Below are positions 1 through 64,000 of a stretch of DNA of 64,000 bases, piece after piece. Source of the DNA: Labia minor (taxonomy: Eukaryota; Arthropoda; Insecta; Dermaptera; Spongiphoridae); assembly GCA_963082975.1 (NCBI GenBank), contig OY720346.1, positions 32,048,720 through 32,112,719 on the forward strand, in the 5' to 3' direction. Position numbers and translations under genes: made by a program. Position 1 is the stretch's first letter. Every line of letters starts with the position of its first letter. The notes under the pieces are model-generated. The model was not told the origin of the DNA, ran no database searches, and worked only from the letters and a program-made list of their open reading frames with translations.

Positions 1-1547
1 GTGATGGGCCTATAGGGGATTGAATGGAGGATGAGAGAAAGGGAGGGAGGAGGGGGAGAATTTGAAGGGAATCGAGGCGTTTGACGTAAATTACACTCGA
101 CACCTGAGTATTGAGCAAATGCGTATATGAATGAGAGAGAGAGAGGGAGAGAGAGAAAAAGAGGTAAAAGGGAGGTGTATTTAATTGGAAACAGCATACA
201 AGGTGAACCTAATCAACTTTGAATTTATTATTATTATTATTATTATTATTAATAGAAAGATTAGTAAAAGTGGATTGTAATGAATATTAGCTCTTTTATA
301 TGATAATTTTTTAATTAAATTCATTATTATATTTTTATTAATTATTTATTATATATTATTTTATATTATATATTTTATATTTTTCAAAATTTCAAGCTTT
401 ATTTTTTTCTATAAAATCATTAATTATTTATATTAAGAATATTAATTCATTTTCAATTTGCAGATGGCATGAAAAATTCTAAAACTTATTTAAAAAATAT
501 AAAAAAAAAAAAAAGATAAAAATTAATTGATGAAAGAATAAAAATTTTAAAAATATATAATAATACAATGAAAAATTTGAAACCATCATAAATATAATTT
601 TCATTTTGCTAAATTATTTCCGAATTAAAAAAAAAAAAAATCAAAATGGCTATCAGAATACACGTATTATGTTTTAAAGAAAGTGCAATTCATTCGTATT
701 TTATATCTTAAAAAAAAAATAAATAAAATAACATGAAGGAAAAGAATTGTTGAAGAAGGAAGGAAGGTGGTTTGGCTTTGTTAGACATCCCTTAGGAGCT
801 GTTTATATCTATATACGTGTGTGGGTTTGTATACCGTTTTTTAACCACAAACTATTTAACAGTATCGATTTATCTATAATATACGGTTAAATCAATATAA
901 ATGGGGAAGGATGAGAAGAAAAGGGGCGGGTTGCATGTTAAAAAGAAAAGGAAAAATTTTCAACCTTATTCTATAACAAGTAAAACGATTTGCTTGCCCT
1001 TTTTAATGATTACACTTACCACCACCCACAATGACAAATCGTTTCTTAATTAAATTGTCCACTCATCTATCTATTCAGCGAAAATGACAAAAGAAAGGAG
1101 TGAAATAATTTCCTTTTATTAAAAGAGTCTTTGAATTATTATATATAGAAAATAAAGATAACTAATCAATAAATTTATCGAATGGGAAAATAAATCATTC
1201 TATTATAATTCATTAAAACCAAATATAATACAAGAATATAACTAATAATTATAATATTCTTGTATAATTATTAAATTATAATGATTTAATTTGATTTTAA
1301 TTATTTTATTTAATAATATTTTTATTATATTGCTTAATTTATGTTTGAATTAATTTGATTAATAAATTATAAAAATAAATCATTATTTATTGTTGTTATT
1401 GTAAAATGTTAATTATTATATAATCGTTGACATTATTAAACATAATTGCAATTGACAGATATGTATATTTTAAAATTATAATTAAATTTAAAAAATAAAT
1501 TTATTGTATATAAAATAAAAAGAATAAAAATATTTGTTTTGCTTGTT
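1..1547. other. AT-rich non-coding DNA with simple repeats
   Basis: No gene seen. The stretch holds a purine-rich start, a (GA)n tract near 134-155, a (TTA)n tract at about 225-252 and several A or T runs. Nothing resembles a coding exon, an RNA gene or an element end. Confidence 0.6.
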
Positions 1548-1660
1548 ACTATCTCGCCAGAGATAGTATTGCGATCACGAAAATTTTCGATGTTGAGATT
1601 TTGATGTTTTTATACGTTTTGAAGGTTCCTGAATCATTTTCACTAAGGTTGAGAAAAATG

Positions 1661-1720
<60 letters not shown>

Positions 1721-2172
1721 GGCAAGATTACGCAAAAACGGTTTGAGCTAGAATGATGCAATTTGGTACATGAGCATTATTCAAAATTCGTAGTTTTCTA
1801 TCAACTTTTGAGAAATGTAGCTCAACCGGAAGAGGGTCATTACCTACAACGTTTTGATTTTTTTTCCTCTAAAGTGACCGTAAAAATAAAGATATATGTT
1901 TGATAATTTTTCACATGATTAATAATTGTATAAAACTGCTATATATAGAATTTCAGCTTGATTGAATCGCTGAAAGTACCAGAATTAATTTTTTAACTCT
2001 GCAAATCTCACGCGCCAACACGTGCCATGGTGCCATCAATAAAAAACAAACATGCGCTGGTTTAATATTTATTATTTATAATTATTAATTAATTAAATTT
2101 AATTTAAATATAATATATTATGTTATTTAATCCAATTCAAATTGCGAGATAGTCGAGTTGAGACACTCTAGC
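1548..2172 (+). mobile_element. Helentron-like (HINE) family 1, copy 1
   Basis: Non-autonomous element. It opens with ACTATCTCGC, which also forms a small hairpin (ACTATCTC-GCCA-GAGATAGT, 1548-1567). The inverted form GCGAGATAGT lies at 2144-2153, followed by a short palindrome (GAGACACTC) and the end. The middle holds a (TC)n(TG)n tract at 1661-1711. The base before the start is T and the 3' end abuts T. This order (5' motif, microsatellite, 3' inverted motif, 3' hairpin, T|T target) is that of Helentron-associated elements such as DINE-1. Related copies lie near 11.1, 25.2 and 51.6 kb. A 70-residue reading frame over the microsatellite is not a gene. Confidence 0.72.
1661..1711. repeat. (TC)n(TG)n microsatellite
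   Basis: A pure TC run passes directly into a pure TG run. It sits at the place where the sister copies have much shorter and different CT/GT-like sequence, so it is the variable core of this element family. Confidence 0.9.
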
Positions 2173-2864
2173 TTATTTTTTATTTATGAATGAAATTTTC
2201 CTACAATTATTATGAATGAATTGGTAGACAAAGAGAGAATATATATATATAATAATATATACGAGTATATATAAATGAAAGGTGTATGTTGGAGATGAAA
2301 GATGAAGGTGAAGGGGGTTAAATAGGACCTATGGACGAAGGGGGGAAGTAGTGGGGATGGTTGGTTGAAAAGTCATGACCAGGGTGATAATGGATTTTCA
2401 TTTCGAGGAAAGTAAGACGTTGAAACGTGACCGGACTCAATTACCATATATATTAAAACAAGAGGGGTGGGCGATAGATGAGGTCTAAGGGATGAGAGAT
2501 GAATCTATGATACAGGGATGAAAATGAATATACAACACTAATTCATTATATATACTTATATTATATATATAAATATAATATTATATTGCTGAGATTAAAA
2601 TTTTCAATCATCAAAGGATTAGTAAATTTTTGTTATGTTACTATTATATTGAATGAATATTTCAAGTTAAATTAAAATGTCATGAGAAGTCATTTTAATT
2701 TTTCTTTATATTTAGTATTTTTCAAAAATTTCCCCATCCCAATCTTCTTTGATGGACAATTGATATAATAGTTTTACTATAAATCTGATCATTTATGTAA
2801 TTTTTATTAATATTTATTAATTATTTATATATTATAATATTTATGTTTAATTCTTATCATTTAG
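2173..2864. other. AT-rich non-coding DNA
   Basis: Contains purine-rich sequence (2280-2520) and (TA)n-like tracts. No coding or element signal recognised. Confidence 0.55.
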
Positions 2865-3045
2865 ATTTAATTTTATAATTAATTTAAAAACAAACACACT
2901 GGATTAAATGGATATAGATCCAAAAGGCAATAAAACTATTTTAAAGGTTAGGAGTTGGATAATTGTGGTTCAGGATAGGGATACTTGGAGAAATGTGGTT
3001 GCTGTGGCCATGAACTTTCGAGTTCCGTAGAGCCACAGAGAGATA
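2865..3045 (+). mobile_element. LINE 3' tail fragment
   Basis: The end of a non-LTR retrotransposon ORF. In one frame the last residues read VVQDRDTWRNVVAVAMNFRV, then a stop at 3028-3030 and the tail AGCCACAGAGAGATA. This matches the C-terminal end of LINE endonuclease/reverse-transcriptase proteins and the copy at about 41.4-41.6 kb. Upstream it carries an AT-rich block (about 2877-2945) that is shared with the 41.4 kb copy but absent from the minus-strand copies at 8.9 and 19.9 kb. 5'-truncated. Confidence 0.65.
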
Positions 3046-6000
3046 ACTTTTAAAATATAAATGTTTTATATCTCGCATTTCGTTAAACAAAATAAAAAAA
3101 AAAATATATAAAAAAAATTATATTTCACAGGGTAACATAGTAAGTATAGTTATATTATTCAAATATCAAATTACATAATATGTGACAATTACATAAAAAT
3201 TCCTTAAACCTAATTCATGCATAATAAATATTTTTAGCATAAATGTGATAAAAATATAAAATAAAAATAAATATTCCCAAATTTTTATCATTACAATTAG
3301 TTAATTCAAATAAGTACCAAAAAATTATGTAGTAAAAATACTATTAAGTGATGCACACACACCCAATAATTTTATATATATATATATATATGGAGTGAGA
3401 ATAAGAATAATTGGTTAACTAAAAGAGCGGCTGTATATGTGAATTAAATGTGAATAAAAAAGAGAGAAAGAAAAAAAAGGTATTATAATTTCTATTTTTT
3501 TTACAAATGAGAGAAAAAAGGCCAACGTTGAAGATTAAATGAAGCAATGTTATTTAAATGCAAATTATAATCACTCGGTTCAAATACAAAAAAAAAATCC
3601 TAAAGGGTAATCCACCTTATTCTCATTCTTCGTACTTTACACCCAGTCCCTTTCGTCTTTCCATTCTTCTCTCTTCGCCTCTTATTTTATATAGTTATAT
3701 ATATTATATGATAATGATATATAAGTAGATATAAAAAAAAATATTACAAAATATGAATATTATTTTCATTTTATTCATTGAAAATTAAATTTTTAGTTTA
3801 ATTTATGAATATATAATGTTTAAATTTTATAATAAAAAAATATTTGTTAACCATATTATTTGTAGAATGTGTGAATTAGATATTTAAAAAAAAAATTTAT
3901 ATTTGAGATATAATTCAATTATATTTAATTTTAAAACTATTTTTTTGGTAGCAGAGCGTGGATTGAAAACTAATAATCAATTAACCAATTAATTTTTTTT
4001 TTCTCTTAATATTTTATACAATTTAATATCCTAAATAATTCTTATTCTTATTCTTATAAATAATAAAATGATAATTATTAGTATAATTTAATTAACTAGA
4101 TATATATTTACAAAATAAAGATTAAATTAAAATAATTATTAAATGATTTATTGAATTTTATAAATATGTTATTTACTATAAATAATTAGTGAAATATAAT
4201 TTTACTTGTTTGTATTATATACTTATAAATATTAATTAAATTAAATTTATATACATATATATAAGAAATCTTAATATATAGATGATATATTTTAATACAT
4301 ACCAATGATGTTATTTCAATGAATGTCAAACACACTCACACAAATATTCACAAATATATATAAAGCAAAGAACAAATGAGAAAGAGATAAATGTTCAATT
4401 TGTATTATTATTATTATTATTATTATCATTATTGGAAGCTTAAGGGCACATAGCGAAGGTCATTAGTAAACTTTTGTAAATATAACGACGAGACTAATAA
4501 ATAATTATTTTTTATTTCAAAAATAGACAATAATCTTATCATATCTTTTTTTTAATAATTTTCATTTCATTTTTATTTTTAATTAATTCGCATTAAAAAT
4601 AATCAAATATTATAAAAATAATAAAAATAGTCAAATAATTAATTCTATGAACTTAAAATAGAAATATTTTTTACATATTTTATAAATAGAGATTTAAAAT
4701 AATGAGAGATAATATATAATCATTTTTTTTTAATCAATTGAATTTATATATATAATAACACATTAGTAATGAAATTAAAATTGTGTTTAAATATTTTAAG
4801 TTAATAGAAAGTGAGAATAAAGAGAGAGAAAATAATATAAAATTAATTATATTTTATAATAGTGAGATTTAATTAAATTTCATAATTAATTATAAACAAT
4901 ATATATATATATCTTCATATTCCTAATTATAATTAAATTATTGAAATTTTATTTTATAAATTTATATTTATATATATTATATATTATATTATATTTATTT
5001 TAATTAAAATTTTGTTTAATTTAAGCAATATATACAAGCAAGTGATTTATTTAGCTCTATAGTGGTAATAAATACATTAACTTATATAACATTATTCTTT
5101 AAAATATAAGGGAATAAGGGCCATTGATAAATTAATTTAAATAAAAACAGTGGAAGACAATATAATGATATATATGAGGAAATTGGGAGAAGATAGGAAT
5201 TAGATGGAGCTGGCCGAGGATTGAATAAATGTGTTTGATGTGGATAAGAGAATTTGAGAGTTCAATATTTCCACAAAAACTTAGAATGAAAGTTAAAAAA
5301 ATCAGAAATAGTGATATTTATTTAATAAATAGAATGTAGCATTGATTTCGAAAAAATAAAAAATGTTATTTCTTTCGTTTCTAAATGAATGGTAGAGAAA
5401 AAAAGTTATAAATGATGACTGTCTGTGTTATATTTCGTTAAAAATACCACAAACAATGTTTTTTGTCAGTGTTTATAGTTAATTTTATAATTCTAAGACA
5501 TTATTTTATACATATATATACATATATTTGTGTCTGACTGTCTGGATTGGTGAATAAAAAAAAATGTTAAGTTCCTTTCCCTCTGTCTATTTGAAATTGC
5601 TTAAATTTCTCTTCATCTTCAAACATTCCCTGTTTAGAATTTGAGTTTCTTTTTTTTCTAGAAAATAGAAATAGATTTCAATTCTAGTGATGGAAGGCGG
5701 AGACGGAGGGAGGAGTCTGAGGAGTGAAGAAATAGAAGAGACATCTGACTAGAGGATGCAACAACGAGAATATCCAGACGTGTTGGATTATATAGTATAC
5801 CATAATACTAAAAATAGACTACCTGAATAATCATCAATCCCTTTGTCTACCGACTAAGCGACGACGCCGCCAGTCTGATAGACTTTTTTCTTGTCTCGTA
5901 ACACTTATTTTAAGATAAGAAAGATATTTTAAAATTATATATAAAAAAAAAAGTTAAAAAAATATTCCTTTTAAAATTAAATGAGGTATTAATTATAAAT

Positions 6001-6748
6001 TTTCAATTTATTTTCATTATTATTAATAATTCATTTTTAATTCATTTTAATATAAATATAAATTTGATTATAATATTTTTAATTAATAATATCTTTAATT
6101 TTTAATTAAATAATTTATTATTATAATTAAAGATAAATTATAGCTATCTTATGGTAGAAGTTGAAATAAAGTAAAGTAACTAATTCATTTTAAGATGAAA
6201 ATCTCTTGAAAGAGCCCCAACCTGCATTAACCATTCCTCTTTTTTTTCTCATTTCGGCATTCGTCTACCAATCCCCTTCTTCTCCCACTCTACCACCCTC
6301 TCCAGCATCAGTATTTACTTTCTTTCTCTCATTCAACACCTTCTGTATCCACCATCTACTTCTTCCTCTTTTTTGTTTAATGAAATTTAATTAAGAAGAA
6401 TTTCTTTTGAAATTAGAAAATATAAATACTAATAAAAAAATTATTATTTCCGTTTTTGAGTGTATACGTAAGTTTTTTTTTTTTATTTTTGCCAAGAAAT
6501 GTATTCACAAAAAGAGAAAATAGGAAAGACAATGGGAGAAAATATGTTTTCAACTATTAATATTCAATTGTAGTTACAAATAAATCTAAATCACTATACA
6601 AGAGTAAGAGAGAGAGAGAAAGGGAAAGAGAATTAAAATATTTATTTCTTTAGATATTTATTCATTTATGTATTTATATTGTTATGTAAATTGAAAAATA
6701 ATTATAAATTATTAAAAATTAATAAATATACTTACATATATGAAAATA
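3046..6748. other. Long AT-rich gene-free stretch
   Basis: Dominated by A/T with (TA)n at 3374-3391, (ATT)n near 4403-4425 and a short GC-richer piece at about 5690-5880 (purine-rich, unrecognised). A 62-residue open frame at 6206-6394 is a low-complexity pyrimidine tract, not a gene. Confidence 0.55.
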
Positions 6749-6971
6749 CGAGGGCAGGTCAATAAGTCCGTGACTTTTTTTAAAGTAACTCAAGTTTTTG
6801 GATAAAAAATTATTTTATTTTTCAATAGACACTATATGTATATATTCTATACACTTTGTCCAACATTTCTTCAATTTTTTTATCCCTTCCAAAAATAAGA
6901 TTTGTCGAGGACATCAAATTAAATATTTATGCCGATTCACCCCGAAAAACCCACTTTTTTGACTGCCCTCG
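6749..6971. mobile_element. Mariner-derived MITE
   Basis: A 223-bp element bounded by TA on both sides (6747-6748 and 6972-6973). It starts CGAGGGCAGGTCAATAAGTC and ends with the inverted CTGCCCTCG. The same terminal sequence bounds the mariner relic at 50118-50501, and both share an internal stretch around the words CCCCGARAAACCCACT, so this is an internal-deletion derivative of that mariner. No coding capacity remains. Confidence 0.75.
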
Positions 6972-6973
6972 TA

Positions 6974-8098
6974 CTATATTGTAAATTCATTGAACCTATT
7001 TTGTTTATATTTAATTTTGATGTATATATTATCATTTCTTAATATATCGAAAATATAATTTATATGGAATGTACACTTTAATAAATATTGTTGCCCTTCT
7101 TTCGCAAAAATGTTTAAAACTGAATGGGTTGCAAGTATGATTAGGTAAAAGGGAATAACCTCCCTAAATGTATGTTTTGGTATATTAGATATAGCAATGA
7201 TTCTTGCATAGAAGACCAAAGAATTTAAAATATGGAATGTTGTGTGGCACCATTGTTTCATTAATAATACAAAAGCAAGTTATAGCGTTCAACTCGTTTT
7301 GACTTGGCAACTTCGGAAAATATTTGTCTAATTTTATATTGATGGTCCAACTACGAATCGACACATAATCTTTTCATTCACATTAACAACTTAAAAACTT
7401 GCCTTTAATGATCAATGAATGATTGCAACTATTTCTAGGTATTATGCTAATTGGACGCTACTCGCTGAATTTGGAAAAGATATACCATAAATCAGAGAAA
7501 AATGGAATTGAAATTTGATTGAATGACTCTACTATGATTAATCATGTTTATTCTATATTATATTTATTTTATTTTTTCAATTTATACCAATTTTGACTAT
7601 AAAAATGAAATTTATTTAAAAATAAATTAAAAAAATGAAGGATATTAAGCAAATTTTGATTTTATTATTATTTTCATATTTATTTTTATTTATTTTTTTT
7701 TAATTCGTAAGTTAATTAGTTGTAGACAAGATCATTTGAGCGTCAACATTCCTTTAGAAATTATATATTTATATATATATTATAAACCGGTTAGTCTACA
7801 GTGTTACCCAGTTAATTACCCTTCTAAACAAAAAAAAAAATATTTCCCAATTTTGTAAAAAATATTAATATTCAATTTTTCTTCATTAAATAAAAACATA
7901 AAAAGATATTAATCAATTAAATTTTCATTTTAAATAATAAATATTAAATAGTATTTATTATTTATTGGGAAAAATACAAAAAAAATCGTTAAATAAATAA
8001 TATTAAGATATTAAATTGAAAATAAATAAATCAATATTTTAATACTAAATAAATAATTGATTTATTATTAATCTTGATTCTCAGGAATGGGATTCATT
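6974..8098. other. Non-coding DNA, unrecognised
   Basis: The part at 7060-7540 is less AT-rich and has a 95-residue minus-strand frame (6974-7261) without any motif I recognise. It may be an old degraded element. The rest is AT-rich. Confidence 0.45.
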
Positions 8099-8624
8099 AC
8101 CGACCGACGATAGTAAGGTATTGTTTTCACACCAAATTTCACATGTGGAGATTTTTACATATCTCCACGAATCATCCATTTTCTTAACAGAAAAAAGTAT
8201 ATTTAGCATGATGTCTGTCCGTCCGTCTGTCCGTCCGTATAGATGTGTACAGCCTGAACGGCTGAACGGATTTTGATGAAATTTGGTATATTTACTTAAT
8301 GCATCAGTGGGATGAATTGATCAACTTTTGGTGCAAATCCGGAAAGTGGTAGTATTAGCGATCGACGATAGGAAGGGAAGGGTTATTTTCACACCAAATT
8401 TCACTTGAGGAGATTTTTTACATATCACCACGAATCATTCACTTTGTATTGGTTTTATCCTCGAGAAAAATCATATTTATTAGTTTTTTCTCGATTTAAA
8501 ATTGTATGACGTCACAGCCATTCATGCCATTCATATGCATATATATTATAAATAAAATAAAATTAAAAATGTTTATATTTATTATTTATGTATCCATATC
8601 TGTTTTTTATTACATTAATAGATA
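8099..8624 (+). mobile_element. Helentron-like (HINE) family 2, copy A, 5' part
   Basis: Starts with ACCGACCGACG directly after a T. It then carries the family's hairpin GTGGAGAT...ATCTCCAC, the GTCCGTCT-type microsatellite, a second copy of the 5' block and a TGACGTCA site. It stops abruptly at 8624 in ATTAATAGATA, where a Helitron has inserted. The missing 3' part resumes at 10086. Joining the two flanks gives exactly the uninterrupted sequence seen in copies C to F. Confidence 0.85.
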
Positions 8625-8840
8625 CTAGCTGCTCCGAGCGCCTTCGGCGCTCTTCACACCTAGACGGGGGCTCCGCCCCCTGTACCCCCGAGTGATACAT
8701 AGTATTTGGTTGAAAGTCTGTATGTAAAAGGTTTTCATCCATTTTGTTTCAATCAGTATAAGTAGATAAGACATGTATTTGTTTTCTTGTAAAATATTTT
8801 AATTTAATCAGTAAATTAATTATATATTATTATTGTATTT

Positions 8841-9552
8841 ATCTAACTCTGTGTCTCTACAGTTTTCGAAAGTTCTTAGCCGCAGCATCCACATTTCTCT
8901 AAGCGTCTCTATCCTGAGCTACAACCAAAACCAAATTCTACCCTGTCCCATCTCTCCCATGTCCCTTCCTTCATTGTCCACCCACCTTGGTCCTTGGTCT
9001 TCCACCGGATGTTTCCCAATCGGTTTCTCCCAATTTCTAGTATCTCCAATTCCAACCACGTCCCCTTCCCATCCCAGCCTTCTTGATTTTATAACCTTAA
9101 CTATATCTGGACATTATTTCTCGTTATGCCATCTCCGCCATCCCCCTGTGACCTCATCTTCTTTTGGCCTATAAATGCTGCGAACAATATTAATCTCACA
9201 AATACTCCAAATCTACTCTCATCTCCCAGAGTCATCGATAGGGTGACCAAACGTCCCGTCTTTAAGTGCTCTGTCCCAAAAATGTCTTCGGGACACCCTA
9301 CTGTTTTTTCAAAATTTAGGACATTTCGTAATTTTTTTTTCAAAATTTTTTCAATTTAGTTCTAAAAAATACCGTTTGTCCCGGTTTGGTGTTTTCGAAA
9401 TATGGTCACCCTAGTCATCGATCAACATGAAAAATAATTGTTTTATATATTTTAATTTTGATCCTCTTTGATGAGATAAGCCCCTTTACTGCATAATAAC
9501 AGGCGTTACTCAATTACAACGTCGATTTAAATTCTTCTCGAATATTATTATC
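8841..9552 (-). mobile_element. LINE-tailed chimeric retroposon, copy 1
   Basis: Reads on the minus strand. It has a non-coding head (9552 down to about 9425), then a fragment of the LINE C-terminal coding region (MTLGDESRFGVF, 9280s down to 8860), then a GATA-like tail. The same head-to-LINE junction is found at 20.2, 27.3 and 36.7/37.4 kb, so this chimera was itself multiplied. The coding part has frameshifts and no function. It is split by a 175-bp hAT MITE at 9239-9413. Confidence 0.6.
9239..9413. mobile_element. hAT-type MITE
   Basis: A 175-bp element with perfect 11-bp terminal inverted repeats TAGGGTGACCA...TGGTCACCCTA, flanked by the 8-bp direct repeat GTCATCGA (9231-9238 and 9414-9421). 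Eight-base duplications and a YARNG start (TAGGG) are the known hallmarks of the hAT superfamily. No coding capacity. It lies inside the retroposon that lies inside the Helitron. Confidence 0.85.
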
Positions 9553-10085
9553 TTTCGTGATTAGAGATCTAAAGAGTATTTAAATATTTATACTTTTTGA
9601 AATTCTACATTTTGTATGTTAATTGTATGTAAGTCGTATCCGTATCATAAGTCATGAATTTTTTTGTTTAATTACATTTCGGTTGATTTTTCCCCAATTT
9701 CTCTAATCATAGGTCTCCTCTTCCAGTCCAATTCATTTACCTAATGTTTCATAAGGAATTTAAATTTCTTAATTTGGCTAGAACACTCCATTTTTTAAAA
9801 ATTTAAATAGAGGGAGAGAGAGAGGTTCTAATTATATATATATATCTGTTTCTATGACAGCAAAAAAGTAAACAAATTACATACATACAAATCCTTTATA
9901 TATATTTCTGGAAAATGGAACACCCGCAGCTCAGCTCAGGAGTTACCTAAGATTCTAATTTCTTTTTTATTTTTCATCATTTGAGGTACCCTTCACCTCA
10001 GAAAAATTTGGTTACCTTACTCCTTGTAGTTTAGGCTCTGGAGTTTTTTGCGTACAGACGGACACTATCGTATTAAATATATAGA

Positions 10086-10175
10086 TATTAAAATTATTTA
10101 AAATTGTTTCTGTAGCTGGAAATTAATTTACTTCAAACCGTCGGTCGGTTCGGACCTGGCCACAGGTCAACTTAT
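10086..10175 (+). mobile_element. Helentron-like family 2, copy A, 3' part
   Basis: Continuation of the copy broken at 8624. It contains the 3' inverted motif CGTCGGTCGGT, the terminal hairpin GACCTG-GCCA-CAGGTC and the end AACTTAT, followed by T. Confidence 0.85.
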
Positions 10176-11049
10176 TTTTGAAATGTAAAAATAATCAATA
10201 AAAAATTATAAATCGTAAATTTGTTTACTTATTAAATAAGTTATAATCATAATATATGTACATATTTATTAATATTGATATATAGAGAAATTGGGAGAGC
10301 AAGTAAATTCCTTTCAAAGTTTGTAACTGAAGGGGTAGATAGAGTTTAAACTATTCGAATACGTAGATCAATTCATCATTCATGTCTTCAATCCACATTC
10401 AATGAAAGGACATCTCATACTACTGCAATACCTCTTACACATCAAACCCCCTTCCTCCCATTTCTCAATCCATCTCTCCCATGGGGAGACGAATCAATTG
10501 AATTTGGTCAGAGAAGAGAAACGGTAGAACATGAGCATGCACTTGCTACTGACTTGCCTGAGAAAAGGACAAAAGACATTAACACAGAAGAAAGAGAGAG
10601 AGAGAAACTAACTAAATAATTAATGATAATTAATACTAATTTAACATTTCCTTTTCAACTGGCAATGCCATTTCCAAAAAAAAATCACCCTCTTAATACC
10701 CATTACACTCTTTTCATTTACAAATATAAAAAAATAAAAAGAAAGAGAACTCGGAATTAATAGCCAGAAGAAAAATAATTCGAGTAAATACACAAAAATT
10801 TAAATTACATAAAATATATTTTGAAAATGTAGAAAAATATAAACACTTAAATTTTATAATCACTAACAATAAATTAATGTTATAATTTTTATAAAAGAGA
10901 TTGTAATAAATTAACACCTTATTATCCGGTAAAGAAGCTCATTTCTTTAAAATCACTAACTAATTCAAGATTTATGAAATTATTATTTGAAGAGCTGTAT
11001 CGCCGTGGAATGTGTGAGTATTATTTGTTTGGTCTTATTATATAGAAAA
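10176..11049. other. AT-rich non-coding DNA
   Basis: Includes a pyrimidine-rich patch (10380-10490) and a short (GA)n tract near 10590. A 67-residue minus frame is A/T-biased noise. No element recognised. Confidence 0.5.
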
Positions 11050-11636
11050 ATCTGGAGTGTCTCCACTCTACTATCTCGCAAATTTGAATTGGATTAATTA
11101 AAATATATTATATTTAAATTAAATTTAATTAAATAAATTATAAATTAAAATTAATAAATAATATTTATTAAACCAGCGCGTGTTTGGCTCTTTGTTGATG
11201 GCATCACGTCACGTGCTGGTGCGTGATTGCCAGTCAACGTGTTAAAAAATTAATTCCAGTACTTTCAGCGATTAAATCAAGCTGAAATTCTATATATAGC
11301 AGTTTTATACATTTTTTAATCATGTGAAAAACTATCAAACATAAATCTTTATTTTTACGGTCAGTTTAGAGGAAAAAAAATCAAAACGTTGTAGGTAATG
11401 ACCCTCTTCCGGTTGAGCTACATTTCTCAAAAGTTGATAGAAAACTACGAATTTTGAATAATGACCGTATACCAAATTTCATTATTCTAGCTCAAACCGT
11501 TTTTGCATAATCTTGTCTACACACACAATACACACACAGCCATTTTTCTCAACCTTAGTGAAAATGACTTATGGACCTTCAAAACCTATAAAAACATCAA
11601 AATCTCGACTTCGAAAATTTTTGTTGGCAAGAAAGT
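11050..11636 (-). mobile_element. Helentron-like family 1, copy 2
   Basis: Minus-strand copy. At low coordinates it carries the terminal palindrome (TGGAGTGTCTCCA, 11053-11065) and the inverted motif ACTATCTCGC. The microsatellite position at 11520-11540 is a degenerate CA tract. The 5' terminus (about 11610-11636) has lost about 18 bases of the family's opening hairpin but still ends at AGTAAAA, as expected for its inverse. Confidence 0.7.
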
Positions 11637-12878
11637 AAAAATGAGGACATGATCCAATGATGCATGATAGAGAATTGCATGACCTCTGAGGTCTAAATCT
11701 TTTCCTAGAAAGGCACTTGAAATTTAGGATTTAAATAGGGATTTAAATAGGGACCCAGAAATCTACCCAAAAACTCTACACCAATTATGTAAATCTTAAG
11801 ATTCTTTTGTTGGATGCACTCTTATTATGAAAGGCCTGTTCGTGACTATTTGAACATATCACTCTCTACACTCTCCAGGTGTATCGTAGATCATTTGCCG
11901 AGAATCAGAGATCTCGTGGGTGACAAAATATATCTTGAGGAGTCTAAAATTCATCTGTTAATAATACTAGTTTGTATTAATTCTACAATCAAGAAATCTC
12001 TTGGTGTATTTGAACAGATTTGCAATCCATGCCACATCATTGTCAGGGGCTGTTAGTACCAATGTTAAATATTTATTAAAGCAAATTTAATAAAGAATAA
12101 AGTTTTAAATAATAATATAATAATAATCTTGTACATTTTATACGCTTTTATTTAGTTGCACATGTTGTCCTGTCGTCAAATCTTGCCAGGTGAATTTGTA
12201 CCACTTCCCAAAGTTCGAATGAGCTGAAATTTTGCATACATATGTAACTCCGATGACAATGCAATATTCAGGTTCATCCCAAGTCGTAACCTAGGAGGTA
12301 TTATTTTTATCAATTAGTAATTACATAATGCATAATATTGAAAACAACAGTAACAACATTAAGACATAATTTATATTATTATTACTACTGTTGCTTAAAG
12401 ATAAAATATTGTAATGATTACCATATCATCTTGTCTTTATTGTTAATTTTCAAATAATTATTTTATTCATGATTCTTTATTAAAGTTACTATACTATATA
12501 GATTAATTATAAATAATTCATTTGAATTTCAATAGATATTGCGTGTTTTTATACAAAGGGAATTACAAAATAATTATTTTTTGAAAATATAAATGATTTG
12601 AATAATTTAAAACTAAATTATCATTATATTTTTTAATAAAATTTATTATTTAGAAGATGTAAATTGTTTCAAAGGGGCCAATAGGTGTTATTAACTAATA
12701 TTTGCCATATATACAGGTAATATTTTATAAAAGTCAATGAATATAGAATCAATTCATATTTTAATAATATAAATATATAAATATTTAGTAGATTATTCAA
12801 TAAAAATTCATCTATTTATTTATTTTAAGCTTTTAAATTGTTTTTTTTTTGTTTGTTGGTTGGGAAGAGTGGAGAGAG

Positions 12879-12916
<38 letters not shown>

Positions 12917-13659
12917 AAACAAGAATAGAAGGAATAAAAAAAGAGAATCATTTTTTATTTTAATCCGATTTACTTAAAATATATAATTTTTAATTGATGA
13001 ATAAATTTTATTTATTTATTTTACGTTAGAATGGAAAATATTTAATTGAATTATTAATAAGTTTTATTAATATAATACTTAATATCGTAAATTTGGACAT
13101 CTGGTAACATAATAACTGTGTAGAAATAGTGACTCAGTATCAGCAACATATAATTTTTTTTATAGCGAAATGTGCGAAATAAGCTTAAATTGCAGGACTT
13201 TTTTTTAATTCTTTAATTTAAAAAATTCTTCAGCTGAGATGCGTGTTTAAATTATGGCTTATTTAAGTTAGAAAAGATGTAGATGGTTACAAAAGCTTAC
13301 AAACGGAAAGTTTGACTTGAAAGATAAAAATATAGTGAAAGGACGAAAGTGTACGAACTCCCGGTAAAACTATTAATGAGCTCTCTACCGAACCTAATTA
13401 ATTAGATTAAGCTGACTAAAACAAGCTAATGAGAGATATTCTTATTTGAAATTCTCATGTACGACATTAAATGTTACTCAAATTCCGCGGTTCTCTGATC
13501 CGTATGATCAAATTTGCAAAGATTCTACTGTAAATATTCGGCTGTATTTAAGTTATGACCTGGGTTATGTTGACTTTAAGGGTACGGGTCGATTAAGGTT
13601 TATTGGCATAAACCTCTGAATTGAAAAACATCCCAAATTGTTCATTTATAATTTATGTA
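11637..13659. other. Unclassified DNA, possible element remains
   Basis: Holds a 12-bp direct tandem (GGATTTAAATAG twice, about 11729-11755) and an 80-residue plus frame at 11814-12056 whose RPVRDYLNISLSTLSR looks like a small helical domain but matches nothing I can name. At 12160-12300 there is a GC-richer piece with a CTGAAATTTTGCATAC word like those in other repeats here. A (TA)n tract lies near 12882-12912. The part 13100-13620 is less AT-rich and unrecognised. Confidence 0.4.
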
Positions 13660-13881
13660 TAGTGATGGAAACAAGAGAACAACAGTCCAGCGCAGTGCCT
13701 TTCTCAACAGCATTAATGCATGTGTGTGGATCAAAATTAAAGAAATTTATTTTTAATACCAAATTAATTTTAAATGATTGACAGTTTTATGGTGTTTTTT
13801 TTTAAAATTGATTTTCTTAATTTTGAATCCCATATTGATGCTGTTGAGAAAGGCGCTGCGCTGGATTTTTATCCGTCACTG
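13660..13881. mobile_element. TA-flanked MITE
   Basis: A 222-bp element with long imperfect inverted ends. The 5' side reads TAGTGATGG... then CAGCGCAGTGCCTTTCTCAA; the 3' side, inverted, reads CAGTGACGG... then CAGCGCAGCGCCTTTCTCAA. TA lies on each side (13658-13659, 13882-13883). A similar element lies at 30292. The TA target suggests the Tc1/mariner superfamily. No coding. Confidence 0.6.
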
Positions 13882-14652
13882 TATATGTATTGATATGTTT
13901 GCTATGTGATGACTAAATCCATATTGTTTTATTTGGGCCAAAAAGAAAAAAAAACAATGGTTTTTCATTATTTTAACCAAAGTAAACTCATTTCTTAAAT
14001 TCTGATCTTTTCAAAAATCCGAATTAAACACGAACTTATTGTGGAGCCAAGGCTACCCAATGAATCTCGTGTGAGTTGTTAAACATGTTAAATTTAACGA
14101 GGTACACCAAATTACACTCATTTTAATAATAAAGTTTTAGGATTTGAACGTAAGAACAGGCACATTAATAGACAACAGATTAGACGGACAACAAAATAAC
14201 TGCCAACATCAACAATTGAAAAATCTTCTATATTATTTGTATATCAATTAATCCACCTAACATTACATTAAATTCATTTTAAATAAGAAATGTAGATTTT
14301 CCGTAGTGAGTTTTAAAAGTATTTTTATAATATTCAGATGTTTTTCTAATTTTCACAAATATATAGGTATATGGTATATCCAATAGATTATAAATAGAAA
14401 TATATAATATGTTGATACATATATAAAGTATGAGTTAAATAGGATTTTATATTTGCCCTAAATACATAAAATAATATTTATTTATTTCATTTTTTTAATA
14501 AAAGTTGGATATGTGGTTTTATAGTGGTATAATAATATTAATAATATTATGCTTAATATTATATAAAGAAACTGGTAGAGGTGAGGGAATAGAACGGAGA
14601 AGGGATGAATAAAATGAGCAGATTTGTATAAATCATGAAGAGAGAAATAGGT

Positions 14653-14689
<37 letters not shown>

Positions 14690-15713
14690 CTGTTAGTGAG
14701 TGTAGATGAGAAGGGATTCCCTTGGAACGAATGGAATGGAATCAAAAGCCAAATGGCTTAACGATTTTTTTTTTTGTTCATCTGCAAGAGGTATGGTCGT
14801 TGGAGAGAAAAAAAGATGAGGGGGGATATATGGGTGGATGCTTATAGAATCGTAAACATGAATTATCTGTTTGGCTATAAAATTGCTACCTTTCTTCTCA
14901 CATTACTATTCGATTCGTAGATCGTATATATAAAACATCTATTATTTTGTAAATAGAGTCAATGTGCAAGAGATATGTAGATAAAATATACCCATACTAA
15001 ACCCCATTATATTCATATTTTATTTTCTCCTCTTATATCCTCCTCTCCCTAATCACTACAATTAATAGTACTTGTTAGTACTACTAATCTCTATATTTAT
15101 ATAGATGAATAGATGAAAGAGGCTGGAAGGAGGAGTAGATATGTTCAAAGAGAGTGGTGGTCCATTAAAAAATGAATATTAAATAAGCTTTTTTAATTTC
15201 TCAAACGATTTATTTGGATTAATTCATTAAATTCAGACAAGCAATTTATACTTATTTATACTTTTTACTATTAAAACTAGGTTACCTATAAAATTTGTAA
15301 TATTATATAATAAATAATTTTCAATTAAAATAATAATAATAATAATACATTTAATAATAAATAATTAATATAATTATTTAAGATTCGTATTAAATTTATA
15401 CACATATAAATAAAGTTTCTTTTATATAAATAATAATAATTTAGAATCCCTTCCCCTCCTTAAAAGACCTATTCTTACAATACCTATTTGTATATTCTAA
15501 TTTAATTTAATTTTTTCAGTTTAAAAAAGGAATAATATTTAATTTGAAAATATTATTATTTTTTTTATTAATTTCTTTTATATACCTATAATAAAAAAAA
15601 CTATAAAAACATATAAAAAGGAATCCACATGAAAGGGATGATGATTTGAGGTTGAGCTTTAATTGCCGGATGAGGACAACTTTTACTAGTAAATAAGTAA
15701 AAAAGAAAAGAGT

Positions 15714-15744
<31 letters not shown>

Positions 15745-16998
15745 CAATCATCATAAAGGAAGTGAAAAGACCTGAAGCGAATTAGTTTCCCAACTCAGCT
15801 CACAAACCCCCTCCATCACCAGCAACTACCTACGCACTCATCTTTTTAAAACATTTCAGGTCATCTTGGGTGAATGACCAAAGTAAACCATCAACATCTC
15901 TCCATCTTCTTTCTTCTTTTATTCACTTAAATTTTATTTATATAATTTTTTTCTTTTCCTATTGGATAAATCATTTACTAGTGTTTATAAGATAAATATA
16001 TATTTATTAATTAAATATTAATATATATTAATTAAAAAGTTAAATATTGATATTTAATTAATTAATTAAATTATTATCAATCACTCATAAAATATTCAAT
16101 TAAAATGAGATATTAATTTTTTATAAATAAATTTTTTTTTTCTTAAATGATAATATTATAATAAATATAATGTAAAAGTTTTAACATGTTTATATATATC
16201 ATTTAATATAATTAAGAATAAATTCAAATTTAAATGTAAAAAAAATTAGATTTTCATCAATTTAATATTTTACTTTTAAATACATATCTATCATTAGAAA
16301 AAATTCAGAATATTAAGAAGGAATATAAAATGAAGAATAATAATTATCTAAATTAATGAATAATTATACATTAAATTTATACAAATAATCAATATCTTTA
16401 AAAAGTGTAATGCGAATAGGTGTGTTAATTGACTTTGAATTAGATTTAAATCAGTTTATTATTATTATATTTTACTTATTTATTTAATTTTTGTTACGTT
16501 TATATTTTTCTTTGAGAATCTAGTTATAAAATAATATAATTATTAAAACTACAAATAGTACTTTAATGACTTAGATAAAAAATTTCTAAAATTCTAGAAT
16601 ATATTTTGAACCAATTTTTAAATGTTTCGTGAACAGTAAATTTTAAATTTTAAATAGGGTTGGAAATAATTAAAGAAAAATTGCTAAATTTCTCATTTCA
16701 TTTTCAATTATGAATCATTTTTAATGTTTCTTTTTTTAATTTTCCACTAAAACATTAATTCGCTAACTTAGTTATGATGGCGTCACGCCTTCAAATTAAC
16801 TAAAAACCAATCTAATTTAAACAAATTAACATAAATTCCAAATATATTAAAAAGTAAATTTTCCAATTTTTACAAATAAAAAGTAAATTATTCATTATTA
16901 TAAAAGAGATTTTAATTTAATAGCAACAGCCATTTGTTTAAAAATGACTAAAATGGGTATATCGATGATTTGTAAATAAAGGTTTAAAAAAAGATATA
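13882..16998. other. AT-rich gene-free stretch
   Basis: Holds (TA)n at about 14653-14680, (GA)n at about 15714-15742 and unremarkable AT-rich DNA. The 87-residue minus frame at 14482-14745 reads through the TA repeat and is not a gene. Confidence 0.55.
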
Positions 16999-17689
16999 CG
17001 AGGATCATTCAAAAAGTTAAGAGACAATTGGCTATAGCTCAAAAACGGTTTATTTGATTCTTAAAATTCAGGTTATTTTTCAACATAACCCCCTCCCACA
17101 CATTATGCACATGTCCCATCTTTCTTGCAACTTCCTAATTAATTCCCTTGGCGAAGAATTCTTTCGATTTACCCAGAAACCAATTTTTGCTTCCTTATCT
17201 TCCTCATTGTTAGCAAATCTTTTTTCACTTCTTTGAGTGGTCCCAACAGGAAAAAATCAGATGGGGCAAGATCGGGAATGTAGGTAAGATGAGGTAAGGC
17301 CTCCCGACACAATTATTGAAGCTTATCAAGGGTCAATTGGGCTGTATGAGTGAGGGAGTTATCGTGTTGAAGAGTGACTCCTTTTGACTTGTAAAAATTC
17401 GCACGGTTCTTACAACTTTTACCGTACTGTATCAAAAAATTACACTTGGTTTTACACACACCTTCTTGGACTAAAAATCTAATGACAGATCACTACTCTT
17501 CTAAGGAATAATCTTCTAGTGGACTTGCCATGGTGAACTGAAAATTTTGAGATTATGTTAACGTAAAATGATGAAACAGTTGATGAGAGCATATCCCAAG
17601 GTTCCCCACTAACACTCCTGAAAAATTCATATTCATTGAATTGTTTTAAAATTATAGAATAGGTCTCTTTACTTATTGAATGACCCACG
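16999..17689 (-). pseudogene. Mariner transposase relic, internally deleted
   Basis: A 691-bp TA-flanked element with about 28-bp imperfect inverted ends (CGAGGATCATTCAAAAAGTT; the other end inverted reads CGTGGGTCATTCAATAAGTA). On the minus strand, an ATG near 17532 opens MASPLEDYSLEE followed by two stops and then SVIRFLVQEGV, a typical mariner N-terminus. After a deletion the catalytic region resumes with LQHDNSLTHTAQ (second aspartate) and IPDLAPSDFFLLGPLKE (third aspartate of DD34D). The first aspartate region is missing. It is a dead, shortened copy, about half of a normal 1.2-1.3 kb mariner. Confidence 0.75.
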
Positions 17690-17691
17690 TA

Positions 17692-18307
17692 CATACAGAA
17701 ATTATTAGATTGGTGAACTTATTTCGAACCTGACTCATTGTATAAAAATTCGATTATGATATAAATTAACTTAACTTAATATTTATGTTTAATAATTATG
17801 AATATATACATACACTCATGTTTTGACACTTTTAATCATCAGAAATTGCTGTTACTTAAAAAATATTTACCACCATTAAGCTGTCAAGTCTTGGCATTTT
17901 CGAAATATTTCCTTTCATCAATCTATTATCCATTGTATATAATATATTCAATTTTAAAAATTGATGTAATCAAAGATATATTGTCCAAGTTGTCCAAAAT
18001 ACATTCACTTAAGTCACGTGCTCTGATTGGTGTTTCTGATCACGTTGCCTCACGTTTGAATTTCTGATTTTTTTATTGATATAAAAATAAAATTTATATA
18101 ATTTTCAATCTTTTTTCTACGATAGACAGTCGAAAAATATGCTTTTTAATATCCGTCATTGGGCTTTGTGCTCTGTTAATCTATATGCCTATGCGCCCAT
18201 ATTCTGAACGTATTTATAATAATAACAATAATAATTATAATAATAATAATAAATAATCAAATGTATTAAATAGAAACATAAAATATATAGATTATATGGT
18301 AATATTA

Positions 18308-18359
<52 letters not shown>

Positions 18360-18767
18360 GGTATATACTAAGAGGAAAAGTGATTAGTCATAAGGAATGG
18401 TTGAGTCATGGATGGAGGAGGGTACATGAGTGATAAATTATTATATGATTGAAATATAATCTTCTCTTATTTTATAAAATTTATTTTTAATTCAATTTAT
18501 GACAATTGAATTGATTAGAAAAAATAATATATATATAAGTAAAATGGATATCTATATAAATTGTGTATATTGTATATATAAATATATAATATAATAAACA
18601 ATTATATGAATGTAGTACCTGACTTACCGAAAAGACACTTTAAAAAATGTATTTATTCTTTTTAAACCAGACAGGATATCATTTTAAGAATATTACATGT
18701 TTAAACTAGAAAATCATTAATGGACTAGTTAATTATTATCATTATTATCCTCTATTCTTCTATTTTT
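17692..18767. other. AT-rich DNA with long (TA)n tract
   Basis: The main feature is an almost pure (TA)n run at 18312-18356. The 89-residue frame at 17798-18067 shows no domain I recognise. The piece at 18000-18200 is slightly less AT-rich. Confidence 0.5.
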
Positions 18768-19434
18768 ACCGACCGACGATAGTAAGGGAGGTATTGTTTT
18801 CACACCAAATTTCACATGTGGAGATTTTTACATATCTCCACGAATCATGCATTTTCTAAACAGAAAAAAGTATTTTTAGCATGATGTCTGTCCGTCCGTC
18901 TGTCCGTCTGTCCGTCCGTCTGTCCGTCTGTCCGTCCGTCCGTATAGATGTGTACAGCCTGAACGGCTCAACCGATTTTGATGAAATTTGGTATATTTAC
19001 TTAATGCATCAGTGGGATGAATTGATCAACTTTTGGTGCAAATCCGTGAACCGGAAGTGGTAGTATTAGCGATCGACGATAGGAAGGGAAGGGTTATTTT
19101 CACACCAAATTTCACATGAGATTTTTTTATATATCACCACGAATCATGCACTTTGTATTGGTTTTATCCTCGGGAAAATCATATTTATTAGTTTTTTCTT
19201 GATTTAAAATTATATGACGTCATCCAGCCATTCATGACGCCACAGCCTGGTCTTACATATAAATATATACATATATTATAAATAAAATAAAATTAAAAAT
19301 ATTTATGTTATATGCCTATATGTTTTTTATTACATGAATAGATATATTAAAATTATTTGAAATTGTTTCTGTAGCTGGAAATTAATTTACTTCAAACCGT
19401 CGGTCGGTTCGGACCTGGCCACAGGTCAACTTAT
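18768..19434 (+). mobile_element. Helentron-like family 2, copy B
   Basis: The longest copy (667 bp), complete from ACCGACCGACG to AACTTAT, with T on both flanks. It carries the longest GTCCGTCT-type microsatellite (18888-18944), which is translated by chance as a PSVRLSVRLSV-like frame and is not a gene. The 3' inverted motif CGTCGGTCGGT and hairpin GACCTG-GCCA-CAGGTC are intact. Confidence 0.85.
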
Positions 19435-19797
19435 TATTTATTTTATAATTTCCTTTATTTAAACATGGTATAGAAAGATGATCGATTCAATATAATATAT
19501 TCAAAAAAACCAGAAATTGGAATTTATTTAAATCTGTGCGTTAAGCTTCAAATACCATCAGTCGTGTCCGTACATGTTTATCAATAAATATAAAAATATT
19601 AATTTTATCAATGGTAAATATCAAATCTTTAAATTACTTAAATTGTTTATAAAGTTAACATTTAAATTAATTTCATAAAATTATTAAATAATGCTAATTT
19701 AATATTTTAATAGTATTAAAAATATTCTTTAATTATTATTTCAATATCTTCATATCTTTTAAAAAATAGACTGATTTTTAAAAATACAGAATATAAG
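19435..19797. other. AT-rich spacer
   Basis: No gene or element recognised between the family-2 copy and the retroposon. Confidence 0.5.
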
Positions 19798-20355
19798 TAT
19801 ATCTATCTGCGTGGGTCTACGGAACTAGAAAGTTCTTGGCCGCAGCAACTACATTTTTCCAAGTGTCCCTAACCTGAGCCACAACCATCCAATCTCTACC
19901 ATTTCCCATCTCTATCAAGTCCACTCCTACATTGTCCACCCACCGCGTCCTTGGTCTTCAACCTTCCAAATCGGTTTCCCTATGAATATATTTTTGCCAT
20001 TCTTTCCTCTCCCATTCTAGCCACGTTCCCTGCCCATCGCAGCCTTCTTGATTTTTTAACCCTATTCAAATCCTCGTTATGAAGTCTCCGCCATTCCCCG
20101 GTGACGTCATCTTTCTTTGGCTCATAAATGCTGCGAAGAATCCTATTCTCAAATACTCTAAATCTACTTTCGTCCTCCAGGGTCATTGACCATACCTCAC
20201 ACCCATAAAATACAACCGGCAAAAATAATTATTTTATATATTTTAATTTTGATCCCCTACGATAATAATTTGGACGAGATAAGCCCCTTCACCGAATGAA
20301 AAAAGGTGTTACCCGATTGCAACCTCGATTTAAATCCGTCTCGAATATTATTATC
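19798..20355 (-). mobile_element. LINE-tailed chimeric retroposon, copy 2
   Basis: The most complete copy of this chimera. On the minus strand the head runs from 20355 (GATAATAATATTCGAGACGG) to about 20225, then passes directly into LINE coding sequence, which ends near 19826 and is followed by a TATC/GATA-like tail. There is no Helitron end here, so this copy stands on its own. Confidence 0.65.
19980..20222 (-). pseudogene. LINE RT C-terminal fragment
   Basis: An 80-residue open frame reading YGCEVWSMTLEDESRFRVFE, then RILRSIYEPKKD, then RRLRWAGNVARMGEERMAK. This is the well-known region downstream of the reverse-transcriptase domain in LINE endonuclease-RT proteins (pattern YGCE.W, R..R.FE, LRWAGHV.RM). 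The RT catalytic box and endonuclease are absent, so it is only the 3' part of a retrotransposon ORF joined to an unrelated head. Confidence 0.75.
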
Positions 20356-21638
20356 CGAATTAAACATATTATTAATTAATTAATTATTTTAAATAATAAA
20401 ACAATAAATGTTAATTTTATTTTTCTTAATCTTATTTTTCATATAAGTGAGATCTATACATATGAAAGGTATTGTCAGCTGTCTCAAACATATTCTTCCA
20501 ACCGGGGCGGTTGGCCCCTATTCTGAAACACCATTCAATTGTTTTTCCCTTCAATAAAAATATTTTCACTAATCTTTCTTCTAAAGTAATTGATCCTTCC
20601 CGAGTATTGACTTTTTGATAATTCTAAATATATTATTGGAAGAAAAATAAAAGTTTTCAAGATGTCATTTATATAATATGTAATTTCAGTCCCCACAAGA
20701 GAATTTTATTTTAAATAATCTGCTTAAATTATGTAATTTAAGTTCATATAAAATATATTAGGTTATAATAAATATTAATATAAGAATTAATAAAAAATGA
20801 TATAATAAATAAATATAAATATATAAATCAATAAACTATTGTAAGTGAAGTGACTATATATGGATCATTTGATAAATCTAACATAAAAATTAAAACTAAT
20901 GATCCTAACATTATTGGAAATGACTTGTTTGGCAACTTAGTGGCCTCCTAACAATTATTTTGTTTATTATTATATTTTTTATCAAACTCTATAAATAAAT
21001 TTGATTAGCCCAATTATTAATGAAATAATAAAATGTAATGCTCTTTAATCTCTAATAATAAATTGGATAGAATAAAAGAAATAAGAGTTGAAATAAAGAC
21101 TTTGAATGATAAAAAAAGGGCGAAGAAGGGAAATGTAGGGATGAAATGCTGTATATGGGTGAGGGTGAAAATCTTAGCGATTAGTAGGAAATATGAGTGC
21201 AATAACAATAACATAAATCAGAATCTTAGACGGTTGGTGGCTGGCAACCATATTTAATATAATAGGCAGCAGCATATCAGAAAGACACAGAGAGAAAGAA
21301 AGAAAGAATTTCATATATTTTCTTGAAAAAAATATTAAAATGTACAATTTTTTTAAATATTTTGATTTTTTTTTGTATTTTAAATAAAACTTAAAAATTA
21401 TTAAACTTGTTAATATAGAGATGGATTAAAATCCCTTCTTATTCGATTACTCTGATTCTTCAATTGAACATAAGTTAACGTGAAAAAAAAATAAAAATTT
21501 ATAATAATCAAATTATCCATTTGCACGATGGAATTCATATAAAAATAATTTATAGTTATTTTTTTTTTTGATGTAAACAATGTTTGTGATAAATAAATTA
21601 GTAAAACTGATTAAATTATTTTAAATTTTATAATAATA
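20356..21638. other. AT-rich DNA with one GC-rich hairpin
   Basis: A perfect hairpin CCAACCG-GGG-CGGTTGG stands out at 20498-20514. The rest is AT-rich; the 64- and 65-residue frames on opposite strands near 21017-21257 are overlapping low-complexity reads. Confidence 0.5.
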
Positions 21639-22320
21639 CTAGCTGCCCAGAGACCTAGACCTAGACGCAGGCTCCGCCCCCTGTACCCCCGAGTGGTACA
21701 TAGTATTTGGTTGAACGTAGTAAAAGGTTTTCATCCATTTTGTTTCAATCAGTATATAACATAAAACATTCATTTCTTTTTGTGTTCTTATTTAAAATAT
21801 ATTATAATTTAATTAGTAAATTAATTATATATATTATTATTGTATATGTTATATCTAGCTATCTATGTGGCCCAACGGTACTCAAAAGTTCTTGGCCGCA
21901 ACAACCACATTTCTCCAAGTGTCTCTAATTAATTAATCTAATCTAATTAATTTTCCATGGCTATCTGTAATTGCAATTCCCGAATCTCCTATTATATTTA
22001 AGTCGTCTGGGTAACCTAATATTTTAGAATTGATTTCCGCATTTTACTCTTTCTTTACTAGCTTCAAGACAAATTTGAAGACCAAAATTTGAAAAAGTTT
22101 ATCCGGATCTATTGAGTCATACGTATGTTTTACTAAAGTCTACAAATAATTACTGAACAGAAATATTGAATTCGCTGTTTCTTTTCTAATATCTGTCATA
22201 ATGAAAATTTCTTAATTAATGTAGATTGATTTGGCCTGAACCCGCAATGACATCTCCTAATATTTCCTTCGCCTATGGTTCGTTAGTATTGTATAGGTTA
22301 TAATAGAAATAGAGTATATA
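21639..22320 (-). mobile_element. Helitron 3' end with LINE RT remnants
   Basis: On the minus strand the end is CTAG at 21642-21639 followed by T. The GC block GGCTCCGCCCCCTGTACCCC and the next 200 bp match the Helitron at 8625. The terminal GAGCGCC hairpin has been lost. As in the 8.6 kb Helitron, the LINE 3' tail begins about 210 bp inside (near 21850). The right (5') boundary is not visible; 22320 is only where recognisable sequence ends. Confidence 0.6.
21850..22295 (-). pseudogene. LINE reverse transcriptase remnant
   Basis: Minus-strand pieces in order: AKEILGDVIAG (compare the conserved AEEILGDYQCGFR), LFVDFSKTY then, after a frameshift, YDSIDPDKL (the D-containing RT motif), then LGYPDDLNIIGDS (the YADD box, changed to YPDD, at 22002-22016), then the far C-terminal tail. 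Internal deletions join the first aspartate motif almost directly to the YPDD box, and the YPDD box to the 3' tail. Inactive. Confidence 0.65.
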
Positions 22321-22786
22321 TATAATATTTCTTGATCACACACATTTCGTTTTTATTGAATATTTTTAAATGAAATTTGAGAAAATGCAAAGTTAGAGAC
22401 TTGAGACAATTTATAAAAATTAACGGTATAAAACTATAGATAAATTAACAATATATACATTCATTAATAGTATTAATTTAAATTAATTGATTTATTTGTT
22501 TTTTTATTATTAAGTTCATTTATTAACTTTTTTAGATGATAGTAAATTCCCTCCCTTAAAAGAAAAGAAGAAATATTCAAATATATAGAAAAATTAAATA
22601 AAAATTAAGTTAAATATCATCTAAATATTTTATTAAATTATGATAATTAAAATGAGAACTTTTAGAATAAATTATTTAATTGAAATGATATTTGAATATT
22701 AGAATTTAAAATATAAAGTTAAATATTATAATAATTCTCTGTTTGGGACTTCCTATAATAATTAATATATTCACATTGTGAAAATG
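22321..22786. other. AT-rich spacer
   Basis: No gene or recognised element. Confidence 0.5.
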
Positions 22787-22915
22787 ATTCCGCTGGGCCA
22801 CGCAAGGCTCTTGAATGAACAACACGGAGAATTATAAAAACTTTAAAAAATTAATTTCTACGGTTATTGATTAGATATTAATAAAATTTATAGCCTATGT
22901 CACTATAGAGGTATA
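22787..22915 (+). mobile_element. LINE-like repeat, left part
   Basis: Left half of an interspersed repeat broken by the Tc1 element at 22916. It contains TCTACGGTTATTGATTAGAT, found inverted near 27930. The other half follows at 24316. Confidence 0.5.
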
Positions 22916-24313
22916 CAGTCCCTGGCCAAATTATTAGACGCACTGTATTTTTTTAATAATTTTATGATTCTTAAGAGTTTTTATACAGTCATTGTATATT
23001 TAAACTACAATATTGTTGATTTTTATTTAAAAGATTTGTCGTAGACTACCTATTTGTATTTATTTTAAAAAAATGGCAACACTGTGTTGATAAAGTGATA
23101 CATGAACGTAAACAAGTACAAACCTGTATCAATCGTGATCGGGATCGCGGCAGGTACATACGTGTTTCTGTGGCTTTATGGACTGTCATTGTTTGTTTAA
23201 CTACTCAATTATTACTTTATTTTGTTTAGAGTGTTTGAAAAAAATATTTGGACTATTTTTATTATGGGTAGAAAAGTCGATCTTACACCACGTAAAAAAG
23301 TTGAATTGAAGGCCCTTGTGAATGCAAATACATTTATAAACCGGGAAATATCACGAAGATTGAAGGTTTCTGAAGCCAGTGTACGCCGCATAAAAAAGAA
23401 AATTGAGTCTGGGGAGGAATTAAGCTCAAAAAGAAAGAAAAGATGCTGTAGAAAACCAATTTTGATACATTATAATCATTTTCAGTTAAATAAAGCAAAG
23501 AAACATGGAAGTTTATATATTTTGTCTATTTTTGACAAGTCTGCTTCAGTGACGAAAGAACGAAATTTTGCAGAATAAAGCTCTGTATGTGCGTCGTCGT
23601 CATGGAGAAAAGTTTCATCCTGACTGTGTCGTTCCAACGGTGAAACATCCAACCAAAGTGATGATTTGGTCGGTCATCAGCGGCAAGGGTGCTGGACGTC
23701 TATACGTCGTAAATGGAATAATGAGGCAACACCAATACAAAGAAGTATTACAAAATCGGTTAATTCCGCAGCTCAAAGAATGGTTTCTAAATGGGGAACC
23801 ATTCACTTTCATGCAAGATGGAGCTCCCTGCCACACTGCTCGGTCTGTTAAAGCTTTTTTGGCAGAAGAAAATATCCCTCTGTTGGATTGGGCGGGTAAT
23901 AGCCCCGATATGACCCAATTGAAAATGTGTGGGAGCTAGTGAAAAGAGAAGTGGCTAAAGATATGATCACCAACAAAACCCAGCTCCTAGAAAAAATTAT
24001 TAATGTGTGGAATCATCACCCTCAAATGCAGGAGACAGTACAATCTTGCATTGATAGCATGCCGCGCAGAGTTGAAGCTTTGATAGCGGCTAAAGGTGGC
24101 TCGACTAAATATTGACTTTTATTTACATTATGTATTTTCATTTTTCTTTAATACTTAATAAACATATAATTTTCTAAATTAATGCTGTTTTATTTTATTT
24201 TCATTCATTAATATAAAAATAAAAAACAATTCAATTTATAAGTACAATATCACTCGGTAATTAATATTTTACATGAAATCTTGCAGTGCGTCTAATAATT
24301 TGGCCAGGGACTG
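22916..24313 (+). mobile_element. Tc1-family DNA transposon
   Basis: A 1398-bp element flanked by TA (22914-22915 and 24314-24315), with perfect 30-bp terminal inverted repeats starting CAGTCCCTGGCCAAATTATT (22916-22945 and 24284-24313). It encloses a broken transposase. Perfect ends but a decayed gene suggest a fairly young copy mobilised in trans, or decay after insertion. Confidence 0.9.
23264..24112 (+). pseudogene. Tc1 transposase, frameshifted and deleted
   Basis: Starts at the ATG of MGRKVDLTPRKK, the N-terminal helix-turn-helix part (to about residue 60: SVRRIKKKIESG). An internal deletion of roughly 55-60 residues, estimated against a normal length of about 340, then joins the catalytic domain. 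FSDERTKF (first aspartate, near 23551) is in another frame. After a frameshift follow YVRRRHGEKFHPDCV, FMQDGAPCH (second aspartate) and LDWAGNSPDM. A one-base loss near 23914 separates this from PIENVWELVKRE, which holds the third acid; spacing fits DD34E as in the Tc1 group. At least three frame breaks make it inactive. Confidence 0.85.
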
Positions 24314-24315
24314 TA

Positions 24316-24520
24316 TAAGAATAGTGTGATGTAATTGCATAGAAATTGGTTCAGCCAATTTTGAGTCTTTAACATCCTTATTTTCCGGACAGACAGACAG
24401 ACATGAAAAATTCTAAAGTCACTTTTCGATTCTAGAGGTCATGAAACGCGAAGATATGCAAAAAATTTTAAATTCTGAGCAATGTGCAGACAAAAAACTT
24501 TTATATATATATATAGATAA
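24316..24520 (+). mobile_element. LINE-like repeat, right part
   Basis: Resumes after the Tc1 element: AAGAATAGTGTGATG..., AGAAATTGGTTCAGCCAATT, a GACA run, then a 3' region ending GTGCAGACAAAAAACTTTTA and a (TA)n tail. A rearranged inverted copy lies at 27785-27960. The form resembles LINE 3' UTRs of invertebrates, but no coding part is present to confirm this. Confidence 0.5.
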
Positions 24521-25229
24521 ATTGAATAAAAAACAAATAAATAAAATTTATTTCTTTTTATATAATAATATTTTAAATATGTTTTTATAGTTTATTGCTG
24601 GTTAAAATTAAGTTAAACTATCTATCTAGCCTATCGAATTTATAAAAACACCATGCATGTATTTTATATAAAAAGGGCAACGAAAAAAGAGAGAATCCCA
24701 TCAGGATGTAAAGTATCCTCTCTCTCTTCCGATTTGGATAAACAAGATTTCCTGAACAGTATATTTGACAGGCAAGGTGGTGAAGATATATATATATATA
24801 TATGAAGGGATTGAGTTGTGCCTTGTTGAGGATTTGCTGCCTCGCTTGGCATCCCATAATCCCATATTTGTTGGCCCTTTTGATTTTATATATATATATA
24901 TATAGATAGATAGATAGGTCGTATGTGTATTTATCCGTATCGCATCGCTAACCATGCATTCTCATTCTCTCTCTTTCTTCTATAAGAATTCCCTCACTCC
25001 TCCACCACCTCCTTTTCTCATTTCCACCCTTGCCACTATCAAAAAAAATATTATTTTATGATTTATTTTCCCTATCTACTATATCTATCTTTACCCTATA
25101 GTTATAGTGTATTAAAATTTTTTTTGAATTTACTGAAACTCTTGAGATTAATTTTTAAGATAATATAAGAAATAATATGAGAATAAATATTCATTCACTT
25201 ATAATTAACAATAGTAATTAAATATTTTT
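24521..25229. other. AT-rich DNA with (TA)n
   Basis: Three overlapping minus-strand frames at 24618-24955 read through (TA)n and (GATA)n tracts and are not genes. A pyrimidine-rich patch lies at 24960-25030. Confidence 0.5.
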
Positions 25230-25728
25230 ACTATCTTTCCATAGATAATATTGAGATCATGAAAATTTTCGATGTCGAGATTTTGATGTTTTTATACGTT
25301 TTGAAGGTCCCTGAGTCATTTTCACTAAGATTGAAATGTGTTTATGTAGACAAGATTACATAAAAACAGTTTGATCTAGAATAATGCAATTTGGTACACG
25401 GGCATTATTAAAAATTCGTAGATTTCTACCAACTTTTGATAAATGTAGCTCATTCGGAAGAGGACTATTACCTACCACGTTTTCATTTTTTTCTCTAAAC
25501 TGACCGTAAAAATAAAGATTTTTCGTGATCGCAATACTATCTCTGGTGAGACAGTAAAAATTGTATAAAACTCCTATATATATAGAATTTCAGCTCGATT
25601 GAATCACTGAAAGTACCGGAATTAATTTTTTAACACTGCAAATCACGCGCCAGCACGTGATGTCGTGCCATCAACAAAGAGCCAAACATGCGAAAATTGT
25701 AAGAAATTCGAGTGGATACACTCCAGAT
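25230..25728 (+). mobile_element. Helentron-like family 1, copy 3, rearranged
   Basis: Starts ACTATC after T and keeps the central motif and the terminal palindrome region (GTGGATACACTCC). The microsatellite is almost gone. At about 25519-25557 the normal sequence is replaced by an inverted copy of the family's own 5' end (TTCGTGATCGCAATACTATC...), and the AT-rich part before the 3' end is deleted. Confidence 0.7.
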
Positions 25729-26887
25729 TTTTTTTTTAATTTTAATAATTTTACAGATCTATGCCTATTTTAGTAAGCTTTATTTGAAATTAATTGTTTA
25801 TTCTTAAACCAATTAGTGAAACAGAATCCTCGACTTCAAGTTTAGCTTACTTTATTATAATTACGAGGCAATCCTCCTTGACATGAATTAATTATAATCA
25901 ATAAATTGTTATTAATTGTAATATTCAACAAAAGTAAATAATTATTTTTATTAGAATTAATTTCAATTTACTTTGAATGCTAATGATTACTTCTTCGAAT
26001 TATTATAGTCAACCTGTTATTTTTTATAATATTTTTTTTTTTATTTTAATTCAATTATCCATTTCCAACAATTTTCATTTTATTTTTCACAAGTATAGCC
26101 AATGAATATATATTGTATAAATAAATAAATAAATACAAAACTCTATATGAATTCAATTCAAATGATATTTTGAATTTTACATTAAAAGACAAAGGTTGGA
26201 GAGAAGGGGAAACAGAGACTGTCCTTTATTTTCATATTATTCATAACGTTAAATCTTTTCCTACGTTTTTTACTGTAAGCAGCTGCTGTCATTTAATCTT
26301 ATGATGGAAATATTCTTTTATCTATTAAATGAAAAAGAAAAAAAAAAAAAGAAAAGGGAAAAATTCGCAAGCAACCCTTCATTCATTCTCATCATCCCTT
26401 CTCTCTTCAGCCATTGCTCTCATTCTTGCAACCTATTTGCCTTCATAAAGTACTTTAATATATATATACTATTTTTCTACTCTTTCACTTATATCTATAC
26501 ATCTATATGTTACGTAAATATAATAATACAAAAAATAAATAACGTAATCTCTCCCCTATTTTCTTACACTAGCTACTCTCTATTCAAATCAATATATATA
26601 TATATATATAATGTTGTTAAATAAATCCACAGTGTGTTGCTTTCTAAATAAAAAAATGATTTTAATATTTTATTATAATTATATATAAAATTAATACATT
26701 AGTTAATTATAATAGTTAGCTAAATAAAAAGAAGTTGAGTCTATTATAATAACAACATTAAATTATTAAACATTTGTTTTGGTTATTTATATTTAGAACG
26801 ATTAAAAGTTTGTTTATTGTCACTGTGACTTGATCCTTATTAGTTCTACATATGTGGCACAAGAATGCTCTTACATATATATAAATA
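25729..26887. other. AT-rich gene-free stretch
   Basis: Low-complexity A/T DNA. The 107-residue frame at 26301-26624 is Lys-, Phe- and Tyr-rich noise across simple repeats. Confidence 0.5.
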
Positions 26888-26954
26888 CTAGCTGCTCCGA
26901 GCGCCTTCGGCGCTCTCCACACCTAGACAGGGGCTCCGCCCCCTGTACCCCCCG

Positions 26955-27414
26955 AGTGTCCCTATATATTCTGAGCTATAACCATCTAACTCCTACCCTG
27001 TCCCATCTCTCTCACGTTCCTTCCTACATTGTCCACCCTGTTCACAATTGGTCTTCCAAACGGACGTTTTCCAATCGAACTCCCCACCAATATATTTTTC
27101 CTCTCCCATTCTAGCCATGTGCCCTGCCGATCCCAGCCTTCCCTATTTTATGACCTATATCTAGAGATGCATAGAGGTCATGCAATTCCTTGTTATGCAG
27201 TCTCCGCCATTCCCCGGTGTCCTTATCTTTCTTTGGCCCATAAATACTGGGAAGAATCCTATTCTCAAATACTCTGAATCTACTCTCATCTCCCAGGGTT
27301 ATAGACCATCCCTCCCACCCATATAATACTATTAATAATTTAATAATTTTGATCCCCTTTGATAATAATTTCCCGATTGCAACCTCGATTTAAATTCTTT
27401 GCAAATATTATTCT
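26955..27414 (-). mobile_element. LINE-tailed chimeric retroposon, copy 3
   Basis: Same head and LINE C-terminal coding remnant as the copies at 8.8 and 19.8 kb, with small deletions in the head. Its 3' side is fused to the Helitron end within the word CCGAGTGTCCC, so about 250 bp of Helitron and tail present in the 8.6 kb copy are missing. Confidence 0.6.
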
Positions 27415-27784
27415 CTCTGATACTAATTATTTTGTCTTATCAAATTAGTCAATTTCAAACCCCATCAGTTTTCCTGCCTCGATTAATTTTTTTATGCCTC
27501 TTTAAATGTTATTAATTTATTTAAAAAAAAAACAAAGTAAACAAAATAAAAATAAAATATAAAGAAATTAGCATAACACTAAACTACTATAAAAATAATA
27601 TTAAAAAATATATATTAAAATCTTACGTGAAAATCCAATTATGAGATCAAATTTTCTTAATTAAAATGATTTACTCACATAATCTTAAAAATTAATAGTA
27701 TTAAATTATAGCCGTAATGTGAATGTTTTCAAAGTTTAAAAGGCCAATAAGATCAATTGAGATATTGTAAATATCAATATATAT

Positions 27785-27960
27785 ATAAGAAGATTTTTAT
27801 CTGCACATTGCTCAGAATTTAAATTTTTTTGCGTATATTCGCGTTTCATGTCCTCTAGAATCCAAAAGTGACTTTAGAATTTTTCATTTCTGTTCATAGA
27901 CTATAAATTTTATTAATATCTAATCAATAACCGCAGAAATTAATTTTTAAAAATTTGATA
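27785..27960 (-). mobile_element. LINE-like repeat, inverted partial copy
   Basis: Inverse of the repeat split by Tc1 at 22.9/24.3 kb. The middle (equivalent to about 22900-24390 without Tc1) is deleted. Confidence 0.5.
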
Positions 27961-28250
27961 TAAACATGTTGTCATTTAGCAGCGCAAAGAATACAATAAA
28001 AAAGATGTTTTTAATATTTATATTTTTATTTTTATTTTTCTAATATTTACAATATTTCAATTAATCATATAGTTTTTTATATATGTTTATTTATGCAGAT
28101 AAAAATTAATTGACGTAATTATTAATTTAATAAAATAAAATTTAATAATAAAATTTAATTTAACAAAATTAATTTAATAAAATATTAAAATAATAATAAT
28201 AAAAATTAATAAATTTGTAAAAAAAATATATAATACTTAAAGAAAAAAAT

Positions 28251-28323
28251 GTGCCTTTGCGAGTTCCGAACTGAGGGTGCAACGTCATAAGATGACGCTC
28301 TTGCTGACTTGACTACGCACCAT
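28251..28323 (-). pseudogene. tRNA-Lys(CTT)-like sequence or SINE head
   Basis: Minus strand, 73 nt. It contains an A-box-like TAGTCAAGTCAGCAAGAGC, a 5-bp anticodon stem with a 7-nt loop (GCGTC-ATCTTAT-GACGT, anticodon CTT after T33) and a B-box-like AGTTCGGAACTC. Acceptor and T stems pair poorly, so it is not a working tRNA. It could be the head of a tRNA-derived SINE or a decayed tRNA gene. Confidence 0.35.
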
Positions 28324-28627
28324 TCTCGTTTGCAAGTCTCGAATTAGGACTTATATATATGTCAAATTTTCGCCACCAGCGCCTCTATGATCTAGTATGG
28401 TAACTAAACTATTTTTATTAATTAGCACCCCCTGGACACACCTTAGCAATTTGCGGTTTAATAAAAGAAGTCTGACATGCCCTGAGACCTACTGAATATG
28501 CATAAAAAATTTCATAAGAATCGGTCCAGTCGTTTCGGAGGAGTATCATTTCAAAGTTTTGTGACACGAGAATTTTATATATAAGATATATATATATAGG
28601 ATCTGAAAAAATGAAATTTATTTTATT

Positions 28628-29139
28628 TTATTATTTTCCCATGAAGATGTTCTCGGAGCGACTAAGCAAATTCATGTTGCGCCGGGACATATATTTAAAA
28701 CCTCGCTACCCCCTCTTAGAAGCTTACGATTGGCTATAATAAGCTGGCCATCTATTGGCTCTTCGTTCAGCGCCTAGCACGCTATTGGTTGTCGAGAGTC
28801 CTCACCACTCCACTTAGATGTCGCCAGCCGGGTATAAAAAGCCGTGAAGCAGGCTAGCTTGCCAGTAGCAGTTGTGATTCAAGACCTTAAGAAGAACATA
28901 TCCGAAGAACGAAGAACGAAGAACCGAAGATTTCCAAGACGTTTATTTTTATCTGTGTATATATTTTTTGCTAATATTTCTAAACAAAAACCATATATTT
29001 TTTGCTACACTTTTCAATAAAAACGATATATTTTTTGCTAATACTTTTCATCAAAGACGATATATTATTTTTGCTACCTTTTTCTTCAAAAACGATATTT
29101 TTTAATACATCTGCTTCACTATCGAAGCCACCAACCCTA
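28628..29139 (+). promoter_or_regulatory. Strong Pol II promoter, likely solo LTR
   Basis: A GC-richer block with three ATTGG (inverted CCAAT) boxes at 28729, 28754 and 28784, then TATAAAAA at 28833-28840 inside a GC-rich setting. Initiator-like words CCAGTA and GCAGTT lie 31-37 bp downstream (28862-28873), and an AATAAA lies further on near 29020. This layout is that of an LTR (U3 with CCAAT and TATA, then R, then poly(A) signal). The block begins TGTTCTCGG and ends CCCTACA, giving possible TG...CA ends, but I see no clear target duplication, so the limits are tentative. No ORF follows, so it does not drive a visible gene. Confidence 0.5.
28957..29105 (+). repeat. Degenerate ~35-bp tandem repeat
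   Basis: Four to five units built on ATATATTTTTTGCTA...TCAAAAACG, in the leader of the promoter block. Just upstream (28908-28930) is a short GAAGAAC tandem. Confidence 0.7.
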
Positions 29140-30291
29140 CATATATATATATATATTTAATTTCAAATTTAATTTCAAATATATACTAATTATTTATTTG
29201 AAATAATTGTATGTCGTGGGTCAAACTTTCTACTTAAAATAAGTCAATTAAATTTCACGAATTATTTTTTTTTAATTTTTCTATTTAAAAAACATACAAA
29301 CCTCTCTATATCACTTCTTAAGGTTTTTTTGTGTGGATTTATTTTTATTTTATATTAAATTAAATTATTCAAATATTTTATATTCTTCTCTTTATTTCGT
29401 TTACTTTTTTCTTTCTTTTCCAAATATTAGTTTTTTTGTATAGGTATATTACATTTTACATTATTTGAACTGTGGATGTTGTTGATGATGACGTTGAAAT
29501 TTTCTATGACCTATATTTTCACCCTCTCATATACCATTATACAATATCTACCCGTTCATATATCAAAATGATTCTCTACCATTTATCTATCATTTCTTCA
29601 CAATTTCAAAATATAATAATAAGTTTATTTTTCTTACCTTTCCTTTTCTTCATAGAGTAAAAAAATATCATCTCAAATAGATCAAAGAAAAAATGATTCA
29701 ATAAATACCTGTAAAAGAAAAGAACAACAAAATTAAATTTCAATATAGTAAATATTTTATTCAAATAATCATTAAGCTTTTTTATGTATTGGACATGGAT
29801 TAGTTAATGAGTTTTGTCACCATAATATTTTTTTAATAATAAATTTAATTAAATCTAATGGTATTAGTATTGTGTGTTTATTTTATTTTATTATTTATTT
29901 ATCTATAAACTTATATGATATTCATTTGTACTTGTCGTTGACAGGAACAGAATTGAGAGAGGCTTTAGGCTATTCCATATACAGAGCCTTTCATCTCTTT
30001 CCCCGCCCCTCTCTTTTAGTTTTATTAATCAAATAATACATAGATATTAATGAATTAGATGTCAAAATTAATATGTTAATAATAGTATAATTAATAATAT
30101 AATTATATGTATTAGATGAAATTTTATTTTAAATAATATTTCGTAATGTAATAAAAAGTCTCTCACACATTTAATTTAATATAATTATTACTATGGTAAG
30201 TATCGAGTGTTTTACCTATTGATCCAGAGAAATTAATCAAGTATATGAAAAAAAGCAATAATCAATGAAAGTATAGGAATGTTTAAAAGTA
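29140..30291. other. AT-rich gene-free stretch
   Basis: Low-complexity DNA with T-rich patches. The 62-residue frame at 29472-29660 shows nothing recognisable. Confidence 0.5.
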
Positions 30292-30419
30292 TAGTGTATA
30301 TTGAAGGAAAAAAGTAAACGCCAGGGAGGCGCTGTTGTCAGGGAATCAACCTAATGAGAAGGCGCACTGGAATTGCCCGACAACATTGCCTCCTTGTCCT
30401 TTACATTTTTCCATCACTG
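30292..30419. mobile_element. Short TA-flanked MITE
   Basis: A 128-bp element with imperfect inverted ends: TAGTG...GGAAAAAAGTAAACG on the left and, inverted, CAGTGATGGAAAAATGTAAA on the right. TA lies on both sides. The GC-rich inner halves (AGGGAGGCGCTGTTGTC and inverted AGGAGGCAATGTTGTC) also pair. Related to the 13660 element. Confidence 0.6.
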
Positions 30420-30421
30420 TA

Positions 30422-31474
30422 CATATTTTTATTGATAAATTATAATTTCATATTCACTAACTTATATACAGGTACCTCTGTATCTTAATACTCAATGCCT
30501 CTAGGAAAACCGTCTCTTTTCGTTTATTTCGGAAATAAATTAAATAATAATAAATTTAATTTTCAAATTCTCATTTTAATATGCATATATATGTATATAT
30601 AAACTAGTATAAATTTTAAATAAATAAAATTTAAGTATAATTATACTTATTATAGTGATTGATTAATAGTAAATGAAGGATTTTTCTATTTATTTATTTG
30701 TTTGATTGATTGAGGGTCGTTGTTTACGTATTACTTCACTCATTCAATGAATCATGAAAATGTGAGTGACATATATATACAAGCAATCAGGATGTTGAAC
30801 TGGTGGTAGGGGGTTTGAGATTGAATGTCAGATCGAAGTTCTCTAAGAATTTGATTTATAAAAATTAATCATCCATTTTTTCTTAAATTTAAATATTATT
30901 AAAAATATTATTATATATATTATTTAATTATTGTATGCTCTACCTTGGATAAATTCTACTTTCTAGTACATATATAAATATATCTAGCAGTAGTAATAGT
31001 GGGGATTAATAATAATAATATTATAATAATTTTTATTTTATAATCCAAATCAACAAAAAAAACCCAAACAAAAATAAAATCAGTGCATCTTTTTAACTAT
31101 TATTTACAAATAAATACTTTAAAATCATAATGGAGGAAAAAATAAAGTATTTTAGTCTTGTTTTTAAATTCACTTTTCTTTTTTGCCTTTGTTGAAGAAA
31201 CACTTATACAAAAACATTTTCTATTTTGATGTCCCTCCGAACACAAACACATTCTTCTCTAGCATTGTTTTTTACGAATTATACATTTATTTTCCTTTTT
31301 ATTCAATTATATAAAAATAATAATTCATTATTTAATTTATAATTTTATAAAAATATTTTGTGGTCTACATTCAATGTATTTTTTTAGAACATAGAAAACG
31401 TATTTAAATATAAACTATATTTTGTTAAATTATTTAATAATGAATGAACAGATAGAAGACACATATACATTATA

Positions 31475-31510
<36 letters not shown>

Positions 31511-34500
31511 GATGCATTATGATACAAGCTATGTGTGATATATTAACGAAATTCATTTTTTATTTGAAATGATCATGGATGTCATTATCTATTGAATATA
31601 ACATCGTTTCAATTCTCAAGTTAGTACGTATCCTAGTCTCCATTTTTCAATGAATTTCAGTGATGGGTTGACTATATAGTAAAAGCATTTTGACTTATTG
31701 CTATACATACATTTCAGAAAACCACACAATAAAAAGTCTATCGCGATCAAATAACACGTTTTGGTGGACTATTTAAATCAATCTTCGTTAATTTAAAATG
31801 TCCATTGGCGTCCGCACCATTCAAATTGGACCAAAAGAAATTCCTTATCTTCATGGTACTTACCATTTGTGATATATAATTCTAATATCAATATGTCAAA
31901 ATTTATATGTCTGTTTGTTGTTAAATATGACATGATCGCTTTTTATCACTGTATTTAAAAATAGATGAATAATTAAAGCATATAAAATATGATTTTAGAA
32001 GGAACTTGTGTTGTTTTCCTATATTAAAAATTTTAATCCTTCGGAACATTATCAGTAGATATTTGAATGTTTATAGTAAAGGATAAATTATAGTATTTAT
32101 TTAATAATTGAAGAATATTTTTTTCAATTAATTAAGGAAATGGTAATAAAATTAAGTTCTTCAATGGAATACCATATAACGGTCTGGAAGTCTGAATATA
32201 TATTTAGAACTGACAAAGATATTTACTTGTTGAATGAGATATGCAAAAAATAGAGAAGGAATATGCTTTCTCATTTAGAACTAGTAAACCTAAGTATGCT
32301 AAAAGTAATAATTTAGCTAAATTATTATTTCTAAAGTCTTATATAGTATTGAACACGTGGATTTTTTTTACCCCTTCCAAAAGAAGAAAATTAAAATGTA
32401 ATTAATTACCTATTTTACAAATTGAAACCAAAGTGGAATTTTATAAAAAATTTTAATCTGAAAGATTAAGAAATTAAAAACACTCAAGCACGCCAGTTAT
32501 TAATTTCTTACTCAAGTTAGCTTCTATACAAGTGGACAGAAACGAATTTTTTATAGAGAAGTTTAAATGTTTTTATAGGGAAAAATAGGAGTGGGGTGGC
32601 AAATGGAATGTAATTAATAAATTGAAATAAATATTAAAAAATTTAAAATAATTAGTCTGGGTTTGAAATTGGATGCTGAACTCAAATCAGTTGTTAATTC
32701 TAAGCAAATATGTATTCACTGAACCTAGGATAAGTAAGCATATATGCAGGCGGTCTATCCATCAGGGGCTTGAAATAATAAATATCATATACCTATATAA
32801 TATGATAATTGAATTTTAATATTAAAATTATTTTAATTTTGTAAAATTATATTAATAAAGCTAGAAAAAAAAAGAAAAAGAAAGAAAAAGAGAGAGTGAG
32901 AGAGAAAGAGAAATGAGATTTATTAATAAAATTTCAATAACGTTTTTAGTTTGTTATGAGAGAAGGAAAGAGAAAGAAAGTGGGTGAGATGTTGATTAGC
33001 CCAACAAGTCCATCAATCTTAGTTTTAATAACCTGACAGTAATGGCAGGTAATTAAAAGCTCAGTTCGCCAATCGATAAGACAACTAGACAAAAATATAT
33101 TAAATAGGGTATATAATACTCTACATATATATCACCACTTGGACTGATATCATTTGTATGTATTTAGGATTCACGAAAATCCGATTAAAAATTTGATTGA
33201 ATGACATTTCGAATATTCAATTTATCATTTTTCATATTTACATAAAATAAACTATACACATATATAGAATTATTATATGTATAAAAATAGATATAATAAT
33301 AATAAGAAAGTTAAAATAGTTGTGTTTTTAATTTTATATATATATTAAATAGAGCATATAATACTATATATATATATATATATTGTCTTTTAATAGAGCA
33401 ATCCTTATATATAATGTTCTATTAAAACAATTAAATTGAAAATTGACCTATCTAGTTTGTTAAAATAAAATGATTTAAATTTTGAAAAAATATATAAATG
33501 TTTTTTCACAAATATTTATATTCATTTTTAAATATAAAAAAAAATGATAATTTTTATATAATTTAATATGATTCAAATTTTATTTATCAAAAGAAATAAA
33601 AAGAACTAAACAAAATGACTAGGAATTTCCAAGAAAAAAAGAATTAGGACTGTAAAATAAACTTTTGGTTAGTAAATGTAACACATTAGTGCACATGCAT
33701 GCACATTAGACAGCTAATGTGATCGCTTATGATAGGCCATTCGTACTCTGGACAGCCAAGAAGTCAGCCTAGAAGTTTCTAGACAACTGCTGTACCCAGA
33801 TTCTAGCCCTGCCATTATTTTGCTTCGTTGCTTGGCTGCGGAAGCCAAAATATGTTAAGTAGTCAGTTGTCCCAGACCTTGGCTGCCTTCATGTCGGCCA
33901 TTTTGACTGTATTATTAGGCTCTCTTATAAACTACACGCCACTTATTGGATGTAAGCAATCAAAATGTTAATTATTTAAAGTTATAAAATGAAATTAGAA
34001 TTTTATTTGTATTTTCAACATTTTTCTATTAAATTCTATAATTTGTATGTATTAATAAATAATATAAATTAATTTGATTAATAAGTAAAATAAATTTTGA
34101 ATGAAATTTTATCTTATTAAAATTTCAATTTAATTTAGATTTTATGAATAAAAATATCAACAAACTCCTTTATTTCTTTCATTCTTCCTTCTCTTTTCCT
34201 TCATTCTTCATCTACCCTATACCCTCTTATATATTATTCTATTGAAGAAGTTGTACGTATTTCAATGGAACTAAGAATAATAATGATAATAATAACAATA
34301 ATTAAAGGAACAATTCTTGGGGTTTATCTCTCCATCTCACTTATACCTATTCTTTCACTTTCTTTCTCTTTCTCTTTCTCTGATAACAAGTTAATAATAA
34401 TATCTCCAAATTCAAGAGAAATGAGAAGATTGAATACAAAGACAAAAATGTAATTAAATTATTACTATTAATATATGTAGATTAATTATTCAATAGAATT

Positions 34501-36492
34501 TTCATTCCTACAGTCACTCTCTATATATAATATATAATTTTAACTATAATTCACATTTAATATAATATTATTATATCTTTATATAATCAAATTTTAAAGA
34601 ATGATAAAAAATTATATCGTTTTTTATTAGTAATTTTTATTACATTTAAACTAAACTTTTATTATTCTTTCATTATATCTATATTTTATAATAATAATAA
34701 TAATAATAATATAATAATAGACACACTCAAACACACGCATATATATATATAAATTCATGTACATATTAAGCCCTTAAAACCCTTTCTCTTTCCTTTTTCT
34801 ATCCCTCTCACAATATTTTTTGAACTTTATTATACTTTTATGATCACAGTCCAGAAGAGATCATATAAAGTTTAATTTATATGTTGTATATTATATTTTA
34901 TTATATATATATATATATATATATTTATACAATATAATATACGTTATATAATATAGATCTTTTTATTTTTTTTTAATGTTATATAATAATTAAATTTGTT
35001 TCTATTTTTGTTTATTTTATTTATTTATTTTTTGTTATCAATTTGTATAGATAGAATTTGTTTTCTAAAGTGAGTGAAGTGAGGAAAATAAAAATCTTAA
35101 AATCTAAGCCCTGGAGGACTTTCAATTGAGTATTCTTTCAAAAGTCACAGTGCGAGCCCATTCATCTGAATTGGTGATGGAGCTCTTGAATGAAAAACTT
35201 CTGGATCTTCTCCAGGGTAGAATTTTAATAAAAAAAAATCTGGGCCCACTTTAATAAAGTGGAGAAAACGTTTAATTATTTTGATTTAAAAGTTAAATTT
35301 ACAACAATAAAGTATTTTTTGTTTTTTTTTTTTGAGAGTTTACATTTTTCTGTTTTATATATATTTTTTCTCTAATTATAATTGCTTTTCCTTCCTCTTA
35401 TATTTAATTATTTTCAGCTAATAATTGAGATATTATGGTTCACTTTTACAAGAGAGTTGGCTACAACAGGAAAATAAAATATAAATAATATATAAATAAA
35501 AATAGAATAAATAATAAATATAGAATTGTATTGGTGAGAAAAATACGAGAAATAAAAAAAAAATGTCAAAAATTAATTAACATTCAAAATTTCTAAAAAT
35601 TTAAATACTTATAATATATGATAATATCTTGATTTTTTCTGAAAAAAATAAACAAATAAGAAAAAAAAAAAAATTCTCGTGGGAGAATTTTAGTTTCCGT
35701 TTATTTATTTATTTTATTTAATTTTTAATTAATATTCATAATAAGTAATGTAATATTTCTTTTTTATTTTTGTTTTTAGACATTTTAATTTTTTTTTTTT
35801 TGCTACCCTTTTTTATTTAATTACTATATTTATATGTATATATAAAATATATTCTTCTTTTAAATAAATATACTGAATATTGCGTGCCGACATTTTCCTA
35901 TCAACGACATCCTTTTTTTTATAAATTTCTATCTCATTTATTATTATTTTTATTATTAATATTTGTATTATTATTAAATAAAAATATATAATAATGATTC
36001 TTTATTTTTTTTATTAATTGTATTTAAATTAAACAACAAAGAGAAGGAAGATGAAGAAGTAGGAAATAAAAATGTCAAGAAAAGTAAAAGGAGAATAAAA
36101 AGAAAGCAATAAAAAAATAATCTATAAGTTTAATAAATCTATTAAATTACCAAACTGCTTTTTTTAGTTCCAATGATGAAGGGTGAGAGAATAATTTGGC
36201 AAAGAATCAAGTGTTGAGAAGGGGATAAGGAAGAGTTTATAGAATTGTGCGAGAGGGGGTGTTAGAAAATAAAGAAAATATGGTTGTGGGAGAAGAAGTA
36301 ATAACCATATTATACTTATATAAATACGTATATTTAATAAAAAGAAAAAAATGAATTTTTTCAATAAAAAACAAAAATAAATAGATGTACTTATATTTCT
36401 AAGTATATATATATATATTATGTCCATTAAGTTTTTTTTACGATACGTAGATTCAAATACTTTTCTGAATCAACATTCAACCACAAAAATGA
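30422..36492. other. Long AT-rich gene-free stretch
   Basis: Contains (TA)n at about 31474-31508 and 34904-34924, (AAT)n at about 34690-34712, and (TTTCTC)n near 34360. A GC-richer unclassified segment at about 33675-33950 starts TGTAACAC and might be an LTR fragment, but no partner end was found. A 120-bp piece at 35107-35225 has short inverted CCCTGGAG ends. Open frames at 34265 and 36164 are simple-sequence noise. Confidence 0.45.
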
Positions 36493-36673
36493 CTATATCT
36501 TGATATGCATAGAGTTATTCAGTCTCCGCCATTCCCCGGTGACCTCATCTTTTTTTGGCCCATAAATGCTTTGCAGAATCCTATTCTCAAAAACTAAATC
36601 TACTCTCGTCACATGTCATAGACCATGTCTCACACCCATATAATATAACCGGTAAAATAATTGTTTTATATAT
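36493..36673 (-). mobile_element. LINE-tailed retroposon, copy 4, first part
   Basis: Matches the retroposon copies at 9.1, 20.1 and 27.2 kb from the segment that encodes the EWRR/YEPK region through to the head junction (GGTAAAATAATTGTTTTATA). The LINE 3' end is missing. It is interrupted at 36673 by a solo LTR and resumes at 37362. Confidence 0.65.
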
Positions 36674-37361
36674 TGTAAGGGGAGGCCCCACGTTCGGGGT
36701 GCCAGTAGGCCCCTTACAAGTGAGGGAAAGTGGAAGAGGAAAAAAATGGACTTTATGGAAAGGGAAAAGAGTTTAGGTCTCCACGGGTAAGCAGGTGGGT
36801 ATTTTCTTGAAGAGGGAAAATATTACAAGCACCTGAAGAGTCCAAACTGCCTTTCGTCCAGTGGTCCAAAAAAGAAGGAGTTAGTTGGGCGCCATGCTAT
36901 ACACAGGGTAATGCAAATCGAAGAGACAGGGCAATAAGGAGTAGTTAAATCAATTTAAACACGATTATAAATAATAAACGTATAATTATAAGAAGTTAAA
37001 GAGAATATTATATAAATTCTCCACCAGGGGAGTCACAAATAATATAATTATAATCCAGTTACAGGGATTAATTGAATAAATATAAAAGGATGTTCTCTCC
37101 AAACATATGAGATTACTTGAGAACATTAATTATGGACAAAAGGTTACAAAAGATCCATCCAACATGGAGGATCACCTTTAAACACTAGGACACACGTCTT
37201 TACATAAAGAACGTTGAGAAGAGAATATGAAGAGAATGGTAAAATCGTCAACCGCACTGAGGGCCAGTGGGAATCCCTTAGATGTTGCCATTTAGTTGTG
37301 CAACACCGCCTGGGGTGACTTTGTCATATTTATAATATATAAAAAATATACATTCGTTACA
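36674..37361. mobile_element. Solo LTR (Gypsy-like)
   Basis: A 688-bp segment beginning TGTAAGGGG and ending CGTTACA, flanked by the 4-bp repeat ATAT (36670-36673 and 37362-37365), placed inside the retroposon head. TGT...ACA ends and a short target duplication are the known signature of an LTR; four bases fit many Gypsy-type elements. No internal coding region is present, so it is a recombined solo LTR. Its orientation is not settled. The 73-residue frame at 36555-36776 crosses the boundary and is spurious. Confidence 0.7.
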
Positions 37362-37422
37362 ATATTATAATTTTGATCCCCTTTGATAATAATTTGGACG
37401 CGATAAGCCCCTTTACGGCATG
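37362..37422 (-). mobile_element. LINE-tailed retroposon, copy 4, second part
   Basis: Continuation of the head (TTTGATCCCCTTTGATAATA, then GATAAGCCCCTTTA). It ends before the outer head sequence seen in the 20 kb copy. Confidence 0.65.
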
Positions 37423-38283
37423 AATCTATGCATGAATGGATATTTTAAATATTTTTTATTCTTAATTTCCATTTAAATTATATAATCATTATAATCATTA
37501 TATTATAAAATATTTTTTAATGATATAATCTTTATAGTTCATATTGTTAAATTGATTGATAGTACATACGAACATTGATCAAAAATTGGAATGAAAAATA
37601 AATAACTTTATTTATAAATAAAAAAAACTTACTATTTTAGGAAAAATATAGTAAATTCGACTTGCGATAACACAAGGAGTTTAGAAAAATGAAAAATTTT
37701 CATTTAAATATTAATTTAAAAATATTAATATTATATTTTTGTTAAGTTTTGAAAATCAAGACGAACTAGTAAATAAAAAAAATCGAAATTTATTTTTTGA
37801 AAACTTTTTTTCTATTTGATACATTTTAACACTTTCACACTATTTCTTTTTTTCTTTCTGTTAAATAAATAAATAATCCGGGAACAAGATTCTTCCTGAT
37901 TCAATTAAATTGAATACTTAGTATTGATTTATTTTTTTATTTTTTTTTTTTTTACTTTTTTTTCTTTGATTCATCATGTATTCTATATAAGAAACGGCAG
38001 TATTTGGAATTTTAGAAGAGGAGCAAATAGGATGAGTGAAAAAGTGCTGGGGGAGGGGTGGGGGTAACAGTGAATTTCAGAAATTTCTCTTTCTCTCTTA
38101 TGGGGTAGTAGGCACCTGAAGTTTCTCTTTCCTTTATTTCTCATCCCTCTCATGCCATCTACTCTTACCTTCCTCCACACTCTTGCCACTTTCACACAAC
38201 CAAAGGGAATTCTCTTGAATTGATTCCTTCGCCGTCGAAACGATGATAAATTTCTACCCTACCGCATACACATATATATGGCA

Positions 38284-38322
<39 letters not shown>

Positions 38323-38538
38323 TTTCATCTTTCCCCCTTATACACCTATATCTAACTCAAACCATCCATGCCATCTGAAATATTAATGATTTAAATCGTA
38401 GACTACTCTCTCTCTCTCTCAGATATATACACACAGAAACACTCACAAATAGACACTTGAAACACAAATAATTAATAGCGCATAAATGAAATAAATAAAC
38501 TATTTGCAAAAAAAAAAAATAAATAAATATATTTTATT
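37423..38538. other. AT-rich DNA with microsatellites
   Basis: A (CT)n(TA)n run lies at about 38285-38322 and another CT run at 38406-38421. The 70-residue minus frame at 37983 is low complexity. No element recognised. Confidence 0.5.
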
Positions 38539-39147
38539 ACCGACCGACGATAGTAAGGGAGGTATTGTTTTCGCACCAAATTTCACATGTGGAGATTTTT
38601 ACATATCTCCACGAATCATGCATTTTCTTAACAGAAAAAAGTATTTTTAGCATGATGTCTGTCCGTATAGATGTGTACAGCCTGAACGGCTCAACGGATT
38701 TTGATGAAATTTGGTATATTTACTTAATGCATCAGTAGGATGAATTGATCAACTTTTGGTGCCAATCCGGAAACCGGAAGTGGTAGTATTAGCGATCGAC
38801 GATAGAAAGGGAAGGGTTATTTTCACACCAAATTTCAGTTGAGGAGATTTTTTACATATCATCACGAATCATTCACTTTGCATTGGTTTTATACTCGAGA
38901 AAAATCATCTTTATTAGTTTTTTCTTAATTAAAATTATATGACGTCATCCAGCCATTCATGACGTCACAGCCTGGTCTTAAATATTTATTATAAATAAAA
39001 TAAAATTAAAAATATTTATGTTCTATCCATATCTGTTTTTTATTACATTAATAGATATATTAAAATTATTTGAAATTGTTTCTGTAGCTGGAAATTAATT
39101 TATTTCAAACCGTCGGTCGGTTCGGACCTGGACACAGATCAACTTAT
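38539..39147 (+). mobile_element. Helentron-like family 2, copy C
   Basis: Complete copy, 609 bp, T on both sides. The microsatellite is reduced to a single GTCTGTCCGT unit, the shortest in the window. The terminal hairpin has two changes (GACCTG-GACA-CAGATC). Both TGACGTCA sites are kept. Confidence 0.85.
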
Positions 39148-41221
39148 TTATTTTTTTAATTTACAAATAGATATAGTAATTGTTTAATTTTATTTTCGTA
39201 AATAAGTATATAAAAAAATTTAAATATTACAAAAATAGGTATATAGGCATTAAGTCAAAGAATCTTTAGCGGAATTTTTTAACATTATTATTGTGTTTAA
39301 TTATGCATTTTATTATCAAAATACATTAAAATTTTGTTCAAATCATCATTATATGACTTTTATATACTTTTCTTTATGTATAATATATAAATGACAAAAC
39401 AAAAAAAATCTATTTTTTTGTATAAAGTAATTATTATTCATTCAATGAAAGGTATAGATATACCTATATATTTTTTTTTATTTCAGTTGTTGGAATGGTT
39501 GAATGTGGGGGGGGGGAGAGTTGGCATTGGAGGTGAAAAAAGAGAAGGGGGAGGGTGAAGAGTGAATGCATACACAACTCCATGGATGGGTGGGTGGGAT
39601 AGAAAACTTTTTTAATAACATTCGACGCGCAACACCAACCACCCACATCCCTCCACCCATTCGTCCACCCTTCTATATATATATACAATTCTACCCTCCC
39701 CCTACCACCTTCACTACGATCCACCCAATTCCTAATCTTAATTAAAATTGATTTATTAAAAAAAAGTAAAAGTTATTTATGAGAATTTTTTATGAGTTGA
39801 ATATGTTACCACAAAATTACAACACACACACACACAGGCACACATTCATATATTTTTAAAGAAAAATTATATTAATAAGTAACTATTCTCTCTTCTGGTT
39901 TGTTTTATTTTTTAAAAAAAATGAAAATAAAATTTCGATTTTACTAAATAATTTTTTAGTTAGTTATTAATTATAATATAGTATTAAGATGAAAATGGAA
40001 TATTTTCATTATATTTTAATTTAAAATGTTTAAAAAAGATAATTATTATGTATTGATGAAATTATTTGAGTTCTCGTTAAATTTTCATATGGAGATGTCT
40101 TTAGTAATGGGGAGGTGGCACGTGGACCAAGCTGAACCAATAACACTTATCAAATATTTGACCTCAGTATGTCTAGCTCACTTGAATTTGAGACTGACAG
40201 ACACTGGCTGTCCACACACAATAACAAGGCTTGCCAAGTACACATCTTTGATATATATGGACAATCCTGGTGAATATTTTAATTATAATATTACATAATC
40301 TACATTTTATAAGAATGCTTTAATTATTTGTTAAGGTGAATCTAAACTGGAGTTTAAGCAATTAGTAGTCGGTCATATATGTTTTTAGTCTCTCTTTTTC
40401 ATTAAAAAAAAGATATTTTTCAAGTTTCCAAAGTCAATATTCAATAAAAATAATAAATAAAAATTATTATAATAACTATTCTCCCACAATTGATATCATT
40501 CAAAGCAAAAATACATTAGAATTATCAAAAATTATCAGTAGACATGGAAAATGTTAAATAAAATCACAGTTCATTGACTTAAAAAAAATCATATTCTGTT
40601 TTATATATATTTAATATCAATAGAAGCATAATAATAAAAAAAGAGATTAAATATTTAGAATAAAGAAAAATGTATTTTTGTTTATAATTTATAGAAATAC
40701 TATATATATCTAAAATTTAAATTTATTTGATTATTTATATAAAGAGAGTCTATTCTGATAAATTAGACTTAGAGAAGGAATAAATAAATAAATAATTTTA
40801 ATCCCAATTGTAATAAATTTCAATGGGTTTATGAGGGGGAGAGTAAGAGGTGTGGTGGAGGGTGATATAAATATAATTTAGATTAAATGATTAAAGGAGT
40901 CCGTTTTAGAGTAATTTAGAATTCAAGAGAAGATGTTCTCTGTTAAGATTAATGAACCGTAATCGGCACCTTTGACCGTAGCAGACTGTATATATATAAC
41001 CCGAATAGGGAGAAATCATTCCAGCTAACCGAGGATCGTATTGTAGGGGATAGAATCTAATCTAAGGATTTTCTATCATATTTTACATAAAATAATTAAT
41101 TTATAAAAAATTAATGTAAATTTGAATTTTTTGTGTTACATTGTTTATAATGCAATAGTCGGTTTAATATTTAATCTGATTATTATAATTAAATATTAAT
41201 ATTTTTAAATTAGAATTATAA
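39148..41221. other. AT-rich DNA, unclassified segments
   Basis: A G-run/purine-rich patch lies near 39505-39560. A 90-residue frame at 40026-40298, with slightly higher GC, has no recognised domain. A GC-richer segment at 40920-41060 contains TATATATATAACCC and may be an old promoter or LTR scrap. Confidence 0.4.
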
Positions 41222-41590
41222 AATCGAGAAGGCTGTGGTGGGCAGGACACGTGGCTAGAATGGGAGAGGAAAGAATGGCGAAAAATATATTGGGGGGAGA
41301 TCGAGTGGGAAACGCCCGCTTGGAAGACCAAGGACGCGGTGGGTGGTTAATGTAGGAAGGGACGTGAGAGAGATGAGAGAGGATAGTATAATTTTAAAAT
41401 TAATTTAAAAACAAACACTGGATTACATGGATATTGATCCAAAAGGCAATACAATTTAAAAATAACTATAACTATTTTAAAGGGAAGGAGTTGGATGGTT
41501 GTGGCTCAGAATAGGGACACTTGGAGAAGTGTGGTTGCTGCGCCCAAGAACTTTCGAATTCCTTAGAGCCACAGAGATAGATAGATAATA
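41222..41590 (+). pseudogene. LINE 3' end with RT C-terminal remnant
   Basis: Plus strand. Reads RRLWWAGHVARMGEERMAKN, then an AT-rich block (about 41393-41490) shared with the 2.9 kb copy, then a degraded AQDRDTWRSVVAAAKNF-like tail, a stop and an AGCCACAGAGATAGATAGAT end. It is the only plus-strand copy with the WAGHVARM region, and is 5'-truncated and broken by stops. Confidence 0.7.
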
Positions 41591-42246
41591 TTTTTAAATA
41601 TTATATAGTAACCCAAAATTAAATTTAAATGATAAAAAACGAATATTGTTAAATAAATAATTTATGAGATATAATTATTTTAATTGATCTGGATTGTAAC
41701 TTGATGGTAACTCACTTAATTTTAAGATAAAATTTATAATTAATAATTTCGAGGTGAGTTAAAATGGACATAAATCCCAAAAGTAAATAAATATAAAAAT
41801 ATTAATAATCAGTTTAATTAATTATGAAATAAATTAGGAAGATTATAATAGTTTAAAGTTTAAATCTATATATAAAAAATGTGTTTAAGTGTGTGTATGC
41901 TTATAAATAAAAGGACCTATTAATTTTTAGCTCTTTATCATTTTGAAGGCTCAAATATTTAAAAGAGAAAGAATCCTATATATATATATTTATATATTTA
42001 ATTTATATAGTAAATAGAGAGGGAGACAGAGATAGAGAAAGATTGGGTATGTATGAGTTGGAGTGAAAAGTAAAAGTTTGTTATGGAACAACTTGCTAAA
42101 CTACAAGCCAAGAATTTGGTAAAAGAATTTTGCAATCAAAGAATCTTCATCATCATCATACGCCCTTTACTCTTTTCATACATCGTTCCTTGTTACATTC
42201 TCCACACACACCCACACATTCAAATTTATAAAAATATATTTATTCA

Positions 42247-42281
<35 letters not shown>

Positions 42282-44915
42282 AATAGTCGAGAGAGAGTTT
42301 AGCATACTTTACTCTTTAATATATACAAAAGGAAAAAAAAATCTGATATTTTTATAAATTTCTATTCAATCAAATTTGACAGATGCAAAAAATAAATGTG
42401 CTAAAAAATCGTTGGTCGTTTCAACAATAGACCTCATGTTGTTCTGTTTATAAAATAAAATGTATTTTTAGCAAAAATAAAATATAATATAGATTGAAAA
42501 TATAAAAAGAAAATTAAGTTATTTTTTTTATTTATAATAATAAATAAATTAATAAAAAAAAAATTAAAAAAATAAGGAATAGAAAAAATGGGATCTTTAT
42601 ATTATACTTGAGAACAATACATAGTAATATAATAATAATAATAATTCGCCTCCCTAGATTAAATGTCTGCTTCATTACTTTATATACTATATATGCAGGC
42701 ATTATATTTGGTATTTACTAAAAAATATACATAATGAGTTGCTGGGGAATTTATAAAATTAGGTCGATTAAACTATTTAACATAAATCAGCTTGTTTTTT
42801 TTTTCTTTATTTAAACTTTAATTCTAAAATAACTTTTTGAACTTTTTGATAGTTTAAAGTTTCTCCCTCTCTCTCTCTCTTTCTAATGATAAAATCAGAC
42901 TGTTTTGTTTTCTGTTTTTTGTTTGAGAAAATGTCAATCATTAGTTGATGGGAAAGGGGAAATAGGAGTAGGGTGGAATGCAGGCGATAACAAATCTCTG
43001 AAAATAGCAAATACCTAATTAAAAAGTAAAAATAAAAAAATATGAATATTATTATTGTTTCTAATGTTATAGTTATTTCATGTTTATTATAGTGATAAAT
43101 TGCATTTTGAAATGGTTAATTGACAAATTTAAACAATTTTCAGTATAGTTTATGTTTATTTTCTAAAAATACAATTATTTTAACGGCACATAGAAAAAAA
43201 GAGAAAAACAGCTGTAAAATTTGTGTTCTTCTTCTTTTCCTCCCTTTCTCTCTTTGTGTTTCTTTTTTTTGTGTTAGTTCCGTTTATTCCTTTTTCCTTT
43301 TCTCTATTTCGGTCGAATGGTCTCCAAGCTAAGACTAGTCAGCTGGCTGGATGCGATCCAAAAGGGCTTAAGAGCTACACACAATGCATCTAGAGCAAAA
43401 GCCTCCCCTTACCCCACCCTATGTCACAGACACACAACCATCCATGCTATAGGATTGGATCGTTTTTGGTATGAACGGTAGAGAGAGAGAGAGAGAGAGA
43501 AGTAAAGAGGAGAGGAGGTTAACCTGATTTCACAAGGATTTAGAATCCTGACAAAAATACGACCCCCCCCCCACTACTTCTCTTACTTCTCTCTATGGAC
43601 CACTACGACGACGAACGACAAACCGAGTGGCTTTTTAACTCGAAATGTTTCTCTCTCTCTCTTCATCTTTTTTGATCAATAAATAAAAAAATTTTAAAGT
43701 ACTACACAACTCTCTTTCTCTCTTGGCTTATATATATATATATTAAATCGAAGGGAAGTCATATTCTTATTTTTCATCAACCTCTTATAATTTAATTTTT
43801 CTTTTTTTTTATAATGATCCTATTCATTTATTTATTTCAAAAATGAAGAAAAATTAATTGGCCTATTATACACATCAACTACACAAATTTAAATGGAAAC
43901 TCCTAAATAAATTTTTGAAATATTTCGACTCTTAAATAACTTCATATAGTAGTTTAGTTGAAGTAATTTGGGGGAGAGGAGAGTACGCAAAAATATTAAT
44001 CCTTTAGTAGTTTTTACAAAATGTAATGAAAAAAACCATCAGTTCTTTCTTTATATGAGATTAAAATCTATTTCTATTATAATATATAAGGATAATAATG
44101 CATTTTAATAGGAAAATATCATTAAGATGATATAAATAAACCTTTCTAACAAATATTGAGGACAAAGACCTAAAATGTGGACAAAATAAATGAAATATTC
44201 TCGATTGATGAATAGAAGGTTTTGTCGTGAATTTTAAATAATAATAAATTACATGATATATATGTGCCTTTAAAATTAGCGAGAATTGTTTATTGAACAA
44301 ATGAAGACAAAATAGGGCGTGAGTGATAGGAACAAGTAGTCGAAGAGTACTAGGAAGATGTAAGAGTTATCCTGCAGGATGGAAACTAGAATGTAAGGCA
44401 TTCTTCGGACAGAGAGACATCATCCCTAAATGATACGATAGTCCAGGATCATGGGTCGCGGCCAACCCAGAAGTCGCATGCCCAAAGAAGATGTATCATT
44501 AAATGCCTGGAAGGAAATTCCCGGAGAATCATCACTTGTCTCACCTTGCACCGAACTCTATACTAGTAACAGTTAAGTGGTTGACCCTTTATAAATTGCA
44601 ATTGCAAAATAAATATACAATTTGATTTAATCACTAATATTAATATAAATGAACTGTATTTTATAGTTCATTTCTAAGTTATAATTTCTCATGTTACCTA
44701 TTATAATTGTATTAAATTCTTTCATAATTAAATATATTCATTTTATTATAATTTAATATTTTATTTTATTCTAAATAAATTTAACTTTACCTCTTCCCTT
44801 ATCAACCTTTTCGCTGGGTAAATTAAAGATCAATTTTTATTAATTTTAAACCCATTTTTTTTAATAACCCTACTCATACTAAGTCTCCAATACACGACAA
44901 TATATATATATATAT
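41591..44915. other. AT-rich gene-free stretch
   Basis: Holds (TTA)n at about 42249-42280, CT tracts, (GA)n at about 43480-43500 and a C-run near 43564. Two less AT-rich, unclassified segments (43330-43470 and 44330-44590) carry no motif I can name. Open frames here are simple-sequence reads. Confidence 0.45.
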
Positions 44916-45032
44916 ATTGGTTTATATTCGACGTTCGCATTCGACGAGTCTACTTTGTCTCAAAAAAATGTTTATAAGTGGTACAAGCTCTTTAAAAAAG
45001 CACTCCAAGTTCGATCAAATGTGAAGGTAATG
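44916..45032 (+). mobile_element. Mariner fragment, part before P insertion
   Basis: Encodes SQKNVYKWYKLFKK, typical of the mariner DNA-binding region, then runs after a deletion into the catalytic motif, where the P-type element has inserted. The 5' limit is uncertain. Confidence 0.6.
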
Positions 45033-45219
45033 CATGATACAAGTACACAAGGTATGTCCACGCGCAGCTTTTCCCCCTCTCTCTAGCTCACTGTGACGTC
45101 AGGCGGCAGACAGATGGTCGTGCCACTATTGAAATGATAGGAGCGGAACATTTTTTCGTTACAATAATAAACATACAATTAGCTTTACTTTCTGTAAATT
45201 GTTGAGCTGTGAAGTCAAA

Positions 45220-45602
45220 ATGTCGTATTGTGCAGTTCATGGGTGTAGTAATTTTAGTAAAAAGACATCTGGAATAATATATCATAGATTTCCAAAGGAT
45301 GAAAGTTTATGTAAATTGTGGATAAATGCCTGTGGCAGGGATGATAAGATTAATGTTAAAAATGATAAGTGTTTTTTTTTAAATAAGTAAAAATTATTAT
45401 TATAATAATATTTATATTAATATATTTAAAAACAGCGAGAATATGTTTCGAGCATTTTAATGTTGAATGTTATAAACGTGACTTGACAAAAGAAGATTTT
45501 ACAATTATCAGAACAAAATATATGCGTAATTTGAAACAAGATGCTGCATCCACGGAAAAATTACCAAAAAGAAAGAAGGAAATTTGCGGAAGTAAAATCT
45601 AA
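45220..45602 (+). pseudogene. THAP zinc-finger domain, two exons
   Basis: Exon 1 starts at the ATG of MSYCAVHGCSNFSKKTSGII and continues YHRFPKDESLCKLWINACGR to NDK. A probable 65-bp intron (45371-45435, GT...CAG) is followed by exon 2, RICFEHFNVECYKRDLTKED. Together they give the C2CH signature of THAP domains: C-x4-C, HRFP, W, and CxxH. The frame ends at 45600-45602 shortly after entering the region shared with the transposase C-terminus, so the DNA-binding domain is cut off from the rest. THAP is the known N-terminal DNA-binding domain of P-type transposases. The donor site is weak and only inferred. Confidence 0.75.
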
Positions 45603-46436
45603 ATTTAATGTTGAATATATAATAACAAGTAGAATTAATCAAGATATACTAGAAAATTTTTATTCGTACATGCGAGCAATGGGAGGGGCAAGAGATCATC
45701 CATCTGCTATAGATTTTCAACATCGACTAAGATGGTACATATTGGGAAAACATGCTTCAGCTGTATTTGTGAACAGTAAAAATACAGAATTGCTATCTTC
45801 ATCTGATGAAAACATAATTAAACCGGCTTGTGAATTTTCTGTAACATTAAAATCTAGATCACCATCATTGTCAGAGAGTAGTTTTTCACAAGGGGAAGTA
45901 GATGCTAACGCGACTGAAATTTTATTTAATACTATTAATTTTCAAAAAGAAGCAGTAGATTTGCATGACGATTGTATAGCTGTAATACAATCTCCAGAAC
46001 TTACCCATGAATTAGGGCCAATTTTTGAAACTGAATTAGATAATAATGCACTTATGTACTTAGCTGGATATATCGTTTATCGCTTTAGGTCAAAATATTC
46101 ATTTCTGGGCAATAATTTTAAAAAATTTGATAAAATAGATGAAACTTTAAACATTTAAGTTATCCAAGTGAAAATTTCTTTGCAATTATTAAAGTTGCAG
46201 AGGATATGTTTCAAAAGTTTCATGGAAATAATTTCAATAAAAACAATAATATAATATCAGATTTAGCTAATGAAATTCATACTAAAACTAAGCATATTGA
46301 AGATATTTCTATAGAAGTTTTAAAATATTATATAAAAGTACGAACGTATATTAGAATTCGAAAAATTAATCGAGAACTTTTACAAAAACATTTTTCTCAT
46401 AAATCAAGTACAGAGAAAATTAAAAAATTTTTATAA
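45541..46436 (+). pseudogene. P-type transposase C-terminal part
   Basis: A 205-residue open frame (45541-46158) contains ITSRINQDILENFYSYMRAM then GGARDHPSAIDFQHRLRWYI and LGK. This is the very characteristic motif LNQD.LENFF...R..GG..DHP....F.YRLR of P-element and THAP9-like transposases. ALMYLAGYIVYRF follows. A frameshift near 46150 leads into a second frame (46206-46436) with SENFFAI, FHGNN and YYIKVRTYIRIRKINREL, also typical of the family's end. The RNase H-like catalytic core and GTP-binding region between THAP and this part are missing, so the protein cannot work. Confidence 0.85.
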
Positions 46437-46813
46437 TACATTTTTCATATTAGGTAATTTTAATTTTATACTTACTTTTACATATATATACATTAAATGA
46501 TATACTACGAATATTTTTCTATATTTTTATCTGTTCATTTATTTCTAGACTGTATCGTAGTTATAAAATGATAATAATAGCTTGTAATCACTTATTTTTT
46601 ACAAAATAAAATTTACTTTTAAAAAAATAAACCTGTAATAATATCTGTTTTGTGTTTATTTTCATAAAATTTGTTAAAATACTGAAACAAAACTGTGATT
46701 TACATGCTACTCCGCGTAACAAACTTACTTATCTGCCTGCCGGTTAACGTCATGCGCAGAATAGGACGAGTTTTCGCTGTGAAGTGAACATACCTTGTTT
46801 TCTTGTATCATGA

Positions 46814-47119
46814 AGGTAATGCACCAGCTCACACATAATTGCTTATTCGTGATTTTTTAGATAAAAACAACACCGTAATCATGTCTCATCCACCATATTC
46901 ACTAGATTTGGCTCCCTGTGACTTTTTCCTATTCCCAAAACTAAAGAGACGAATGAAAGGAAAGCGTTTTGCCACAATTGATGAGATAAAGTCGGAATTG
47001 ATGGTCATACCGAAAAGGGTATTTCAGAAGAAGAAGAAAGGGGACAAAATGAATATTGATGAATAAATAAATACTTTTCGAAATAATTCAAAATTCACCG
47101 TTTATTTTGAATCAACCTA
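46814..47119 (+). pseudogene. Mariner transposase C-terminal part
   Basis: Continuation of the mariner after the P-type element. It reads GNAPAHT, a stop in place of S, LLIRDFLDKNNT, HPPYSLDLAPCDFFLFPKLK, then RMKGKRFATIDEIKSELMVI. This holds the last catalytic aspartate (LAPCD) of DD34D. The element ends in AATCAACCTAG followed by TA (47120-47121). Inactive owing to deletion, stop and the P insertion. Confidence 0.8.
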
Positions 47120-47121
47120 GT

Positions 47122-50117
47122 AAATATAATTCGTAAATTCCTGCAACGTATTAGAAGATATAATAAGTGGATATTAATTTATGTTTTATAGAACATAAAT
47201 TTATTTTTTGACATTTTTACATTGTCCAATGAAATAGTGATAATTTACAATTTATAGTATTTTTATTAAATTTGTAAAAAAAGACATTATTTCATAAACA
47301 AAGAGTCGTTTTGTAAGTTTTATTTCTATTCTCTCTCTCTCTATTTTATATAAGTATTATTAAAACAATATTAAAATAAAACATTTAATGCCAAAGCGCA
47401 TCACCAAAAAAATGTCTATTAAAATAAATATTTAGACATATCAAGATTATACTTTAATGACTATCTAATTTAGAAATTTCGTGATAGTCTCGTCTCTTCC
47501 TTGTTAATCCTCCTCCGCCCACGCACCCCCTCCCACCCAGGACTCTCTTCTTTACCTCCCCCTGTTCCTACCCTTTCGTCTACCTCTTCCACACTTTACC
47601 ATTTTATCTATAATTTTTATAAATTATATTTTAAATATTTTATTATAATCAACAATTAATTTAATTTATAGTTTATTGTTTTATTATGTATTTGTATATT
47701 GTACTACTATGTATATTAGATATTAAAATAAGATATTAATGATGATAATAATAATAATTATAATGAAAAATAAAAAATAAAATAATTACAATTATTATCT
47801 AAATACAAACACACAAGAAATTCTTGGAAACTGTGATAAAACACAAATATAAAAATTAGTTATGGAAAATACGTTTGGCATGAAATTACATTTAAAAAAA
47901 TGTTATTTTATCAATCAGATAAATGGTAAATACGCTATTGTGTTTAATTACACACAAATAAAAAAATGTCATAGATATAGTTCTGGAAGTTTAAAACATA
48001 AGAAACATTAAAATATCATATAGTACATTTACCATATAATAGTTATTTTATTTTGTATTGTAACTACCCTTCTCTTAAATTAGTAAAAAGGACCATAAAA
48101 TTTTTTTTTTTTTTTATTATAATTTTATTATTTTTTTTTCCTTTTTAATTATAAAATTGTCAGTGTTATACTTTTTTTTTGTTTATATTTTAAATAAATA
48201 AATAAATAAATAATAGTATGTCAGTATTCTTTTCTAATATTAGTGTATGTAAATAAATAGTAAGTAAATATATATCTATGTCAAATTTCATTTCAATCTG
48301 AAGAAATGGAGTTTTTTAAGAAATACATACAGTCATTTTCTTTTATATATTTTATTTGATAAATAAATAGTTAAATAATCTACACATTAGAAATATAAAA
48401 ATAAATATTTATATTATTATAAATATTTTTATATTCTTAATCTTCGCATTTAATGAATTTCTTTTGATTTTATTAAAATAAAATGTTATTCGAATAAATA
48501 AATATAATTTATAAAATATTTAAGAAAATGACAAAGATTTAATTATTAATTAATTATTATTATTATTATTATTATCAATATTATTATGATAGGGGCACTT
48601 GACTCTAGTCTAGACATAATTTTTTATTTCTTTTTTTGCGTTGTATATTTTTTCTTTTATTTTCTTTCACTCTCTAATCTGCCAATCCTCTTATGTCAAA
48701 TTCGTAAAGTTCATCTCTCTTACTCTTATATATTCTCTACAGGAAAAATTAGTATCCCCATGTGTGTATGTGAATAAATCCCCTTAGAAAGATTCAATTC
48801 AAAAAAAAAAAAAACGACACTCACGTATATCTATCTATCTATCTCTTCTATTTATTTATTTATCTATCTATAGAGATAATATATAATGTCATTTATAAAA
48901 AGATCAAAAAATAAATAAATAAATATTTGAGAGAAAAGAGGTTATAAAAATTATTATTTTTTAAATCTTTTATTTATGTTTGAAATATTATTTTTCAACA
49001 ATTTTATAGGCATTATCTGTTATGTCAATTGAATTACAAAATGTATTTATATATTATATTAAAATATATATAAAAAAATCTATTTTTATAATATTCATAC
49101 ATATATTAAATTATGCATTATTATATAAATTTAATAATACTTATTTAAAATATTATTAATTAAAAATTATAATAATTTTTTGGTAATTAATTGGTTTTCA
49201 GATCAATTTTATAAAAGTTTTTTATTAAAATAAATAATTTTTTTTACTGTGAACACAAATGTATAATCTTTGATTATAACATATTAAATGTTTGATATGC
49301 AATCAATCGATTATTTTATATTTCCAAAATTTTTTCCTCCAATTTACTAACTTTTAATTTTTTATGAATTTGATTTTTGTCGTTATAGGAATTTTATTTA
49401 TTGTGAATCATGAAATCTAAAAAAATGTCAATGAAAGTTGATAAAATAATAATAATAATTGAAAGAAGCATGCAAATGTTATACACTTTGAATGGGGATG
49501 GGATCGAAGAGAAGGTATATTTAGGTATTATATGGTGTATGTGTGAGTGTGTGTGTGTGTTAGATGTGAAAACTTGAAAACAAACATAAATTTGTTCATG
49601 TTTTGTTTGATAATTTAGCGTTTGAAATGAACATTAAAAACGTAAACGTATTACAATTACGTACATTTATATTATAATTTATATAAAAAGATTGCCAAAT
49701 AAAGTGAAAGAGAGAAAGAGAAAATTCATATATACGTACGCGTGTCTCTAAATGAAAGTCTTTTTTAGAAAATATATAATGGATTTTATATTAAGTTATA
49801 TTTATTTAAAATTTAATTTTTATTATTTATTAGAAAAGTATGCATGGGAGATGAGTGGAGGGTGAGAGTGGTTATATTATTTCATTTATTTATTTATTTT
49901 TTAATTATTATTTTAGAATTACATGAAAAGGTTTATGTAATATTTTAGAGAGAGAGAGAAAGATAGATAATATCAAAAATTGATTTATTAAAAGAATAAA
50001 TATTTTAATTTAAGAAAGTTTGGTAAAGAATGTCTTTAGAATGATTAAAATAATAAAAACTATCATAATAAGAAAATTGTTTTGTTTAAATATATATATA
50101 TATATTATGTTTATATA
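47122..50117. other. Long AT-rich gene-free stretch
   Basis: Contains a pyrimidine-rich patch (47505-47600), homopolymer T runs near 48105-48140, (TTA)n at about 48552-48575, (TATC)n near 48825-48870 and short CA/TG tracts. No coding or element signal. Confidence 0.5.
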
Positions 50118-50501
50118 CGATGACAGATCAATAAATCCGTGACTTTTTGAATGAAACGCGTTTTTGAATAAAAAATTATTTATTCGCCCCGAGAAACCCA
50201 CTGATTTGACAGCTGTTTGGTCTCTGGTGCGTTGTGGTGGATCCATATTTCATCCACGATTAGGAATCGGCGCAAAAATTCGGATTCAGTGATGGTATTT
50301 TTTGCAAATAATAATGCTTAATGAGCACACGAAATTTACCTTTTTCGATTTTCTTCTAAAATCACGAGGTAGTCTGCTATTAATGGATGTCAAACAAAAA
50401 CTAAAAAGACCCAGCTAGTTCAAATTTCGATAGGAGTCATCTGATATTTGCCTGATGATAGGAGCAATTCACAAAGTCTCGGACTTATTGACCTGCCCTC
50501 G
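50118..50501 (-). pseudogene. Mariner relic, internally deleted
   Basis: A 384-bp TA-flanked element whose right end, read inverted, starts CGAGGGCAGGTCAATAAGTC, the same end as the MITE at 6749. On the minus strand it encodes FLRRFLIVDEIWIHHNAPET then KQLSNQW, matching the first-aspartate block of mariner transposases (VDE.WIH). The rest of the gene is missing. Confidence 0.7.
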
Positions 50502-51644
50502 TATATCAAGTTGCCATTTTATTGAAGAATAATATTGTTGGAATATATACATTTCTCAATCATAGTTATAATCATAAATTGACGGATGGTGTGAGTATAC
50601 CATATCATTTTCTTAAATAAAAAAAATTAAAATCCATAAAGCGAGTGTGAGAGAGAGAGGGAGAAATAGAGTTTTAATTTAGAAGAAGATGTGACATATA
50701 TACAACTTTTTTCTTTTGCTAGGATTTAAGATTATTGTTACTTTTTTGTTGTCTGTCTGTAGTGGATGGTTATTGAGAGAGAGAGAGTGAGAGGGAAAGA
50801 GAAAAGGGCTGGGAATAATTCTTGATTCTCGCGTCTCAACGCACACATATGGTGAACATCTTTTCTAAAAGCTTATAGATGGGTAGAAAGGGGGCGGAAG
50901 AATAAAAGGGGAAAAAACAATTGTTCACAAGAACAACAACAACAATCCTTGTACTATTAGTATACTTTCACTTTCACTCGTTTCTTAAACTCATTTGACT
51001 TTCTTTTTTTTTCTTTTTGTTATTATTTCTCATTCGTAAAACTTTTTTTATTTTATTTTTTCACATTTCATTTTCATGTTTGAAACAAATGAATCAAATA
51101 TATATATATATATATATAGTTGAGGATAAATAGAACAGAATGAATCTCTTGTTTGCGTGTGTATAATGGATATTTTATTATTTTTTTTTTTATTAATAAA
51201 TAAATTAATTTAAATTTATATTAATGAATTTACTAAAAATTAATTAGTTTTCCTTTTTTTGGTAATCATTTTCTATTTAAAAATATGTATAACTATAATA
51301 AAATTTATTAATAATAATTGTAACTAAAATGTTATTTTTAGGGATTATAATTAATAAAAAAAATAATTTTCCATCATTATTTTACTACAATAATTACTAC
51401 AATATTATTTATTTTACTACAATAATATTAGAATCAAGAAGTTAATGCTAAAAGGTTGGCCAACGCGTTTTAACTAAAATAATTTCGTCAAAAATAACTA
51501 TTAAAAATTATTATTATTATTAAATTTAATCTATAAAAATCTCTGGATATTTCGAATATTCTATAAAATGGCAGCACCTAAGCTGAATAGAGAGAGGTGT
51601 TGTGATTAATAAAGGGGAACCTCTCCAATTTTATGTTGATTTTT
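50502..51644. other. AT-rich DNA with GA tracts
   Basis: (GA)n-like tracts near 50645-50665 and 50775-50805, and (TA)n at 51094-51117. No gene seen. Confidence 0.5.
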
Positions 51645-52188
51645 ACTATCTCGTCAGAGATATTTAATATTGCGATGTCGAGATTTTGATGTTTTTATAC
51701 ATTTAGAAGCACCCTGAGTCATTTTCACTAAGATTGAGAAAAATGTCTGTCTGCGTGAGTAGACAAGATAGTGCAAAAATGGTTTGAGCTAGAATAATGA
51801 AATTCTAAATTTGTAGTTTTCTATCAACTTTTGAGAAATGTAGCTCATTCGGAAGTGGGTCATTACCTACCACGTTTTCATTTTTTTCCTCTAAACTGAC
51901 CTTATAAATAAAGATATATGTTTGATAGTTTTTCACATGATTAAAAATTGTATAAAACTGCTATATATTGAATTCCAGTTTGGTTGAATCACTGAAAGTA
52001 CCGGAATTTATTTTTTAAATTAAACGTGACGTGGTGCCATCAACAAAGACCCAAACACACGCTGGTTTAATAAATATTATTTATTAATTTTAATGTATAA
52101 TTTAATTAATTACATTTAATTTAAATATAATATATGTTAATTAATACAATTCAAATTTGCCAGATAGTCACATGGAGACACTCCAGAT
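51645..52188 (+). mobile_element. Helentron-like family 1, copy 4
   Basis: Starts ACTATCTCG after T and ends at the palindrome TGGAGACACTCCA plus GAT, before T. The microsatellite site holds only TCTGTCTGCGTGAGT. Small internal deletions, and the opening hairpin is damaged. Confidence 0.7.
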
Positions 52189-52985
52189 TTTTTTTTAATC
52201 AGAGCAGGTACTTCTTATTTCAATTTTTAATCTTTCCCAATTTTAATCACTTAGGCTGAGTGAATCTCGTTCCACACTCCAGAAAGAGAAAATTTCTCAA
52301 GCTGTGGATCGAATACAAGTCTAAGACTTGACTAGGTACCCAGCGTCCTACCGTAAAGCCCCTAACTCCTTTTATCTCTATTAATCTTATTAAACGAATA
52401 AAAATTTTATCTAATTGTGATCTAGAAATTATTTTTATAAAATGGGGAAGTTTTTAAAATGAACATTCGATCTTTAAAGACTTATTTTAGGATGAATTCT
52501 TATAAATTATTATTAAATTAAGAAAATTGAATAAAAGTGCGTTATAAATATCATAGAATATCAAAAAGTATTAGTGGACATTGTTGACGAACTATTTCTT
52601 ATATATATGGTAAGAATGCAACTAGGAAATGCATTTTATTTGCTGACCTTTGAACAAGTGAATGTTGTTGTTTAAAAAGAATTATAAGTGAATGGTTAGT
52701 TGTTAGTTGCACTTGTTCCCATGTCAGAAGATCTGGTTGACCTTCTTTTTCTCATTCTCCTTTTATAAAATAGTGAAGGTAATTACCAACCACGCCTTTT
52801 ACAATGAATAAAATACCCTTTTATTACATCTATTCTATTCTTCAAGAATTTATAGTTTAACTTTGTTTACTAAACAGAGAAAATATTAATGATCGTTATC
52901 GAATTAATTTACTTCATCTATTTTACTGTCTTTCTCATTTCATAATTATACATATACACAATTATTTCAAGATTCTATATTTATT
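52189..52985. other. AT-rich spacer with one unclassified segment
   Basis: A GC-richer piece at 52255-52370 contains, on the minus strand, a GTATTCGATCC word like a B box, but no convincing A box or cloverleaf. Otherwise AT-rich. Confidence 0.4.
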
Positions 52986-53627
52986 ACCGACCGACGATAG
53001 TAAGGGAGGTATTGTTTTCACACCAAATTTCACATGTGGAGATTTTTACATATCTCCACGAATCATGCATTTTATTAACAGAAAAAAGTATTTTTAGCAT
53101 GATGTCTGTCCGTCTGTCCGTCCGTCCGTTTAGATGTGTACAGCTTGAACGGCTCAACGGATTTTGATGAAATTTGGTATATTTACTTAATGCATCAGTG
53201 GGATGAATTGATCAACTTTTGGTGCAAATCCGGAAACCGGAAGTGGTAGTATTAGCGATCGACGATAGGAAGGGAAGGGTTATTTTCACACCAAATTTCA
53301 CATGAGGAGATTTTTTACATATCACCACGAATCATGCACTTTGTGGTAGTTTTATTCTCGAGAAAAATCATCTTTATTAGATTTTTTTCTTAATTTAAAA
53401 TTATATGACGTCATCCAGCCATTTTTGACGTCACAGCCTGGTCTTGCATATATATTATAAATAAAATAAAATTAAAAATATTTATGTTATATCCATATAT
53501 CCATTTTTATCCATGTTTTTTATTACATTAATAGATATATTAAAATTATTTGAAATTGTTTCTGTAGTTGGAAATTAATTTACTTCAAACTGCCGGTCGG
53601 TTCGGACCTGGCAACAGGTCAACTTAT
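52986..53627 (+). mobile_element. Helentron-like family 2, copy D
   Basis: Complete 642-bp copy. Inner features used as the type example: hairpin GTGGAGAT...ATCTCCAC near 53036-53059, microsatellite at 53105-53130, and a second copy of the 5' block beginning CGACGATAGGAAGGG near 53260. Two perfect TGACGTCA palindromes lie at 53406-53413 and 53426-53433, followed by the 3' inverted motif and the hairpin GACCTG-GCAA-CAGGTC. It is followed by one T and then copy E. Confidence 0.88.
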
Positions 53628-53628
53628 T

Positions 53629-54263
53629 ACCGACCGACGATAGTAAGGGAGGTATTGTTTTCACACCAAATTTCACATGTGGAGATTTTTACATATCTCC
53701 ACGAATCATGCATTTTCTAAACAGAAAAAAGTATTTTTAGCCTGATGTCTGTCCGTCTGTCCGTCCGTCCGTCTGTCCGTATAGATGTGTACAGCCTGAA
53801 CGGCTCAACCGATTTTGATGAAATTTGGTATATTTACTTAATGCATCAGTGGGATGAATTGATCAACTTTTGGTGCAATTCCGGAAACCGGAAGTGGTAG
53901 TATTAGCGATCGACGATAGGAAGGAAAGGGTTATTTTCACACCAAAGGAGATTTTTTTATATATCACCACGAATCATGCATTTTGTATTGGTTTTATCCT
54001 CGAGAAAAATCATATTTATTAGTTTTTTCTTGATTTAAAATTATATGACGTCATCCAGCCATTCATGACGTCACAGCCTGGTCTTGCATATATATTATAA
54101 ATAAAATATAATTAAAAATGTTTATATTTATTATTTATGTATCCATATCTGTTTTTTATTACATTAATAGATATATTAAAATTATTTGAAATTGTTTCTG
54201 TAGCTGGAAATTAATTTATTTCAAACAGTCGGTCGGTTCGGACCTGGCCACAGGTCAACTTAT
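53629..54263 (+). mobile_element. Helentron-like family 2, copy E
   Basis: Complete 635-bp copy in direct tandem with copy D. It differs from D in the microsatellite and by a deletion in the second block (the words TTTCACATGAG are missing, near 53946), which it shares with copy F. The two tandem members are therefore not a recent local duplication of one another. Confidence 0.88.
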
Positions 54264-56289
54264 TTTTGTTTTTGTTTAAAAGAGAAAATACGTATTAATT
54301 TAAAATTAATCAACATAAGATTTAAAAAATTAATTAATAATTAAATTTATTTGTAAAATTAGAATAGAACAATTTTAAATTAATATTGTAAACAATACAT
54401 TTATATTTTTTTTTTAATCTTTATAAATGGATATCCTTTTTATTCAAAAATCTTCTTAAATGTAAAGACTCTAATTAAATTGAAAATCCTTTTCAAATTT
54501 CAATTCAAAGAATACATTTGAATTGTTTTTTATTTATTTATTTATTTTTTGTTTTTGTAAATGTTTCACTAAGGGTTTGTTTGGATCATGATGATTGTTG
54601 CGGGTGGAATATATTTTTCTCCTTCATCTGTTTTAGACTTGTTTTCTTTCGAAAATTGGATTAATTCCAAATTGGTATAGTCTCTTGAAATCGAAACAAA
54701 TCTTTAGTGAAACGATCAATGAGAGATTTCTCTACGCCTTCATCTTCCTATTCATTCTCCCTCTCTCTTCCCCTAACAGTCTCCAAATTTACTCCAGGAT
54801 AAAAAAAAAGAAATGGTCACCAATGGAATGGAATTTCAACCAGTCCACTTTATGTCCTTTTAGTTGTGTCGTGTATATAACGCACATATATTCACTATTG
54901 ATTCAGTTACAGTGAGTGAATCTATGAAGAGAAAAAGTAGTATGGGTGGATGATAATACGTATATCCGAAAGGAGGATAGATGGAAGGAAAAGGGTTGAA
55001 AAGTCGCCTAAACGAATACTCGACATTGAAAGGCCAAAGTCCAAAAGTACGGGGTGAGTATATATATATCTGTTTTTTTTTTATTTTCAATTTGTTTGCT
55101 TAAAAAAAACAGAAAGAAGATGAAGAAGAAGAAGAAGAAAAAGGAAAAAAATAAACTTTTCCTATTGGTTTTTGTATTATCTACGAAACGACGACCGGAC
55201 TGAAATGAACGAGAAGCGAATTGCTAGCCATCTCTTTTTCTTTTTCTTTTTTCTTCAATTTTGTTTTCTTTAACTCTTTGTGTCTTTCTAGTAGTTGTTA
55301 TGTAATCGATTTAATCGAACATTCATGATTTTTAATATTTTTCTCTCTGACTCTTTTATATTTTTTTCTTCTTCATCATTTTAAGATAAATTTGATTTTC
55401 TTTAATTTATTTTTTTTTCTATTTCTTTTTTATCTAAACTTAAACTCTTAAATTTGGATATATGATTTATGAATTTGATTCATAACTTTTATCTATCTTC
55501 TTTCATCTTCTAACTTCTATATAAATAAAAATGAAATGCATGTATGTATGTGGCGTTGTACACAGCTGTTGAATGGTCGAGGGATCCAAGAGGCGGAGAT
55601 ATAAATATCTGTTTAATAAATTAATTTAATTTAATTAATTACAAATAACTAAATCATAGAAAAATGAAATATTTCATTTCACACAATTTTTTTCTCATAA
55701 AAATTTCAACACTCAAGATCATAATTTTTCTCATAACCTAAGTTCCCTTTTAAAATATTTATACTTGAAACAGTGGTGATTCTCTTCCCACTCCCTGAGG
55801 ACCACAACCAGCCACTATAGTAGATATAATCACAATATATTACTAATCACAAAATTTAAATTTGAAAAATGTACTCAACTGTTTTCGAAAAATTACATTC
55901 CCTGTGAGTTAGTCAAAGGATCCCACACTTTTGGGACACTCTGTATAAACCAGATTATGTCTGTCTGTCTGTGTTTGTCCTTTATGCTATTTTGTTATTT
56001 TTGCTTCACTGCATGACTTTGTTTGCTACAGTTATCTCTAGCCAACCACTGTATATATAATATATATAATATATATGAATTAAAAAAAAACAGTTTTTTT
56101 AAGATTTTTAGCGAAATGCTCCCCAATAGGTTTTGGTAGCTATAAACACCCGTATGTAAGATTGGTGACAATAAAGAATCAACAGAGCATATAATTTCAG
56201 GTATGTCACTTACATGAAATCTATACACGATTTTGTAATACGAATAACACAAGGTTACATAGGAATCTGCCTTAAGTGAAACAGCGAAA
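54264..56289. other. AT-rich gene-free stretch
   Basis: Contains (GAA)n-like and CT-rich patches at 55115-55260 and (TA)n near 56051-56078. The 76-residue frames at 54685 and 54860 overlap on opposite strands and show no domain. Confidence 0.5.
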
Positions 56290-57099
56290 ATGAAGTGCCC
56301 ATGGACTTCAACAAGAGAAGGAACGAGCGTTTTGGGTGTCTATGAGATTCCCTGCTCAGACTGCCCGAGTTCATACATAGGAAAGACGAATAGGAGAATA
56401 CAAAATATAATTTATGAGCATGAGCTGTCTCTAAGGAGATTAGATCCGGCCTCAGCTTTAACCAAGCACTACAATGAAACCGGTCACAACATCAATTTCT
56501 CCAAAACCTTAGCTCCCATTCAGCTCAAATATCCCAGACTCCTGCATGAAGCAATTGAAATTGAAAAACGTCCCAATTGCCTCAATACAAGGGACGACGC
56601 CCTGAACCATCCTGGAAATTAGCTCTGAAATCACACTCCCAATCTCCCGTCAAAACTCCAACCCAATCAACTTCATCTCCAACCATTAATTCACAAACTC
56701 CTAAAAAACTTGCCACTAATAAAGTTGATCGCACAAACAGCTGGAATTCCCGCCTCAGATCCAGAACCAATATAAATCTCGCCATAAAGTTAAGCCTCGC
56801 CCACCAGAGTACACAAAAGCCCATTGTGGAAGCTCAGGTAGAATCCAAAAGGTCGGGTCCCAGTTGGCCTCGGGCTATTCTTCGGTACGGACGTGTGCCA
56901 GAGTCAGGATTGCCCCGGATTCTTCGGAGCTCCACAGCAACGCAGTGAGTACAAAACCTATCAACCCAAAATCCCGATATTAACCCTTGGTCACACAGAC
57001 TAAGACTCAGAATCCCAAAAAATATTCCCACCTAAATAATCTCTTGAAAATGGAGCCAAAATGGGTGCCGAAACGTCGAGAAAACAATCTCACAAAAAT
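56290..57099 (+). pseudogene. Penelope-like element, GIY-YIG 3' part
   Basis: The open frame at 56290-56622 encodes a GIY-YIG endonuclease domain: GVYEIPCSDCPSSYIGKTNR, then RIQNIIYEHELSLRR, TKHYNETGHNINF, LLHEAIEIEK and LNTRDD. This is the C-terminal nuclease of Penelope-like retroelements. The arginine expected in the R(I/L)..H motif is I here (QNIIYEH), so the nuclease would be dead. After a frameshift near 56600 a Ser/Thr/Pro-rich tail continues (PSWKLALKSHSQSPVKTPTQ) to 56948. The reverse-transcriptase part is absent. The 3' UTR holds a hammerhead-like motif at 57043-57080. The end is cut by a mariner fragment at 57100. Confidence 0.8.
57043..57080 (+). ncRNA. Degenerate hammerhead-ribozyme-like motif
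   Basis: CTTGAAAATGGAGCC, a short loop, then GGGTGCCGAAACGTCGAG. Penelope-like elements are known to carry hammerhead ribozymes with a CTGANGA core and a CGAAACGTC 3' core. The 3' core is intact here; the 5' core is mutated (CTTGAAA), so self-cleavage is unlikely. Assignment rests on family knowledge and position. Confidence 0.4.
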
Positions 57100-57583
57100 A
57101 ACTTCAAGATAATACTGTTTATTGACCGTACGACCATATGGTAAGAACTCCTGATGCACCACGCCATGGTAATCGAAGAAAACAGTGAGCTTGGGCGTCC
57201 AGAGCGAGGCTCGTCATTGGCATCTTCCCGGCCATTTTGGAAGAATTTGTACCACTTGTAAACATCTTTTTACTCAGAACAGTTTCACCGTATGCCACTG
57301 TCAACATTTCAAGTGTTTCGGAGCACTTTATTTTTAATTTTTACACAAAATTTGATGCAAATCATTTAATCCATATTTTTCGATAGCAAAAAATCGCCGA
57401 GTACGGAAAAGACATATAACCTTTACGCCTCTCACAACCAAACAAAAAAATGCTATACACTTGAAACTTGGTACAGATGTTCGGGAAGAGTGTACCAACA
57501 TTGGAAAACAAAAAAATCGATAATCGAAAGTACGTTGCGTACGTGAAATTTGAAAAGTCACCTTACTTTTCCAACACACCTCG
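57100..57583 (-). pseudogene. Mariner 5' half, internally deleted
   Basis: Minus strand. It starts at an end reading CGAGGTGTGTTGGAAAAGTA (57583 downwards), then a leader with AIEKYGLNDLHQILCKN, then LEMLTVAYGETVLSKK, YKWYKFFQNGREDANDEPRS and GRPS. There it jumps to VFFDYHGVVHQEFLPYGRTV and NKQYYLEV, where it stops at the Penelope remnant. The segment with the first catalytic aspartate is deleted and the end with the other catalytic residues is missing. A third distinct mariner lineage in this window. Confidence 0.75.
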
Positions 57584-59398
57584 TGTTATATATATATATT
57601 TGTATTTTTAAAATATTAAACCGCTCTAAGGATTTTTTTTAAAATTCACACCATAGATAATTTTTATAAAGAAAAATCGATCTATTGGTTACAGATCGGG
57701 ATAAATCATCTTTATTAGTTTTTTCTTAATTTAAAATAAGGTTTAAATGACGTCATCAACTACATCAGACCGAGTGCTTCCTCAAATACAATATATATAT
57801 ATAAATATTATAATTAAAATCAAATTACCGATTATAATCAGCCAAACCCGATAATAAGGAATATTTTTTTTAATGAGCGGGGTCTCGGTGAACTAGGTAC
57901 TTACACTTAATATGTTAAATGTTATTCTACTACTTACTATTATTTTAATTAAAATAAAAAAAATATTTCAAATTATATATTTATTAGTTATGTTCGTGAT
58001 TGTTTATTGTTGTATTTTAGTGAAAAATATTAAAATACAATAATTATATATCAATAACAATTTGAATCCAAATTTAATTTGTTTTATATTCTCTATAAAT
58101 ATATATATATATATAATTAATTTTGAATGGATTTTAAAAAATAATTTGCAATGGAAAGAGTGAAAAAAGTAAGATACAGAGAGAGAGAGTGTGAGAGAAA
58201 GAGGAGAGTGTGGGAATAATTATTTTAAAATCCCTTGTCAAAGCACACACATATTATTTATTTATTAATTTCCAAAAACTTTTATTTATTTTTGTGGGAT
58301 AAATCCCCATTAATGATCTTTTTATTAGTCTTATTTAAAAGAGAGACAGCGAAGTATGGGGGATATGTTTGATTTTTTTGAATGTATTAGTGGAATGTTT
58401 ATTAAACGTAAGCAAAAGTGTATGTATGTTTGTGTGTGTATGTGTGTATATGGATTAATTAAGCTGCGGGCATACGTATGTCACCCCCTTTGGGTAGATC
58501 CCTCTCTTTCTAATTAGTACCGGGAAATATTCACTCTTTCTCCTCATCCTTTTCCTCAACCCTCTCACTTTCCCTCTCTCTTTCTCGGCTGAGGACAAGA
58601 ACATCAACTAACAGGATGAAGGAGAGTAAAAGAGAAAATGAGAGAATATTTTAAATAAACTCCCCTTTCACCTCCACCCACCCTTCCCTTTCTCCGTTCA
58701 CCTACAATCCCCTCGACACATAAACCCACATATTCATCTTTATCATTTCTGATATCAATTAACAGAGACAAACATATTTCAAAGTATCTAATTTTATCAT
58801 CATTAATATTTTAAAATATATATCGTATATATATATATTTAAGATTAAATATAAATTGAAATAAATTCTAATGAATAAATATAATATTCTGATTGTAATT
58901 TCAAAGTATTTAAATAAAATACAAGTAAAATAATAATAATAATAATAATAAACAAAACATTTTCAGCTTATTAAATCTCTTTTTATAATGTTTTTCTCAA
59001 CTTCACTTGGCGTCTGTCTCTCTGTCTGTCTGTTCGCTCTTTTGACAAATTGAAATCGATTTTTCATCATCTTAATATTGAGATAGACTTTTGAAATATT
59101 TTATAGATATTTCAATCGATCTCTAGAAGGTATAGAAGAAATATTGAATTAGAATTAATTAATTGTAATTAATTAGCGATTAATTACTTTTAGTAACTAA
59201 CTCCTTTTGTATTGTTCCGATTATTTTTTTTAACGGATTCTGACGCAGAAATATTGATTTCAGGATAGATTTTAATTTTGAAAGTATTCAAAAAATTTTT
59301 ATAGCATTAAAATTAATGATGAATTCTTATTAATCAGTTGTATTGCCAATGAAGAGGGGTTTATTCCCCTCAAATGGCATAAAGAAAAAATCTTTTTT
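57584..59398. other. AT-rich DNA with a diverged family-2 piece
   Basis: About 57700-57770 contains TCATCTTTATTAGTTTTTTC and an adjoining TGACGTCA like family 2, with diverged flanks, so an old or related copy lies here. The rest holds GA tracts (58175-58210), pyrimidine-rich patches (58500-58720) and (AAT)n near 58930-58952. Confidence 0.45.
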
Positions 59399-60031
59399 AC
59401 CGACCGACGATAGTAAGGGAGGTATTGTTTTCACACCAAATTTCACATGTGGAGATTTTTACATATCTCCACGAATCATGCATTTTCTAAACAGAAAAAA
59501 GTATTTTTAGCATGATGTCTGTCCGTCCGTCTGTCCGTCTGTCCGTCCGTATAGATGTGTACAGCCTGAACGGCTCAACCGATTTTGATGAAATTTGGTA
59601 TATTTACTTAATGCATCAGTGGGATGAATTGATCAACTTTTGGTGCAAATCCGGAAACCGGAAGTGGTAGTATTAGCGATCGACGATAGGAAGGAAAGGG
59701 TTATTTTCACACCAAAGAAGATTTTTTTATATATTACCACGAATCATACACTTTGTATTGGTTTTATCCTCGGGAAAATCATATTTATTAGTTTTTTCTT
59801 GATTTAAAATTATATGACGTCATCCAGGCATTCATGACATCACAGCCTGGTCTTGCATATATATTATAAATAAAATAAAATTAAAAATGTTTTATTTATT
59901 ATTTATGGATCCATATCTGTTTTTTATTACATTAATAGATATATTAAAATTATTTGAAATTGTTTCTGTAGCTGGAAATTAATTTATTTCAAACAGTCGG
60001 TCGGTTCGGACCTGGCCACAGGTCAACTTAT
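59399..60031 (+). mobile_element. Helentron-like family 2, copy F
   Basis: Complete 633-bp copy after T and before T, with all inner features. It shares with copy E the small deletion in the second block. The second TGACGTCA has decayed to TGACATCA. Confidence 0.87.
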
Positions 60032-61470
60032 TTAAATATGTCCCCGAGAGAAACAAAATAATAGAATAACCTTTTTTATGAAGACAATATGTATTTATAT
60101 ATAAATATATATATATATACTCGCGGACAAAAAAATCGAGCCACCTATATTTTTTTGTTTTTATATTAATATTATAAAAAAGAATTGTATATGTATGTAA
60201 GTCATTACAATTTAGGTTTTCTAGTATTATTATATTGGCAATTAATCATATGAAAAGTTATTTTTAAGGTAATTTTTAAATAATAATTGAACTATATTAT
60301 TTTTATTTAAAAAAAGATAAATCAATAAAATATATCTCAAATTGTTGCTATATATATTACATATAACCAGAAATAATCTGTTTGACGATCATTTAGCAAT
60401 GCTTGGAGGAGTAAGAAAATAATATATCAATTTTTAATGATCATATTTTATATTTAAATCACATCGTTATATCAATAATGTGTTCACAACACAATTTAAC
60501 AAAAGTATTATTACAAAAATGCCCTAATATCATATAATAATCAGATTTCATATTATTATATATTATAAAGTAGTAGAATCATTTTTTTTTTGTTTGTTAT
60601 TCGATTTGAATTTTTAGGGAAATAAAAAGATGGAATTCTTTCTTTTTTTTAATTTCTTTTATTACATACAGATTGTGAAAAATGAATTCCCTTTTACTTT
60701 TACACCTACACAGATACACACAAATACCATCGAATTTACCCTCATGCCCATTCACTATCATAAAACGGACGTAGCGTAGTCGACAATTTAATCATCAAGA
60801 AAAAGAAGGTGTATGAGGAAGAGGAATGAAATAGAGAGGAGAGAAAGAGGGGTGTAAATCTTGCCTATGTAGTTTGGCGCTAATAAGTTGGGTCTGATTT
60901 ATCAATTAGTCACCTTTTACTTAGGTTAGGAGACAGGAAAGGCATGTCGTTAAAAGTTTGGAAATTACTTTGAAAAGGAAAGAAAGGAGTTATGCGGGGG
61001 AAGGCGAGAAGTAAAAAGGGAAAGGGAATGGGTGAGTAAGAAGGGGTAGCTTTTATGTATGTTACGTGAATGTTTTAAAGCTTTAGCTGACATTTCTTAT
61101 CACTAAAATGCAAGACTCGGGTTTCCGTTTTGAAATTCTTTTCTTTTTTTTAGTATGAAAATTGCACGGAACTTAAATGTAAATTTGAACAGACAAAACA
61201 CTTTGCACAATCATTTATTTTTTTATTCTTTATACAAGTTTTTTTTTTAATTTTTCTTAAATCAACTATAAAATTTATTGAGTAATTATTATTAATATGT
61301 CACAATTTATTTATTAAAAAGAATAATATATGATAAATATATTTTATTAAATTTTGCTAGTTTTGAGATTTTTTAGAATAAATTTTTACGATTTTTAATT
61401 TATTTCTTTTTTAGATTTATTCTTCTAAAATTAATTAAATTCAATTAATTGATTTTTTAAAATTTATTAT
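60032..61470. other. AT-rich gene-free stretch
   Basis: A single Tc1-like terminus word (TCGCGGACAAAAAAATCGAG) is seen at about 60121-60140 without a partner. The part at 60760-61060 is purine-rich. No gene recognised. Confidence 0.5.
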
Positions 61471-61812
61471 TAGAGAGAGCAAAAAAAGGCGTCAAAAAGG
61501 CATATTTTTAAAGAAAGGCTGTAAAAAGGCTATTTTTTCAAAAAATTTCCAAAAAATATTGGATTTTTATAGATAAATAGTCTCTTTGATTAGCTTATGT
61601 GAGCAAAATAGTATTTAAACATTAACAAATTTTACTTATATTAACGAATATCAAATAATATTTACAATAAATATATTATAATAAGAAAGGAAAGAAATTT
61701 GAATTCTTAACTTTTATAAAACATATACTGAGAAAAATTAACAAAAAGTAATAAAAAGGCATTTTATTTATAAATATATTTTTACTTTATTATTATTTTA
61801 TTTCATAAAATA

Positions 61813-62944
61813 ATAGGTTGTCAAATATCTCTCTTCTGCCTTTTTGTCTTTTGAATTTCGCGGCTAGACGTGTAAACATGGAGTTCATTAGCGCCGAAAT
61901 TCGCGCTATTTTAAAGTTTTTCTTCGTTAAAGGCAAATCCGCTAGAGAAACGTTCCGTGAGATTAATGGTGTTTTGGGGAATGGTTCTATATCACTTCGA
62001 ACCGCGGAGGAATGGTTTTGACGATTCAGAGCCGGTGAAAACGGCACCATGGATAGTCCAGTCAGAAGACCTGTGTCGACGAATACCGATCAAATCAAGG
62101 AAAACATCCAAATAGACCGGCATGTCGCATCTCGTGACATCGCTCAGGAGATGGGAGTTAGTCACCAAACAATTTTAAACCATCTGTAGAAGGCTGGATA
62201 CAAAAAAAAATTTGATGTTTGGGTGCCGCATTATTTGACACAAAAAAACCTTCTGGACCGAATCAACGCCTGCGATATGCTACTGAAACGGAACGAGCTC
62301 GACCCATTTTTGAAGTGGATGGTGACTGGCGAAGAAAAATAAATCACATGCGAGAATATCAAGCGAAAACGGTCGTGGTCGAAAACCGGTGAATCGTCCC
62401 AAACAGTGGCCAAGCCGGGCTAGACGGGCAGGAAGGTTTTGCTGTGTGTTTGGTGGGATTGGAAGGGAATCATCCACTATGAGCTGCTCCCATATGGCCA
62501 GACGCTTAATTCTACCATCTACTGCGAGCACCTGGACCGCTTGAAGCAGGCGATAGACCAGAAGCGTCTAGAATTGGCCAACAGGAAGGGTGTAGTGTTC
62601 CACCAGGACAACGCCAGACCAGACACTTCGTTGATGACTCGTCATAAGCTACGCATCCACCATATAGCCCGGAATAGCGCCAAGTGATTACCACCTGTTC
62701 CGGTCCATGGCGAACGCCCTTGGTGGTGTAAAGTTGGACTCAAAAGAGGCTTGTGAAAAGTAGCTGTCCGAGTTCTTCGCAAATAAGAAGGGGGTTTCTG
62801 CGAGGGGGTATTATTGCCATCTAGATGGAAACAGATTCTCGAACAAAACGGCACATATTTGAATTAAATCCAATCACTGTAACACTTTTTATAAAGCATT
62901 GAATAAAGAACAAAAAAGAGGAAGGGAGATATTTGACAACCTTT
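61813..62944 (+). mobile_element. Mariner, cecropia-type, in hAT element
   Basis: An 1132-bp element with TA on each side (61811-61812 and 62945-62946) and inverted ends around AGGTTGTCAAATATCTC. It carries a full-length but broken transposase. It inserted into the hAT element, so it is the younger of the two here. Confidence 0.82.
61878..62860 (+). pseudogene. Mariner transposase (Hsmar1-like), broken
   Basis: Starts at the ATG of MEFISAEIRAIL and KGKSARETFREI (DNA-binding domain), then a stop after EEWF. It continues in pieces: HVASRDIAQEMGVSHQTILN, VTGEEK (first aspartate changed to E) with W changed to stop, NIKRKRSWSK, KVLLCVWWDWKGIIHYELLP, GVVFHQDNARPDTSLMTR (second aspartate kept). 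Then a small deletion destroys the third-aspartate block (HPPYSPE..., lacking LAPSD), followed by FRSMANALGGVKLDSKEACE. The VWWDWKG and HQDNARP words are those of the cecropia/Hsmar1 group. Several stops and two lost catalytic residues make it inactive. Confidence 0.85.
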
Positions 62945-63271
62945 TATAAACAAAACATAATTATTATAACTGTTCTCTCTCAGATGTTACATCATTCCTA
63001 TTTATAAAGAAATTGCACACAAAATATATTTGAAGATTTCGAATTGTGAAATTTGTTCGGCGATCGGTCAGAATATTTTTATAAATAGAAAATGTCCTCT
63101 CAAGATCACAAGATGTGAGTTTTTTGTTGCAAAAAAATGCAAAAAAGGCGAAAAAGGCGTTTTTTAAAATCTACCAGTGTTTGATTTTTATAGATCGGTG
63201 GAGATCTATAAAAAAAATCTTGAAAAGTCTCAAATTTTAAAAAAGGCAAATGCCTTTTTTTGCGCTCTCTA

Positions 63272-63439
63272 TTTATTATATAATAATAAATCCACTAACA
63301 ATCCTTTTAAAAAGGACTAGAAAATAAATAGTAGAATTCTTTCGCCCAAGCTATTTAAGGATGATCTCAAATTATGTCAACTGTTTATTTAGTTAATAAT
63401 CACAGACCATCTAATATAATCTTAATGATATCTCCTTTG
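63272..63439. other. Short AT-rich spacer
   Basis: Follows the hAT target duplication. Nothing further recognised. Confidence 0.5.
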
Positions 63440-63690
63440 GATGAGATTAATTTTAGGATACGCTCTAGAGGGCGGAAAACCGGACATTTGTCAGGGGCGG
63501 CAAATCTGAAGGGCGGCATTTTGGTTATGAATGTTATAAATTTTACGAATATAGGGACAGTAATTTATTCTATTGCCCGGAGCGTCGTGAATGCTCGAAC
63601 GGGTGCTGTTATTAACATGAAATACAGTAAAGTTGAATATTCAAAGGAATAACTATCCCGTTGTGATTTTCACTGAAGGTTTACTTTCAC
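63440..63690 (+). pseudogene. FLYWCH-type zinc-finger relic
   Basis: Read with frame changes, this gives RGGKPDICQG, FGYECYKFYEYRDSNLFYCP then ERREC, NARTGAVINMKYSKVEYSKE and NNYPVVIF. The order (RGGKP, F/Y.Y.C..F, F/W-x-C..R..C.AR, then an E.N.P end) follows the FLYWCH zinc finger, known from MULE-type transposons and from domesticated chromatin proteins. The expected W is F, and the His pair at the end is damaged by a frameshift. The single long frame at 63374-63652 covers only part of it. It could be a transposon remnant or a decayed host exon. Confidence 0.5.
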
Positions 63691-64000
63691 TATCATTAAA
63701 AAAAGCACCAGATAAACTCTCGATTCCTACCAACATCTTGAAAACGGACTGAAAGATAATCTTATTCCAAACCTGTCACATTATACGAAAGTTCATCAAC
63801 GGAACCATTAACGTCTATAATGGCCATCTTTTTCGTTCGAGCCAAATCCCTAAACGTTGAGAATGGCTTGGTGAATTTTTACCAACATATGGTAAAAAGT
63901 GTAACAACTCAAATAATAATAATAATATAACGAGTTTAAATTATTGGTATGGTTTAATTAATATTTATTATTTTATTTTTTTATCAATGCTTTAATTAAT
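63691..64000. other. Region after FLYWCH relic
   Basis: In the following 150 bp, frames such as PTNILKTD and SHYTKVHQR look like the continuation of the same degraded protein, but nothing is certain. The final 100 bp are AT-rich. Confidence 0.35.

Follow-up and report, generated by a model that had tools for sequence, protein, structure and literature searches.

The locus considered here raises the question of which kind of mobile element has placed six copies of one short sequence in the same direction within a window of 64,000 nucleotides (the whole stretch of Labia minor DNA that was analysed), and of whether this shared direction calls for an explanation other than chance. In the present study, the copies are assigned with high confidence to a young and very abundant family of non-autonomous rolling-circle elements in the Helitron2/Helentron/DINE-1 group, and their common direction in the window is about what chance gives.

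Ends and internal structure of the six copies

The 5' sequence ACCGACCGACG was found exactly, on the plus strand, at positions 8099, 18768, 38539, 52986, 53629 and 59399 of the window. The first-pass annotation had described six copies with a common 5' sequence on this strand, and this description holds, although the span that it gave for the family began at 18768 and omitted the first copy. When up to one mismatch was allowed, 11 matches were obtained in the window on both strands, as compared with 0.04 expected. Copy 1 (8099..10176, +) is interrupted by another element and aligns in two BLAST pieces (8099-8624 and 10071-10174), copy 2 (18768..19435, +) has a microsatellite of about 59 bp, longer than in any other of the six, and copy 3 (38539..39148, +) has the shortest. 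Copy 4 (52986..53628, +) is the upstream partner in a direct head-to-tail pair, in which copy 5 (53629..54264, +) begins right after the CAACTTATT of copy 4, and copy 6 occupies 59399..60032 (+). BLAST matches a decayed relative without ends (57696..57827, +) to the element's middle part at 75.6%. The copies are 82-90% alike to copy 2 with the microsatellite included (BLAST); with the microsatellite left out, the mean difference was 4.8% among 15 copies taken from C1, the window and the DNA flanking the window, the interrupted copy 1 not being one of them.

Regarding the 3' end, the inverted sequence previously noticed there is an inverted copy of ACCGACCGACG, exact in three elements (10139, 19398 and 39111), one base off in two (54227 and 59995), and two bases off in the copy ending at 53628, where it reads TGCCGGTCGGT. 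The GACCTG/CAGGTC terminal hairpin was equally evident, its stem being exact in five of the six copies (0.00 expected) and altered by one change in copy 3, and the variable microsatellite proved to be a GTCC/GTCT repeat. In copy 2, taken as an example, the hairpin occupies 19412..19427 (+) and has a DNA folding z-score of -3.15 relative to shuffles. A 5' hairpin may also be drawn; 68 of 200 shuffles folded equally well or better (z -0.37). All six 5' flanks close with TT, and in every copy CAACTT is followed by A because the ATT is most likely the element's own; therefore, the T|T site proposed earlier is valid once the end of the element is placed at CAACTTATT.

The element is approximately 0.62 kb long, runs from ACCGACCGACG to CGTCGGTCGGTTCGGACCTGGCCACAGGTCAACTTATT, and encodes no recognisable protein. 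Its 11-bp inverted repeats are asymmetric, one lying 0 bp from the 5' end and the other 27 bp from the 3' end (38 bp if the repeat itself is counted), and the hairpin stands 8 bp from the element's end. A diverged internal duplicate of the 5' end belongs to the family consensus (self-BLAST, 85% over 92 bp) and was shown in copy 2 (19066..19157, +; 84% to the copy's own 5' end by BLAST). An Rfam search of the window yielded 0 matches at gathering scores, and a literature search with ACCGACCGACG returned no title on transposons. Viral contigs scanned with the 18-base 3' end gave two matches, both in GC-rich contigs, which were rejected as chance.

The element inside copy 1 (8625..10085, -; 1461 bp) is of the canonical Helitron1 type, with a 5' TC, a 3' hairpin followed by CTAG, and insertion between A and T without target duplication. 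Its removal from copy 1 gives the junction sequence of the five other window copies, and a second copy, 93% alike, lies about 83 kb away. The six-copy family resembles canonical Helitrons as a member of the rolling-circle group, but it ends ACCG...TTATT and lies in T-runs, with the TC/CTRR ends and the A|T target absent.

Insertion sites and class of the family

A genome-wide count of the ends had been proposed as a check, and the exact 20-base 5' end was found 24,052 times in the 604-Mb genome, evenly on the two strands (11,991/12,061), as against 0 matches for the reversed pattern. TTTTT directly preceded 20,827 of the 24,052 ends (86.6%). A first set of seven empty-site queries, drawn among 19 copies with both ends, provided usable paralogs for L001, L005 and copy 6, one weak paralog (about 75%), and, for one query, none. 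Clean empty sites were obtained for L001 (four paralogs), for L005 (three paralogs) and, among minus-strand queries, for a copy bounded by window positions -5956 and -5318 (one paralog, 96% over 120 bp); another minus-strand query, the 5' end of which was changed, was dropped. The sole extra letters at these three sites are the 3' ATT or, equivalently, two T's plus an A. The insertion-free paralog of copy 6, about 99 kb upstream, bridges the site with an AT-repeat of different length, so the boundary there is approximate. When ACCG...CAACTTATT was removed from a dimer on C1, the joined flanks matched two paralogs that span the site, and the alignments are ungapped at that point. The family inserts into a T-run without duplication beyond a TT that T's in the element would equally explain; target duplications at other copies, which according to the first-pass annotation would speak against its reading, were not seen at the empty sites beyond this ambiguous TT.

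These sites also bear on the suggestion that a DDE transposase moves the family as a miniature inverted-repeat element, which we consider very unlikely. The element is indeed short, non-coding, abundant and furnished with inverted repeats, and such elements are sometimes filed as MITEs (PMC4067079). However, the repeats do not stand at both termini, the 3' one lying 27 bp inside and being followed by a hairpin, and no duplication other than the ambiguous TT accompanies insertion.

Asymmetric terminal inverted repeats, a 3' terminal hairpin and insertion into T-runs place the family in the Helitron2 group. HINE and DINE-1 elements, which are derivatives of Helentrons, share its subterminal inverted repeats, a 3' palindrome that stops 8 bp short of the terminus, the microsatellite, T-rich TT target left unchanged and without duplication, and high copy number (PMC4067079). 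Their repeats are longer, 12-15 bp in mite HINEs and 13 bp in DINE-1 under a family rule of at least 11 bp, and the 3' repeat of mite HINEs lies 38-60 bp from the terminus, as compared with 11 bp and 27 bp (38 bp counting the repeat) here (PMC4067079). Helitron2 elements carry asymmetric repeats of 8-15 bp, the 5' one within 0-2 bp of its terminus and the 3' one 20-30 bp inward from the other, immediately ahead of the hairpin; they possess a 5' hairpin that involves the 5' repeat and insert after TTTT without duplication, and short non-autonomous copies of 657 and 673 bp in Chlamydomonas are 95-98% alike to their consensus (PMC3627910). The present family is like them in repeat layout, in post-TTTT insertion without duplication and in its short non-autonomous copies, and unlike them in that folding statistics do not support its 5' hairpin. 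In FoHeli, a Helitron2-like group from Fusarium, the 3' repeat is located about 20-40 bp from the end, and two subgroups, which terminate in ATTTT, have TNAT on one side of the insertion point and T on the other, which resembles TTATT|T here (PMC5148889). The sequence and genome are other ones, that study reports one adjacent pair as against the 98 close head-to-tail junctions reported below, and it records no endonuclease in fungal Helitrons (PMC5148889). Judged by target and 3' spacing, Helentrons proper are no better a fit than Helitron2, the wider group that includes them.

The strict name Helentron requires a Rep-helicase-endonuclease partner with these ends. The genome gave 104 Rep matches; the Helentron-clade Rep signature YWWR..EFQNRGSPH was present in L037 and L038, and the Rep motif RGSPH together with a PIF1 helicase at two loci. 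Two Helentron-clade Rep frames read whole (1785 and 1754 aa) gave no endonuclease domain (Pfam, E<=0.001), and a third (2181 aa), of which the two ends were read, closes with a weak C48 (Ulp1)-like match; in these two whole frames and two ends, out of the 104 Rep matches, no endonuclease was matched. None of the sampled Rep genes was found to carry both family ends, and the 5' end was present at one of eight partly read Rep loci (L037-L044), possibly by chance. At this locus, L039, the 5' end lies 2.5 kb upstream of the Rep frame, no 3' end follows within 3.4 kb after the frame, the copy concerned matches the consensus only to position 522, and the L037/L046 locus, alike to L039 in part of its upstream DNA, is without such a 5' end. 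L039 was therefore not accepted as the autonomous partner, and its 5' end is plausibly a chance truncated copy. The search for a Rep/helicase Helentron with the same ends, which the first-pass annotation had suggested, yielded genes of the right clade and, among those sampled, none found with both ends.

A partner in which an AP endonuclease is joined to the Rep-helicase as one fusion, which would make the family a HINE, appears rather doubtful to us: the shared architecture and the signature in L037 and L038 point towards it, whereas the two frames without endonuclease, the C48-like ending of the third and a 3' spacing within the 20-30 bp of Helitron2 argue against it. We give an even chance to a partner of the L037/L038 type, a Rep-helicase gene without endonuclease; repeats at 0 and 27 bp, TTTTT before most copies and the occurrence in this genome of Helentron-clade Rep frames without endonuclease favour it, while the 5' hairpin, no better than shuffles, and the sampled Rep loci, among which no gene was found with both ends, do not. 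The earlier designation as Helentron-like or HINE was right as to class, with a T-run target and no clear duplication; in the strict sense of Helentron it is a candidate reading. The family is a new one within a known kind of transposon.

Strand orientation and head-to-tail dimers

The view that the shared orientation in the window is unlikely by chance was not supported, the order being random in the first 100 copies on C1 and not significantly ordered around the window. These 100 copies formed 52 strand runs (50.8 expected) with a longest run of 7 (6.8 expected), and three of 95 six-copy windows were one-stranded (3.1% expected). A regional signal, such as a replication fork or transcription, that sets insertion direction and generates one-strand domains would agree with the six plus copies in the window, with several consecutive minus copies upstream of it, and with a rough run count over 22 BLAST pieces (P=0.0017), in which, however, one element was doubled and a plus end at window +116619 was missed. 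After deduplication, the 21 distinct copies in 264 kb around the window made up 8 strand runs where 11.5 would be expected (P=0.09), the 15 intact 5' ends gave P=0.10, and the flanks of the window alone P=0.37; with the window's decayed plus fragment counted (22 distinct copies), P was 0.065. Skew over the 264 kb, with copies masked, had no corresponding switch by eye. We regard a regional signal as highly improbable.

A same-strand bias is present only at direct adjacency. Junctions within 20 bp comprised 98 head-to-tail (about 10 expected by density), 3 true head-to-head and 3 tail-to-tail cases, and the spacer was exactly ATT in 22 of the 98. The pair at 53.0 and 53.6 kb is not a fresh rolling-circle duplicate, as 33 of 592 sites (5.6%) differ between its members. 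One head-to-tail dimer was found at two loci, C1:20.25 Mb and C6:37.2 Mb. The 13-bp spacer is identical at both, and over 290 bp the 3' parts of the upstream copies show 2 differences. The flanks are unrelated, and homology runs from TTTTT|ACCG to CAACTTATT and stops at the outer ends. Microsatellite lengths are unequal, and the downstream copies differ at 4 of 330 positions and stand as near to some unrelated copies (2-10 differences) as to one another. A third dimer with the same spacer (C10, L049) was set aside as another dimer, its upstream copy differing at 24 of 267 positions with 46 gap columns. The C1/C6 dimer is consistent with a rolling-circle unit that overran the stop inside it; in principle, a cut-and-paste enzyme that uses the outer ends would be another way for a dimer to move.

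Possible mechanism and its meaning

The ends, the insertion into T-runs, the empty sites, the copy number, the excess of head-to-tail junctions and the one dimer at two sites were observed, whereas Rep nicking, single-strand transfer, a common cleavage word and the acting enzyme are inferred. A Rep-helicase supplied by another element would probably nick the strand reading TTTTT|ACCG and peel it off until a stop at the 3' hairpin and CTTATT|, after which the freed strand may be joined into another T-run and the second strand filled in by the host. A missed stop signal would allow two adjacent copies to travel as one. One cleavage word seems to be common to the 5' target (TTTTT| or TTATT|) and to CTTATT|, at the 3' end of the element itself, and therefore an existing 3' end may be a same-direction target for a new copy. 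It is conceivable, at somewhat less than an even chance, that the 3' CTTATT| and the preferred target are one word, so that each copy offers a landing pad to the next in the same direction, and that the resulting or read-through dimers then spread as units.

The claim on orientation would have been the surprising part and was not borne out. We know of no worked-out biochemistry for Helitron2/Helentron-type transposition, and this family represents a good natural data set from which its cleavage and stop rules may be deduced. If the landing-pad reading is true, the head-to-tail growth of Helitron2-type elements would be built into the cleavage rule and would be no accident.

Architecture, abundance and target sites

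The six plus-strand copies in the window form a genuine family, as the first-pass annotation had proposed. All of them open with ACCGACCGACG, contain a GTCC/GTCT microsatellite of variable length, an inverted repeat and a hairpin, and close, small changes aside, with CGTCGGTCGGT-TCG-GACCTGGCCACAGGTC-AACTTATT. The inverted repeat was exact in three of the six, one base off in two and two bases off in one, and the hairpin stem was exact in five. Folded as single-stranded DNA, the 3' hairpin was far better than shuffles (z -3.15; z -3.60 for the last 41 consensus bases), while the folding of a possible 5' hairpin was not better (z -0.37). Mid-element, the consensus contains a diverged second copy of its own first 90 bases.

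Across the genome (604 Mb, 71 contigs), in which the window lies at C4:32048720-32112719, the 11-base end occurred 25,431 + 25,612 times versus 50 + 42 for the reversed control, and the 20-base 5' end 11,991 + 12,061 = 24,052 times versus 0. At 0.62 kb per copy, the family would occupy approximately 2.5% of the genome, a generous figure because some copies are shorter than full length. Since 15 sampled copies differed among themselves by an average of 4.8% outside the microsatellite, the family is young.

TTTTT directly preceded 20,827 of the 24,052 20-base 5' ends (86.6%). Among 25 sampled 5' ends, ACCG was preceded by TTTTT in 19, by TTATT in five and by TCATT in one, and ATT directly followed CAACTT in 17 of 20 sampled 3' ends. 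Among 19 copies with both ends, seven were aligned to paralogs, and three clean empty sites were obtained: those of L001 (a family copy nested in a reversed copy of the same family; four paralogs shown), L005 (another copy; three paralogs) and a minus-strand copy with ends at window -5956 and -5318 (one paralog, 96%). For copy 6, the paralog spans the insertion site and differs in its AT-repeat, so that the boundary is approximate; one further copy had weak paralogs only. The insert at all three clean sites was accounted for by ACCG...CAACTTATT inside a T-run with no clear target duplication, which agrees with the T|T site proposed earlier, although a TT duplication would give identical letters. 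TT was not seen at L004 (CAACTTAG), a single copy, and earlier work on DINE-1 is described as inconclusive on TT duplication in PMC4067079. Two insertions, a copy at window +152994 (C4:32201713) and a dimer on contig C1 at 20.249 Mb, seem to have hit one and the same T-run in paralogs of a different repeat (CTCC-T6-AAAATTT...AGAGGGAGAG).

Classification and candidate enzymes

According to PMC3627910, Helitron2 repeats are set 0-2 bp in from the 5' terminus and 20-30 bp in from the 3' terminus, and insertion follows TTTT; the repeats of the present family lie 0 and 27 bp from its ends, and its target is mostly TTTTT. Helentrons cluster with Helitron2 and have similar ends with an added endonuclease (PMC5148889). 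We therefore filed the family in the Helitron2 group, with Helentron in the strict sense as a possible narrower placement. By analogy with these families, Rep would nick, transfer a strand and stop at the hairpin.

A genome-wide profile search for Helitron_like_N (PF14214) gave 104 matches. A readable motif was present at three of the six best loci (L033-L035) and was RGLPHAH in each, identifying canonical Helitrons. Loci L037 and L038 carried YWWR..EFQNRGSPH, the signature of the Helentron clade according to PMC4067079; their frames, 1785 and 1754 aa long, contain DUF6570, Rep and PIF1 helicase domains, and Pfam gave no endonuclease match in either whole frame. The original "Helentron-like" label suits the wider Helitron2 group by repeat spacing and TTTTT target, whereas its strict sense needs an endonuclease-bearing partner with these ends. 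A 2181-aa frame (C1:47863894-47870436, minus strand), seen as its first 312 aa (L039) and last 202 aa (L045), has a Rep match and closes with a stretch weakly resembling a C48 (Ulp1) protease, short of the Pfam cut-off. Near its start are internal repeats and a possibly spurious TnsA_C match (E 1.3e-05).

Regarding the expected Rep/helicase partner with the same ends, Helentron-clade genes are present, but both ends together were not found at eight Rep loci (L037-L044; 4-10 kb each). Only L039 had the family 5' end, and the 3.4 kb beyond its Rep frame contained no 3' end to match; given the copy density, we estimate that a chance neighbour at one of eight loci is plausible. Elsewhere, five Rep matches with identical scores and with stops, spaced 9.8, 9.8, 5.7 and 5.7 kb apart (C5:46739897-46792979), are probably the decayed remains of a tandemly repeated Helitron-type gene. 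Another Rep gene occurs seven times with one and the same score on C1, C2, C5, C9 and C10; its frames are 1651-1652 aa long in six of the copies and 1537 aa in the seventh, and it may be the youngest autonomous rolling-circle family in the genome.

Other elements in the window

Copy 1 contains a 1461-bp element (8625-10085, minus strand) with a 5' TC and a 3' hairpin followed by CTAG, which we class from its sequence as a canonical Helitron; thus, one rolling-circle type lies inside another. It is inserted between A and T without duplication, and its excision recreates exactly the junction sequence of the five other window copies. A 93% copy lies at window +91953 to +93429, with many partial relatives nearby. 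The window also holds a transposase remnant that is broken across reading frames and matches THAP and TNP-like RNase H (45133-46436, plus), and a mariner-type transposase fragment (62424-62687, plus; Transposase_1, E 6e-18). A frame at 56263-56619 (plus) resembles the GIY-YIG endonuclease of Penelope-like elements, with no Pfam match at E<=0.001.

Orientation and head-to-tail pairs

The 1 in 32 initially attached to six copies on one strand is calculated correctly for a stretch that has been chosen, but a regional one-strand bias was not borne out over the first 3 Mb of C1 and 264 kb of C4. The first 100 exact 5' ends on C1 (0.25-3.09 Mb; 47 plus, 53 minus) were near random, with 52 strand runs versus 50.8 expected, a longest run of 7 versus 6.8, and only one strand represented in three of the 95 six-copy windows. 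For the window with its flanks, 21 distinct copies formed 8 runs versus 11.5 expected (P=0.09; intact 5' ends alone, n=15, P=0.10; with the window's decayed fragment, 22 copies, P=0.065; flanks without the window, P=0.37), and chance alone would give approximately 376 runs of at least six among 24,052 copies. Strand bias is described for bacterial elements in PMC5371812, within the literature on Helitron and orientation bias; no paper was found linking rolling-circle transposon orientation with the replication fork and lagging strand.

The same-strand bias at direct adjacency is real. Head-to-tail junctions within 20 bp numbered 98 versus approximately 10 expected by density; the head-to-head pattern occurred at seven places (three true 5'-to-5', one itself a head-to-tail junction) and the tail-to-tail pattern at three, both being palindromic with each place listed twice (reversed controls, 1 + 1). 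ATT by itself was the spacer in 22 of the 98. Because of these junctions and ATT spacers, the end samples and the TTTTT before 5' ends, we suggest that TTTTT and TTATT of the target and CTTATT of the element end, each cut after its last base, may be one cleavage word.

An identical 13-bp spacer occurred in three of the 98 junctions, and these dimers were compared over 700 bases each. The C10 dimer was rejected as a third instance of the others, its upstream copy being different. Between the C1 (20.25 Mb) and C6 (37.2 Mb) dimers, the 3' part of the upstream copy was alike at 288 of 290 bases, versus 17-26 differences plus gaps to nine other family copies; the downstream copies differed at 4 of 330, a figure that does not set them apart from unrelated copies (2-10). 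Microsatellite lengths were unequal. Most likely this dimer transposed in one piece, from the first copy's 5' end through the second copy's 3' end, because the upstream copies are nearly identical, the outside flanks are unrelated, the homology starts at the TTTTT/ACCG boundary and stops at CAACTTATT plus one common T, and the C1 flanks, with ACCG...CAACTTATT removed, match two paralogs of another repeat gap-free at the join. A rolling-circle element that misses its own stop signal would move such a dimer whole, an explanation already put forward for Helitron arrays in PMC4067079. For the window pair at 53.0/53.6 kb (33 of 592 sites different), the better interpretation is that a second copy landed at the end of the first.
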